From the NCBI GenBank assembly GCA_037176725.1, contig JAZBRS010000020.1:53038001-53102000 (forward strand): DNA of 64,000 nt, in the 5' to 3' direction. The notes below the pieces were generated by a model. The model was not told the origin of the DNA. It did no database searches and saw only the letters and a program-made list of their open reading frames with translations. This DNA is from Posidonia oceanica (lineage: Eukaryota > Streptophyta > Magnoliopsida > Alismatales > Posidoniaceae). Shown here in pieces: positions 1 through 64,000 of this stretch. Position 1 is the first letter of the stretch, and the number at the start of each line of letters is the position of its first letter. A program made the translations under genes and the position numbers.

Positions 1-2455
1 GGACTTCGTCCGTCGAGAGGCGGAGGGTGGCACGAGGGATCCCCTGAGCTTCTAGTGAGACCATATCCCTCGGGACGAGGTACAGGCATCGGGATTGCGT
101 AGGGACGCGTCTCGATGGGAGTATGCCACTGCCACGCTAGCTTCGAGGGGGTAGGTAGCCATTTTTCTATTTTTTCCTTTTATTTTACTTGATTATTCAG
201 CCTGACTGACAATTTCTTTTCTTTTGTAGAGTCTGGCACCTACTGTGACCCGCTGTTACTGGGGACAGGTCCGTCGGTCCTATGCCTTGCTGGCTCCCAT
301 CCAACAGGAGCATCTGGATCAGATGGGGTTCCGACATTTCCTGTCGATCTCGGACTTTCCTCTACGTCCGATGTTCCTAGAGGCCGTCGCGGAGCGGTGG
401 AACTTCCGCACCAGCTCGATCGTCATGAGGGCGGCCGAGTTTGTCCTTTCTTTCGAGGACATGGTGCAGTTGATCGGTCTGTAGGTGACGGGTCGATCGG
501 TGATGGGACTGGTGCATTCGGACTACCCGGTCTTGGTGCGGGAGCTCGTCGGTCGACAGTTGGCCATGAGCGGGCACCAGCTCGTGGTTATCACCTCCGC
601 AGTTCGCTGGGTTAGTGACTTGGCAGAGATAGTGGTTGGACCGGGCGTGGAGGCTGACCAGTAGCTGTGGGCCTTTTTGCTGGTGTTGCTTGGGGAGGTA
701 CTCTTCTCGCACACCTCCTCGAAGCTGTCCGTTGTGTTTCTTCCTCTCCTGGCAGACTTGTAGTGAATGGGAGAGTATGCTTGGGGTGCGGCTAGCTTGG
801 CGCACCTGTACTCCACACTTTTTTGCTCCATAGACGGCAGTTCTCGCCAGCTAAGTGCAAATTTGCCATTTCTACGGGTAAAAATTGCACGTTTAAAATT
901 GTGACTTTTCAGAAATGTGATATGCCACTAAATGCTTCTCGTTTTTCATGCAGATGTGGGCGTGGGACCACTTTGCTTTCCTACGACCTGCCCCTCCTCC
1001 AGTTCCTCCGACCGGCGTTCCCTTTCCTCGGGGACTGTTTTGGGCCGATGCTGAGTAGGCCCTTGAGCCAACGGACGACAACCGCTATGTCGGTCGTCTG
1101 CTATTTGAGATGCTGGTCCCGGCACGGGTAATCCACCTTCCTTTGACTTTTCAGCTTCTGTTCATTTATTTACTTATTTTGCTTGCTGACATGTATTACT
1201 TCTTGCAGGTAGTCTGGTGTTCGTATGCTGAGGGAGAGCATGCGGACATTCTCGAGATTGTCCGTGACCGGGCCATTTTTGACCGTGACGTTTGGATCCA
1301 CTGCTGGAACCATTGCCATTTCTAGCAGATTGGTAGGGCACTACTATAGCTAGGGCACCGGCAAATCCAACCTCGACCGCCTCCTCATAAGGTTTTGTGA
1401 GAGACACGTAGTGGGGGCAGCCGTTCTTGCTGTTGGGTGGACGTCTACGGTCCCCAACTCTTGGACTGGGCTCACTGTGGTTCTCCCTCCCCGACAGACG
1501 TGACAGAGGAGGACGAGGTGGCATGGGCCGCGTGGATGGACATAGAGTTCTCTTCTTTGATGGTTTTCCACCGGACCCACTTCCTAGGGCACGGGAACCT
1601 TCCTTTGGGGGACACTGATCCTGAGGAGGCCGTAATGTCTCAAGCGGCCCTGCTGGGGGAGGCTCAATCTTACTGAGCCCAACTGGAGATAGCGGTGAGC
1701 TTTTGAATTTCATTTTGTAAACTGTTAATCCAATTTTGCTAACTTGCTTTCTTTCTTTTGCAGCTCAAGGCGGCAGATGAGCAGGCTCAGTGGGAGCACA
1801 GCCTGACTCAACAGCTCTCCGCTTTGATCGGAGAGATCGAGCGCTTGCATGCTTCCGCCTCTCAGGTATCTTCATATTTCTTATAGCTTTCATAGTCTGA
1901 TTATGAACTATAGTTGACTGTATTTTCTTTCTTTGCAGCCCTCAACTAGCACCGCCCCTCCTCTGGACCATTCAGACCAATCAAATGTCTTTATTATTTT
2001 TCCTTTATGCTTTTAGCTAAATTCCTCTTGATTCTGACATTACTGCTTGTATGTTGCTTATCTGGAGAGTGAGTTGAAGGAGCAGGCTAGCAACTTCATC
2101 ACTGCTAGATCTATTGGAGAAGCTGGAGGGGACTATTGTTGCTTGAGATGCTTAGATCCGAGAGTTGGAGTAGCAGGTTGCCGACAGGGACGCTGAGATT
2201 GCCCAGACTCAGGCGGTATGATTTGATTCAGTGCTCTTTTATTTCTATGTCCTTGCTTTTGTTTGATATTTTGATTGTTTCCTTCCTCAGAGTTGGCAAG
2301 GCATGAATGTGTTCGCCTCTCAGCTTCAGGCAGAGCTAGGGCACTACCGGATGTATGCCTACGAGTCTAGTGCCAGGTTGGGGGAGACCGTTCCTCCTGC
2401 ACCGAGCCACCAGTTGGGTAGTGTAGCTATCCCGTCTCGAAAATCCCGAGACCGG
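1..2455 (+). pseudogene. Plant mobile domain (PMD) pseudogene, multi-exon, 5' truncated by the window edge
   Basis: This is a diverged copy of the minus-strand gene at 52346-55579, here on the plus strand. Exon-intron structure is visible by comparison: exon 1 ends near 150 at a GTAGGT donor, exon 2 starts near 231 after TTTGTAG, exon 3 starts at 954 after TGCAG, exon 4 at 1209, exon 5 at 1764, exon 6 at 1939, and a last exon near 2291. Exon 2 encodes the PMD core (FLSISDFPLRPMFLEAV, then a segment ending in LIGL); exon 3 begins with the PMD hallmark MWAWDHF. The later exons are short and coiled-coil-like. In-frame stops include TAG at 482 and 662 and TAG-TGA near 762; at 662 the sister copy has CAG. 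PMD proteins occur both as host silencing factors (MAIN/MAIL) and inside transposons. The antisense setting of the sister copy suggests a retrotransposon passenger. It ends where the minus-strand LTR begins at 2456. Confidence 0.75.
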
Positions 2456-2929
2456 TGAGGGGCCCAAGAGAGAGAGGTCACTATAAGTGCGACGCGAAGA
2501 GAGAAAATAAAGATAAAGCAAATACGGAGTCGCCACCTAGTCTATTAAGTCGGGAGACGAGGAAAACCGAGGAAATACATGAAAACATGCAAATGGATGC
2601 AATGCTATGCAAAATGAATGACTCGTGCCAAGGACAAGGGCAAGATGGTCAATGCGGGCCAGAGAAAGGGTAAGAACTCCTGTTACGTGCGGGGAAGGTT
2701 TTAGGCACCCCCGACATGCCCGGAATCGGTCTTTCTAGGCTAAACTTGCTTGCATGTGTAGGATGTCGATGATGCTTGCCTTAAATGCGTGCCCGAGGGG
2801 CGAAGAATGCTATGCCATGCTATGAATGCTAAAATGCATGCCTAAATGCCTAAATGTCATGTATGCTGTGATTACATGCCCAAGTGTATACTCTAAGTGC
2901 TGAAATGCGTGATAAAAAAGTAAACGTGT

Positions 2930-4800
2930 AGCCTATGTGCTCAGCTGCATTGCCAGTGTTTCGAACAGGGCGAGCCTTGGTTCGTAAGAACTCCAGACAG
3001 TAAACATCACTGCCCTAATGCAAATGCAGGAGATAAAACAAAACGTCAAGCAAAAACCACACAATGCAAGTATGCAACAAGTAAAGGGGAAACAAAGCAA
3101 GGGTGGAAAACAGGCGATGTAAGTAAGAAACAAAACATCGATTAAAGCCACACAATGCAAGTACACAACAAGCAAAGAGGAAAGAAAACAGGAGCGGAAA
3201 GCCACGTAAAACCACACAATGCAAGTGTGAAACAAGCAAAGGGGAAAGAAAACAAAGGGCGGAAAATCCTAATCTACATGCATGAGAAAACAGGGTGCGA
3301 AAACAAGGCATGCAGTGCAAGTGACAAGCAGTAAATGATATGCAGTGATTCAGATGGACTTATCTTGAAGATCTGAGGCCTGATCAGAAATAACTTTGGT
3401 TAGAATGAAGGATCATCCAACTAGGAAGACCTGGATGGTTGGATCGTGAAGATCCAACGATTCGATCAAAAGTTATTCAGGTTTCAAGTCAGATGGCTCA
3501 AGGGCCAGAAAAAATGGTTTAAATGGGGGTCTAAGCGCAAAATACCCCTAATGTGTGCAATGCAGGGTGTCCTACATGCAATGAGGCTAAGAGTGCTCAA
3601 AAGTATGCAAGGATGCTATATGCAATGGCATGAAGATGCTATGCATGCAAGAATGTAAAAGGTAGGGACCTAAATGTAATTAAAACAAACTACAGGGGCC
3701 TATGTGCAATGACATGGCAAAATACAAGACAATCAGGGCAAATGTATGCTAAACATTAATGCAACAATGTAGGGGCCGGTAGGGGGTAAATGCAACATTA
3801 ATTAGAAGGTATGTAGGCAACCATGCAAGAAATGGACCTATATGCAATTTTAAAAACATGTTGGACCTAAATGCAAAGCAAAAGAAATATGCAAGCACAT
3901 CACTGCTTAATTTTTGGACTAACATGCAATTAGACCTAACTGTTGGGTTTTAAATGCAAAATAGGATGCAAACATGAAGAAAGCAAACATAAGGACCTAT
4001 ATGCAATTTTGAAAACATGTAGGGTTTAAAAAAAAAGAGGCTGACATGCAATTTTGAAAACTGTGGGACATTATTACAATGCAGTATGGTTGAAAATGCA
4101 ACTTAAATAATGTTTTGAATGCAAGTAGGACTTAACTGCAAATAAACATGATCACAGGACTTTTTAGTAATGTAATATAGTTTAAAACATGCAATTAAAT
4201 GGCTTCTGTAGGCATGCTGGACTTAAAGGCAATTAAACTAAAGTCTTGGACTAAAATGCAATGCAATATGGTTTGAAAAATGCAGTTAAATGACTACTGA
4301 AACTGATACAGGACTTAAGTGCAAATAAACTAAGGTGCTGGACTAAACTGCAATGCAATATAGTTTAAAAACGACCTTTAAATGAATGGATGTATGCTCA
4401 GAGGACTAAAATACAATTTAAACAACTTACTAGATTTAAATGCAATGAAATAAGATAAAAAATGTGATTTAAATGAATGGTTTAAAACAAACAGGACTGA
4501 AATGCAATTAAAATAAGTTTTTGGGCTTTCCTATAATGCAATATGATTTTAAAAAAAATTAAATGAATGGATGAATGCATTTAGGATTGAAATGTAATTA
4601 AAACAACTTACTGGATTTAAATGCAATGAAATAAGATAAAAAATGACATTTAAATGCTGTGATTGATTCAGGACTTGAATGTAAATAAAATAAAATGTTG
4701 AACTTAAATGTAATGCAATAAAGTTAAAAATCAAACTTAAATGAAATTCAAACGAAACCAGTACCTAAATGAAAACATAAAAACTTGCTGGACTAAATTT
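2930..4800 (-). repeat. Degenerate tandem repeats inside the Y LTR
   Basis: 2930-3330 holds decayed copies of a unit rich in CACAATGCAAG and AACAAGCAAAGGGG. It corresponds to the 40-bp minisatellite of the X LTR (10720-11240) and the 30-bp one of LTR Z. 3650-4800 holds loosely repeated phrases of the type GGACTTAAATGCAAT, matching X 10180-10680 on the other strand. No coding sense is evident. Confidence 0.6.
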
Positions 4801-5129
4801 CAATGTCAAACGAAATTTATATTAAAACTTTAAGAACCCTAATGCTACAGTGAACTGCAGGCGGAGGCGACGAATTCGGCATTGCAGCGGTGGTGCAGGT
4901 GCGAGACGGGGCACCGGCGGCGTGCGGCTGGCCCAGGTGACGTCCGGTGAAGGTCTGGGTGCTGTCCAGTGGGGCGGCGGATGATCTGGAGCGGCGAAAC
5001 TGATCTGCAGACAGTGGCCGACGCCAGGGAAGAAAGGATGTCCGATGAGGTGGGAAATGGTGCACAGGGCACGGAACACGCCGGAGGAGGGTTGAGAAGC
5101 AAGAGGGGAGTAAGGCAGAGCTAGGGGAG

Positions 5130-5145
5130 GAGTCGGTTACCTGTG
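5130..5145 (-). promoter_or_regulatory. Putative splice donor in the Y LTR leader exon
   Basis: On the minus strand CACAG is followed by GTAACC at 5140. It sits after a C-rich, weakly coding-like segment (4817-5287 on the minus strand), in the position of the X LTR donor AACAG-GTAAGC at 9571. Function is inferred from the parallel position in several LTRs. Confidence 0.4.
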
Positions 5146-5329
5146 TGGGTGCTTGGAATGGGCCACCGACCTTAGGTGGGTTCGGCAGTGGTCCAGCGAA
5201 GTGGTGAGGCATCTGGAGGCAATGGCGGCGCGCAAGATGCGTTCGGTCGAGTTCGTGGAGGTCCGGCGAAGCTCTGGGAAGTATCAACCCTCCCCTTTCA
5301 CGCTCAAATCTCTCTTTTTAAAAAAGTGG

Positions 5330-6240
5330 GTCTCTCTCTCTCTCTCTCTTTCTATCTGTAGCTCTCTGGGCTCTCACGGTGGCTTCGTGGAGGGTTCTTA
5401 GAGGTGGAGAACAATGGAGGAATTGTCGTGGACGCAAGGGAGAGGAGTAGGTAGGAAGAAGAAGGAGGCAGTCGGCTAGAGGAGAATTATTCTTTTTCTC
5501 TCTCCTAGGTTATTCTTTTCTTCCTTTCTTTGGTTTTGCAGTTGCTGTTGGGTTTCTTCTCCTCTTGGGTTGCTCCTGTGTGTCGTGAGGAAGGAGAAGA
5601 GAGTGAGGAAGGTCTGTGAAGAAGATGGGTTGGCTGCTGCGTGCTATCTGTGTTTTTTTGGGTTGTCTCTCCTCCTTCTTGCAGTTGTTGTTGTTGTTCT
5701 TTTCTATCGTTTTTCTTCCACAGGAGGTGGTGGTAGTGGGGTGAAGGAGTTGGTCCATTTTAGTGTGGGTGATCCTCCTCCTCTTTGCAGTTGTTGTGGT
5801 TGTTTTTGTGGATGATGGGTGCAGTTCCTATCCATGGGGGGCAGTGGCAGTTGGAGGTAGAAGGAGAAGAGAAGGAGTCGTAGGAAGGAGGGAAAATCGT
5901 GGGTATGAGGAAAAATAGAAGAAAAGGAGAGGAACAAGAGAAGAAAAATAAAGAAAAAAAAGAAGAGAGGAAGGAGGGAGTGTGGGCTGCACGTGGAGAA
6001 ATAAGAAAGAAATGAAAAGAAAGAAAAAGAGAGGAGGGGGAGGAAGGTGAGGAGGAAGAGAAAGAAGTAGAAAAAGAAAATAAAAGCAAATAAAATAAAA
6101 TAAAATAAAAAAGAAAAGAGGTGAGGAGGAGGGTGTTGTTGGAGTGTAGAAAAGAAAAAGAAGAAATGAAAGAAAGATAGGAAGAAAGAGAAAAAGAAAG
6201 ATGATGGAGAAAAAGTGAAAAAGATGATGAAATGGGCTTA
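5330..6240 (-). repeat. Purine-rich promoter zone of the Y LTR (CT/GA microsatellites)
   Basis: A (CT)n run lies at about 5334-5352, followed by long GA-rich stretches (5870-6240) that read as CT-rich on the LTR sense strand. This matches the CTTT-rich block upstream of the TATA box in the X LTR. Open frames here are low-complexity Ser/Phe artefacts. Confidence 0.6.
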
Positions 6241-6487
6241 GGTTTAAATTCTAGGCTTTTGGTTGTGAAAATCGTTGTGGGTTTGACCTAGGGTTTTGAT
6301 GGGGATTGATCTAGGGTTTTGTGGGCTTATGTGAATGTGATCCTAGGGTTTCTAGGTTGGGATTTCTAGGGTTTTGTGAGGGATCTTTGGATGTGTAGGT
6401 TTAACCTAGGGTTTGTGTAGGTTTTCTAGGTCATATTCCACCAGAGAGAGAGCCATTAAACAGGGGTCAAAAGTGGGGTGTCAACAG

Positions 6488-6503
6488 TTGCCCCTCCCTA
6501 AGC
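6488..6503 (-). promoter_or_regulatory. Polypurine tract of element Y
   Basis: On the minus strand this reads TTAGGGAGGGGCAAC, immediately before the TGTTGAC LTR start. It matches the X tract at 20368-20382. It would prime plus-strand cDNA synthesis. Confidence 0.75.
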
Positions 6504-6874
6504 GAGGTCGAGGGAACCAAGGCCGCTACTCAGGATTGACAAGACACCCCACCTGACGCTGGTGAGAGCCAGATGTTGCTGTTGGCGTGAGTCACTTATT
6601 CGGCGGATGCATCGAAAATCGTGACTTGTTGCCGTAATGCATATGCAAATGTAGATGCAAATGCGGATGCAATGCTATGCAATGACATACAACGAAATGC
6701 AAAGAAAGGTGGTATGATATATAATGTGATGCAAAAAAGGAAATGCAATGCGATGCGAGGCGACAAGTTGGCAGCTAATCCAAACTCGCGCAAAAAGAAG
6801 GGGGCACCAGACAAGGCTAACGTGCTTGCCGTCCAGGCAGTCGGGGCTGCTGGCCTGAAAAGAAAGGATTGATA

Positions 6875-6960
6875 CCTTAAGGTAGTAGAAATATGCCCCT
6901 GGTATCGAGAAATGATACCCGGGGCAGCAGAAGCACTCCTGGCATCAAGAAAAGCTAGAC
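6875..6960. repeat. GGTATC hairpin cluster (Y 3'UTR, proximal)
   Basis: GCCCCTGGTATC is followed seven bases later by GATACCCGGGGC, giving 12-nt arms with one mismatch. A second GATACC copy lies just upstream at 6871. Similar hairpins occur at 7998-8075 in Y and at 17255-17345 and 18958-19150 in X, flanking the minisatellites. Confidence 0.6.
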
Positions 6961-7009
6961 GTTGTGAGGGGTGTCAACCGAACAGTTAGGGATGCTAGCC
7001 CGAAGGGAA

Positions 7010-7960
7010 AGGCTTGCCCTTGACTGAAGAAGCAAGCGGGTGGGACCTTAGCAGATCACGCGAAGCGGCAAGCTTGTCCTCACCTGAGGAAGCAAGCAGG
7101 CGAAACTCCGGTAGAGTCACGTGGAAAGAGAAGGCTTGTCCTTGCCTAAGGAAGCAAGCAGGCGGAACTCCGGCAGTGTCACACGAAAAGAGAAAGCTTG
7201 TCCTCGCCTAAGGAATCAAGTAGGCTTGTCCTCGCCCGAGGAAACAAGCAAGCAGGACTCCATCTGCTCGGAGTGGAGTCGCACAAAGGAAGGGCTTGTC
7301 CTCGCCCGAGGAAGCAAGCAAGCGGGACTCCATCTGCTCGGAGTGGAGTCGCACAAAGGAAGGGCTTGTCCTCACCTGAGGAAGCAAGCAGGCTTGTCCT
7401 CGCTTGATGAAGCAAGCAGGCTTGTCCTCGCCCGAGGAAGCAAGCAGGCGGGACTCCATCCGCTCGGAGTGGAGTCGCACAAAGGAAGGGCTTGTCCTCG
7501 CCTGAGGAAGTAAGTAGGCTTGTCCTCGCCTGAGGAAGCAAGCAAGCGAGACTCCATCCGCTCGGAGTGGAGTTGCACAAAGGAAGGGCTTGTACTCGCC
7601 TGAGGAAGCAAGCAAGCGGGACTCCATCCGCTCGGAGTGGAGTCGCACAAAGGAAGGGCTTGTCCTCGCCTAAGGAAGCAAGCAAGCTTGTCCTCGCTCG
7701 AGGAAGCAAGCAGGCGGGACTCCATCCACTCGGAGTGGAGTCGCACAAAGGAAGGGCTTGTCCTCGCCTGAGGAAGCAAGCAGGCTAGTCCTCACCCGAG
7801 GAAGCAAGCAAGCGGGACTCCATCCGCTCGGAGTGGAGTCGCACAAAGGAAGGGCTTGTCCTCGCCTAAGGAAGCAAGCAGGCTTGTCCTCGCCCGAGGA
7901 AGCAAGCAAGCAGGACTCCATCCACTCGGAGTGGAGTCACAGAAAGGAAGGGCTTATCGG
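7010..7960. repeat. Compound minisatellite in the Y 3'UTR (about 70-bp and 34-bp units)
   Basis: About a dozen copies of GGCTTGTCCTCGCCCGAGG plus AAGCAAGCA, alternating with a longer unit that adds GGACTCCATCCGCTCGGAG and TGGAGTCGCACAAAGG. Each long unit holds two foldbacks: CTTGTCCTCG with CGAGGAAGCAAG, and GACTCCA with TGGAGTC. Open frames across it on both strands are repeat artefacts. Tandem arrays just inside the 3' LTR are known in Tat/Ogre elements. Confidence 0.85.
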
Positions 7961-7997
7961 TAAGTACACAAACTTACTGACCCAAAAGAAGGAGGGC

Positions 7998-8075
7998 GAT
8001 ACCATAGGGCAGCAAAAAGGATGCCCATGGTATCTGGGATGATACCAGAGGACAGCCGAAGCACCCTTGGCATCG
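7998..8075. repeat. GGTATC hairpin cluster (Y 3'UTR, distal)
   Basis: GATACCATAGGGC pairs with GCCCATGGTATC, and that GGTATC also pairs with a following GATACCAGAGG. Same family as 6875-6960. Confidence 0.6.
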
Positions 8076-8096
8076 AAATGCGAAGGATGGACAAAA

Positions 8097-8101
8097 CTAT
8101 C
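8097..8101. other. Target-site duplication of element X, left copy (CTATC)
   Basis: CTATC immediately precedes the LTR start at 8102 and recurs at 31565-31569 right after the 3' LTR end. Five-base duplications are standard for Ty3/gypsy integrases. This fixes the ends of X. Confidence 0.85.
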
Positions 8102-8569
8102 TATTGATATCCCATTTTGATAGGCTGAATTGGTGGAATCTCTCTCTGGTGGCTTCTGAACCAAACACCTAAACTAAACCCAAAATCACACCTTGTTTTC
8201 AAAACCAAACTCCAAATCAAACCCCAAAAACAAACCTAGAACTACACCCATTTTCTAAACCAAAGCAACATCAAAACCCTCTCAAAACCCTAACCTGAAA
8301 ACTACACAAAAACCCTAGGAAAACCAATCCATTCTTCAACCTAGAAAACCATCCAAAAATCCTACAAACCTAGGTAAAAGAATCCTGAAGTCCAATCCAA
8401 ATCCTAAACCAAAAACCCATTTCAAACCTAAACCCTAAATCCTTCCAAACCCCTTCAAAAATCCCATTTAAAATCATAGAAAACCCTAGATTAAACCTTA
8501 GGTCAAATCCTAGAATTCCTAGGTCACACACTCACACAAAACCCCTCCAAATTCAGGTCATTATCCTTC

Positions 8570-8795
8570 CTATCTCTCCTCATTATCCTTTTCTCTCTCC
8601 TGATTATTCTTTTCTCTCTCCTCTTTATCCTTCTTCTCTTTCTCTCTTCTTTTCTTGCTCTCCAATGGGCCTACCCCGTTCTTGCTCCTCCCCACTTATT
8701 CTCCTTTCTTCCCTTTATTTTATTTTATCCCACGTTATTTGATCCTTTCTTTCTTTCTTTCCTTCTTTCTTTCTTTCTTTCTTTCTTTCTTTTCC
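8570..8795. repeat. CT-rich block and (CTTT)n microsatellite in the X 5' LTR
   Basis: CTCTCTCC and TTCTTTCT runs finish in a (CTTT)n tract at about 8743-8790. The 3' LTR equivalent is 20850-21105. It reads as GA repeats on the other strand and lies just upstream of the telobox array. Confidence 0.8.
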
Positions 8796-8802
8796 TTTTT
8801 CC

Positions 8803-9190
8803 ACACTAAACCCTAAACCCTAAACTCCAACCAAAACCAAATCCAAAACCATTAAACCCTAAACCCTAAACTCCAAGCAAAACCTAATCCAAAACCATTA
8901 AACCCTAAACCCTAAACTCCAACGAAAATCAAATCCAAAACCATTAAACCCTAATCCCGGTTAAACACAAAGCCCCACTAAACCCTAAACCCTAAAACCC
9001 TAAAACCCTAAACCCATCTCATCCAAACCCTAAACCAATATCCCATGCAAATCCTAAACCCTAAATCCCCAAAACCCTAAACCCATGCATTCAAATCGAA
9101 AGACCCAAATGCCATTCAAGAGAAAAAAACCAAAAAAGACCTAAACCCATGCATTAAAACCCAAACCCTAGTGCCATTCAAAAAAAGAAA
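8803..9190. repeat. Telobox array (AAACCCTAA) with three 46-bp units, X 5' LTR
   Basis: Dense AAACCCTAAACCCTAA motifs, first as three 46-bp units each ending in CAAAACCATT, then as irregular copies down to about 9180. Equivalent segments are 21116-21194 and 28477-28760 in the 3' LTR. Motif-identical to plant telomere repeat but interspersed and sited in a promoter, so not a telomere. Confidence 0.85.
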
Positions 9191-9272
9191 AAAAAACCAT
9201 TTAAAAACTAAATCCTAATCCCATTGCCTCCATCTCACCCTCATCCACTGGCCCTCATCGCCTCCCCACCGA

Positions 9273-9279
9273 TATAAAA
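9273..9279 (+). promoter_or_regulatory. TATA box of the X 5' LTR
   Basis: TATAAAA preceded by a C-rich stretch and followed by a purine-rich leader. It is conserved at 28832-28838 in the 3' LTR. It marks the likely U3/R region. Confidence 0.7.
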
Positions 9280-9565
9280 CCCTAGCAACCCTAGGAGAGA
9301 GGGGGGGGACAACCAAGAAAAAGAAAAAAACCTAGAGAAGAAAAACAGAGGAGAGAGAAAAAGGAAAAACCTAAAATGCCTACAACCGACAGCCCCCTCC
9401 TCCGGCTAGCTCTCCCTAGCCTTCGTCCATCGCCCACCACCCGCAGGAGCCACCCACGAGTTCACCAGCAAGGGCCATCACCGGCGAGAGCCACAGACAG
9501 AGAGAAGAAAAAACAAGAAAAACCACAGAAGTTCCACGAGGTCGTCCGACTACCCGGGCGTGTGA

Positions 9566-9576
9566 AACAGGTAAGC
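9566..9576 (+). promoter_or_regulatory. Putative splice donor in the X LTR leader exon
   Basis: AACAG followed by GTAAGC about 290 bases after the TATA box. The 3' LTR has AACAA-GTAAGC at 29154. If used, U5 and the primer site would be spliced out of the message. Confidence 0.45.
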
Positions 9577-9899
9577 AACTCTTCCCTTAGATCCGCCTTG
9601 CTCCATTCCCATATATTTTTTTTCGTGTTTCGTGCCTTGTGCCGCTGCCAGCATCTCGCCGGAGTTGGCTTCTTCCTCGGCGCTGCTCGCTGGTGCAACG
9701 CGCGTTGTGTGCGCCAGGCCGTCCCTGCCATGCCGCTCCGCTCCTCGTTGCGCCGCCTGGACGCCCCCCCGAGCTTTGCCAAACCGTGCCGGATCTCCCC
9801 AAGCGCCGCCCACGCAGCTCCACCGCCTCCTCCGCCGTTCCAGACCTTCTTCCCTGGCGACAGGCGGCCAGCTACTGTAGCCATTCGTTTTTTAATCAC

Positions 9900-10720
9900 C
9901 ATTAGTTAGGTTTTCAGTTATTTTGTTTTTAACTTATCAAGTTTACCATGCATTGCATTTAGTTCTTTTAAGTTATTTTTATTACATGTAGGTCCAGCTG
10001 TAGTTTAAGTTTTATTTAATTTCTGAATTAAACTTTATTACATTACGTTTATCTTCTGTTATTTACTTTTATTGCATCTTAGTCCTGCTGTAGTTCAAAA
10101 TATTTTAGTTTTTCTTTAGCTTTAGTCCTGTAACTTCTTTTCTTTACATCTAGGTCCTGTGGTTGATTAATGTCATTTAATTTCATCTTTTTAGCTTATT
10201 ACATTACTTTTTTCTCCTGTAGTTTATTTTATTTACACATCAGTCCTCTGTTTTGTTTGTCAAGTCATTTAAATTCAAGTTTACCTTACTGTATTGCATA
10301 TTTTATTCTGTATTTTATTTTTATTACATTTAAGTCCTTTGTTTTGTTGAAAATCATTTAATTTCATACTTTACCATATTACATTGCAATTTTTATCCTG
10401 TATTATGTTTTTTATTACTTTTCAGTCCTCTGCTTGTTAGACATATCATTTAAATTCATATTTTACCTTATTGCATTGCATAAAACACCATCATTTTATT
10501 TTATTTGCATCCAGATCCATTCACAGCATTCATTTTATTTCTATGCATTGCATTTGCCCCCCTGGTTTTTTTAAAATAATTGCATCTAAGCCCCTAGCTT
10601 TGCATCTGCATTGCATATGGGCCCCTAGGTTTGCATTTAATTGCATCTGGCACCCTACAGTCTCTCCTAATTACATTTAGGTCCTTCTTCTTGCATTTTC
10701 GCATGCATAACCCCTAATTA
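9900..10720. repeat. AT-rich phrase repeats in the X 5' LTR
   Basis: Loosely repeated phrases such as TTTAATTTCAT, ACATTTAAGTCCT and TTGCATTGCAT at irregular spacing, no coding sense. Mirrored at 29490-30300 in the 3' LTR and, inverted, in LTRs Y and Z. Confidence 0.6.
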
Positions 10721-11240
10721 GCTTGCATTTGCATTGTTTTGCATGCCCGCACCCTGTTTTGCTCACATTTGCATTGTTTTACGTGCTCGCATCCTGTTTT
10801 ACTTGCATTTGCATTGTTTTGTGTGCTCGCATCCAGTTTTGCTTGCATTTGCATTGTTCTGCGTGCCCGCATCCTGTTTTGCTCACATTTGCATTATTTT
10901 GCGTGCTCGCATCCTGTTTTGCTTGCATTTGCATTGTTTTGCGTGCCCACACCCCATTTTGCTCACATTTGCATTATTTTGCGTGCTCGCATCCTGTTTT
11001 GCTTGCATTTGCATCGCTTTGCGTGCCTGCACCTTGTTTTGCTCACATTTGCATTGTTTTGCGTGCTCGCATCCTATTTTGCTTGCATTTGCGTCGTTTT
11101 GCGTGCCCGCACCTCGTTTTGCTTGCATTTGCATCGTTTTGCCTGTCCACATCCTATTTTACTTCCATTTGCATCGTTTTACGTACCCACTTTTGTTTTC
11201 CTTCGCTTTTACACCGTTTTGCGTATTTGCTCCTATTTTC
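10720..11240. repeat. 40-bp minisatellite in the X 5' LTR
   Basis: About 13 copies of a 40-bp unit beginning CATTTGCATTGTTTTGCGTG and continuing with CCCGCACCCTGTTTTGCTCA. Two variants alternate, giving an 80-bp higher-order period. The 3' LTR copy is 30310-30760. Cys-rich open frames of about 190-214 codons across it are artefacts. Confidence 0.85.
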
Positions 11241-11977
11241 CTTTGCATGTCGCTTGCATGTGTATGGTTTTACTGCTGTTTTGTTTTATCGCTTACATTT
11301 GCATTTAGCGTAGTGTTGTTTCCTGCCAGTAGTTCTCACGAATCAAGGTTCGCCCTATTCGGAACGTTGACAACGTAGCTGAGCACGTTGATTGCACGTT
11401 TATTTTCTTTCCACGCATCACAACACTTAGAGCATGTATTTGCGCATGTTTATTTCAACATACATGGCATTTAGGCATTTAAGCATTTAGGCATTCATCT
11501 GAGCACCCATAGCATAGGTATAGCATCCCTCATCCCTTGGACGTGCAGTTAGGCAATCATCGCCGGTATCCTGTAAATGCGAGCGAGAATAGTCAAGAAA
11601 GACCGATTCCGGGCATGTCGGGGGTGCCTAATACCTTCCTCGTGCGTAACAGGAGTCCTTACTCTTTCTCTGGACACGCAATGATTGTTTTACCCTTATC
11701 CTTGGCACGAGTCATCCCTTTTGCATAATTTTGCATTCGTTTTGTAGTTTTCCTGTTCTCCCCGATTTTCCTTGTCTCCCGATTGAATAGACTAGGTGGT
11801 GACTCTCTTTTGTCTTATCTCTTTTATCTTCGCGTTTTGCTGGTGTTTTCGAGTCGAGTTTCTCCTTGGATTCACTACCGACAGTGGCTTCTTCCCCCTC
11901 TCACGGCACGATCGCATCATGAGCTATGGCAGCATGCGAGGCCCATCGTGGGCTCCCGGGAAGAGGTCATAGGAAAG

Positions 11978-11996
11978 TGGCGACTCCGCTGGGGAC
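11978..11996 (+). promoter_or_regulatory. Primer-binding site of element X (Arg-tRNA type)
   Basis: TGGCGACTCCGCTGGGGAC, six bases after the LTR end. It is close to the complement of the 3' end of a plant arginine tRNA (TGG plus CGACTCC and a GGGGA block), as recalled from family knowledge. Arg-type primers are typical of Ogre/Tat elements. Confidence 0.7.
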
Positions 11997-13139
11997 ACAA
12001 GACTCTGGCTTTCATTTTGACTTTCTCGCTTACTTGGACTTCGCATTTTGCTTGACTATTGCCTGTTTCCTTGCTTTACTGCTTGCCTTATGCCTGTTTA
12101 TATACCTTACTGCTTACATTGCCCTTATTTGTTTTGTTTATGCACTATACTTGCCTTTTGAGTGGTGATTGCTTCATTTTACACAAATAGGCTATGCCAC
12201 TTCACTGATACACATGCCATGCTTGTATATGCCTTTTGATGTGTTGATTGTTTCTGTTTTCATTAATCATGTGACATGACACTAGCACATAACATGAGCA
12301 TGCCTTTTGTAATGATGTATGTTGTTTGCTTGCCATGTTTGGATGATTTTCTTCCCCCTTTTGCATTAGGCCAAAGGACAACTAGAGACTGGTTGCCTCC
12401 CCCTTTTGCAATTAAAAATAGCAAGTAAAAGTCAAATCTAGGAGCAACTAAAGACTCAAACACACATGCATCCCCTTTGAGTTAATAAAACGTGTAAGAT
12501 AAAAGACTCTAATCATATTGCATGAAGCATCATATAGGGCATGCACTTCTCATCCCTGAGTCCTCCTACTAGTTTAAGAAGGATGGTCCCTGGTCTTTTC
12601 CCTCATCACTTTGGCGTGTGGTGGATTGATCGGTTCGTCCCCCTTATCTGGGGTCGCATCGGTATTAGTAAAGTGTACAGCCTTTGCTTTGGCAAGGGCC
12701 GAGACTCTTAACGCACCACCTGTTGTTTACCTGAGTTTTGGCCAGTTTAGACGGGAGCCTTTACTTTCTATCCGAGTCGGTGACCCGTACCCTTGTGAGT
12801 CCGAAGTAGACTACCCTACTAGGACACAATAGATTGGTGAGAGAGAGAGCATGCTAGACAGCACACCATTTGCATGAATGCATCCATACCATCATTTAAA
12901 CATTTGCATTGTTTTTTTTCTTTCGAGTTCTAACGCCAGTTTTGCTTTGTCTGAAACAGAGATCAGTGAGCGAGTTCCCTAGTCAGAGCTTGAGTGCTTT
13001 TCTTCACCGACGCCCCTATTGTGACACTTGTTCTCGACCCTCCTCTTCTAAGCTATTCGCCTTTGCGACTATAGCTCCTCCTAGGCATCATCCTTCACCT
13101 TTCCGTCGTAGCCCTATTCTTACCTGCTCTCGATCAGCC
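11997..13139 (+). other. Untranslated leader of element X
   Basis: Pyrimidine-rich sequence between the primer site and the first plausible gag ATG. No motif or conserved reading frame recognised. A frame is open from 12909 but its first part lacks gag-like character. Confidence 0.5.
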
Positions 13140-15601
13140 ATGGCCCAGTGCACCCTTGAGCCCTTGCTTACTCTTGTTGTTCCGGAGGGGGTTTCCACTT
13201 CGGTCCCTTCGACTCCCGACTTAACCCCTTCTGTGCCCCTTACGACGTTAGGGTTTCCCCCCTTTACGTCTAGGGGACCCCTGCGTACCGTAGGGTCTGG
13301 GCAAGTCTATGCCCCTCCGGATCCTATCACCACGGCTACCTTGGTGACTACCACTCGCATCCCGGAGACTGTCCCGACTCCTTCTGATCCCCAGGGCCAT
13401 ATTATCTATGGCACTGGCCCTGCTGTAGTGACCACTTCTTTAGGATCCTTGCCTTTTGGACAGTCTGTGTCCCCACCTCTTGGATCTGATCTCCCGTTGT
13501 CACTAAACATCAGTATCCCTACTGACGGGCCTCCTGAAGTGTGGTATCGATATTTGATGGAGATTGCCCAAGCCTTCCAGGGCATGGCTTAATCAGTCTG
13601 CCCCTCCTTGATTCCTTCTGCTCCTGAGGTCCCCCCTGCATCCTGCTCATGCAACCCAGGCTTTCCCTGTTGCACCGCCGCCTCAGCCATCGCTTCAGCT
13701 GCTTTCTGCTTCGGTGATAGGGGCGCAGCCTTCGCCCTCTGCATTCACTTCACTCACTGCACAACATGTCTCTCCGTCACCTGGTGGCCAGCCCCTCGGG
13801 CTGGCTGGAGCACAGCACCCCACATGCCTGCCGCCTGGTGCCGTGCCAGCGTAGCAGCTATTACTCCAGCACTCAGCACCACCCACCACACAGCATCTCA
13901 CTTACCCCCACCCGCTACATCAGCAAGTTCCTACCTCTGCATACATTCTTGCATACACTGCACCCATGTACAGATACGCTGGCCATTACGTCGCACCACT
14001 AGGCGACGCGATGGTGGACCCAGAGGAGCACCTCGGTGCGACCCAATCGGCGTATGTGGTCCCTGCCCCTACTGCCCCATCTCCTTCGGCAGCAAATCCA
14101 GATCCCTACGACAACAGGTTCGCCGTACTGGAAAAAGCACTTCGTCAAGTGCAGGGCACAGACCTCCACTCCTATCAGTTTCGGGACCTCTGCTATTTTC
14201 CAGAGGCGGTGCTCCCACCGAAATTCCACATCCCGGACTTTGAAAAATACAATGGTAGGGGCTACCCCATTGCCTATATGAAAGCATATTGCAGAGACCT
14301 CGCTCAACTTCAGGCTGATGGCAGGTTGTTGATCTGCCTGTTCCAGAAGAGTCTCATTGGCCCGGCCCTCAAGTGGTTTACATCACTTGATATGGCCACC
14401 ATTAAGACATGGAACGACCTCAGTAGGGCGTTCCTGGAACAGTACTCTTTCAATCTCGACCTGGTCCCTAAGCGTGAGGACCTTGTCGCCATCAAGTAGA
14501 GACCCAATGAGCTGTTCGGGGAGTACGTCGGCCGTTGGCGCGCCCTTGCCTCGCAGGTCTGCGATAAACCCTCTGACGAGAAGTCTATCGAGATCGTAAT
14601 TCGAGGCGTGTAGCCATCCACCCGGGGCTCTGCTTGCCATTCAGCCAGTCACTAACTTTGCATCTTTGATTTGGGCTGGCACACGTGTGAAGAGCTCCCT
14701 GCAGAGCGGTAACTTCCCAACACTCATCACTTTCGCCAAGCAGGCCACCTATCCCAGCAGCAGCCACGGTGGCAATAGTAGCAACAACAACCACCCTAGG
14801 AGAGGGGACCCCCTGAGGACTGCCGTCGCATACCTCAATGCTCCCGCCGCTCCCGTTCACATGGTGGCTCAGCCTGGCCCGAATCAGGTAGTGTATGCAC
14901 CCACACCTAGTGCACCACACACTCCACACATCACTACCACCGCCCGATCGGTCTACCCTGCTGCACCAGTCCGGCAAGGATACAACCAGGGGCAGAGACA
15001 GCCCCATCAGCAACAGCGTCACTTCACCCAACTTGTGGAGCCACTGAGCGCCGTCTTCCTTAAGGTTACATCGCTCCTCACACTCCCCGAGGTTCGCCCG
15101 CCACCGAACCCTCATCCGAGGTGGTATAGGACGGATCATTTCTGCGATTTCCATCGAGTCGTCGGGCACTCGACGAATAATTGCATCACTCTGTGGGGCG
15201 CAGTGCAGGATTTGATCGACCAAAAGGTCATTTCGATCGATACACAAGAGGTGGCATCTTCATCCACACCTCCACCAGCATCCACACATGCATTAGGAGT
15301 AGCACCCTCTCATTCCAACATCGTCCACCAGCCTTTGCCGGAGCACTCTGGCTCAGGAGGCGTGGGGACCTCAGGTGTTCATTCTATCTTCCCCTCCGGG
15401 TCCGCTACGTCCGTAGTGGACCCCCTCGATCTCATCCACCATGTTTCTGAACCATTCCCCTCTCCTCTTTATCGTGCGGCACTTGCCAGTCCTGGGTCGG
15501 GAATACATGTGATACTACTGGAGGCTAAGCAAGAGCGCACTATAGCAGACCCCGCCGATTGTGCCAGCAATGTAGGAGCGGACCCAGCACCTCCATCTTG
15601 A
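13140..15601 (+). pseudogene. Decayed gag of element X
   Basis: Best start is the ATG at 13140 (MAQCTLEPLLTLVV). The frame stays open to a TAA at 13590, continues past it to about 13960, shifts to another frame at 13966 and again near 14620. Residues around 14220-14600 form the Ty3/gypsy gag core (FHIPDFEKYNGRGYPIAYMK, then LIGPALKWFTSLD, FLEQY, LFGEYVGRWRALA). The C-terminal part (about 15140-15190) carries a Tat-type zinc knuckle CDFHRVVGHSTNNC followed by VQDLIDQKVI. In-frame TAG at 14497 fits a lost CAG in a conserved K-Q-R-P-N-E context, and another TAG lies at 14611. The frame ends in TGA at 15599. Gag would form the virus-like particle. No protease or pol follows, so the element is gag-only. 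Confidence 0.85.
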
Positions 15602-17240
15602 GGTTGCTGATAGGTACGTCCTTCTTACCTTTACCTTTACTTCTTACTTTGTCTCTTCTTTCTTTTCATTTTGTTTTGCATTTTCTCGTCATGTCAGGAA
15701 AACCCATAAAAAGTACAAAACCAATGAAAAATCCAAAAATATGCCTTCTTTTCCTTGCATGCACATATCCCTTCCTGCATGTACATGTCATTTCCTGCAT
15801 CTTGTAAAAGACAAAAACATCAAAAAATCAAAAAAATCAAGAAACAAAAAAAAAACATGCTTTCCTTTCCACTGGTTTTCCCTTTTTTATGTTTCCTTAA
15901 AACGGAAAAGTCATAAAAAATACAAAACACATGGAAAAATCCGAAAACATGCTTGTTCCCTTCCTAAAATACCAGAAAACCCAGAAAAAATTTTATAATC
16001 AGAAAACCTGGCTTGGGACAAATAAGCAGCGCCGAGAGGATGTCAAGCATCGATCGTCTCAGGCAGGACTCACCTGAGCAGCGCCATTTCCTGCATGCGA
16101 CTACAAAGTGAGACTAAGAGCAGCACAGAACATCTCATTGAGTGCGAAACTCCAAGAGTGATATTTATCCAATTAAGAGAGTCCACCAGACATGGAAAGG
16201 ACCAAAGTAGAGCAAAGCATAGCTAGGGGCTGCCTGTACACATTGCAGAGGCTGAAAGTGTGCACCGACCAACCGAACTCTTAACGCCTTATCAGGGACT
16301 GCTACCCCAAGAGGGCGTAGACGTGCATATCCAAAAGAATAGAGATTATGTGAGCAGAAAAATATGATAACAAGATATGCATGCTGGGCAGAAAAGAAAA
16401 TGAAGAAAGAAGTCGAAGAAAGAAGGCGCCCATGAGAGGAATGACTCGGACAAGCATCGAAGCCCCCTCAACTTCCAACTACAAGCACCACATTGCCAAC
16501 TGCACAGGAAGCATTATCAGGTGGACCTGGCCCCACCCTCCGTGCAGACAACAATTCCACATCCTTGGCAGGCTAGATGCGACTCCAGTCACTCATGAGG
16601 GGAAAAGAAATACAATCCACGAGTGTTAAAAGCGGTAGTTGATCCCCGAGGACTTGAGACGGAAGCTATGAAGCTACACCCAACGCCTCTGCTACCCACA
16701 TGCAGCCAAAGGCTATGCTTTGCAAAGTTGAGACCTCTTCTCAAACTGAGAATGAGAAAGAGAGCCACCGACCATAGCTCGGCATGGCATTGTGCGAGGA
16801 TCGAGAATCCCCTGAGTCAGAAATTGCAGAAGCATCCTCTCGGCATTAGCTGCTTTGAATCCAAGGCCACCAAAAACATAAATGCATGATAATCTACCTT
16901 CCCTTCTTCTTGTTTTCGAAAACCGGAGTCAAGGACGAGTATTTTTTGCTTGACCTCACTCAGAGGCTCAGTGCTTTTTAAAAGTTTTGGTCCCCCACCA
17001 CGTTGGGAGGTCCGTGATGACCGGTATGTCTCTTGTTTGCCACTCCATGGCATTACAGTGCATGCCCACTCTGAGACCATTGCACACCCACCACGATGGG
17101 CCCCCCGCATTTTCCTTTGCATCTACCCATGGCATTCCCCCCCCAGCGTTGCACATTGCACGGTGAGTACTTACATTCATCCTCCAAGCATCTGGGCTGG
17201 TAACCCTATCTACTCGCCCGACAAGCACGTTAGTTTTGTC
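15602..17240 (+). other. Non-coding segment of X with A-rich linker
   Basis: 15690-16010 contains AAAATCCAAAAA and CAAAAAATC runs. The same kind of A-rich linker follows pol in W at 49165-49395. 16010-17240 shows no recognised gene, repeat or pol remnant; small open frames look random. Confidence 0.5.
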
Positions 17241-17254
17241 TATGTCTCTGTTTT

Positions 17255-17345
17255 GATGCCAAGGGTGCTTCGACGGTCCGCTGGTATCATCCCTGATACT
17301 AGGGGCATGTTTTTTGCTGCCCTGTGGTATTACCCTCTCCTTACA
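17255..17345. repeat. GGTATC hairpin block in the X 3'UTR, proximal
   Basis: CTGGTATCAT and ATGATACTAGGGGC elements plus GCCCTGTGGTATT. It matches, inverted, the block at 7998-8100 of Y directly preceding its breakpoint. Confidence 0.5.
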
Positions 17346-18880
17346 TGCCCCTTTGTGGTCATGTTTGCTCGCTTCCTTAATTTGAGGACGAGCACCTTTG
17401 CGTGCCTTTTCAAAGTCACGTCTGTTTGTTTGCTTGCTTCCTTAATTTGAGGACAAGCCGTTACATGCCGCTTCATGGTCATGTTTGCTCGCTTCCTTAA
17501 TTTGAGGATGAGTGCCTTTGCGTACCTTTTCGAAGTCACGTCTGTTTGTTTGCTTGCTTCCTTAATTTGAGGACATGCCCTTACATGCCCCTTTGTGGTC
17601 ATGTTTACTCGCTTCCTTAATTTGAGGACGAGCGCCTTTGCATGCCTTTTTGAAGTCACGTTTGTTTGTTTGCTTGCTTCCTTAATTTGAGGACAAGCCC
17701 TTACATGCCCCTTCGTGGTCATGTTTGCTCGCTTCCTTAATTTGAGGATGAGCGCCTTTGCGTGCCTTTTCGAAGTCACGTCTGTTTGCTTGCTCACTTC
17801 TTTAATTTGAGGATGAGCGCCTTTGCGTGCCTTTTCGAAGTCACGTCAGCTTGTTTGCTCGCTTCCTTAATTTGAGGACAAGCGCCTTTGTGTGCCTTTT
17901 CGAAGTCACGTCTGTTTATTTGCTTGCTTCCTTAATTTGAGGACAAGCCCTTACATGCCGCTTCGTGGTCATGTTTGCTCGCTTCCTTAATTTGAGGACG
18001 AGCGCCCTTGCGTGCCTTTTCAAAGTCACGTCTATTTGCTTGCTCGCTTCCTTAATTTGAGGACGAGCGCCTTTACATGCCTTTTCGAAGTCATGTCTGC
18101 TTGTTTGCTCGCTTCCTTAATTTGAGGACGAGAGCCTTTGCGTGCCTTTTCGAAGTCACATCTATTTGTTTGCTTGCTTCCTTAATTTGAGGACAAGCCC
18201 TTACATGCCCCTTCGTGGTCATGTTTGCTTGCTTCCTTAATTTGAGGACGAGTGCCTTTGCGTGCCTTTTCGAAGTCACGTCAGTTTGCTTGCTCGCTTC
18301 CTTAATTTGAGGACGAGCGCCTTTGCGTGCCTTTTCGAAGTCACGTCTGCTTGTTTGCTCGCTTCCTTAATTTGAGGACGAGTGCCTTTGTGTGCCTTTT
18401 CGAAGTCATGTCTGTTTGTTTGCTTGCTTCCTTAATTTGAGGACGAGCCCTTACATGCCCCTTCGTGGTCATGTTTGCTCGCTTCCTTAATTTGAGGACG
18501 AGCACCTTTGCGTGGCTTTTCGAAGTCATGTTTGTTTGCTTGCTCGCTTCCTTAATTTGAGGACAAGCGCCTTTGCATGCCTTTTCAAAGTCACGTCTGC
18601 TTGTTTGCTCGCTTCCTTAATTTGAGGACGAGCACCTTTGCGTGCCTTTTCGAAGTCACGTCTGTTTGTTTGCTTGCTTCCTTAATTTGAGGAAGAGCCC
18701 CCTTACAAGCCCCTTCGGGGTCATGTCTGCTCGCTTCCTTAAGTTTAGGACGAGTGCCTTTGCGTTCCTTTTTCGAAGTCACGTCTGTTTGTTTGCTTGC
18801 TTCCTTAATTTGAAGAAGAGCTCCCCTCGCGTTTTTTCTTCGGAGCCTCATTGCTTGCTTCCTCACTTTGAGGAAAAGCC
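17340..18880. repeat. 60-bp minisatellite with about 120-bp higher-order period, X 3'UTR
   Basis: About 25 copies of a unit containing GCTTCCTTAATTTGAGGACG, alternating between a form with GCCTTTTCGAAGTCACGTC and one with CTTACATGCCCCTTCGTGG. Alternation gives a two-unit higher-order repeat. It is the X counterpart of the Y array at 7010-7960, with a different unit. Confidence 0.85.
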
Positions 18881-18957
18881 TTGCGGCATCGTTCATTTTC
18901 CATTCGGGCTGACATCCCTAACTGTTCGGCTGGCAATCGTCACAATGTCTAGCTTCC

Positions 18958-19150
18958 CTTGATGCTAGGAGCACTTCTGCTGCCCCTTGGTATTGTTTTT
19001 CGATACCAGGGGCATCTTTTCTGCCACCTTGAGGTATCTTTCGTTTTCTTTTTTGGGCTGGCAGCCCTAACTGCTCGGTCGACAATCGTCAACTTGTCTG
19101 GCGTCCTTTTCCAATGCCAGGGTCATCTTTTTGCTGCCTTTGGTATCTTA
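18958..19150. repeat. GGTATC hairpin block in the X 3'UTR, distal
   Basis: GCCCCTTGGTAT pairs with ATACCAGGGGC across a short T-rich loop near 18975-19010. Weaker copies follow to 19150. Same family as the hairpins at 6875 and 7998. Confidence 0.55.
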
Positions 19151-19359
19151 CCCTCATCTCCTCCCGGGCTGGCAGCCCTAACTGCCTAGATGACATCCGT
19201 TAAAGTGTCTGACGTCGCGAGCGACAAGCACGATAGTCTTGTCTGGAGTTCTTTTTCGAGCTGGCAGCCCTAACTGCCCAGACGGCAAGCACGTTAGTCT
19301 TGTCTGGCGGCCCTCTTTGCGCAAGTTTGGATTAACTGCCGACTTGGCGCCTGGCGTCA

Positions 19360-19725
19360 CATTGCATGGCATTGCATTCCATTGCATACATTACATTACA
19401 TTGCATGCATCACATTGCATTCCATTGCATACATTGCATTACATTGCATGCATCGCATTGCATTCCATTGTATACATTGCATTACATGGCATACATTGCA
19501 TCCATTGCATTACATTGCACACATTGCATTACATTGCACACATTGCATTGCATTCCAATGCATACGTCGCATCACATTCCATTGCATACATTGTATTACA
19601 TTGCATGCATCACATTGCATGCATCACATACATCACACTGCATTGCATTACATACATCGCATTGCATGCATCGCATTGCATGCGTCGCATTGCATTTCAC
19701 CGCATAACATCGCATTACATTGCAT
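19360..19725. repeat. CATTGCATAC short tandem repeats, X 3'UTR
   Basis: Irregular repeats of CATTGCATACATTGCATTA and TTGCATGCATCACATTGC. Element Y has a diverged inverted version at 6630-6760. Open frames are artefacts. Confidence 0.8.
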
Positions 19726-20367
19726 TCTCATTGTGCTGCTACTCCCTGTAGTCATTACACTAATCTCCACACTCCGCTTTCCCAGACACGGCATACCCAG
19801 GAGACGAACCCCTGGTTTGTGCATTATTTAAAGTGGTATCTTCAGCAATCGCAGCCTCCTTACAGCAAGCCTGCTTTAGATGACACCCGCGGTAGTGCAC
19901 GGCCTAGGATTGCTTCCTTGGCATTACGCGTCCGCCACCGCATGCACACCCACAGCATCTTGTTACATTTGCATTGCCTCCGCCTCAGGAGTTCCCAACG
20001 AACGGCACCCCCGTGCTAAAGCTAATTTGGCCCAGCGCACTTTAATCGTACGGCTTTCCCTTAAGTGCAGTCCAGCGAGCTGCATTGCATCTTCCACCAA
20101 ACCGCGTGCATGCATCACCCACTTTCCCCTAGAGGAGTACATCGCAATGAGCATTAGCGTAGGCATCACATTTGCATCAGCACCCTACACTAGTCGTTGC
20201 ATTGGCACTGCATCCTAGTGTTCGCATTCATCTGCATTCGGCAATGAGTCATGAATTTCGGTGCATCCACCGAATAAGTGACTCACGTCTACAACAACAT
20301 TTGGATCTCCGGTCAAATCGAGTGTCTTGTCAACCTTGAGCAGCGGCCTCGGTCCTCTTGACCTTGC
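19726..20367 (+). other. 3'UTR of X before the polypurine tract
   Basis: No gene recognised. The last 150 bases (GTGACTCACG through TTGACCTTGC) match, inverted, element Y at 6500-6620. Confidence 0.5.
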
Positions 20368-20382
20368 TTAGGGAGGGGCATC
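20368..20382 (+). promoter_or_regulatory. Polypurine tract of element X
   Basis: TTAGGGAGGGGCATC ends exactly at the 3' LTR start TGTTGACACC. Same tract as in element Y. Confidence 0.8.
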
Positions 20383-21194
20383 TGTTGACACCCCATTTTG
20401 ACAGGCTGAATTGGTGGAATCTCTCTCTGGTGGCTTCTGAACCAAACACCTAAACTAAACCCAAAATCACACCCTGTTTTCAAAACCAAACTCCAAATCA
20501 AACCCCAAAAACAAACCTAGAACTACACCCATTTTCTAAACCAAAGTCACATCAAAACCCTCTCAAAATCCTAACCTGAAAACTACACAAAAACCCTAGG
20601 AAAACCCATCCTTTCTTCAACCTAGAAAACCATCCAAAAATCCTAGAAAACCTAGGTAAAATAATCCTGAAGTCTAATCCAAATCCTAAACCAAAAACCC
20701 ATTTCAAACCTAAACCCTAAATCCTTCCAAAACCCTTCAAAAATCCCATTTAAAATCATAGAAAACCCTAGATTAAACCTTAGGTCAAACCCTAGAAATC
20801 CTAGGTCACACACTCACACAAAACCCCTCCAAATTCAGGTCATTATCCTTCCTATCTCTCCTCATTATCCTTTTCTCTCTCCTGATTATTCTTTTCTCTC
20901 TCCTCTTTATCCTTCTTCTCTTTCTCTCTTCTTTTCTTGCTCGCCAATGGGCCTTCCCCATTCTTGCTCCTCCCCACTTATTCTCCTTTCTTCCCTTTAT
21001 TTTATCTTTATTTTATTTTATTTTATTTTATCCCATGTTATTTGATCCTTTCTTTCTTTCTTTCTTTCTTTCCTTCTTTCCTTCTTTCTTTCTTTCTTTC
21101 TTTTCCTTTTTCCACATTAAACCCTAAACCCTAAACTCCAACCAAAACTAAATCCAAAACCATTAAACCCTAAACCCTAAACTCCAACCAAAAC
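20383..21194 (+). mobile_element. 3' LTR of element X, left part
   Basis: Aligns with 8102-8900 of the 5' LTR through the CT-rich block and into the 46-bp telobox units, where the LINE interrupts it. Its terminus TGTTGACACCCC is intact. Confidence 0.9.
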
Positions 21195-21420
21195 GTAGAG
21201 GCTCGTCTGTATGGCCTTTCCTCCTACATTGAGGGAGGCTCATCTGTACGGCCCCGTCGGTCAAGGCCGGTGGGTGCTGAGACTAGAACGTTTCTGGAGT
21301 AGCTGGTTCAGTTTTCCTCTTTGTGCTGGGATCTGTTCGAGGAGTAGTTCCTTGTGCTTGGGGCTAGATCTCTGGTCCTAGGAGCGAGATCTAGCTCCAG
21401 GCTGTCCGCCTCTGCTGCTC

Positions 21421-23829
21421 ATGGCGGAGCTCCGGGGAGCAGGTATGAGGGCTGCTACTCCTTGCAGTTCAGGTGGTGCGGCTCTGCAGTCTTCGGAGGA
21501 GGGTGGAGGCTTTCCTTAGGTTTCGGCTATTAAAGAGGTGTTAGGTCCGACTGAGTCGCCATCGAAAGCTAGGGATCGGAAGGGGTCGGACCCCTTGGAG
21601 TCACCTCTGCCTTTTAAAAACACCAAAGTAGCCCCTGATCGATCCAGACCTATTTCTTTTGTTGCTGCTACCAGGGGCTCGCATCAAGCACCCAAATTCC
21701 CAGGAATCGCTGTCTGACCTCCGGTGAGTGTGGATGGCGAGGAGGTGGTGAAGTTCACGCCTGAGGAAGTTTCTCAGATGGCCGGAGCTTTTACGTGGTC
21801 TATCATTGGGAAATTCAGCACTGGAAGGCCAGCAATGATGGATATCCTGACTTCAATGAAGAGTGCATTACATTTCTCAGAGGAAATCTACCTTATGGTG
21901 ATCGATCAGAGGCATATCCTCATTCGATTCCTCAACAGAGAGGATTTTGTTAAAGCTTATATCAAAGAGGCTTGGATTATCAAAGGGAAGAGAATGAGAG
22001 TATTTCGGTGGTCTCCGAATTTCACACCTGGTACTGAATCCACCTGTGCACCAGTTTGGGTTGGGCTCCCCACTCTCAGAGCTCATTTGCAAGATCCAGG
22101 AGCCATCCAATCCATAGTAGGTTTATTGGGTAAATTCTTATGCATGCATAAGGATGTGGCGACTTTTACAAGGCCTAGATACACCTATTTATGTGTAGAA
22201 ATTGACTTGGCGAAGCCATTAAAGAAGACCATTACCATTGACAATGGAGGTGAAGTTATTAAGCAATTAGTGGACTATGGCAGATCTATTCCACCATTTT
22301 GTAACTTTTGTTCAATGATTGGTCATTTGCCTACTGCTTGTAGAAGGATAATGGTTGCTGGCCCTATGGGGGACACGAATCCTAAGAATATTGATAAGGT
22401 TGTCGAGAAACCTGCATCGAAAATATTACCAGGCAAATCAAAAAGTGCTCGAAGAAGGGCAAACAAGAAGATCAGAGTGTCGGGGTTTACTGCCAAGAAG
22501 ACTAAAGCAGCCATTGGTATTGTGACTAGAGAAGGCAGAGTAGACCAGTAGAAGAAGGAAAATATCAAGGCCCATAATGGGATCAATGTGGGGGATAAGG
22601 GCAAAGGGACCCTCATTGAAGGTCATGTCTCGGATGCGACTGATGAGGAAGACCAATGGAGAGAAGTGAAGGGGAAGAAGCCTAGATTTAATGGCGAACC
22701 ATCTGGTAATGGGGTGGCAAAGGGTAAATCTGAACTGGAGACTTTAGTTCAGGAGGTAGTTACCAGGCTTGTATCCTCTGTGAAGGTTGTTGGTTCAAGT
22801 TCTAAGGTGTCAGGGGAGAAGATGTTGGGTAACTCCAAAGCTATTGATCTTTCTCCTAGCCTCAAGATCACTCCTAAACTGAGCCCAAGTTCTTCAGGCA
22901 AGCTATCAAATAGTAGGAAAATCAATGCTAAAGAGATGAAAAAATCAGGACAGAAAATGGAGGTGAATAGCATAAGGAATTTCAAGAGTAAACGTCCCAA
23001 ATGTCCAATAGGGGATCAGAAGAGAAATGAGCCCAATGATGCCATAGGCGATTATGAATTTCTGGAGAATGCTAAAAGGATTGCTGAGGAGGCATCTAAA
23101 GGGGGTCCATATTTGAAGAATTTTACGGCTAGATCAGTTCAGTTGGAAGATGATCTACCTACTGAGAGTAGGGATGCTAGGTTTGAGAAATTCTTGAAGA
23201 ATTAGGAGGAATAATTGGTGAGATAGACCAACTCGTTAGAGGTAGGTTCTTCAATCAAAGCAGGTGATAAGACGACTCAGAAGGCCCAGATAGAGAATCC
23301 AATTGTTTTGATGAGGGATCATTCCTCAGCCTTGGCAGGAGGAAGGGCTAGTCCTCAGTAGGGGTGTGTGATGTCTGATGTGATTAAGTTGTCAAAGGAG
23401 TTGATCCCAGTGACAGTTAAAAAAGAGCAATTGGAAGAGAAGGCTAGAAAGCTGGATATTCCTAAGATCTTTGATGATCTCATCATATTGGGAACCAGGG
23501 ATGACCTTCGGGAGGATATACGCTTATGCCAAGATGCCAATTATTCTTCTATGGAACTGCAGTCTTTGGTCCCTCCTGGTGTGCAAGTATTTGTGGAAGG
23601 TGGCTCATCTTCTGGTGGTCACTCATCCTTGCCCAGTAGTGATATGGGCCCTAATGAGCCGGATGACTGCTACACTCACTACTCTGATCCTAGATTCATT
23701 GCTACCAATAAGCAAGAGGACCTTCAGTCTTCTGGTGAATTTTCGGAGGGTAGAATGGCTCTTGATGAGGAGGATAATATCCAATGGCTTTTTGAGTTAG
23801 GGGATACGGACCCTCCTGATCTACCTTAG
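21421..23829 (+). pseudogene. LINE ORF1 (DUF4283 plus CCHC zinc knuckle)
   Basis: One reading frame runs from an ATG at 21421, with in-frame stops at 21517 (TAG), 21715 (TGA), 22549 (TAG), 23203 (TAG), 23212 (TAA), 23224 (TAG), 23359 (TAG) and 23827 (TAG). The DUF4283-like RNA-binding region lies at about 21750-22250 (VVKFTPEEVSQMAGAFTWSI, then VWVGLPTLRAHLQDPGAI). A knuckle CNFCSMIGHLPTAC follows at about 22300. The tail is basic and serine-rich, then acidic. ORF1 proteins of plant L1 elements bind the element RNA. The frame continues unshifted past further stops (23944 TAG) to the endonuclease start near 24028, so whether ORF1 and ORF2 were separate cannot be decided here. Confidence 0.85.
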
Positions 23830-24027
23830 GAGATTGAGGTTGAGGGTAATTTATCAAAGATTGCTGGGACCCTAGTGGTAAATATGACCTGTGACGATCT
23901 GAGGGCTAGATCTGACAATGAGGGCTTGGCTGAGAAGGTTCCATAGGTAGTCATTATAATCTCAGATCTAAATCTTTTAGAAAACATAGGCTTTCAGCCC
24001 ACCAAACCTATTCAGATGGGAGCCTTA

Positions 24028-24760
24028 ATGATTAACTCCCTAATATGGAATTGCAAGGGGGGTGGGTAACTCCCCTACCTTGAATCATGTGAAAAAGCTG
24101 ATTGCTCAGTCTAAGCTGTCCTTAGTAGCTTTATTAGAACCAAAACTTGAGAAAGAGAGGATTCTATTCACAAAGAATCAGCTTCAGATGGATGGTTGCT
24201 GGGCTAATTCTGTATCCAACAAAAATTGGATCTTCTGGGACAATTCTATAAATGTGTCCCATGTGGTGGATACGGATCAATCCTCCACTTTTTGGGTCTG
24301 TGTTAGTCAGTCGGTCAAGTGCTTCTTCACGGTTGTCTATGCCTCTACTGATAGGTTGGTTCGAAGGAATTTATGGGTAGATTTGCTCAACTTCACAGCT
24401 TCACAGGATGACTCTCCCTGGTTGGTGGGTTGTGACTTTAATGCTATGACTTGCTCTGATGAAGTCGTCAGTAGGGCTGAGTTTGATGGGCCCCCGGCTG
24501 AGGAGTTTGGTGTCTTCTTAAATCTGGCAGGACTAATGGAATTGAATCACAATGGAAATCAACTTTCATGGTGTAACAATCGGATAGGCTCAGACAGGGT
24601 GTCCAAAAGGCTTGATAGGGTACTTGGGAATGATACCTAGTTTAATCTGAACCTGATTGATGTCACTTATGGTGCCAGAGTTTACTCTGATCACTCCCCT
24701 ATGGTCCTTGGTGCAATCAAAGAGAGAGTGGGTGGCCCTTCTCCTTTTAGATTCTAGGCC
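24028..24760 (+). pseudogene. LINE ORF2 N-terminus: apurinic-type endonuclease
   Basis: Starts at ATG 24028 (MINSLIWNCKG), the usual first strand of the endonuclease-exonuclease-phosphatase fold. A one-base frameshift in the G run at 24057-24062 moves it to the next frame. Then come LVALLEPKLEKERI (metal-binding Glu), WLVGCDFNAM (catalytic DFN), LSWCNN, and YSDHSPMV (catalytic Asp-His near 24690). Stops are TAG at 24638 and TAG at 24758, the latter in the usually conserved FRFxxMW motif. This domain nicks target DNA to prime reverse transcription. Confidence 0.85.
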
Positions 24761-27330
24761 ATGTGGTTGCAACATGAGGGTTTCATGGAGGTAGTGGAGA
24801 GAGTGTGGCAAGGTAACATATGCTCTTGCCCTCTACAGAATCTTAGTTTGAAACTCATCAAACTAAAGCAGCAATTAAAAATGTGGAATAAGTCTTGTTT
24901 TGGAAATGTTTTGAAGAACCATGATGCAGCACTGGGCACAATTTCTGAACTCGAAGCTTCTTTAGATAGGAGGTGGGATGAGGCTACTTGGGAGGAACTA
25001 ATGATAAAGAGGAAAGAATTCTTCAAATTAGATCTTCAGCAGGAACTATTTCTGAAACAGAAGGCTAACGTGAAATGGTTGCAGGTGGGGGACAAAAATT
25101 CTCGCTTTTTCCATACCTTGTTGAACCATTGGAGAAGAAAGAATGTCTTTTCTGGCATGCTAGATAATCCTATATTCCAAAATTCTGAATGGGTGTTGAG
25201 AAGTAAGGGAAAGGAATACTTTGAGCATTTGCTAGCTACTGGGTGTTGTGTTATTAAACCTGAGCTGCTCAATCTTATCCCTCCATTAGTGTCTCCAGTA
25301 GATAACATGGCTTTGTGTTCTTGCCCGGGTGAATAGGAGATCAAGGACACGGTTTTCTCTATGGATAGTGATAGTGCACCTGGTCCGGATGGATTTACAG
25401 CTCTCTTCTATAAGGATTGCTGGGAGATAATAGCCACAGATGTTTGTTCTGCTGTGAAGGCTTTCTTCTCAGGTGCTGAATTGGATAGGTCCTGGAAGGC
25501 TACCTTCCTAGCTCTCATTCCTAAAACGGATCATCCACTGGAATTCTATGAATTTAGACCAGTTAGTCTATGCAATGTGAACTACAAGATCATCTCCAAG
25601 ATACTTTCCCGAAGGCTTGCTAAATTGCTTCCCAATTTAGTATCTGATGAGCAAGGGGCCTTTGTAGGAGGAAGGCTTATCCATGAGAATATGTCCCTCA
25701 CTCAAGAATTGGTTCAAAGCATTGACCTTGGCTCTCTTGGGGGAAATGTTATCTTAAACTTAGACATGGAAAAAGCTTATGATAGGCTGGAATGGGATTT
25801 TCTAAAAGCTATGTTGAGGAAATTTGGATTTTTGGAGGGCTAGATGGCCATGATTAGGCAATGCGTGGAAGGAATTTCTTTCTTGGTCCTAGTAGATGGT
25901 GTGTCAACATAGCTTTTAGAAACAGGGCGACCCCCTTCTTCAAGAGCTGTAGAGGGCTTAGGCAGGGCGACCCCCTTTCCCCAGGTTTATTTGTTCTTGC
26001 TGAAGAGGTTTTAAGTAGGGGCATTTCTTCTCTCCTTTTCAATGGAAGTGTTCTACCTTTTCTTGTCAAAAATAGATGTCCAGTGATCTCGCATTTGATG
26101 TTTGCTGATGATGTGTTAATATTTTTGAATGGGAGAAGGGAGTCCATTAAAAACATGATGGAGTTCCTAGGGGAGTATCAAGCTGCTGCTGGTCAGAAAA
26201 TAAATGTAACAAAAAGTTTCTTTCTGGCTTCTAAACAAATGGCTGAGTGGAGGATATCCATGATTTCTGATATCACTGGCTTCTCCATGGGATCTCTGCC
26301 TTTTTCCTATCTAGGGTGTACCATTTTCAAGGGCCTGTCTAAACAAATTTATTTTGAGAAACTAGTGATGAAAATCCAGAATAAGGTGGCTGGATGGAAG
26401 GCGAAGCTTTTGTCTCCTGGGGGGAAGTTGATTTTGGTCAAACATGTCCTGTCCAGCATGCCTATTCATGTTCTGTCAGTGTTTGATGTTCCTCAATTGG
26501 TTATCAAAAGAATCCAGAACATAATGGCGAACTTCTTGTGGGGTGGGTCTGGTGATGTTAAGAAGAGGCATTGGTTATCCTAGGACTGTGTCTCATCCAC
26601 TGTGGAGGAAGGTGGGTTGGGGTTAAGAAAGATCAATGACATCATGCTAGCCCTTAGGATGAAATTAGCATGGAGACTGAAATCTTGCAATTCTCTTTGG
26701 TCGAGATTTTTGAATACCAAATATGGACCTATGGCGGATAGGCTGTTAGACATCAAAGGTCCTTCCAATTGGAAGAAAATCCAAGTAGCTTGGTTGTAGG
26801 TGAAGGATAATATATCTTGGAATGTGGGGAAAGGGGATCTTAGTTTTTGGTTTGACAAATGGTCATCCCTGGGGATCATTGCAGAATTAATGGACGTCAG
26901 GATTGTGCAACCAACTCTCAGAGTCAGTAGTATTTTATCTGATAATTCCATTCTGCATACATTAAATTTACCTGAAGGGATCTTAAATGTGATCTTAAGG
27001 CACCTTCCCTGTCCATCGATAGAGGAGGACTGCTATGCATGCAATTTGGAGGTTGATGGTAAATTCTCGATCAAATCAGCATGGGAGCTTACTAGAGTGA
27101 AAAGGACTTTAGTATCTTGGGGCAAAGGGATTTCGGACCACTTGTTACCTACTAAGGTATCCATTTTTCTATGGAGGGTGGCTTGGAATCGGCTTCCTAC
27201 TGATGACAGAATTATTGGCATGGGTATTCAGATGCCTTCCAAATGCAGCTGTTGTAGTATCCATCATCGGGCTGAGTCGGTGCAACACCTTCTTTTTGAA
27301 GGGGAGTGGGCAAGATTCTACTGGAACTAG
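24761..27330 (+). pseudogene. LINE ORF2 middle: reverse transcriptase and zf-RVT
   Basis: Frame 2 from 24761 runs with TAG stops at 25334 and 25841, then a frameshift near 25910 puts the rest in frame 1 (25861 on) with TAG at 26581, 26797 and 27328. Hallmarks: SAPGPDGFTALFYK, FRPVSLCNVNYKIISKI, NLDMEKAYDRLEW, GLRQGDPLSPGLFVL, and the catalytic MFADDVLIF at about 26100. Later PFSYLGCTIFKG and the thumb region follow. The zinc-binding RVT domain (about 27060-27330) shows FSIKSAWEL, FLWRVAWNRLPT and a CSCCSIHHRAESVQHL metal-binding block. Length and order fit non-LTR RT of plants. Confidence 0.9.
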
Positions 27331-27540
27331 TATGTCTTCACCTTCCATCTTGGGCAGGTTGATACAAGAAACTGGAAACAATGGCTGGATTTTGTTTTCC
27401 TGAAAAAGAGCAAAGAAAGCCATGTGCAAAAACATCAAAGGTTCATGTGTGCTGTGATGCTATGGGAGTTATGGAAAGAGAGGTGCTGTGTCAAATATGG
27501 TAATAAAGTAGGCCGGCTGAGTGCTATCCACTAGAGGTTA

Positions 27541-28182
27541 ATGGCTTGGGTTCGGGACTTTAGTTTTCTGCTAAAGGATTATCAATGCAAGGATAGCAGT
27601 GACGTTCTTATTCTCAGCGCTCTTCAGCTTCCTGCCGTGGAAGTGAGGAAGAGAGTTTCATTGCTGGTTCAGTGGATGAAACCTCAGCCCAGGCATTTCA
27701 AATTAAATGTTGATGGTGCTACTCGGGGTAACCCGGGTTTAGTAGGTGGTGGTGGAATTATCAGAAATTCCAGTAGGGAAGTTATAGCTAGATTTTCTAC
27801 CTTTTATGGCCATGCATCAAATATGGTGGCTGAATTCTATGCCATTAGAGATGGGATCCTTTTATGCTCGGTCCTGAATTTGGATCTAAATACTGTGGTC
27901 CTTGAATCTGATTCAAAATCCATGGTGGAGATGTTTAGGTCCGGAAGGTGTAATCTGTGGTAGCTACAGAATTAGTGGAAGGCGACTCTATGTAAGATCC
28001 AGCAGTTACAAGATATTTTGCATCAGTTTCGAGAGGCGAACTCGGTTGTTGATTGTCTGGCTAACGAGGGGATTGATCGGAGGTGCTTCATCATTTATAG
28101 GCATTGGGAGGACCTTCCAAGGAAGGCCAGGGGTGCTGTAGTTGTGGAGAAGGCCGATTTGCCTTATATTCGTGTGAGGTAG
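27541..28182 (+). pseudogene. LINE ORF2 C-terminus: RNase H
   Basis: Same frame as the zf-RVT part, after a TAG at 27532. Motifs FKLNVDGATRGNPG (first catalytic Asp), AEFYAIRDGI (Glu) and LESDSKSMVEM (Asp) are present. TAGs at 27961 and 27973 interrupt it, then NSVVDCLANEGIDR (final Asp region) continues to TAG at 28180, the likely natural end. A plant-type RNase H tail is typical of one clade of plant L1 elements. Confidence 0.85.
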
Positions 28183-28466
28183 GTTGGCAGGGGTGGTCGA
28201 TCTTGGTTGCCCTTGGTGGTTGCAAGGGTTTCGGTCGTGCTGTTCGCGTCAGAACCTGTTGGTTTGGAGGGTTCTTGCAGGAACAGGTTTTGAGGCTGGA
28301 GGGTTTTTATTCTGTTGGGGCCGTTTTTTGCTTGGGTTGCAGAGGTTATGGGGGTGCTCATTGACCTTTACTTCTTTTTGGGTGAGGCTTTGGTCCTTGT
28401 CCCCCTCACGTGTACCTAATATTTTGTCTATCAATATATTTATACCCTAGGTTAGGGTTTTCGAGG
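28183..28466 (+). other. LINE 3'UTR
   Basis: T/G-rich non-coding sequence ending in TATACCCTAGGTTAGGG and a short poly-A. No feature recognised. Confidence 0.6.
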
Positions 28467-28474
28467 AAAAAAAA

Positions 28475-31400
28475 AACTCCAACCAAAACCAAATCCAAAA
28501 CCATTAAACCCTAATCCCGATTAAACCCAAAGCCCCACTAAACCCTAAACCCTAAAACCCTAAAACCCTAAACCCATCTCATCCAAACCCTAAACCAATA
28601 TCCCATGCAAACCCTAAACCCTAAATCCCCAAAACCCTAAACCCATGCATTCAAACCGAAAGACCCAAATGCCATTCAAGAGAAAAAACAAAAAAAGACC
28701 TAAACCCATGCATTAAAACCCAAACCCTAGTGCCATTCAAAAAAAGAAAAAAAAACCATTTAAAAACCAAATCCTAATCCCATTGCCTCCATCTCACCCT
28801 CATCCACTGGCCCTCATCGCCTCCCCACTGATATAAAACCCTAGCAACCCTAGGAGAGAGGGGGGGACAACCAAGAAAAAGAGGTGGAACCAAAAAAAAA
28901 GAAAAAAACCTAGAGAAGAAGAAAAACGGAGGAGAGAGAAAAAGGAAAAAACCTAAAAAACCTACAGCCGACAGCCCCCCTCCTCCGGCCAGCTCTCCCT
29001 TGCCTTCATCCATCGCCCACCACCTCCAGGAGCCACCCACGAGTCCACCTGCAAGGACTATCGCTGGTGAGAGCCACAGACAGAGAGAAGAAAAAACAAG
29101 AAAAACCACAGAACTTCCACGAGGTCGTCTGGCCACCCCGGCGTGCGAAACAAGTAAGCAACTCTTCCCCTAGATTCGCCTCGCTCCCTTCTTCATCCCC
29201 ATATATTTTTTTTCGTGTTTCGTGCCCTGTGCCACCGCTAGCACCTCACCAGAGTTGGCTTCTTCCTTGGCGCCACTCGCCGATGCAACGCACGCCGCAC
29301 GCGCCAGGCCATCCTTGCCACGCCGCTGTGCTCCTCGTTGCGCCGCCTGGACTCCCCCCTGAGCTCCGCTGGACCGCGCCGGATCTCCCCAAGCACCACC
29401 CACGCAGCTCCGCCGCCTCCTCCGCCGTTCCAGACCTTCTTCCCTGGCGACAGGCGGCCAGCTACTGTAGCCATTCGTTTTTTAATCACCATTAGTTAGG
29501 TTTTCAGTTATTTTGTTTTTAACTTATCAAGTTTACCATGCATTGCATTTAGTTCTTTTAAGTTATTTTTATTACATGTAGGTCCAGCTGTAGTTTAAGT
29601 TTTATTTAATTTCTGAATTAAACTTTATTACATTACGTTTATCTTCTGTTATTTACTTTTATTGCATCTTAGTCCTGCTGTAGTTCAAAATATTTTAGTT
29701 TTTCTTTAGCTTTAGTCCTGTAACTTCTTTTCTTTACATCTAGGTCCTGTGGTTGATTAATGTCATTTAATTTCATCTTTTTAGCTTATTACATTACTTT
29801 TTTCTCCTGTAGTTTATTTTATTTACACATCAGTCCTCTGTTTTGTTTGTCAAGTCATTTAAATTCAAGTTTACCTTACTGTATTGCATATTTTATTCTG
29901 TATTTTATTTTTATTACATTTAAGTCCTTTGTTTTGTTGAAAATCATTTAATTTCATACTTTACCATATTACATTGCAATTTTTATCCTGTATTATGTTT
30001 TTTATTACTTTTCAGTCCTCTGCTTGTTAGACATATCATTTAAATTCATATTTTACCTTATTGCATTGCATAAAACACCATCATTTTATTTTATTTGCAT
30101 CCAGATCCATTCACAGCATTCATTTTATTTCTATGCATTGCATTTGCCCCCCTGGTTTTTTTTTAAATAATTGCATCTAAGCCCTTAGCTTTGCATCTGC
30201 ATTGCATATGGGCCCCTAGGTTTGCAATTAATTGCATCTGGCCCCCTATAGTCTCTCCTAATTACATTTAGGTCCTTCTTCTTGCATTTTCGCATGCATA
30301 ACTCTTGATTAGCTTGCATTTGCACTATTTTGCTTGCATTTGCATTGTTTTGCGTGCCCGCACCCTGTTTTGCTCACATTTGCATTGTTTTGCGTGTTCG
30401 CATCGTGTTTTGCATGCATTTGCATTGTTTTGCATGCCCGCACCCTATTTTGCTCACATTTGCATTGTTTTGCGTGCTCGCATCCTATTTTGCTTGCATT
30501 TGCATCGTTTTGCATGCCCACACCCTGTTTTGCTCACATTTGCATTGTTTTGAGTGCTCGCATCCTGTTTTGCTTGCATTTGCATCGCTTTGCGTGCCTG
30601 CACCCCGTTTTGCACACATTGCATTGTTTTGCGTGCTCGCATCCTGTTTTGCTTGCATTTGCATCGTTTTGCGTGCCCGCACCCCGTTTTGCTTGCATGT
30701 GCATCGTTTTGCGTGTCCGCATCCTGTTTTACTTCCATTTACATCATTTTACGTATCCACTCTTGTTTTCCTTCACTTTTACACCATTTTGCGTGTCTGA
30801 TTTCGTTTCTCGCACCGTTTTGCGTATTTGTTCCTATTTTCCTTTGCATGTCGCTTGCATGTATATGGTTTTACCGCCGTTTTGTTTTATCACTTGCATT
30901 CGCATTTAGCGCAGTGATGTTTACTGCCAGTAGTTCTCACGAATCAAGGCTCGCCCTATTCGGAACGCTGACAGCGTTGCTGAGCACATAGATCGCACGT
31001 TTATTTTCTTTCCACGCATCACAACAGTTAGAGCATGTATTCGCGCATGTTTATTTCAACATACATGGCATTTAAGCATTTAGGCATTCATCTGAGCACC
31101 CATAGCATAGGTATAGCATCCCTCGTCCCTTGGACGTGCAGTTAGGCAATCATCGCCGATATCCTGTAAATGCGAGCGAGAATAGTCAAGAAAGACCGAT
31201 TCCGGGCATGTTGGGGGTGCCTAATACCTTCCTCGCGCGTAATAGGAGTCCTTACCCTTTCTCTGGACACGCAATGACCGTTTTACCCTTATCCTTGGCA
31301 CGAGTCATCCCTTTTGCATAATTTTGCATTCGTTTTGTAGTTTTCCTGTTCTCCCTGGTTTTCCTCGTCTCCCAATTGAATAGACTAGGTGGCAACTCCC

Positions 31401-31564
31401 TTTTGTCTTATCTCTTTTATCTTCGCATTTTCCCGGTGTTTTTGAGTCGAGTTTCCCCTTGGATTCACTGCCGACAGCGGCTTCTTCCCTCTCTCACGGC
31501 ATGATCGCATTGTGAGCTATGGCAGCATGCAAGGCCTGCTGTGGGCTCTCGGGATGAGGTCACA
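28475..31564 (+). mobile_element. 3' LTR of element X, right part
   Basis: Continues the LTR after the LINE and aligns with about 8930-11971, including the telobox array, TATA box (28832), donor (29154), phrase repeats (nearly identical to 9880-10700) and the 40-bp minisatellite (30310-30760). It ends in GGTCACA at 31564. Near-identity of 29460-30300 with 9851-10690 contrasts with more change in the C/G-rich parts, as expected for methylation-driven mutation. Confidence 0.9.
30310..30760. repeat. 40-bp minisatellite in the X 3' LTR
   Basis: Same unit as 10720-11240, with fewer copies (about 11) and one shortened unit near 30610. Copy-number difference between the LTRs shows slippage after insertion. 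Confidence 0.8.
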
Positions 31565-31569
31565 CTATC
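31565..31569. other. Target-site duplication of element X, right copy (CTATC)
   Basis: Follows the LTR end TCACA directly. See 8097-8101. Confidence 0.85.
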
Positions 31570-31680
31570 GTGTTTGCCAAACGAGTAGTTAGGGTTACCA
31601 GCCTGGATGCTGGTTCGGCTGAAAGTGCTCGGCGGCTTCACTTGATGTAGTTCTAGCATTGGTCTGCAGAGATTCTGGCA
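31565..31680 (-). mobile_element. Element Y internal sequence resumes
   Basis: Read on the minus strand, GCATCCAGGCTGGTAACCC then CTACTCG and AAACACGATAG runs into the CTATC site. Joined to 8101 downward it parallels X 17190-17330. How far Y extends above about 31680 is unclear. Its gag and 5' LTR are not recognised in the window. Confidence 0.6.
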
Positions 31681-31990
31681 TCTGGACGGAATGCAATTTT
31701 TTTTTTTTTTTTGCAATTTCATTTGTACTAAGGATGCTGGCAGTGGCTTTTGATTCTGCGAGCTATTAGGGCCTGATGGCGCCCTCCTTGTGGTTCCAAG
31801 GGGTTCGATGTGTGAATTTAATGTAGTATTCTAAAGGCATGGTTGTGCGAGATCATGCATGCATCAAGTTATGGAAGGTAAACTCAATACAAAAGCAAAT
31901 GGCACAACAAACATTTTCATTGATTCGAGTCTTGCCTACACGCCCATAATCAGGCGGGACAAAAAACAGCAGAATTTAAACAGGATGCAA
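31681..31990. other. Unassigned segment with a T17 run
   Basis: A T-run at about 31697-31713 is flanked by TGCAA-like bases on both sides. The rest up to the PMD gene shows no recognised feature. The run could be a reverse-strand poly-A but no matching retroposed gene end is clear. Confidence 0.3.
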
Positions 31991-32006
31991 AACCAGCGCA
32001 AGTGCC

Positions 32007-33224
32007 CTAAATGATCCGAGCCTTCTTTGACTTCCCAGTGTCTGGGAACAGAGGTGCACCAGGTGGGATCTCGTTGATGAGCCAGAGCTCCTGCACCTTA
32101 GTTACATATTCAGGGGAGCGTCCTAAGCCTTTTACAGCTGCAACGTCTGTTGATTGCACTCCACGGTGCATGAGGTTGGCTAATTCCATTGTAGCAGCAG
32201 TTGAAATGAGAGGATAGGGTTGGACAAGCTTCGGCACTGTGCCGTCGACAAAGGCCCCCTGCTGGAAGTCGAACTACCACATGACCCAGATAGGGTGATA
32301 TTCCACACCTTCGGTGAATCCTGGCAGCACAACAAGTCGCATGTCACAGGTGCTGAAGAAGACAGTGAATGGCTCACTGCTGAAGAAGACAGTGAATGGC
32401 ATTTTGATACGCCAGGTTACTGTATCATCCGTTAGTTTTGACAGCTTCTCATATTCTTCATGGACACTCTTGATGGTCTTGCCGTGGCTGCTATCGTAGT
32501 ATGTCTCAAATGCTTGTTTCTGGGGGCGCAGAATATCTAACTCCAGATGTCTGGCCAGCCAAACCTGTACCAAGGCCCCGCAGCCGTGAAAGTGGCGGCA
32601 GCGGTGTGAAATACGGTCTAGCCTGCGATAAGTCTCTGCTAGGACGATTGGCACTAGGTCGATCTGTCGGGTCACCACAGTAAGTGCAATCTCAGCAACC
32701 TCAAGTGCAATTGTCATACGGCCGTGAGTGAAAACCAACTCGACTAGGAAGCGGATGACGAAACCTCGGAGCCACAGTTCGTCTCCCAGTATGGTGCGTT
32801 TCTTGGCGACTTCATCGAAATAGTTCAAGTGGAGCATGGGCACAGGCTCATCAATGCAGACTAGTTTCTTCTCGCAGTCCTTCATGGAGAGTCCAGTTAG
32901 TTGTTTCAAGACAGTGACATAGCCAGAACGCCTCATGAACACAGCAGGCCCCATGAGCTTGGAGAAGCCACAGATCCGGCATACTTCCTCCAATGTAAGT
33001 GTCAGCTCTACCCTGCCGAAGCGGAAGACATGGTGCGCTGGCTTCCAGAATCTTGCAGCAGCGCATAAGAGGTGTCGGCTCACCACAGCATCGGCAGCCT
33101 TCAGCAGTTTGGGCGGGATGCCCCTTAGGCTCAGCTTCTCGCGGTCAGCCTCTGTGAGCTCACTGATCCAACTCCAAAGGATCTCAGAGTAATGTACCGG
33201 GGTTACCAAAGTATAGAAACCCAT
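32007..33224 (-). pseudogene. PMD/DUF7745-like gene, one in-frame TAG
   Basis: Starts at ATG 33224 (MGFYTLVTPVHYSEILWSWI) and reads for about 405 codons to a TAA/TGA-type end near 32007, with a single interruption, TAG at 32274-32276, in the same frame. The core RFWKPAHHVFRFGRVELTL followed by LEEVCRICGF is the PMD/DUF7745 signature, and the central part has FVIRFLVELVFTHGRM and a C-terminal helical region (ALVQVWLARHLEL). A 24-27-base in-frame duplication (32345-32400) repeats PFTVFFSS. A possible intron acceptor lies just upstream near 33270. It is the most intact of the four PMD-family genes here. Role unknown; family members act in silencing or as transposon passengers. Confidence 0.65.
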
Positions 33225-33240
33225 TGTGCGGAAGAGAAAT

Positions 33241-34491
33241 ACAGGCAGCTAGTGTGAAGTCTTCGAGTACCTGTAATTAAAGCTGTTCATTAATTTGAGT
33301 CATACACACATATAATACTGACTGTCAGAGAAACAGATGTGCATAGCAAAGCTGATAAAACAGTTCAGATGTTATAACTATCAATTAGACCACAGAATCG
33401 AAGCACATTCAGTTATGTAAAAGAAAAAAAAAGGGGGTGTTTCGCCTGCACGGGGCGAAGTTGCATAAAAGGCATTATTGTCCTACTGTCTCTGAAGTAA
33501 CTGTCATGTCTCTGATTATCGACATGCATTCCAAACTGCTGTGTTGACAGTGATAGGCTGTTTTGAGCTTTGAAGGTGGTCAACCTGCCTTGGCAGAAGT
33601 ATGTCCCAGTGCCGAGCTGAACCTTGCAGAGCGGGGAGGAAAGAGCAAGAGGGATGATTCGAAATTAAATAAATACCTACATGCTTTATACTAAATTTCT
33701 ATTGCCCTCAGCATATGGAGTGCTTTAATGCCTGCTGCAAAGGAAAGGAGTGTCTCTGACTCATCAGACTCTACTCGGATTCCTAACTGCTAGTGGCACT
33801 CCGGAATGGGTGATGCTTTAAGGTGGTGATATGGTGAGGACAGGCTTCATGCCAAACTCTCGAGGACCCACACCTATTCTTTTCATTTCCGTTTTCTTTT
33901 TGCTCCCACATAGGCGTACAGATTTCTCCTATCCCTAGCTTGGAGGTAATGGACGCCTGGTTTGAGGAAGGGGAGATGCTGCTGGACAGGGGTAGCTAGG
34001 CCTTGTAGGACTTGTGGGTTCCCCAGGTGCGGACTTCAACTCCTCTCCAAGGTAAGTGGGAGGGACGGGATCACGCTGTTCGCCTCTATCTCTAGGGATG
34101 ACTTCTATCTTTGCCTTCTATCTACTTTTCTTTTGTGCCCATGCTTAGACATGTATGTTTTTAGCCCATGCTCTCTCACACCCTAGCGTTTTATCACGCT
34201 CTAGAGGTGTAAGTCCTAGGGGGTTTGAACATTTCGTCTGTCCTCACTGGATGGTGGCTCCCTCACTGGTCAAGACATCTAAGTAGTGTCAGGTGAGGTA
34301 GAGTATACTCTTTCCAGAGCAGGCAAGCATCTCCAATTTCATCACCGAGATATGATTGCAATGCACATGATAGATACATTTTTGTTGTTTTTTTTTTTGG
34401 TAAATAAGCATGCCTAAAATGCATGAACTGCAAGTGCGTGAAAATAGAAGAAAGGGGCTCTGCAAGGTAGCAATGGTAGGCTACTGGTAGT
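33241..34491. other. Non-coding, unassigned
   Basis: No gene, array or hairpin cluster recognised. AGAAGAAAGGGGCTC at 34448-34462 is purine-rich but 30 bases short of the next LTR start, so it is a weak polypurine candidate. Confidence 0.4.
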
Positions 34492-34700
34492 TGTAGATAC
34501 CCTGTTTTGGCACTCCCTTCATGTTAGGATAGTCTCTTGCATTAGGTCGCTCTTAGAAGCCCTCCACCCATTCCTGAATCTCACTTGAACCAAATGTTCC
34601 TCTCAAGGCCAAAGTGCTATCCTTATCTAAGCCCCAAATGTTGGCAACCTGAGTGTTCTTCATGTCCTGACCAAATTTGGAAGTTAAACTGATTAAGGGT

Positions 34701-34784
34701 GTTGTCTGCTAGATTCTCAGCGTACAACGTTGGCCGCTGGTTCTCCAACGGCTAACATTGGTCACTGGTTTTCCAACGTCCAAT
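34701..34784. repeat. Hairpin array cluster 1 (3 units, 28-bp period)
   Basis: Arms GTTGTCTGC/GCGTACAAC, GTTGGCCGC/ACGGCTAAC, ATTGGTCAC/ACGTCCAAT, all with 10-nt loops; two loops are TGGTTCTCCA and TGGTTTTCCA and extend the stem. Confidence 0.85.
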
Positions 34785-34957
34785 GTGGCAACCCAGTCAG
34801 CCAAAGCTTTCCTTATTTGGCTTAATCCAAAAATCATGTTCTTGCCTTCTTTGGAACCTGTTAACCGGTCAAAGCCATCAAAGTCGAGTTTAATCACACT
34901 TAAAGACTCCTTAATTGGAGAATCTTCTCCAATCCTGGCAGTTATGCATCGGAGGTC

Positions 34958-35013
34958 ATTATACACGAGTACTCTCGCTTATAACGTTATACGCTGGTTT
35001 TCCAGCGTATAAC
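34958..35013. repeat. Hairpin array cluster 2 (2 units, 28-bp period)
   Basis: ATTATACAC/GCTTATAAC, then a perfect GTTATACGC/GCGTATAAC with loop TGGTTTTCCA, making a 12-bp stem with a TTTT loop. Confidence 0.9.
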
Positions 35014-35077
35014 ACTTCTGAAACAGGAAACTCTGCTGACTTGGCATTTGTGTCTTTTTTTGTTCCTCCCTTACTTC

Positions 35078-35084
35078 TATAAAA
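35078..35084 (+). promoter_or_regulatory. TATA box of LTR-B copy 1
   Basis: TATAAAA in CTTCTATAAAAGCAAGG, conserved at 37636-37642 in copy 2. Confidence 0.7.
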
Positions 35085-36189
35085 GCAAGGGTACCCCCAT
35101 TGAGTTTAAGGCCGGAATTTTCAGAGAGAAAAAGAGTTAAGAAACTTTTGGATCTCACATACTCTTGAGATTAAAAATCTTAGAGAAGTGAGGTCTTAAG
35201 AATTGAAAGAGAGAAGAGAGATTTTTGAAAGAAGGAGAGTCTTCGAAAAAGCTTGAGGATCCGTTTGTCATTGTTGGCTTCATGTCAACACAGTTTGTAT
35301 CTTGTGCATAGACTGAGGAGACTCTATTTCATTTGTTTCCTTTTCATTTCTGATATTACATGTTTAATTCCATAGCATAATCAAGCATTTTTATTTCAAG
35401 TTCATATACTATTTTAACTAGGCATACAACTCTTTTAGTTGCAACCGGGGGGATTAAACCCCTCCGGTACGTATCTCACTACGCTTTCTTTATTTTCTTT
35501 TCTACTAATTCTGGATAGGTTACTACACATATTGATCCATCTTCATATTGTTTTGTTTGTTTTGCTTTGCTAACATTTGTCATACAAGGAGGAAGAAGGA
35601 AGAAAGAGCTTACCAAGCACGGGCACCCTTAGGTAACGCTGGCGTTGTCCCAAGGTAGCTGAACCCGCAACCACACTACATCTCCCCAAAGGCGTCTCGA
35701 GAGCCAGCGAAAGCGAATCGAGAGTGGCGATCACACCGATTCCATCACACGTGGAGTGACGGAGTCGGATACAAAAAAGGGGACCCCAAGAAAGAGAAGA
35801 TAGAGCGAGCAAGAGAGAGCCAAAAGAAGCGTCTTCTTCCCCAAACCTCCCTCATCATCTTCTTCTTCACCTCACTTCCAAAAACCCCATATCCACAGTC
35901 TGGCTATTACGGTGGGATGGCTAAAAGTGCCCCCGTGCAAGGTAAGTGAACCCTTCCTTTCTTCTTCCTCCTTCGTTATTAACATTATTAGTTTAGTTTT
36001 AGTTTCTTATTTTCTCGTATGTTTTAAAGAAGCGGCGAAATTCCTCGTAGAGTTTTGAGGCATCGTGATCTTTTCCGTTTGTTTTCTACATTTCAGTAAC
36101 TGAAATCACCTCCCCCTTCTCTCTAGATTCTCAGGCGTGGGGGTGATTTGTAAAAATTACTGGTTTTTCTAAAAAAATACTGTCAGTAC

Positions 36190-36245
36190 GTTATACGCGT
36201 GATCTAGCGCATCTAACATTGGACGCTGCAATGTCCGCGTCCAAC
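36190..36245. repeat. Hairpin array cluster 3 (2 units, 28-bp period)
   Basis: GTTATACGC/GCATCTAAC and ATTGGACGC/GCGTCCAAC, loops of 10. Confidence 0.85.
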
Positions 36246-36958
36246 GACTACTGAATAGAAACCCTTCTGTTTTAAAATTTCTTTTAGTTTTCCTTGTTAT
36301 AACTGGCTCGAAGAATTGAGGTGTGAGGTGATCGGCTCTGCCGTAGGGACCGGAACTTCAGTTTCTTTGGGTGCTTTGTAAAAAATAACAAAAAAAAAAT
36401 CACATCTTTTTGTATGACTTGCATGGCCCTCATTGGGAACTAATTCCTTGTATCATTTCTTGGGTTATATAAGTAACCATCTAGGTCCCAAGCACCTCTG
36501 TTGCAAAGGGCTTAGGAAAGGTACTTGTATTGTCATTATCTTTTACTAGGGGCCCTCCTTCTTCCTTGGCCTTTTGTGAAAGATAATTAGAACCCCAAGC
36601 TTTGACTTGTATTCTCCCCTCCCCCCCCCTTTCGGTGGTTTGTTTATTGCATTTGTGTATGGATATGTGAGCGACCCGATCAATCCTGAGTACGCTGGGC
36701 TCTACCTCTACGGGGTAGGAATCTAAGTGTATTCAGGCTCCCCTTAGCATCCTCAGGAGTTGAGGTAGGTGGTAGTACCAATCATATTCACCTATCTTGT
36801 GAGGAGCCTTAGAAATTCCAAAAAAAAAGCCATACCTAAGCCTTAAGGAACCCAGAGAGCTATAGCAGGTTTAAAGCACTAATCACAAAGCAAAAACCAA
36901 AATTAAAATCTTAAATCGCTGTTTGAAAGTGTTTCTGTGCAGTTCTCTGAAACAAGGC

Positions 36959-37014
36959 ATTGGCCACTGAGATCGCTGTGTTTAACATTATACACAGAAG
37001 GTCAAGCGTCTAAC
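36959..37014. repeat. Hairpin array cluster 4 (2 units, 28-bp period)
   Basis: ATTGGCCAC/GTGTTTAAC and ATTATACAC/GCGTCTAAC, loops of 10. Confidence 0.8.
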
Positions 37015-37258
37015 GCATTCTTTGTGTGGCAGTTATATTTTTAACTCCTTGTAGATACCCCGTTTTGGCACTCCCTTCTTGTTAGGATAGTCTCTTGCAT
37101 TAGGTCGCTTTTAGAGGCCCCCCACCCATTGCTGAATCTCACTTGAGCCAAATGTTCCTCTCAAGTCCAAAATGCTATACCTTTCTAAGCCCCAAATGTT
37201 AGTAACCTGAGTGTTCTTCATGTCCTGACCAAATTTGGAAGTCAAACTAATTAAGGGT

Positions 37259-37342
37259 GTTGTCCGCTGGATTCTCAGCGTACAACATTGGCCGCTGGTT
37301 TTCCAGCGGCTAACATTGGCCATTGGCTTTCCAGCGTCCAAC
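37259..37342. repeat. Hairpin array cluster 5 (3 units, 28-bp period)
   Basis: GTTGTCCGC/GCGTACAAC, ATTGGCCGC/GCGGCTAAC, ATTGGCCAT/GCGTCCAAC, all with 10-nt loops. Homologous to cluster 1. Confidence 0.85.
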
Positions 37343-37515
37343 GTGGCAACCCAGTCAACCAAAGCATTCCATATTTGGCCTAATCCAGAAATCATGTTTT
37401 TGCCTTCTTTGGAACCTGTTGACCGGTCAAAGCCATCAAAGTCGAGTTTAATCGCACTTAAAGATTCCTTAATTGGAGAATCTTCTCTGATCCTAGCAGT
37501 TATGCCTCGAAGGTC

Positions 37516-37571
37516 GTTATACGCGAGTTCTCTCGCTTATAACGTTATACGCTGGTTTTCCAACGTATAAC
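37516..37571. repeat. Hairpin array cluster 6 (2 units, 28-bp period)
   Basis: GTTATACGC/GCTTATAAC and GTTATACGC/ACGTATAAC, loops of 10. Homologous to cluster 2. Confidence 0.85.
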
Positions 37572-37635
37572 ACTTCTGAAACAGGAAACTCTACTGACTT
37601 GGCATTTGTGTCCTTTTTTGTTCCTCCCTTGCTTC

Positions 37636-37642
37636 TATAAAA
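37636..37642 (+). promoter_or_regulatory. TATA box of LTR-B copy 2
   Basis: TATAAAA in the same context as 35078. Confidence 0.7.
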
Positions 37643-38755
37643 GCAAGGGTACCCCTACTGAGTTCAAGGCCGGAATTTTGAGAGAGAAAGAGAGCTAAGA
37701 AACTTTTGGAACTCACATACTCTTGAGATTAAAAATCTTAGAGAAGTGAGGTCCTTAAGAATTGAAAAGAGAAGAGAGTTTTTTGAAAGAAGGAGAGTCT
37801 TAGAAAGGCTTGAGGATCATTTTGTCGTTGTTGGCTTCATGCCAACATGGTTTGCACCTTGTGCATGGATAGAGGAGACTCTATTTCGTTCATTTCTCAT
37901 TTTTTATTTCTAATATTACATGTTTAATTCCGTAGTATAATCAAGCATTTTTATTTCAAGTTCATATACTTTTAACTAGGCATACATCTCTTCCATTTGC
38001 AACCGGGGGGATCAAACCCCTCGAGTACGTATCTCACTACGTTTTCTTTACTTTGTTTTCTACTAACTCTGGATAGATTACTACACATATTGATCCATTT
38101 TTGTATTGTCTTGTCTGTTTTGCTTTGCTAACGTTTGTCATACAAGGAGTAAGAAGGAAGAAAGAGCTTACCGAGCACGGGCACTCTTGGGCAATGCTGG
38201 CGTTGTCCCAAGGTAGCTGAACCCGCAACCACACTACATCTCCCCAAAGGCGTCTTGTGGGTCGGCGAAAGCGAACCGAGAGTGACGATCACACCGATTC
38301 CATCACACGTGGAGTGACGGAGTCGGATACAAAGAAGGGGGACCTCGAGAAAGAGAAGATAGAGCGAACAAAAGGGGAGCCAAAAGAAGCCTTCTTCTTC
38401 CCCAGGAACCATCCATCTCGTCATCTTCTTTCATCTCCTCGCTCACCAAAATCCCATATCCACAGTCTGGCGATCATGGTGGGACGGCTAAAAGTGCCCC
38501 CGTGCAAGGTAAATAACCCTTTCTTTCTTCTTCCTCCTTCAATATTGACATTTTTTAGTTTATTTTAGTTTCTTATTTTCTCGTATGTTTTAAAGAAGCG
38601 ACGAAATTCCTCGTAGTGTTTTGAGGCGTCGTGACTTTCTTTTCGTTTGTTTTCTTCGTGTCAATAACTGAAATCACCTCCCCTTCTCTCCGGATTCTCG
38701 GGCGTGGGGGTGATCTGTAAAAATTACTGTTTTTCTGAAAAAATACTGTCAATAC

Positions 38756-38811
38756 GTTATACACGTGATCTGGCGCATCTAACATTAGATGCTGCAATAT
38801 CCGCGTCTAAT
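38756..38811. repeat. Hairpin array cluster 7 (2 units, 28-bp period)
   Basis: GTTATACAC/GCATCTAAC and ATTAGATGC/GCGTCTAAT. Against cluster 3 the second stem has changed G-C to A-T on both arms, so pairing is kept. Confidence 0.85.
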
Positions 38812-39525
38812 GGCTACTGAACAGAAACCCTTCTGTTTTAAACTTCTTTTTAGTTTTCCTTGTTACAACTGGCCCAAAGAGTTGAGGTGTGAGGTGATCG
38901 GCTCTGCCGTACGGACCGGAACTTCAGTTTCTTTGGGTGCTTTGCAAAAAAAATAACAAAAAAAAAAATCACATCTTTTTGTATGACTTGCATGGCCCTC
39001 ATTGGGAACTAAATTGCTTGTGTCATTTCTTGGGTTATATAAGTAACCGTCTAGGTCACAAGCACCTCTGTTGCAAGGGGCTTAGAAAAGGTACTTGTAT
39101 TGTCATTGTCTTTTGCTAAGGGCCCTCCTTCTTCTTTGGCCTTTTGTGAAAGATAATTAGAACCTCAAGCCTTAACTTGTATTCCTCCCTCCCCTTTTCG
39201 GTGGTTTGTTTATTTCTTTTGTGTATACATAAGTGAGTGACCTGATCAATTCTGAGTACACTGGGCTCTATCTCTACGGGGTAGGGACCTAAGTGTATTT
39301 AGGCTCCCTCTAGCATCTTCAGGAGTTGAGGTAGGGGGTAGTACCAATCATATTCACCCATCTTGTGAGGAGTCTTAGAAAATCCAAAAAAAAAAGCCAT
39401 ACCTAAGCCTTAAGGAACCCAGAGAGCTACAGCAGGTTTAAAACACTAATCTCAAAGCGAAAACCAAAATTAAAATCTTAAATCGCTGTTTGAAAGGGTT
39501 TCTGTGCAGTTCTTTGAAATAGGGC

Positions 39526-39581
39526 GTTAGCTGCTGCAATCCTTGCGTATAACGTTGTATGCAGCAGATTAAGCGTCTAAC
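39526..39581. repeat. Hairpin array cluster 8 (2 units, 28-bp period)
   Basis: GTTAGCTGC/GCGTATAAC and GTTGTATGC/GCGTCTAAC, loops of 10. Confidence 0.8.
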
Positions 39582-39963
39582 GTATTCTTTGTGTGGCTGT
39601 TATATCTTTAGTTCCTTTGTATGATTTGTTTGGCAAGGAAGACTTTGAAAAACCCAAAACAGTGACAGTATCAGTTAGGAGAAACTCTGTTTATTTTTTT
39701 TAGGAATCTGTATTAAAATTCGTGTAATTTCCCTTTCTTCACACTTGTAATCCTTCAAAAAAAAAACAAAAAACAAAAAAAAAGGAAAAGAAGAAAAGCA
39801 AAAAAAAAAGAAAAAAAGGAGAAAAAGCAGGAATGAAGCAAAAAAAAGGAAAAGAAAAATCATCAAAAAAAAGAAAAGCAAAAATCAGAAAAAAAAGAGA
39901 GTGAAAGGCTGAGAAGAAAGAAAAGAAGACAGGAAAAGAGTTGGAGGAAATACAACTGGGGAC

Positions 39964-40020
39964 GTTGAACGCTTGATATTGAGCGTCCAACGTTATACGC
40001 TGTATACGGAGGCGTATTAC
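39964..40020. repeat. Hairpin array cluster 9, 40 bases before gag
   Basis: GTTGAACGC/GCGTCCAAC (loop 10) and GTTATACGC/GCGTATTAC (loop 11). It ends 39 bases before the gag ATG. Confidence 0.85.
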
Positions 40021-40059
40021 GCCCTGAAGCCAATTCTCATTATCTCACAAGCTGCAGCA

Positions 40060-41924
40060 ATGATGAATCAAATCCATGAAGCTGATCAGCCAGAAAGAGA
40101 GAGATCAGATTCTCCAAGTACTTCGGGAGAGGAGCCTATAATCTACCACCCAATCACCGGAGAAGTCTTAGATCCAGATTCAATTCAGTACAAAGTCATG
40201 TACCAGTTCTTAAACGAAGAGACATTAGCCCAAACGAGGCCATGTCTAAACGACCTCCAACAGCCACCCCACCTCGGTGAAGGACAACGAAGGCCAGATG
40301 CGGACCATACCCCTGAAGATCTATACCAAGGACTAAATGGCAACCCACCGCCGGACACAAACCACCCAGGACAGAGCACAATGCTCAACAGAGCTTATAA
40401 CTCAAGGGCCAACCCCTTGACTCAGGAACACAACCACATGCCACATGGCGAATACAAGGAAGGAGTCTATCTAAGACATCCCCGACCACCCCCGGCAGGC
40501 AATCAGCCTCGGCCGGATCATCATTACCACCAGGCATCTCCCCCGCAATACGAGCAGGTCACACCTCAACATTTCTACAACAGCTACCTCCATCAGCAGC
40601 AGAACCATCCATCCTTCAATTCACATGTCCCGACCCCATCAGCTGGGATAACAAATTTGGATGAGATGAGAAAAATGCTCAGTGCATTAGGGGTGCATAC
40701 CCAGACTCCGGCAAACTTTGACATGAGCCGGTTCCCCCCATTTAGATTACCTCCAGGTTTCAAGTATCCAAAGACCCTCAAGTTCAATGGGACCACCAAC
40801 CCACTCAGTCACCTAGTGCGGTTCCAAATGGAGTCAGCCCCTTATTTCCATGATTTGGGGCTCGTGGTACACCTGTTCTTCTACTCACTCGAAGGAGAGC
40901 CAATGGATTGGTTTCTCACTCTCTCCAAGGAAGACCTCAGCAGCTTTGATAAGATCAGAGAGAGCTTCCTTACAAAGTACCAGCACAAGATAGATCTAAA
41001 GCCAACCTTCCACGACCTAAGCAAGGAGGTCATGAAGCAAGGCGAAAGATGGGTTACATTCGCCAACAGATGGCGGGAAATGGCGGCCAGATCAGGACTG
41101 ACCATTCCGGAGAGACAAGTGGTCCAAACCCTCATTACAAACACAACTGGACCAATGAAGAAGGGGCTAGTGAATGCCTATTGCCCCAATGTTACGGCTT
41201 TGTATGAAGTGGCGCCTCTGTTAAAGAAAACTTGCATGAATTCATGGAGGAGCCAAAGAAAAGTCGGAAAGCACAGGTGATAGAGGGAGTGACCGGAGTC
41301 GTCAACAAGATGAGCCCTGCACCCAGGCCATTCGATCAAAGGGCTATACTGGCTTTACAGCAGCCACCATGGAGCAACCCTCCTCCTCAGCAGCAAGCCT
41401 GGAGCCACCCTCCTCCTCAGCAACAACCAACATGGAGCCACCCTCCTCCTCAGCAACAACAAACGTGGAGCCGCCCTCCTCAGCAGCAGCAGGCATGGAA
41501 TAATCCTCCTCCTCAGTAATAGATCCGCCCAATGTGGAATGCTCCCCGGCCGCAATGGATCAGGGGTAATCAAAATGGCTAGGCCAACAACCAAAATCCC
41601 CCCAACAACACTGGGAATGGGAGCGGTTATCATAATGTTCTCCCTCCAATGCCACGCAAAAAGGGAAAAAGAGACCATTACCCTCCTCTACCAGTCACAC
41701 TGGCCGACATGTTTATAGAAATGGAGGAAGCAAAAGCGCTCGAATTCTCGCTAGTTAGGCCTGAATTGCCAAATTGTGACCGGAACAAATACTGCCCGTT
41801 CCATAGAATGCATAGTCACAACATCAATGACTGCTGGACCTTCAGGGACATATTCTATGACATGGTGGAGGCAGATGTGCTTGAATGGGATGTCTTGGTC
41901 AAAAGAGCCAAACAAAGAAAGTAG
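40060..41924 (+). pseudogene. gag of element W (Tat lineage)
   Basis: ATG at 40060 (MMNQIHEADQPERE) is preferred over upstream TTG starts because it follows the hairpins and opens the conserved frame. The N-terminal third is Pro/Gln/His-rich. The gag core (about 40740-41230) reads FKYPKTLKFNGTTNPLSHLV, MDWFLTLSKEDLSSF, FLTKYQHKIDL, WVTFANRWREMAARSG. A frameshift near 41225 (TTAAAGAAAAC) moves to another frame, which holds a 33-36-bp coding minisatellite of Gln-Gln-Trp-Ser-His-Pro type (41360-41519), stops TAA 41517, TAG 41520 and TAG 41580, then the zinc knuckle CPFHRMHSHNINDC (about 41795-41840). It ends at TAG 41922. Gag forms the particle and binds RNA. Confidence 0.85.
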
Positions 41925-42760
41925 ACAGGGACATCTCAACAGGTCTACGCGACCCTCTCCCCAAGCATCAAGTCATGGCATTCCAGGATGAGCAGCTCCC
42001 TAATCCATCAGAGGACTAGGACAACCATGTTGAACTAGAAGAAGACTGGGATAATCAACTTGAACAATGGAGAATAATCTCAGATGATGACTGGGACAGT
42101 GAGGCGGATGAAGGACTAACAGTAAAGGAGCTCCTTAGCCAGTTCAACCTCACCGCAGTAGTGGAGGAGCCACAAGAAGATATAGAGGAAGAAAGCCAAG
42201 TTCAAAAAGTCAATCAGCAATTTGAACGAGAAAATATAGTCTTCAAGGATTCTGAGCTTCCACCCCCACATAAGTAAGAGCTGCCACTGGTCATCATAGT
42301 AGGAATTAATGATAATGTGCTGCAAGGAGTATTGGTCGACACTGGAGCAAGCCGAAGCCTCAGTTCTCTCTCCACACTCCGGAGCTTCGGGCTAAATGAG
42401 GGCGAGCTGGATAGGACTCCCTTTATGTGCACTGGGTTTGATCAGAAAGAAAAGTTGGCACTAGGGACAATACCCATGGAAATCATAGTCGGTCCTTTGA
42501 CCAGTATCACTTCGGTGATCATTATGAAGGAGGAAGTCCTGGAGCCACTCATCCTAGGGAGGTCTTGGCTAGCAGAGGTCAGGGCTGTAACATCTTCAAT
42601 ACATCAATTGCTAAAATTCAAATACCAAGGAGTAGTTGTTAACATTCTAGCCAACCGACCAGGGATTCTATGCACATTTAAGATGCCAGAGCCACAAATT
42701 GCAATCCTTCGGGAGGAGGAGGAGTCACAACGTCTGCCATGGAGAAAATCACCACTATGA
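41925..42760 (+). pseudogene. Element W: first retropepsin domain (PR1)
   Basis: After a frame change, an acidic linker (EEDWDNQLEQW, VKELLSQFNL) leads to VLVDTGASRSLSSLSTLRSF at about 42344, with ILGRSWLAEV closing the fold near 42560. The DTGA motif is the aspartic protease active site. Stops TAG near 42017 and TAA near 42275 lie in the linker; TGA at 42758 ends the frame. This lies upstream of the canonical Tat protease and appears to be an extra copy. Confidence 0.75.
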
Positions 42761-44041
42761 GAGCCCAAGTTGCTGTCCCCACCAGTCTCCCCAATCTTCA
42801 GAGCAGCAAGGCCACCATCAAGTCAATTGCCAGCCCTCAGCACTTCAATACTCCAGAGCACTACTACTCCATCCTCCCCAATCTTTTGAGTGCCAACAGA
42901 GCAGCGAGCTAGGGCCACAAAGCCACTAGAGCTTGGCGGATCTATACAGAAGGAGTCCATCTTTGCCTGGCCGCTCAAGAAGGGAGCATCTAAAGGAAAT
43001 GAGACTGCTGCGCCCATCACCAGAGGAGGGAGGCTGTCAAACCGAATCATGCCACCAGCAGAGCAAGCAGAGCCGGTCAGACCTGAAGTAGGACCCGGGT
43101 CGGCAGAATATGACATCCTAGAGCAATTAAAAAAGACACAGGCTAGGATCTTGATCTATGACCTCATAAATAGCTCAAATGAACACTAGAAAGCTCTGCT
43201 AGAAGTGCTAGAGAAGGCCCAAGTTGCCCCGGACATGCCAGCGGAGGAACTCCATATCATAGCTACAGCAGCCTTTGTAGAGCCAATCATTACTTTTGCT
43301 GATAGCGAGTTGGCACCAATAGAGAGGAGAAAGGCTCCATTGAATGTAACCATTTCTATAAACAATCACCTAAATTCTTGAAGTGCTCATAGATACTGGT
43401 GCATCAATGAACATTTGCTCGTTGAATACAATACGAGCCTTGGGCGGGAATGAAGCCTCCTTAACCCCCAATGATATGACGATTGTCGGGTATGATGACA
43501 GCAAAAGAAAAGCGCACGGCAAGTGGACCACAAAGATAGGGATAGGACCAGCTCAGGTTCTAACCCAACTAATCGTCATAGACATCAATGTCCCATATCA
43601 GATCATCCTGGGGAGACAATGGCTAGACAGTTTAAAAGGAGTATCATCTCCTCGGCACCAATGCTTGAAATTCCCACACGATGGGAAAATCATCAAGATA
43701 GCGGGAGACATACCAGGCCAAGAAGCAGAGGCAAATGTGATATACCTGCCGCACCAGTTCAGTGTGTGAGAAAAGCTGACCCAAGCCGAAAAAGCAAGAA
43801 TGTAGTGTCCATGGTCGAGCTGAGGGACAAGTGGGCCAGGCCCAGGCTATTTCACAAGAAGAAGGAACCCTTCAAAAGCCAAAGACCATCCATGAATGTG
43901 GGATGGGAAATCATGAGGAGAATTGGCTACAAGAAAGGCCAGGGCCTAGGCCCAGAAGGAAAGGGAATGAAGGAGCCAGTGAAGGCCTGTGATAGAGAAG
44001 GAAGGGGAGGACTCGATTTCGACCAGTTCCCCGACGGATGA
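42761..44041 (+). pseudogene. Element W: second retropepsin (PR2) and G-patch
   Basis: PR2 (43383-43769) reads MLIDTGASMNICSLNTIRAL, QIILGRQWLDS, then HQCLKFPHDGKIIKI, which is the usual Tat protease ending. After a frameshift comes a G-patch (about 43895-43985: MNVGWEIMRRIGYKKGQGLG), also canonical in Tat pol. Between PR1 and PR2 (42761-43380) the frame is broken, but LPNLLSANRAA-type residues suggest coding ancestry. G-patch modules bind nucleic acid. Confidence 0.75.
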
Positions 44042-46894
44042 CCATTACAGTGGAATCTACAAGGACATTTCACCAGCATAGGGAGATTCGACCCGAATTA
44101 ATCCCCTTTGGGAAATATTATTTTGGCGCAATCAACCAAACACACTCTCCAAAGTGCAAAGGACACAGCTGACGTAAACATTTCCAGCTTATTCCAAACA
44201 CTTGAATTGCCAGCAGAGCCTCACGAAGGTCAGACTGCAAGGGAGTTGACAGCAGAGCCACATGAAGGCTAGACTGTAGCAGCAAAACCTCACGAAGGTC
44301 AGACTGCAGAAGAGTTGCCAGCAAAATCTCACGAAGGTCAGACTACAACATCGCCGCCACCACTGTTAGGTGCACCGGCCCCCGAACCTTCAGATCGGCC
44401 ACCTCTTCCTTCTTCTCCCACTTCTTCTAGCACCGCCGCTTCCAAGCCTCCGCCTCCTCTAGCTTCGGACATCTTTTCCTCCATGGAGCAAAGGCCGGGG
44501 CAAACTCTACGCAAGTCACAACGACTCATAGACAGGGTCCGCCGCCTCACGACTGATCTCTCTGAAGGGCTACAACCTCAAAGACCAGAAGTTGACCCTG
44601 ATCTAGGGGCCGACTATGAACTTCTGATGGGAACGTCAATCCTGACGAGCCCGCCTAGAGAGGCTCCTACCTCTACTGATGGAGGTAACTCTAGGGGCAT
44701 CCCCCTAGATGCTGTAAATAAAACTTTGTTTAATTTTGCATTGTTTTCATTTCCTAGGAATAAAGGTAATTTACTTTCTGTTTTCAATAAGGGAGAGGAT
44801 CACCATGTTAGTTCTAGCAGCTCGCTGTCAACTTCGACCACTGCTTCCAAAACTGTGCGCGTGTGTCAATATACGGAGGCATTGCCTCAGGAGCTGGCTA
44901 CTGTTAACATGGTCTTCCTAGTAGAAGAGTTTGATCGGTTTGGGAAGTGTGCAGGAATAGAGGCATATGAGCTGGTTAGCTGCAATGATGAGGAAGAAGA
45001 TCAAGAGGCCGACTCAGACCTCCTTAAGCACCTCATGGACAAATATGATGAGCAAACCAAGGCAGCTGAGGAGGAGACCGTGGAGGTCAACCTGGGAACC
45101 ACCGAAGAGCCAAAACCAATACTCATAAGTGCAAGCCTGAGCCCACAAGAGCGGGAGGAAATGGTCCAAATATTGAAAGAATTTGTGGATGTGCTGGCCT
45201 TCAAATACAAGGATATGCCTAGACTACACTCAGCCCTAGTGGAACACCTGCTTCCACTAAACTCTGGAACCAAGCCCGTCAAGCAAAAGATGAGGCGACT
45301 AAGGCCAGAACTCGCCCTCAAATTCAAAGAAGAAATTGACAAGCTCCACAAAGCAAAATTCATCGGAGTGGTTGTGTACCCCAGCTGGGTCTCAAATATA
45401 GTACCAATGGCCAAAAAGGATGGGAAAGTTCGGGTTTGCATTGACTATCGCAACCTCAACGCCGCCTGTCCCAAGGATGACTTCCCTTTGCCACATATTG
45501 ACTTGCTAGTGGACAATACAGTAGGATTTGAGATGCTATCTTTCATGGATGGTTTGTCTTGTTACAACTACATCAAGCTAGCAGAGGGGGACCAAGAGAA
45601 GACGTCGTTCATCACACCATGGGGGACGTACTGCTACGTAGTCATGCCATTCAGTCTCAAGAACGCCGGCGCAACATATCAGAGAACGATGATGGCCATC
45701 TTCCACGACATGATGCACAATTGCATGGAAGTGTATGTTGATGATATCTTGATCAAATCAAGAACAAGGGAGGCACACTTTGAGGCGCTAAGAAGGGTAC
45801 TGAGCAGAGCAAGGCAATATCAGCTGAAAATGAACCCAAAGAAATGTGTGTTTGGGGTAACTGCCGGGAAGCTACTGGGCTTCATCATCAACAAAAGGGG
45901 AATCGAGGTGGACCCACAGAAGGCCAGAGCAATAGCACAGATGCCTCCGCCCAGAAACATCAAGGAACTCAGAGGACTTATTGGCCACTTACAATTCATT
46001 AGGAGATTCATCTCACAGCATGTAGATCAATGTAAGTCATTTTATGAGTTACTGAAGGGAGGAAGGGAATTCACTTGGGATGAGAAATGCCAGAAAGCTT
46101 TTGATGAACTCAAAGCATATCTCATGACTCCCCCAGTCTTATCAGCATCGGTGCTAGGGAAGCCTTTGCTACTCTATGTGGTAGCCACTGCATCGTCAAT
46201 AGGGGTAGTGCTAGCTCAACATGATGAGGACGGGAAGAAGGAAAAAGCTATCTACTATCTAAGTAGAACTTTCCTAGGTTATGAAGAGAAGTATACAGCC
46301 ATAGAAAAGCACTGCTTGGCTTTGGTATGGGCATCTCAAAAGTTGAGACACTACTTCCTAGCCCATAAAGTCTGTTACATTGCCAAAATGGACCCAATCA
46401 AATATATGTTCGAGAAGCCAGCCCTCTTTGGAAGGTTGGCAAGGTGGCAACTCCTCCTTACTGAATTCGACTTGCAATATGTGTCCCAGAAGGCAGTCAA
46501 GGGGCAGGCCATTGCAGATCACCTGGCAGAATTACCAATAGAAGATTATCAACTAGTCCGAACAGACTTCCCAAATGAGGAGATCCTGGAAATACAGGCC
46601 ACTGAGTCTCTCACTCAACAATGGACCCTCTACTTTGATGGAGCACTCAACAGACAAGGGGTAGGCATCGGAGTGGCACACTTCACTCCGGAAGGAGTTC
46701 TCATTCCTCGAGCTGTACAACTGAACTTCGCCGCAAATACCAACAATATTGCAGAATACGAGGCCTTGATCCTCAGACTACGCCTAACACTGGAGCTAGG
46801 AGCAAGGCGGCTGAAACTCATCGGAGACTCCCAATTGGTTCTAAGACAAATTCTGAACAAGTATAGAATCCTCAACCCAAGGCTAGAAGAATAG
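44042..46894 (+). pseudogene. Element W pol: reverse transcriptase and two RNase H domains
   Basis: The frame open at 44315-46894 (859 codons) extends in phase upstream to 44042 through TAG 44270, TAA near 44098 and TGA 44039. Upstream is a four-copy PAEPHEGQT peptide repeat in which one copy reads EG-TAG-T where the others have CAG. RT motifs: KKDGKVRVCIDYRNLNAACP, SFMDGLSCYNYIKL, FITPWGTYCYVVMPFSLKNA, and the catalytic YVDDILIK at codons 474-481. First RNase H (about codons 610-740) includes IGVVLAQHDEDG and RTFLGYEEKYTAIEKHCLAL. The second, archaeal-type RNase H (from about codon 769: WTLYFDGALNRQGVGIGV, AEYEALIL, GDSQLV) marks the Tat lineage. TAG 46892 precedes the integrase in the same frame. 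Confidence 0.92.
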
Positions 46895-48401
46895 AAGGGC
46901 ATTGCACGACTCCTATTGGCACGGTTTCAGCAAGTGGTGTATGTCCACACCCTCCGGAGTCATAACCTACTAGCGGATGCTCTCGCTTCGCTGGCTTCCT
47001 CAATCGAGTTCCCTATCAATATCTGGGAGCAAACAATAATGGTTCAGCAACACAGGACACCTGCCATTGACTCAACTGAGCCATGGGCCATGAAGCTTAG
47101 ACAAAAAGTTAGGGAATCAAGAGTAGGCATGTTTGAAGTTTGCTACAACATAGAGGATGACGGGAACCCATGGTTCTTTGACATCCAGAACTACATTCAA
47201 GACGGGATCTTCCCCGACTACGCAACTTCACAAGACAGAGAGGCAGTTTGGAGGATGGCTACAAGATACTTCATGAGAGCTGGGGTCCTTTTCAAAAGGT
47301 CTTTCAGCGGAATAGAGCTGCGCTGTGTCACTTATGAGGAAGTTGAGGTTATCATCGGAGAAATGCACGAAGGCATATGTGGAGAACACATCAGTTCTCA
47401 ATTCTTGGCAAAATTGATATTGCGCAGAGGGTACTACTGGCCCATAATGGAGGCAGATTGTGCAAACAAAGTGAGAAGGTGCAAGCAGTGCCAGATCCAT
47501 GCGGACAGAATACATGCGCCTGCATTAGAGTTGAATCCGACTCAAGCGGTGTGGCCCTTCTCCATGTAGGCATTTGATGTCGTGGGACCATTCGACACTG
47601 AAAAGTAGAATAGGTTCATCCTCACAACCACTGAGTACTTCATCAAATGGGCTGAAGCGAAAGCGTTCATTGAAATCAAAGCTTCAAATCTTTGCAAGTT
47701 CATGCGGAAGAATATCATCTCAAGGTTCGGGATCCCAAAGAAATTGGTAGCAGACAATGGCACAATCTTCGTATCCCAAGACTTCAAAAAGCTCTGTAAG
47801 AAATTTAAGATCGATTTGCATCATTCATCGCCCTATTACCCGCAAGGTAATGGGCAAGCTGAAGCTACTAATAAAACATTAATCCGAATCCTTAAGAAAA
47901 CAGTAGGAGCCAAGGAACATGATTGGACAGATAAGCTAATTGATACCTTGTGGGCCTATCGAACCTCCATAAGAACGCCTACGGGCCAAACCCCATTTGC
48001 GCTTACTTATGGAGACGGTAGTCCCATTTGAGGTCATGGTCCCCTCATACAGGATACAACTCGACAATGAGATAACTGCCGAGGATAAGAGGCAATTATT
48101 AAGTCTACAGTTGGATTTGCTAGATGAGAAGCGGTTGCAAGCGGTTGAGCATGCACGCCTCTACCAAGAACGACTTGCAAGAGCATATAAGAAGAAAGTA
48201 ATTGAACGTAAATTCAATATTGGTGAATGGGTGCTTAAAGAAATCCTTTCTCGCAAGCATGGGAAACTGAGACCAAATTGGGAAGGACCATACTTGGTGG
48301 TTGAGGCATATCCGGGCAATGCCTATTGTTTGGCCAGAGAGGATGGCACTAGGCTTGAATATCTCTGGAATGCACTGCACCTCAAAAGGTACTACTCTTG
48401 A
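46895..48401 (+). pseudogene. Element W pol: integrase
   Basis: Same frame as RT through TAG 46892. The HHCC zinc finger lies at about 47370-47495 (GEHISSQFLAKLILRRGYYW, CANKVRRCKQC). The catalytic core holds AFDVVGPF (first Asp), LVADNGTIF (second Asp, about 47755) and GQAEATNK (Glu, about 47860). TAG at 47567 and 47606 interrupt it. Near 48010 a shift changes frame; comparison with the family pattern ALTYG-M-E suggests a five-base deletion between short ATGG repeats. The C-terminal GPY-like part follows (KLRPNWEGPYLVVEA) to LHLKRYYS and TGA at 48399. Integrase inserts the cDNA. Confidence 0.9.
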
Positions 48402-50169
48402 TATGCACATTGAGCCATTAGACTACCCGTAATCAAGGGCCCTCTGCTGTTGGAGCCTAGGAATCTTGCCTTAGCCTCATCCCACAAACACCTTGTGGGA
48501 GAAGGAAAGGAAATGGTCCCACACTAAGATAGAGGCAAATCATAAGGAGCCCCCTCCCAGTTCATGAATAACAAGTCCACACACATCCCTCGAGTCAGAT
48601 GCGTTACCCTAGTACAAATTGGGTAGGCATCTAAGGCCAAAACCTAGAAGCACAGAAAATAGGGGAGTGTACCGAATGAAAGAGTGTCTCGGTTCGTCAA
48701 AGAACAAGTATCCATTGACTGAGCACTCAGAAGGGGTGAGACTACTTGTCAAAGTACCCAGAAAAGAAAGCCAAAAAGGGTCAGAAAAGAAGGTAGCAAA
48801 GAAGCTGTCCATGTGTAAGGAAAAAGAAAGAGAGTGGAAAAGACGGCAGCAAAGAAGCTGTCTAAGAGTCAAAAACTGAAAAACTAGGGAATACTAAGCA
48901 CAGTAGGAATCAACCTTGAACTAAGAGGGGTTTAGGCTTCAAATCTTCAGCAGACATCTTAGGATAGGGCATGGACTTTCCTTCTACCCACATCCTGCAC
49001 TGTACACTAAGAGGTAAGGCATAGAGGCCTAGGTCTAGGGGCAGTTAGGTGCCAAAGCAAGCCCGAGGTATTTTCTGACTCTAGGATGCACAAGGGACCA
49101 AGTTGTCAAGGTTTTCCAACCATGAGGTCCCCAGTTTCCCAACTTCCCGGAGGATTCTTCATCTCCCATAAAATCCAAAAAATGATAAAATCAAAAATCA
49201 AAAAAAAAAATGATAAAGTTAAAAATCCAAAAAATGATAAAATCAAAAATGCAAAACTATGATAAAATCAAAAATTCAAAAAAAAATCAAAAATAAAAAA
49301 TCCAAAAAAAAATGATAAAGTCAAAAATCCAAAAAAATGATGATAAAGTCAAAAAATCCAAAAAAAATATAAAATCAAAAATCTAAAAAATAGTGAGCAG
49401 GGTAAAATCTACCCAACCAACATCATCTCATGAAACTGATAACAAGTAAAGGCCAGTGATGCAGAAATCTAGGACATTTTACGACTCCGCGTCGTACTCG
49501 ACCCCTCCTATTCAGGACGATCGCTTGGTATTCGCCTACGAGGTAAGACTGGGATCTCAAGAAGAGACAGTCCCTCATCTGGCATATCATCTTTAGACAA
49601 TAAAGCTGAGGCCAGTACTTGTTATTCAAAACCTAAGTTTCTCCATTGTATTAAGACTTCTTTCCCATTCATAGCATTTGGTTTGCTTAAAATATACATT
49701 GTATATAGATTGCAACCAAGTTTTCTGTAACCATGCTGATTTCGCAATATTAAGGATGTTTCTGAGCTTCCAGAAGTCACTTTGGACTAGGGCAATAATA
49801 CTCCTAGATGGACTGACAAATTTGCTGAGGTAATGCAGGAAAACAGTTCAGGGGCATTAAACGAGGAAATATTAGCATCCAACGTTGGACGCGCCATCTG
49901 AAGCGTATAACGATCAACAGAGGGATATTGGACGCTTGATATTTTACGTCTTACGTTATAAGTGCCAGTTTGAGCGTCTTACGTTTTAATTGTGACTTAA
50001 ACTGCAGATTTTGGACAGAGGGCCCTTGATCAAATATCAAAGCCACTAGGGAGTATTTCTAAACTCAGAACAGTCCAAAACACATGAACAAGGATGAAAA
50101 ATGAAATATATATATTAATTCCCTTGAAAAGATACATGGTCCCTAAAAATAAAAATTACAATGATTGCC
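48402..50169 (+). other. Non-coding spacer of W with A-rich linker
   Basis: No gene recognised. 49165-49395 is a run of AAAATCAAAAATCC and AATGATAAAGTC phrases, comparable with the A-rich linker after gag in X. Hairpin cluster 10 follows at 49856. Confidence 0.55.
49856..49982. repeat. Hairpin array cluster 10 (4 units in two pairs)
   Basis: ATTAAACGA/GCATCCAAC and GTTGGACGC/GCGTATAAC (49856-49911), then ATTGGACGC/ACGTCTTAC and GTTATAAGT/GCGTCTTAC (49927-49982). All loops 10. Confidence 0.8.
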
Positions 50170-51515
50170 TATCTAATCATCTTCTTCCTTTTCCTGTGCA
50201 GCACGCCTGTCGCTTCAACCCACTCCTCGGGTTTGGGCAGCAGCTTTGAATACCACTTCTAGTGCGCATCCTCCCGTGGTAGGCAGCAAGTCGAAGGAGC
50301 AGTTGATGGCCCCTCTGAATCATCATGGTGATCCAGAGACGACCAAACAGCCTGAATGTAGTACACCATTACTGCATCAGATGGAAAACTGCACTCCCGA
50401 ACCCGAATACGAGGAATGAAGCTCAGCCGAGGTGGCACCCCTTTCTTCTGCCCCACCATCTCGAAGCAACGGTGGGAGTTGTACACTACAAAATGGGTGG
50501 GCCCTATCAACTCCAGCTCAACTGAAGAACCTCATGCCTGGTGCTTATGAGAAAGGGACGTGGAAGGCGTAGAAATGTCAATAGGGGCAGCAGACAAAGA
50601 GCGAACCGTTTCCTCAATCAAATCTGTCTTCATGGACCCGAGCCTCAGGAAATGGACCTGCAGCCACCTGGAAAGAAGGAAAGGAGAGCCTACAAAATCC
50701 CCTCTGGTGGAAATGCTGGTCAGGCCGAGATATGTGGCAGCAAGAATGGCGACTGAAGGAGAGCGCCAGAAATGCTCAGTAAGGCCTATCAAGAACTAAG
50801 TATGATAGACATCCAAGGAGAAATCCTTGGTGACAAATAAAGTGAGGCCTCCAATCAGTAAATGCAGACACACCAGCAGTTGATCCTGAGAGGTAGAGTC
50901 CTCAATCCGCCGAAAGCTGAAGTACAAATGCGCCAAGTTGAGTCTGCGACCTTTGACCACTGGGAAGGTAGGCAGAAGGGTGAAGATACGGTCTATATAT
51001 GTTTGCATATCTGCTGTTCCATGCGGCAATGGGAAGTCAATATCCGGCCGGGTCGCTCCAATCTGAGTTACACCAGGCAGGCCGTGAACATCCTCTACTA
51101 GGATTGTCGCCTCACAACCCCCAAAGAAGAAAGTATGAGTCTCAGGACTCCAAAAGGCGCATGAGGCATGAAGCAGGGGCCAGCCCAAGTTTATGCCCAA
51201 TAAATCCAAAAGTCCAACAAAGCGCGTACGGGCCAAAACATATTTCCTCTCTCAAGCCCAAAGCACAAAATCCTTCACCCAAGTGGAGTCGTAGGGGAAG
51301 TCATTGTCAAAGCAAGGTGTCTTGGTAAAATTGAGGATTTCCTGCAAAGAAATTTGGAAGCATGAGGAACAAAGGAGTGTGAAGGGACCAATGAAGAAGA
51401 TCATGCCTTCCCCATCTTGATAAGGGACATCATATGTCCTTCAATCTCTTCCGAAGGTTTTACGACCCCCTTCTTGTTGTGCATGAAGACATTGGGGACT
51501 GAGCTAGAAGCCATG
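50170..51515 (-). pseudogene. Antisense PMD-family gene 1 of element W
   Basis: Minus strand, start ATG 51515 (MASSSVPNVFMHNKKGVVKP). A first exon of about 35 codons, an intron ending TTTGCAG near 51342, then a long exon: WVKDFVLWA, TGA, ERKYVLARTRFVGLLDLLG, FWSPETHTFFFGGCEATIL (PMD core), DVYHT, TAG, FLIGLTEHFW, GSPFLLSRWLQVHF, and near 50490 LIGPTHFVVYNSHRCF. Stops: TGA near 51270 (fits CGA), TAG at 50796, TGA near 50532 (fits CGA) and TAG near 50256. It is a paralogue of 55881-57260 (shared YNSHRCF and YNPQ-stop-CF). It lies antisense to W between pol and the 3' arrays. Confidence 0.7.
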
Positions 51516-51731
51516 AAAGCAAAGGAGAGGGAAGGAAGAAGCACAAATCAGGAAGAAATCAGTAGAGAGAAAAAGGGGCAAGTATGCATGAAAATTAAAG
51601 GGGTGGCCAAGCTTTTATAAGCACAGGAGGGTCATTAGAAATCCTTCACGTGGGCATTGAGAAAATTTCGCAAGCATTCCGGAAGATTAGCCAAGAACAG
51701 GAAAGGAAAGAAAATTTTCTGGGCTCGCTTC

Positions 51732-51862
51732 GTTGTACGTGAGACGGGGCGCATCCAACGTTGGCTGCGCCATTTGACGCGTATAATGTTTAGAGTAGCT
51801 ACCGGCATTGGACGCAGACATTCAAGCGGACAACATTGGCCGTAGTAGATAAGGCGTATAAC
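51732..51862. repeat. Hairpin array cluster 11 (4 units in two pairs)
   Basis: GTTGTACGT/GCATCCAAC and GTTGGCTGC/GCGTATAAT (51732-51787), then ATTGGACGC/GCGGACAAC and ATTGGCCGT/GCGTATAAC (51807-51862). Loops 10. It lies just upstream of gene 1 on the gene's own strand. Confidence 0.85.
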
Positions 51863-52345
51863 GTTTTATCAGTGACTTTAGTTATTGAACTTGGCTGGAT
51901 TACCCCCTAATCCGTGATTGAGTTGCATGCACCCGTTTTGCCCATTCCAGAGGTTTAACTAAGTTGAAATACACGTGTGAGCATTGGTTTCATGTTTTTT
52001 GGACATCCGAGCCAATCGGAATCTCTGGTTGCTCGTTTCATCAAGTAAATGGCTCGTTAAGGCGTTGACGACTTCAAAATTCAATTTTTAAGCTTCCAGG
52101 TGAAATCTTTCCTTATAACTATGTCATTTACATACTATTTCACTTGAATATGCTGGTTTCAAGTTAATTTGGATTAAGGGCCATTATTTTACCATATTGG
52201 TCACTTAAGCTCGCTTTAGCTTTGAGAAAGGTAATTTAAAAGAAGTATTTGACAAGTTTACTGAGTGTGCAAAAATCTATATCAATTCAAAATATACAAT
52301 TGTTCTACAAGGTCACCGGGGCATACCCTTGAAGTACAAAAGCTA
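51863..52345. other. Spacer between antisense genes 1 and 2
   Basis: AT-rich, no recognised feature. Confidence 0.4.
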
Positions 52346-55300
52346 GGGGGCACTCTCTCCCTCGCCCTCAAGAGCTGAAGTAGGAGCCAGAGAAGGGGCA
52401 GTAGGGGGACAAGGCGACTGTCGAACCGAAACGCCTGACGGGGCCCTAGAGACAGATCGAGAATAGTGGCTACCCGACCGGTGGCTCGGTACAGAAGGAA
52501 CAGGCACCCCGAGCCTAGCACCAGCTGAAAAAGCAAACCTTCGGTAGTGCCCAAGCTCAAGCTCAAGCTGGGAGATAACGCCTGCCGTGCCCTGAGGAGA
52601 GAAGCAACCCAAAATATCAAATATAAGCAAGGACATGGAAGACATAAAGAAGCACCGAATTAAATTGTACCACCTGAGATTGGGCAATCTCAGTGTCCCT
52701 ATCAGCAACCTGCTGCTCCAGCTCCCAGATCCGAGTGCTGCTAGTGGCCACTGTCCCCTCCAGCTCCTCCAACCTCCCGACAGAGCTGGCAGTAATGAAG
52801 TCACCAGCCCGCTCCCTCAGCTCGCCCTCTAGATAAGCGACCTACAAGCAATGGCGTCAGGACCAAGGGAATTTCAAAAGCAGAAATAAAATAAAAGCAT
52901 GTTTACCTTCTCCTGGAGCTGGGAGATCTCTTTTGAGCAGTCCGGAGGAGGAGCACTGCTAGTTGAAGACTGAAAATGAAGAATCAAGTCAGTTACAATT
53001 CATAGCCAGACTATAAAAGCTACTTGTGAAAATACCTGAGAGGCACGCAGATGATCAATCTCCCTGGTCAGAACGGAGAGCTGCTGGGTCAAGTGGCACT
53101 CCTGCTGAGCCCGCACATCGACCTCCTTGAGCTGCAAAAGAAAGAAAGCAAGTTAGCCAAATTGAATTAACAGTCTACAAAATGAAATTCAGAAGCTCAC
53201 CGCTATCTCTAGCTGGGCTCGGGAAGACTGAACCACCTCCAGCATGGCCGCGCAGGACACCACCGCCTCCCCGGGATCTGTGTCCCGCAAAGGAAGGTTC
53301 CCGCGCCCAAGGAAGTGGGACTGGTGGAAGATCATCAGAGAAGAAAACTCCCGGTCTATCCACTCGGCCTACACCGCCTCATCCTCCTCTGTAGCATCTG
53401 TTGGAGCGGGGGAACCACGACGGGCCCAGTCCAGGAGCTATGGACCATAGACGTCCACCCAGTGGCGAGCACGGCTGCCCCCGCCACGTGTCTCTCACCA
53501 AACTCGGTGAGGAGGAGGTGAAGGCTGAGCCTGCCAGCACCCCAGCTATCATAGTGCCCTGCCGATCTGCTAGAAGTGACAGTGGTTCCAGCAGTGGATC
53601 CATACGACCCGGTCGAAAATGGCCCGATCACGGGCAATCTTGGGGACGCTGGCATGCTCTCCCTCAGCATAGGGATGCCAAACCACCTGAAAGGAGCAAT
53701 ACATATCAGCAAGCGGCATAAACAAATAAACAGAAGCTGAAATTAAAAGAAACAAGTTAGCTGAGCTGGGACAAGGAGCTCGAAAAGCAGACGATTGACA
53801 TAGCGATTGTCATCTACAGGCTTGAGGGCCTGCTCAGCAGTAGCCCAAAACAGTCCCCGAGGAAAGGGGACACCAGTAGGAGGAACCGGAGGAGGGGCAG
53901 GTCGCAGAAAGGTGAAGTGGTCCCATGCCCACATCTACACGCAAAATAAGGAAGCTGTTAGCAAGAATATAATATCCAATGCAAGCTTAAATATGCAGAT
54001 TTACCTGAAAGAAGGGTAGGTTCCCGCCCAGCTGGTGAGAACTACCGTCAGTGAAGCAGAATAGGGTGGAGTACAGGTGCGCCAAGCTGGCCGCACCCTA
54101 GGCGTACTCTCCCACACGCTCCAAGTCCGCCAGAAAAGGAAGGAACCATGCCGAGAGCTTCGAGGAGTGCGAGAAGAGCACCTCCCCGAACAGCACCAGG
54201 AGGAAGGCCCACAGCTGCTGGTCAGCCTCCACACCTGGTCCGGCTACTATCTCCGCCAGCTCACTCACTCGGCGAACTGTGGAAGTGATCACCATGAGCT
54301 GCTCCCTGCTCATGGCTAACTGGCATCCAATAAGCTCCTGCGCCAAAACCGAGTACCCCGGGCGCACCTGCCCTGTCACTGGTCTGCCTGTGACCCGGAG
54401 ACCAGTCAGCCACGCCATGTCCTCAGGGGAGAGGACAAACTCGCCCGCTCTCGTAACGATCGAGCTCGTTCGGAAGCTCCACTGCTCTACAACCGCCTCT
54501 AAAAACATCAGACGGAGGGGAAAGTCCGGGATGGACAAGAAATGCCCAAATCCCATTCGATCCAGACGCTCCTGCTGGAAAGAAGCCAACAAAGTGTAGG
54601 ACCGGCAGACCTGACCCCAGTAGCAGCGGGTCACGGTCGGTGCTCGACTCTACAAGCAAGCAGGAGAACTATCAGTTAGGATGAAATAATTGAACAAAAT
54701 AAGGAAAAAAGAATGAAAAATGTATACCTACCCCCTAGAAGCCAGTGTGGCAGTGGTATACTCAGATCGGGACGCGTCCCTACGCAGTCCCGATGCCTGC
54801 ACCTTGTCCCTAGAGATCTGCTCCCGCAAGTAGTCTGGGGGATCCCTCGCATCGCCCTCCGCCACCCGTCGGACGAAGTCAACCATGTTCTGCCACCAAC
54901 CGTCGTCCTCGCCAAACTACGCAAGGAAGGGGTCGACTGGCCTCGCCTCGGGCACCTTCGAGGGCCCCGTCTCGTCTAGGCTGACCTCAGGTATCGTCTC
55001 TGAGACCGTCTCCACTGAATCCTCCGAGCTAAAGGAGGTGCGAGAACCGGAGACCGCCTCTGCCGTCGTCTCTACGGCCTCCCTGGAACCAGAGTCCTCC
55101 CCCATGGTGGCCTCACTAACCGTTGCCTCCGCCTCCACGGCGTCGTCACCAACTGCCACCTTGGCCTCCGCGGTACCACCAACGGCAACCCCCGTCTTCG
55201 CTCCTGCAGCCTCGGCATCGCCACCGGACGTCGCCTCGAGTCCCACCACGGCACCACCAGCCTCCACCACCCCTGCCGCAGTCCGGCCGGCCTGCACGGC

Positions 55301-55579
55301 CACCCTAGCAGCCGGCCCAGGGACAGCAGCCACTGAACTCGCCCCCGCCGGCGTGCACCTGCCTGCCACGGCCTCGCCAGCACCTCCCGCAGCCCTGGCT
55401 GCCGTTTCCCACGCCACAGCAACCCCAGCCGCCGCCTTGCCATAGGGGGAAGGGCCGGTCTGTGCCCTTTTGACCGCCCGAGTATAGAAATGCGAGTATC
55501 GCCTCTCCATCAAGGTATGTTCGCCGAAATGGGGAGGAAGGTCGCCGGAGAAGAAGAAGAAGGAGGAGCAGATGGCCAC
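52346..55579 (-). pseudogene. Antisense PMD plus coiled-coil gene 2 of element W, multi-exon
   Basis: Minus strand. Exon 1 (55579-54732) starts MAICSSFFFFSGDLPPHFGE, is Ala/Val/Glu-rich, and carries TAG at 54917 before FGEDDGWWQNMVDFVRRVAE. Intron 54731-54650. Exon 2 (54649-54005) is the PMD core: RCYWGQVCRSYTLLASFQQE, FRTSSIVTRAGEFVLSPEDM, with TAG at 54098 where the sister copy near 780 has TGG. Exon 3 (from 53934) begins MWAWDHFTFLRPAPPPVP; its donor reads AG-CT instead of AG-GT near 53757. Exon 4 starts at 53686 (VVWHPYAEGEHASV) and has TAG at 53570, which the sister copy shares. Four or five short exons encode a coiled-coil tail (LEQQVADRDTEIAQSQ) ending near 52346. Phase and splice sites are mostly preserved, so this was a real spliced gene. 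Its strand, opposite to pol, would protect introns during retrotransposition. Confidence 0.8.
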
Positions 55580-55880
55580 CCGCGTCGTAGGATGAGGGCT
55601 TTATACCTTTCAACGTTGTACGCGTGAATCCCAGCGTCCAACGCCTCAGGATGGAAGAATGTTATACACGCCCTATGACGCGTTCAACGTTTTGCGAATT
55701 AAAACGTTAGCCGTTGGTTTTCCAGCGTATAACGTTGGATGCTCCATTTTGAGCGTACAATGCTTTATGTTCAGGGAAGTGTTCTGAATTCTGATATTCT
55801 CATTCAACTCATACAAATTCATTCAAAAGAGACCAAAGAGACGAAATAAATTTTATTGATGATAAATGATACATTTCTAA
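55580..55880. repeat. Hairpin array cluster 12 and spacer between antisense genes 2 and 3
   Basis: Units at 55615-55642 (GTTGTACGC/GCGTCCAAC), 55661-55688 (GTTATACAC/GCGTTCAAC) and 55706-55761 (GTTAGCCGT/GCGTATAAC, GTTGGATGC/GCGTACAAT). Loops 10. The rest is AT-rich. Confidence 0.85.
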
Positions 55881-57260
55881 CTACATCTTCTGTCTCTTTG
55901 AAAGAAATTCAATGAACAATTTAGGACGCACGCCCTCGTACCAAACATCATAGGTTGCAAGAGAGATGGCTTCACGATCCACGTTCGAGTTCTCCCATGT
56001 AGAAAGGACTCGATTTCGTCCCTTCCCGTCCCAAGTACCAGCCTGATAGAAGACCTGGATGATGTCCCCAGGGGTGTCCCTCAAGCGTGGGAGAATCATA
56101 TCAGAGAAACGTGGCAAGGGAGGTATAGCCCGAGGAGTACCCAGCATTGAGAAGCATCATTGAGGGTTGTACCTCACAAATTCGGTCGCCCCAATCAGCA
56201 TCAATAAATACTTTGGGTCAGACACTGTCCTGAAAGACGAGGGGGTACTGAAGAAGTCCATCTGGGACTTGACCTTGCAAGCGCATAAATGGCGAATGAG
56301 CTCCTCCAAAGGAATGCTAGCATCAAAAGCAGGTAGAAGAAAATGCTCCTCCAGCCAGTGCAGAACTAGGAACGGTGAGCCAAAGAATGGCCCCCTGAGG
56401 CAGGCACTAGATAAGCCCTGGATGGTAAAAGCCAAAATAGACTGACTCAAACATTTCTCTGGGTTGCGCACGCAGATGCACATGAGTTCAGCATGGTAGG
56501 CACTAATAGTCAGAGCTTCATTTGGGAAGAGCACCAGTCCTCCGATCAGAATAAAGACGCATTCCATGCAAGAAGCCTCAGAGCGGATGCTGTTGCACTA
56601 TTTCAAGAAAAATTTCCACAAGGAGGAGAGTTTGATATAGCCATCCAGCACTAGGTCCTCCGGCACAACAACAGAGCCAAAGATGCGCTTTAAGAGAGAA
56701 AAAGAACTTACCACCCCGATTGGCAAAAGGTAGGCATCCCTATAGTAAATGGATGGATCGGCATGTCGAGTACCTAGGAGGGGGCTCACCTCCTCCAAAA
56801 GAATGGTCAGTTCCCCCAAAGAAGAAAAGAACGTGTGAGTCAAGGGATTCCATAGCCCACAGAGGCCGAAGAGCACCTTCCAGTCAACAGGTTGCCGTAG
56901 CTGGCGAAGGGCCTAACAGAGACCAGTCTCCTCCAAGTGCTCCTAATACTTCTTCAAGGCTCAAGAGCGGAATTGTTGAACCCAGTCCAACTGATAGGCT
57001 TCCGAGTCATCGTCGTTGTTGGCAGAAGATAGGGGCTATGAAGTAAGGAAAAATTAGCAGAAGTACAAGAATGGGAGTATGGGGAAATGATGAAAATAGG
57101 GAGTACCTTCTCATGCACCAATAGGTTCGCCAAATGGTTGGGTATAGCCTCCAGCCGGAGTTGCACCATGTCAGAAAGAGAGGAGAAGACGGCCACCTGG
57201 AAAGCATGACATGGGATATCACTCAAATCCATGAGGAGAAGCACAAGCCCTGGCAAGCAA
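55881..57260 (-). pseudogene. Antisense PMD-family gene 3 of element W
   Basis: Minus strand. An upstream exon (LSDIPCHAFQVAVFSSLSDM to LLVHEK) ends at a donor near 57107. The next exon starts after TTCATAG near 57037 (PLSSANNDDDSEAYQLDWVQ). It continues with WKVLFGLCGLWNPLTHTFF and LGELTILLEEVSPLLG (PMD core), then VFILIGGLVLFPNEALTISA, GSPFLVLHWLEEHFLLPAF, and a tail ending FIEFLSKRQKM. In-frame stops: TGA and two TAG near 56890-56965, TAG at 56598 and TGA near 56157; the last aligns with Arg in gene 1, so a CGA or similar codon was lost. Start codon uncertain. Confidence 0.7.
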
Positions 57261-57428
57261 AAATAAATAAGGGAAGGAAGATAAATGTTTGAACTACAAG
57301 ATTCAAGCCAAAAGGAGGTCTAATATAGGCCGTGGAGCCTTCATTGGAATGGAAACCCAAAGAAAATCGGGAATTTACTGCCAAAACGATGGTGCCCGAA
57401 TAGGAAAGGCAGCAGCCTGTCTCGCGAC

Positions 57429-57512
57429 GTTATACGAGACCGCAACGACGTCCAACATTAGCCGCGGTTCTTTAGCCGTCCAATGTTGAACACTAGCAAT
57501 CAAGTGTCCAAC
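57429..57512. repeat. Hairpin array cluster 13 (3 units, 28-bp period)
   Basis: GTTATACGA/ACGTCCAAC, ATTAGCCGC/CCGTCCAAT, GTTGAACAC/GTGTCCAAC, all with loops of 10. Confidence 0.85.
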
Positions 57513-57596
57513 AAGTCAAAGCAGAATTAAGAGCAGAATAGCAAGAACCTCGGAGCACAACATGGTCAACAAAGCAAGCCAAGCCAAAGAAGTATC

Positions 57597-58865
57597 TTTT
57601 TCGACTCCCTTGGGCCATCACCTAGGCATGTCATGTTTTTTATTTTCGACTCCCTTGAGCCATCCCCTAGGCACGTCATGTTATTGTTTTCGACTCCCTT
57701 GGGCCATCTCCTAGGCACGTCATGTTTTTATTTTCGACTCCCATAGGCCATCCCCTAGGCACGTCATGTTTTTATTTTCGACTCCCTTGGGCCATCCCCT
57801 AGGCACGTCATGTTTTTATTTTTGACTCCCTCAGGCAACCCCTTAAGCACCCCTTAGGCACGTCATGTTTTTATTTTCGACTCCCTTGGGCCATCCCCTA
57901 GGCACATCATGTTATTGTTTTTGACTCCCTTGGGCCATCCCCACGGCGTGTCATGTTTTATTTTCGACTCCTTTGGGCCATCTCCTAGGCATGTCATGTT
58001 TTTATTTTTGACTCCCTGGGCCATCCCCAAGGCATGTCATGTTTTTATTTTTGACTCCCTTGGGCCATCCCCTAGGCACGTCAAGTTTTTATTTTCGACT
58101 CCCTTAGGCCATCTCCTAGGCACGTCATGTTTTTATTTTCAACTCGCTTGGGCCATCTCCTAGGCACGTCATGTTTTTATTTTCGACTCCCTTGGGCCAT
58201 CCCTTAGGCACGTCATGTTTTTATTTTCGACTCCCTTGGGCCATCCCCCAGGCACGTCATGTTTTTATTTTCGACTCCCTCGGGCCACCCCTAGGTACGT
58301 CATGTTTTTATTTTCGACTCCATTGGGCCATCCCCAAGGCACGTCATGTTATTGTTTTCGACTCCCTTCGGCCATCCCCATCGCATGTCATGTTTTTATT
58401 TTCGACTCCCTTGGGCCATCCCCTAGGCACGTCATGTTTTTATTTTCGATTCCCTTGGGCCATCCCCTAGGCACGTCATGTTTTTATTTTCGACTCCCTT
58501 GGGCCATCCCCTAGGCACGTCATGTTTTTATTTTCGACTCGCTCGGGCCACCCCCTAGGCACGTCATGTTTTTATTTTCGACTCCCTTGGGCCATCCCCT
58601 AGGCACGTCATGTTTTTATTTTCGACTCCCTTGGGCCATCCCCTAGGCACGTCATGTTTTTATTTTTGACTCCCTCGGGCCACCCCCTAGGCACGTCATG
58701 TTTTTATTTTCGACTCCCTTGGGCCATCCCCTAGGCACATCATGTTTTTATTTTCGACTCCCTTGGGCCATCCCTTAGGCACGTCATGTCTTTATTTTCA
58801 ACTCCCTTGGGCCATCCCCTAGCCATGTCATGTTTTTGTTCCCAACCCCCCTTGGGCAATCCCCT
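57597..58865. repeat. 44-bp minisatellite
   Basis: About 28 copies of a 44-bp unit: TCGACTCCCTTGGGCCATCC, then CCTAGGCACGTCATG and a T-rich tail. CCTTGGG and CCCCTAGG form a weak foldback. It sits where Tat elements carry 3'UTR arrays. Open frames are artefacts. Confidence 0.9.
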
Positions 58866-59458
58866 CGGCAAGTCAAGAAAAGAACCCCAGAGCATAACTG
58901 GGATAATAAAGCAAACCAACCAAGAAAAGATCCCCGGAGCATAACCGAGACACCAAAGCAAAGATCCTCGGAGCATAACCGGGACACCAAAGCAAAGATC
59001 CCCGAAGCACAACCACGATAACAAAGCAAACCAAGGTAAAGATCCCCAGAGCATAACCGGGACACCAAAGCAAAGATCCCTGGAGCATAACCAGGATACC
59101 AAAGCAAAGATCCTCGGAGCACAACCGGGATAACAAAGCAAAGCAAAACAAAGATCCCCAGAGCATAACTGAGACACCAAAGTAAAGATCCCTGTAGCAT
59201 AACCGGGACACCAAAGCAAAGATCCCCGAAGCACAACCGGGATAACAAAGCAAACCAAAGCAAAGATCCCCGGAGCATAACCGGGACACCAAAGCAAAGA
59301 TCCCTGGAGCACAACTGGGATAACTAAGCAAACCAATCAAGAAAGATCCCTAGAGCATAACCGGGACACCAAAGCAAAGATCCCCGGAGCATAATCGGGA
59401 CACCAAAGTAAAGATTTCCGGAGCATAACCGGGACATTAAAGTAAAGATCCCCAGAGC
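58866..59458. repeat. 34-bp minisatellite
   Basis: About 15 copies of AAAGATCCCCGGAGCATAAC plus CGGGACACCAAAGC, some lengthened by a CAAACCAA insert. CCCGG and CCGGG form a foldback. It runs directly into the LTR start at 59459 with no clear polypurine tract. Confidence 0.9.
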
Positions 59459-59680
59459 CTGTAGACACCTCAATTTGACAGCCTGGAAGTTGGTTGTTCT
59501 CTTTTGCAGGCTCGTGTGGACTCTAGAATGGCATCCCTTTTCTATCCCTTTTTTCTAACCCATTTTACAAGCCCAAAACCTTGCCCAATCCCTAGAAGCC
59601 TTAACCCAAGCTTTTTACAACTTTTAAAACCCTTCTAGGCCCAAGCCCAAGCCCATTTGCAGCTTTTGCCAACTAAGCAC

Positions 59681-59796
59681 GTTGTACGCTAGAACAGGCA
59701 GCATCCAATGTTGGACGTGTCTTGTGCCAGCGTCCAATGTTGGACGCGCCCTCTACTGCCGTCCAACGTTGGACGCCTCCTGCTCCAGCATCCAAC
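59681..59796. repeat. Hairpin array cluster 14 (4 units, exact 29-bp period)
   Basis: GTTGTACGC/GCATCCAAT, GTTGGACGT/GCGTCCAAT, GTTGGACGC/CCGTCCAAC, GTTGGACGC/GCATCCAAC. Every loop is 11 nt, total 116 bases. Confidence 0.92.
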
Positions 59797-60646
59797 GGCT
59801 CAGCTACAGCGACGGCTGTTCCGCCCCTTCCAGCTCACCAGCCGTCCAATCCCCTGCCTCCCCGCACTTACGACCTGTCCTCTCTTGCCCTCCAGCTCAT
59901 CCACTACCTTCCAAGGATGAGTAACTACCTCTGGAACCAATCATTTCAAATACAATCGAAAACCCGCTCTCTTCGCCCTCACAAACTTCGGCCGCCTGTG
60001 TCAACCACCGCCATGGCTCCACTGGCCATCTGACACACCTCTACCACAGCCCAGACATTCCTTGAGCCTCCCACACACCTAGAAGCCTTTGACATCACCT
60101 GCAACTGCCTGCAAATCCTCTGCAAAATCCACTGCCCGCACACGAACCCATGCACCAGATGCACAAAACAGCCCCATTCCCTCCATTCCAGCATTCACCA
60201 CACAGAGCGAGGAGAGAATTCGTCGACTCCAGAGCATAGAGGGATCATCCACCTCCGTCCTCGACCTTTCGCTGGATCTTCTGGTGCCTCCAACAGCTCG
60301 TGGGACCTCACCGGAGTTGGCTCTGCAGCAACCTCCGCAGCGCCGGCGATGAAGGAGCTTCCACCGTTCCAAGCCGTCTAAAGGTTAGTTTCTCTCCCCC
60401 TTAGGCCCATGCATGTTAGTGTGATGTTTTGCTATGCCTTCCATGCACTTAGCACAGCACACACCCCTCCACCACTTGGTTGTTCTGGCGATGAGGAGGA
60501 AGAGGTGGGTGGGGCAATCCACCTGTCATATTTCGGTGCCAAGCATACCACCATGCTTGTAATCGAACACTTTTGCTTGTTCGCTAGTTTATTTGAAGTT
60601 TTCAAGTGATTTGGCTGCCTCGCTTAACTGAAGCAAAGTTCAGTGT

Positions 60647-60703
60647 GTTGGATGCACCATCTGGTGCGTCCAACGTTGGGCGCCTGCTATAGCGGCGTCC
60701 AAC
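60647..60703. repeat. Hairpin array cluster 15 (2 units)
   Basis: GTTGGATGC/GCGTCCAAC with loop 10, GTTGGGCGC/GCGTCCAAC with loop 11. Confidence 0.9.
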
Positions 60704-60882
60704 ACTCTATTTTGCTTTGCCCTTGTTTTAATGCTTCCCATGCTTTGTTATTGCTTGTTTTTCTATAAATCCATGTAGCCCTCCTTTGCTTGTTTTCAGA
60801 TGTCATACCATGCCTATATCCATGCTTTGATCCATGCCTAAGCCTTTTTGCATGATTTAATTTCATCTTGCTTCCTGCCTAC

Positions 60883-60940
60883 GTTGGATGCCAGGGTGAG
60901 CTGTGTCCAACATTGGACGCTGGTTCATTCGGCGTCCAAC
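60883..60940. repeat. Hairpin array cluster 16 (2 units, 29-bp period)
   Basis: GTTGGATGC/GTGTCCAAC and ATTGGACGC/GCGTCCAAC, loops 11. Confidence 0.9.
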
Positions 60941-61230
60941 ACCTCTATTTGCTATAACTTACTGACATGCTTGTATCATGCTTATTTTTTATGTTTGGCC
61001 CCTATGGCAACCACGCTTAGGTTTGCTAAAATCTTTTTAAGTTGCATGCTCCTTTTGCAAGTTTTGTCCTTTATTTTCATGCATGCTTTCTCTTTTATTT
61101 CCTCTCATGCCTAAAATGTTGTTGAATGCTCCTTTCTTGCTTTGTTATGCCATCAGCATGTTTGCATGCATATAGGTGGGGTTTAGAGTTGAGCTCCCCC
61201 TTAGCATAGGTAAGCTTGCATGCTGTGGGA

Positions 61231-61288
61231 GTTGGACGCCAGAGCCTTCAGCGTCCAACGTTGGACGCTGCTGGCTCCAGCGTCTAAC
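61231..61288. repeat. Hairpin array cluster 17 (2 units, 29-bp period)
   Basis: GTTGGACGC/GCGTCCAAC and GTTGGACGC/GCGTCTAAC, loops 11. The junction is the perfect palindrome GCGTCCAACGTTGGACGC. Confidence 0.93.
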
Positions 61289-62039
61289 GTCCTAGCCCCT
61301 CTGTTTGCTTTTGGATGTTCGTATAATGCTCTGATCTTGCTCGTTTATATGATTTCGGTGTTTACCATGTATGCTTAGCTTCCTTTGCAACTGTTCTTCA
61401 GTTTCCTTTAGTTTATTTGCTATGTGTAGTAATCCCAATCAGAATCAGGTTTACTATTAGCGGCTATGTCCGAGGAGGAGGGCTCAACTCGAAAACACTT
61501 AAAACAGAGGAGAAAAGATAAGAAAAGAAGAAGATAAGACAATTCAGAGTCGCCACCGTGTCTATTATCGGAAGACAAGGAAAATCGAGGGAAATGCGTG
61601 AGTTAACATGCAAAACCGAGCAAAAGATGCAATGCAAAGCAATGCAAAAGAAATCAAATGCAAATGATATGACTCATGCCTAGGATAAGGGCAATATGGT
61701 CATTGCAGGCCAAAAGATTGGGCAAGGACTCCTGTTACGTGCGGGGAAGGTGTTATGCACCCCTGACACATCCGAGAATCGGTCTTTCTAGGCTTACGCT
61801 CGCATACGCAGGGAAATGCAGGTTTGAATGCCTAAATGCCAATGAATGCCTGAATGAATGCTCATAGGTGTGCTCTAAGTGTTGGGATGTAATGCAAGGA
61901 AGTAAACGTGCAGTCTAAGTGCTCAGCAACGCTGTTTGTGTTCCGAACTGGGTGAAACCTGCCTCGTGAGAACTCCAGGCAGTAAGCATCACTGCCTTAT
62001 ATGCAAATGCAGACGGAAAAGCAAAACGGCGGTAAAACC

Positions 62040-62530
62040 ATGCAATGCAGGTGACAAGCAAGAGAAAACGACGTAAAACACGTGAAACAACGTGAGAAAT
62101 GAGAGCGGCACCTGAAACGGTGCAAGAAAATGAGGTGACACGCGAAACGGTATAGAAAACAAAGCCAGCATGCAAAATGGTGCAAGAAACAAAAACGGCA
62201 CGCAAAACGGTGTAGAAAATAAAGTGGCACGCGAAACGGTGCGAGAAAACAAAGCGGGCACGCAAAATAGTGCAAAAAATAGAGCAGACACGCAAAACGG
62301 TGCCAAAATAGAGCAGGCATGCAAAACAGTGCCAAAAGCAAAGCGGGCATGCAAAACGGTGCCAAAAACAGAGTGGGCATGCAAAACTGTGCCAAAAACA
62401 GAGCGGGCACGCACAACGGTGCCAAAAGCAAAGCGGGCATGCAAAAGGGTGCCAAAGGCAAAGCGGGCATGCAAAACGGTGCCAAAAGCAAAGCGGGCAC
62501 GCAAAACGGTGCCAAAGCAGGCGAAATAAA
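62040..62530. repeat. 30-bp minisatellite in LTR Z
   Basis: About 15 copies of GCATGCAAAACGGTGCCAAA plus AGCAAAGCGG, more diverged before 62270. Positional counterpart of the 40-bp array in LTR X. Open frames on both strands are artefacts. Confidence 0.85.
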
Positions 62531-63269
62531 GCATAGATAAAACCATGCAGATACAAATGCTAAGAAAAAGAGCAGGAGAAGCAAAGGAGAGGTAAACAAC
62601 GCAAGTGTGAGAACGAGCGCCATTTAAAGACCACGCAAAGTAGGTGTGAAGACCTACAAAGGGGAAGGGAAGCAAGTGGAAGGATTACCACTGTTTTATG
62701 ATTGTTTCCCACCAAAATATCCCACGATGTGTCTCGCACACTACCAAGAGCTCGTGATGCGATCGGATCGTGGAAAAGAGGGAAGAAAGTCGCAATTAGT
62801 GGTGAATCTAGGGGAAACGCAACACAAAACACTGAGAGTACGTGAAAAGAGGAAGCAGAGTTGATAAATAAGAAGAGGAAGTCTTATTCTACATGCTCAA
62901 GAAATCAGAAAGCAAAAACAATGCATGGAATGCAAATGGTGTGCAAATGAATGCTGTGCAAAGGTTCAGGAGGACTTACCTTGGAAATCTGAAGCCTGAT
63001 TTGAAATCTGATTGGTCCATGCTGAAGAGTGCTCCGCTGGGGTCGTCCAGGTAGCTTGGTTGAGAAGATCCAACGGCCGGATCTGAAGATATCCCAGCTT
63101 CAAGGCAGAGGGGCCAGAATAGGGGAGAAGAATAGATCTAGGTGTACAGGAGGTCCTAGGGGTGTGCAAAACAGGTCCTCCCATGTAAATGGGAGCTAAT
63201 GATGCTTAAGTGTGTGCAAGGAATGCTAAATGCAAGAATGCATGAGTGCAATGTATGTAGAATGCAAGA

Positions 63270-63900
63270 AAAGACTTAGGGATGATTTTTCAGAAAATTA
63301 GGACCTTATATGCAATTTTTGAAAAAGTGGGGGTCTGAATGCAAAGATTTTGAAAAGCTTGGGGTTTTTATGCGAAGTTTTTGAAAAAAGGAGGGTCTAA
63401 ATGCAATTTTGCAAAATGCAGGGCTCAAAATGCAATTTTTCAAGATAGACATGCATCAGGACAAGTTTTGAAATCATATGGTCAGTTGGCATGCAATTTT
63501 GAAATCAACAGGGTCTAAAATGCAATTTTTCCAGCAAAACAGGGGTTTGAGTGGTCTGGGAATGCAAACAGGGGACCTATATGCAATTTTTCAAACATGC
63601 AGGGTTTAAAATGCAATTTTATAAGAAAAATATGTATTTAAATGATTTTTATAAGCATGTAGAGGACCTTTGTGCAATTTTCAAATCATGCAGGGTCAAA
63701 AATGCAATTTTATAAGCAAAATATGCATTTAAATGACAGGCAGAGGACTTACATGCAATTTTCAAATCATGCAAGGTCAAAAATGCAATTTTATAAGCAA
63801 AATATGCATTTAAATGACAAGTAGAGGACCTATATGCAAAAATCAGAAAATATGAGGGAAATGATGCAATGCAGTAAGGAAAATTGAAAAATAAAACCTA
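63270..63900. repeat. Phrase repeats in LTR Z
   Basis: Irregular GGGTCTAAAATGCAATTTT phrases about 40-65 bases apart, including two close copies at 63655-63745 and 63745-63830. Counterpart of 3650-4800 and 9900-10720. Confidence 0.7.
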
Positions 63901-64000
63901 AGTTAACAGACCAGGGGACTAAGGTGCAAATAAGAAAACTAACAGGAACTAGAAATGCAATATATCAAGGAAAAATTAAAGCATTAAATTAGATTAACTA

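Follow-up and report, generated by a model that had tools for sequence, protein, structure and literature searches.

The window analysed here, a 64,000-nucleotide stretch of Posidonia oceanica DNA, carries a short inverted dyad in many copies, and the question is whether these dyads act as hairpins in an RNA or as double-stranded DNA sites for a protein. Scanning of the whole window with consensus arms at a score of at least 20 yielded 31 units with a 10-nt gap and 10 units with an 11-nt gap, and the remaining gap lengths from 4 to 19 gave 0 to 5 units each; 20 dinucleotide shuffles of positions 34401-62000, taken as the control, gave 0 to 0.35 units per gap length at the same score. At a score of at least 18 there were 47 gap-10/11 units versus 0.9 and 0.85 per shuffle, and positions 1-34400 contained none of the 47. 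Matches with other gaps at score 18 numbered 24 in positions 34401-64000, where 19 share an arm with a catalogued unit, and 17 in positions 1-34400 (none with gap 10 or 11). Our catalogue comprises 45 units with a lowest score of 18.6, two matches at 18.1 having been dropped (41053-41081, inside gag, and 63225-63252). The original prediction of a dyad array with at least 45 units is therefore borne out, at counts far above the dinucleotide shuffles, and its span of 34701-61288 is correct. The 17 clusters that it listed are recovered when gaps of less than 20 bp are bridged, but strict abutting gives 21 runs (15 pairs, 3 triples, 1 quadruple, and 2 singles). A tandem duplication (34491-37049 versus 37050-39617, 89.8%; the block B copies) holds nine units in its first copy; without them, 36 units in 17 strict runs remain, and this non-duplicated set has 26 units left of position 59460 and 10 right of it. 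All counts come from one element copy.

Each unit consists of a 9-nt arm, a gap of 10 or 11 nt, and an inverted 9-nt arm. The half-site consensus is GTTRKMCGC, which each arm follows independently; arms alternate in inverted orientation, and the half-sites face inward in pairs that usually form directly abutting runs of two. A PWM made from these arms is matched at score 7 by 85 of the 90 arms, and by 11 non-arm places in 34401-61990 and 21 in 1-34390, the matrix having been built on the same arms. The predicted 9-nt stems do have inverted arms, but a perfect 9/9 occurs in only 2 of 45 units, with a mean of 6.7 Watson-Crick pairs. Similarly, the AACGTT centre described for the junctions is exact in 11 of 24, but 12 of the other 13 read AACATT or AATGTT, as CpG decay would give. 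Spacers vary in their letters and barely in length, as anticipated: mean spacer identity is 0.35, compared with 0.65 for left arms (26 units), and block B-side spacers are exactly 10 nt in 25/26 units. The block B duplicates differ by 17 gap events per 259 substitutions, indicating that indels do arise. Gap length tracks region, being 10 in 25/26 non-duplicated units left of 59460 and 11 in 9/10 right of it (Fisher p = 1e-6, with units within one run not independent). In a low-stringency comparison (E 0.1) of block B with the second LTR-like region, A2, all eight matches fall on arrays, and the dyads, with their differing gaps (10, 11), are the only DNA that it found common to both regions. 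Between the block B copies, arm conservation is 0.846, compared with 0.904 for the surroundings; since the arms are the less conserved, this copy comparison, in which selection was sought, reveals none since the duplication. Independent arms joined by spacers that are fixed in length and variable in letters are the signature of spaced DNA half-sites, and we consider it probable that the array provides double-stranded DNA sites for a protein that controls promoters or, in the manner of the VANC arrays of VANDAL transposons, keeps silencing off, rather than RNA hairpins.

The host element is a Tat-clade Ty3/gypsy LTR retrotransposon (Ogre/Retand-type). An additional RNase H located between the RNase H and integrase domains is the criterion for this clade in the section cited (PMC6317226), and the additional RNase H sits there in this element: RT (380-539), RNase H (602-732), and RVT_3 (796-865) are found in 44273-46894, followed by the integrase zinc-binding domain in 46895-47569. 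An extra ORF with a plant mobile domain (PMD), reported in the same section for 57% of Ogre elements as a frequent, not defining, feature (PMC6317226), is also present. RT homologues come from many flowering plants (top values 63% and 61%; Tasmannia lanceolata, the best hit with a species name, 52%; among the best 120 of 1369), and neither a single protein nor a 15-row alignment retrieved RT relatives from viral_contigs. Comparison of the LTR-like regions showed that the dyads are all that block B (37050-39617) has in common with A2 (59460 on), and the motif TGGCGACTC, which we take to be that of the primer binding site, is absent after block B. The genes of the element are as follows.

40060..48400 (end approximate), + strand: gag-pol, with Pfam matches to gag/capsid (weak), RT, RNase H, additional RNase H, and integrase zinc-binding and core domains
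50150..51514 (limits approximate), - strand: antisense gene 1, weak PMD match (E 1e-5, below the Pfam cut-off)
52330..55510 (limits approximate), - strand: antisense gene 2, PMD domain (E 3e-15), several open frames
55860..57232 (limits approximate), - strand: antisense gene 3, weak PMD match (E 2e-5, below the Pfam cut-off)

The PMD match of antisense gene 2 is located in 54098-54649(-), and the frame of antisense gene 1 is open for just 37 codons from the candidate ATG at 51514. Pfam revealed no DNA-binding domain in the scanned antisense frames. The runs of dyad units, which have no assigned strand, are distributed around these genes as follows.

34701..34784: three units, first copy of block B, ~210 bp past its TGTAGATACC start
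34958..35013: two units; TATAAAA at 35078 lies 65 bp downstream
36190..36245: two units, block B, first copy
36959..37014: two units, block B, first copy, close to its end
37259..37342: three units, block B, second copy
37516..37571: two units; TATAAAA at 37636 lies 65 bp downstream
38756..38811: two units, block B, second copy
39526..39581: two units, block B, second copy, close to its end
39964..40020: two units; the first gag ATG (40060) lies 40 bp downstream
49856..49982: two unit pairs (49856-49911 and 49927-49982), in the stretch that separates pol from the 3' end of antisense gene 1; no start codon adjoining
51732..51862: two unit pairs, preceding TATAAAA 51619(-) by 113 bp and the candidate ATG of antisense gene 1 by 218 bp
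55615..55761: four units, the first 105 bp upstream of the antisense gene 2 ATG and 10 bp upstream of TATAAAG 55605(-)
57429..57512: three units, preceding the antisense gene 3 ATG by 197 bp
59681..59796: four gap-11 units, region A2, 221 bp past its TGTAGACACC start
60647..60703: two units with gaps 10 and 11; TATAAAT at 60764 lies 61 bp downstream
60883..60940: two gap-11 units, region A2
61231..61288: two gap-11 units, nearly perfect, region A2

In agreement with the claim that clusters never lie in gag-pol or PMD exons, 0/17 strict runs fall in coding intervals, which were drawn approximately and make up 58% of the span. One of the dropped matches, 41053-41081, which is at chance level, lies in gag. 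Gag and each of the three antisense PMD-like genes have an array before them, with distances of 40, 218, 105, and 197 bp to the candidate ATGs, and the array at 49856-49982 lies between convergent gene ends. Five of seven TATAAA[AGT] boxes have an array 10-113 bp upstream; under random placement in non-coding DNA, finding 5/7 within 120 bp downstream of an array has P = 0.0016, or P = 0.008 for the 4/6 boxes that remain after removal of the duplicate. With a looser box pattern, 5/13 distinct sites qualify (P = 0.03). The promoter link is thus strong with TATAAA[AGT] and weaker with the looser box, both patterns and the 120-bp limit having been chosen after the sequence was seen.

An RNA structure for packaging or dimerisation had been proposed, and the covariation tests on the gap-10 units go against it. 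Among the 26 non-duplicated units of 28 bp, of which 25 belong to B and one to A2, 78.6% of cells pair, versus a shuffled mean of 78.6% (265/500 shuffles as high); pair 5, the most variable, where G and T are both common, is mismatched in 17/26. Across 36 units, within-unit pairs average 6.72 versus 6.53 when dealt (546/5000), and G·T pairs number 26 versus 24 for A·C, which is no overall G·T excess. For the gap-10 units, these permutation pairing tests and G·T/A·C counts lead us to reject an RNA hairpin array as the main reading. When all 45 units are included, pairing within units exceeds the dealt value (62/5000), an excess that we discount because nine units are copies. Pairing across junctions is also above dealt (58/5000 for 24 junctions; 181/5000 for the 19 without the duplicate). 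By purine/pyrimidine class, 18/36 within units (P 0.12) and 12/19 across junctions (P 0.02) were counted, and without A2 9/26 (P 0.49) and 6/13 (P 0.13); as neither class test is clear without A2, they give no basis for naming one dyad as the core. The gap-11 units (10 rows, 9 of A2) show slight covariation (39/500) and 93.3% pairing versus 91.2% shuffled (51/500), and in A2, G·T pairs number 8 versus 3 for A·C; Watson-Crick pairs of the ten A2 units average 7.70, below the dealt 7.83. An RNA role for the A2 units may exist. Stem-loops through which the element RNA is packaged, dimerised, spliced, or translated would also fit the folding of the clusters, all 17 of which have z <0 on the sense strand (12 below -2, mean -4.1, range -0.19 to -9.0). 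The suggested comparison with shuffled controls comes out as expected for hairpins, but carries no weight alone, since any palindrome folds. With loop length fixed, units abutting without linkers, and 0 Rfam matches at gathering scores in the whole window also speaking against them, we regard such stem-loops as improbable.

Equally improbable, in our judgement, is a by-product without function, that is, a 28/29-bp tandem repeat or self-spreading mini-palindrome propagated by slippage or ectopic exchange. The window has many tandem repeats, as the largest non-chromovirus elements often do in their non-coding DNA according to the section cited (PMC6317226), and arm decay between the block B copies resembles that of CpG-rich DNA. 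However, arms and spacing stay while spacers diverge, and the runs are dispersed, mostly as two units and without long arrays, with positions upstream of start codons. The clade's tandem repeats are likewise tandem units in non-coding DNA, but they form long homogeneous arrays such as the one at 57598-59458, which holds none of the dyad units. The window's other tandem repeats were considered as dyads of the same kind and rejected, their consensus units folding no better than z -1.8 (9/12 units). A somewhat likelier alternative, although still an unlikely one, is that the element collected tandem sites of a host transcription factor that switches it on. It calls for no new protein, and the five TATAAA boxes preceded by arrays belong to both LTR-like regions and to antisense genes 1 and 2; on the other hand, a normal promoter would not extend to the arrays of the leader, to those between convergent gene ends, or to those that follow TATA 60764. 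We know of no host factor with the site GCGTNNAACGTTNNACGC that could be named.

Under the preferred reading of the array as protein-binding DNA sites, pairs of the 9-bp half-site GTTRKMCGC, facing inward at a distance of 10 bp (element B) or 11 bp (A2), would be occupied by a protein that binds as a dimer or a larger oligomer, both in the promoters and elsewhere in the non-coding spacers of this Tat-clade element. Such occupancy could either cause the sense (gag-pol) and antisense (PMD) genes to be transcribed together or keep host silencing marks off the array regions. The spaced palindromic protein-binding array put forward originally agrees with the constant spacing and variable filler, and its suggested PMD binder stands as a candidate only. 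The binder is possibly encoded by the element, and our guess would be a PMD protein from the antisense genes. In a more specific version, which we hold as tentative and slightly less likely than the host factor, the antisense PMD proteins would bind the half-sites before gag and every antisense gene, their own included. This would constitute a self-encoded, sequence-specific system for regulation or anti-silencing whose families diverge by spacing (10 versus 11 bp) and half-site core, a VANC counterpart that evolved in a retrotransposon.

Repeated protein sites in an LTR promoter that switch the element on are known from the tandem U3 elements of Tnt1 and Tto1 and from the heat-shock sites of ONSEN. 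The present array resembles them in that a plant LTR retrotransposon has repeated sites in its LTR promoter; unlike those LTR-confined sites, it also flanks internal sense and antisense genes, as paired dyads. Exact patterns that combine a junction with a second unit had 0 matches in viral_contigs and genome_contigs (viral and prokaryote collections). The 18-bp palindrome occurs in 43 viral_contigs stretches and a loose unit pattern in 8 of these, with one match each; a tandem unit pair was found in none of the 43, and a gap-10 unit directly after the palindrome in one of the eight (L035) is taken as chance, since 43 stretches were tried. Literature matches listed for the motif letters included none on this subject, and none of those for palindromic or stem-loop arrays in LTR elements describes one in its title or abstract start. 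Binding to VANC target arrays in Arabidopsis VANDAL transposons is documented by ChIP-seq and EMSA in the sections cited (PMC5735166, PMC10398659). In an anti-silencing system of this type, a protein encoded by the element itself binds the array and DNA methylation is lost. As in the VANC arrays, a short 9-bp motif is repeated here in tandem, mainly in non-coding element DNA, and is rare or absent in coding DNA; the VANDAL motifs, in the same sections, lie upstream of the gene and in introns, in versions differing among related elements (PMC5735166, PMC10398659). VANDAL is a DNA transposon whose motifs share one orientation, whereas the motifs here form inverted pairs with fixed spacing, not a same-orientation series, in an LTR retrotransposon.

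Antisense additional ORFs are described for Grande (gene23), Retand, and PvRetro13, that of Grande with its own promoter and a nuclear protein, and what the antisense extra genes of plant LTR retrotransposons do is given as an open question in the section cited (PMC7264820). Unlike those elements, the present one has three antisense genes with PMD matches and the same site array before each. A defined DNA site before gag and each antisense gene offers a concrete substrate for testing PMD proteins. If these bind, the encoding of targeted anti-silencing or self-activation would extend from DNA transposons to retrotransposons, and the domesticated PMD genes MAIN and MAIL1, to which a 'DOWN' promoter motif is linked in the section cited (PMC7156037), would gain a likely ancestral activity.

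The array units (two inverted 9-nt arms, consensus GTTRKMCGC, around a spacer of 10 or 11 nt) were scanned for by the consensus of both arms, and pairing was not required. At a score of ≥18, this arm-consensus scan yielded 47 gap-10 and gap-11 units; each dinucleotide-shuffled version of 34401-62000 gave 0.9 and 0.85 on average. Two matches (41053-41081, in gag, and 63225-63252; 18.1 each) were left out, and the 45 units retained, all scoring ≥18.6, bear out the predicted minimum of 45; grouped by strict abutment, they make 21 runs, and 15 of the runs are pairs. Directly 5' of gag, an LTR-like block of 2.57 kb (block B) is duplicated head to tail (34491-37049 and 37050-39617, 89.8% identical), and because its first copy holds 9 of the 45 units, most statistics, which describe one element copy in one window, were computed on the remaining 36. 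No gap-10 or gap-11 unit reached a score of 18 in 1-34400, though other LTR-type repeats are present there; other-gap matches at this score numbered 17 there and 24 in 34401-64000, 19 of the latter sharing an arm with a unit already in the catalogue. On the viral contig L035 (11686-11722), the 18-bp junction palindrome is followed by one gap-10 unit, probably by chance among 43 stretches.

Other features of the window
1-2421: inverted relative of antisense plant mobile domain (PMD) gene 2 (52470-54880), 75% identical, truncated at the edge of the window
7001-7958 and 17339-18821: tandem repeats of 28-bp and 65-bp units with other short dyads; the units fold weakly better than shuffles
8914-11969 and 28474-31562: a pair of direct repeats (91% identity) without the dyads, TGGCGACTCCGCTGGGG following the first; these may be LTRs belonging to a further Tat-like element
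21718-27960: open frames with an APGPDG stretch, resembling a non-LTR retrotransposon insertion
32274-33248, minus strand: another PMD/DUF7745 open frame, 324 codons (PMD E 7.5e-15)

The spacers vary in letters and hardly in length, as originally described: mean identity between units is 0.35, versus 0.65 for left arms, and 25 of the 26 B units (those left of 59460) have a 10-nt spacer, while 9 of the 10 units of A2, the LTR-like region at 59460-61500, have one of 11 nt. Indels do arise in element DNA, since the duplicated block shows 17 gap events versus 259 substitutions. Successive units abut without a spacer at 24 places. Half-sites outside units number 11 in 34401-61990 versus 21 in 1-34390, as scored by a PWM built from the very arms of the array. 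Constant spacing, free letters, and no surplus of outside half-sites are together the trace that would be left by a dimeric or oligomeric DNA-binding protein. The junctions of abutting units, described as 18-bp palindromes centred on AACGTT, depart from that centre in 13 cases, 12 of them only to CA or TG; the present array copies are therefore partly decayed, and the changes suggest past CpG methylation.

The original prediction also allowed for an RNA structure. An RNA stem is expected to retain pairing as its letters change. In the 26 gap-10 units (25 B, 1 A2), the arms pair at 78.6%, exactly as when right arms are dealt randomly among units (78.6%, 265/500), and 17 of the 26 have a mismatch at pair 5, a position rich in both G and T; on these grounds the RNA stem was rejected as the leading explanation of gap-10 units. 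G·T and A·C mismatches are about equal over the 36 units (26 versus 24), so there is no overall G·U preference; A2 alone has 8 versus 3. A small pairing excess over all units with the duplicate (62/5000) is weaker without it (546/5000). For gap-11 units the pairing evidence is mixed: with G·U counted, the ten such units (nine in A2) pair slightly above shuffles (51/500), with covariation at 39/500, and the ten A2 units average 7.70 Watson-Crick pairs, under the dealt 7.83. Sense-strand folds of the A2 clusters are strong (z −6.3 to −9.0), and z is below 0 in all 17 clusters and below −2 in 12; folding was discounted as RNA evidence by itself because any palindrome folds. The A2 units may still have an RNA role.

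Block B begins TGTAGATACC, and A2 begins TGTAGACACC at 59460, directly after long 44/34-bp tandem repeats on the element's 3' side. All eight matches in a low-stringency comparison of the two are dyads, with nothing else in common; because only the dyads are shared, either the element may be a mosaic drawn from two related families, or A2 may be part of a neighbour. Each region has its first array ~210-221 bp past its start and a further array 61-65 bp upstream of a TATA box. Common sites, unshared flanks, and a region-specific gap form the pattern that would be expected of functional sites co-evolving with their binder.

RT, RNase H, additional RNase H, and integrase follow the order of angiosperm Tat elements, as excerpted from PMC6317226. 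Three antisense genes match the PMD, gene 2 strongly and genes 1 and 3 under the Pfam cut-off. The clusters are, as had been claimed, absent from gag-pol and PMD exons (0 of 17 runs in coding intervals, which are hand-drawn and approximate). The candidate ATGs of gag and of antisense genes 1, 2, and 3 are preceded by arrays at distances of 40, 218, 105, and 197 bp, respectively; read from these ATGs, gag, gene 2, and gene 3 stay open across the 40-42 codons translated, and gene 1 reaches a stop after 37. Five of the seven TATAAA[AGT] boxes in 34401-61500 have a correctly oriented array ending ≤120 bp upstream (P = 0.0016 under random placement within non-coding DNA; 4 of 6, P = 0.008, with the duplicate removed; a looser pattern gives 13 distinct sites, 5 of them with such an array, P = 0.03), the box pattern and 120-bp limit having been picked after sequence inspection and the non-coding intervals being hand-drawn and approximate. 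The array at 49856-49982 matches no promoter position.

The closest known worked-out parallel, one of principle, is VANC of VANDAL transposons, where, in the available text of PMC5735166 and PMC10398659, a 9-bp motif in tandem in non-coding regions recruits the element's own protein and silencing is removed. Both have a short 9-bp motif, in tandem, in the element's non-coding DNA; they differ in motif orientation and element class, and binding to the present array is putative. The main rival holds that the binder is a host factor. A promoter motif has been tied to MAIN and MAIL1, PMD proteins of Arabidopsis, and the excerpted PMC7156037 describes its recognition as no more than possible. Of the two predicted readings, the protein-binding array is the best supported: its units are putative DNA sites whose paired half-sites a dimeric or oligomeric protein would occupy, and the bound sites would serve the element's promoters and non-coding spacers.
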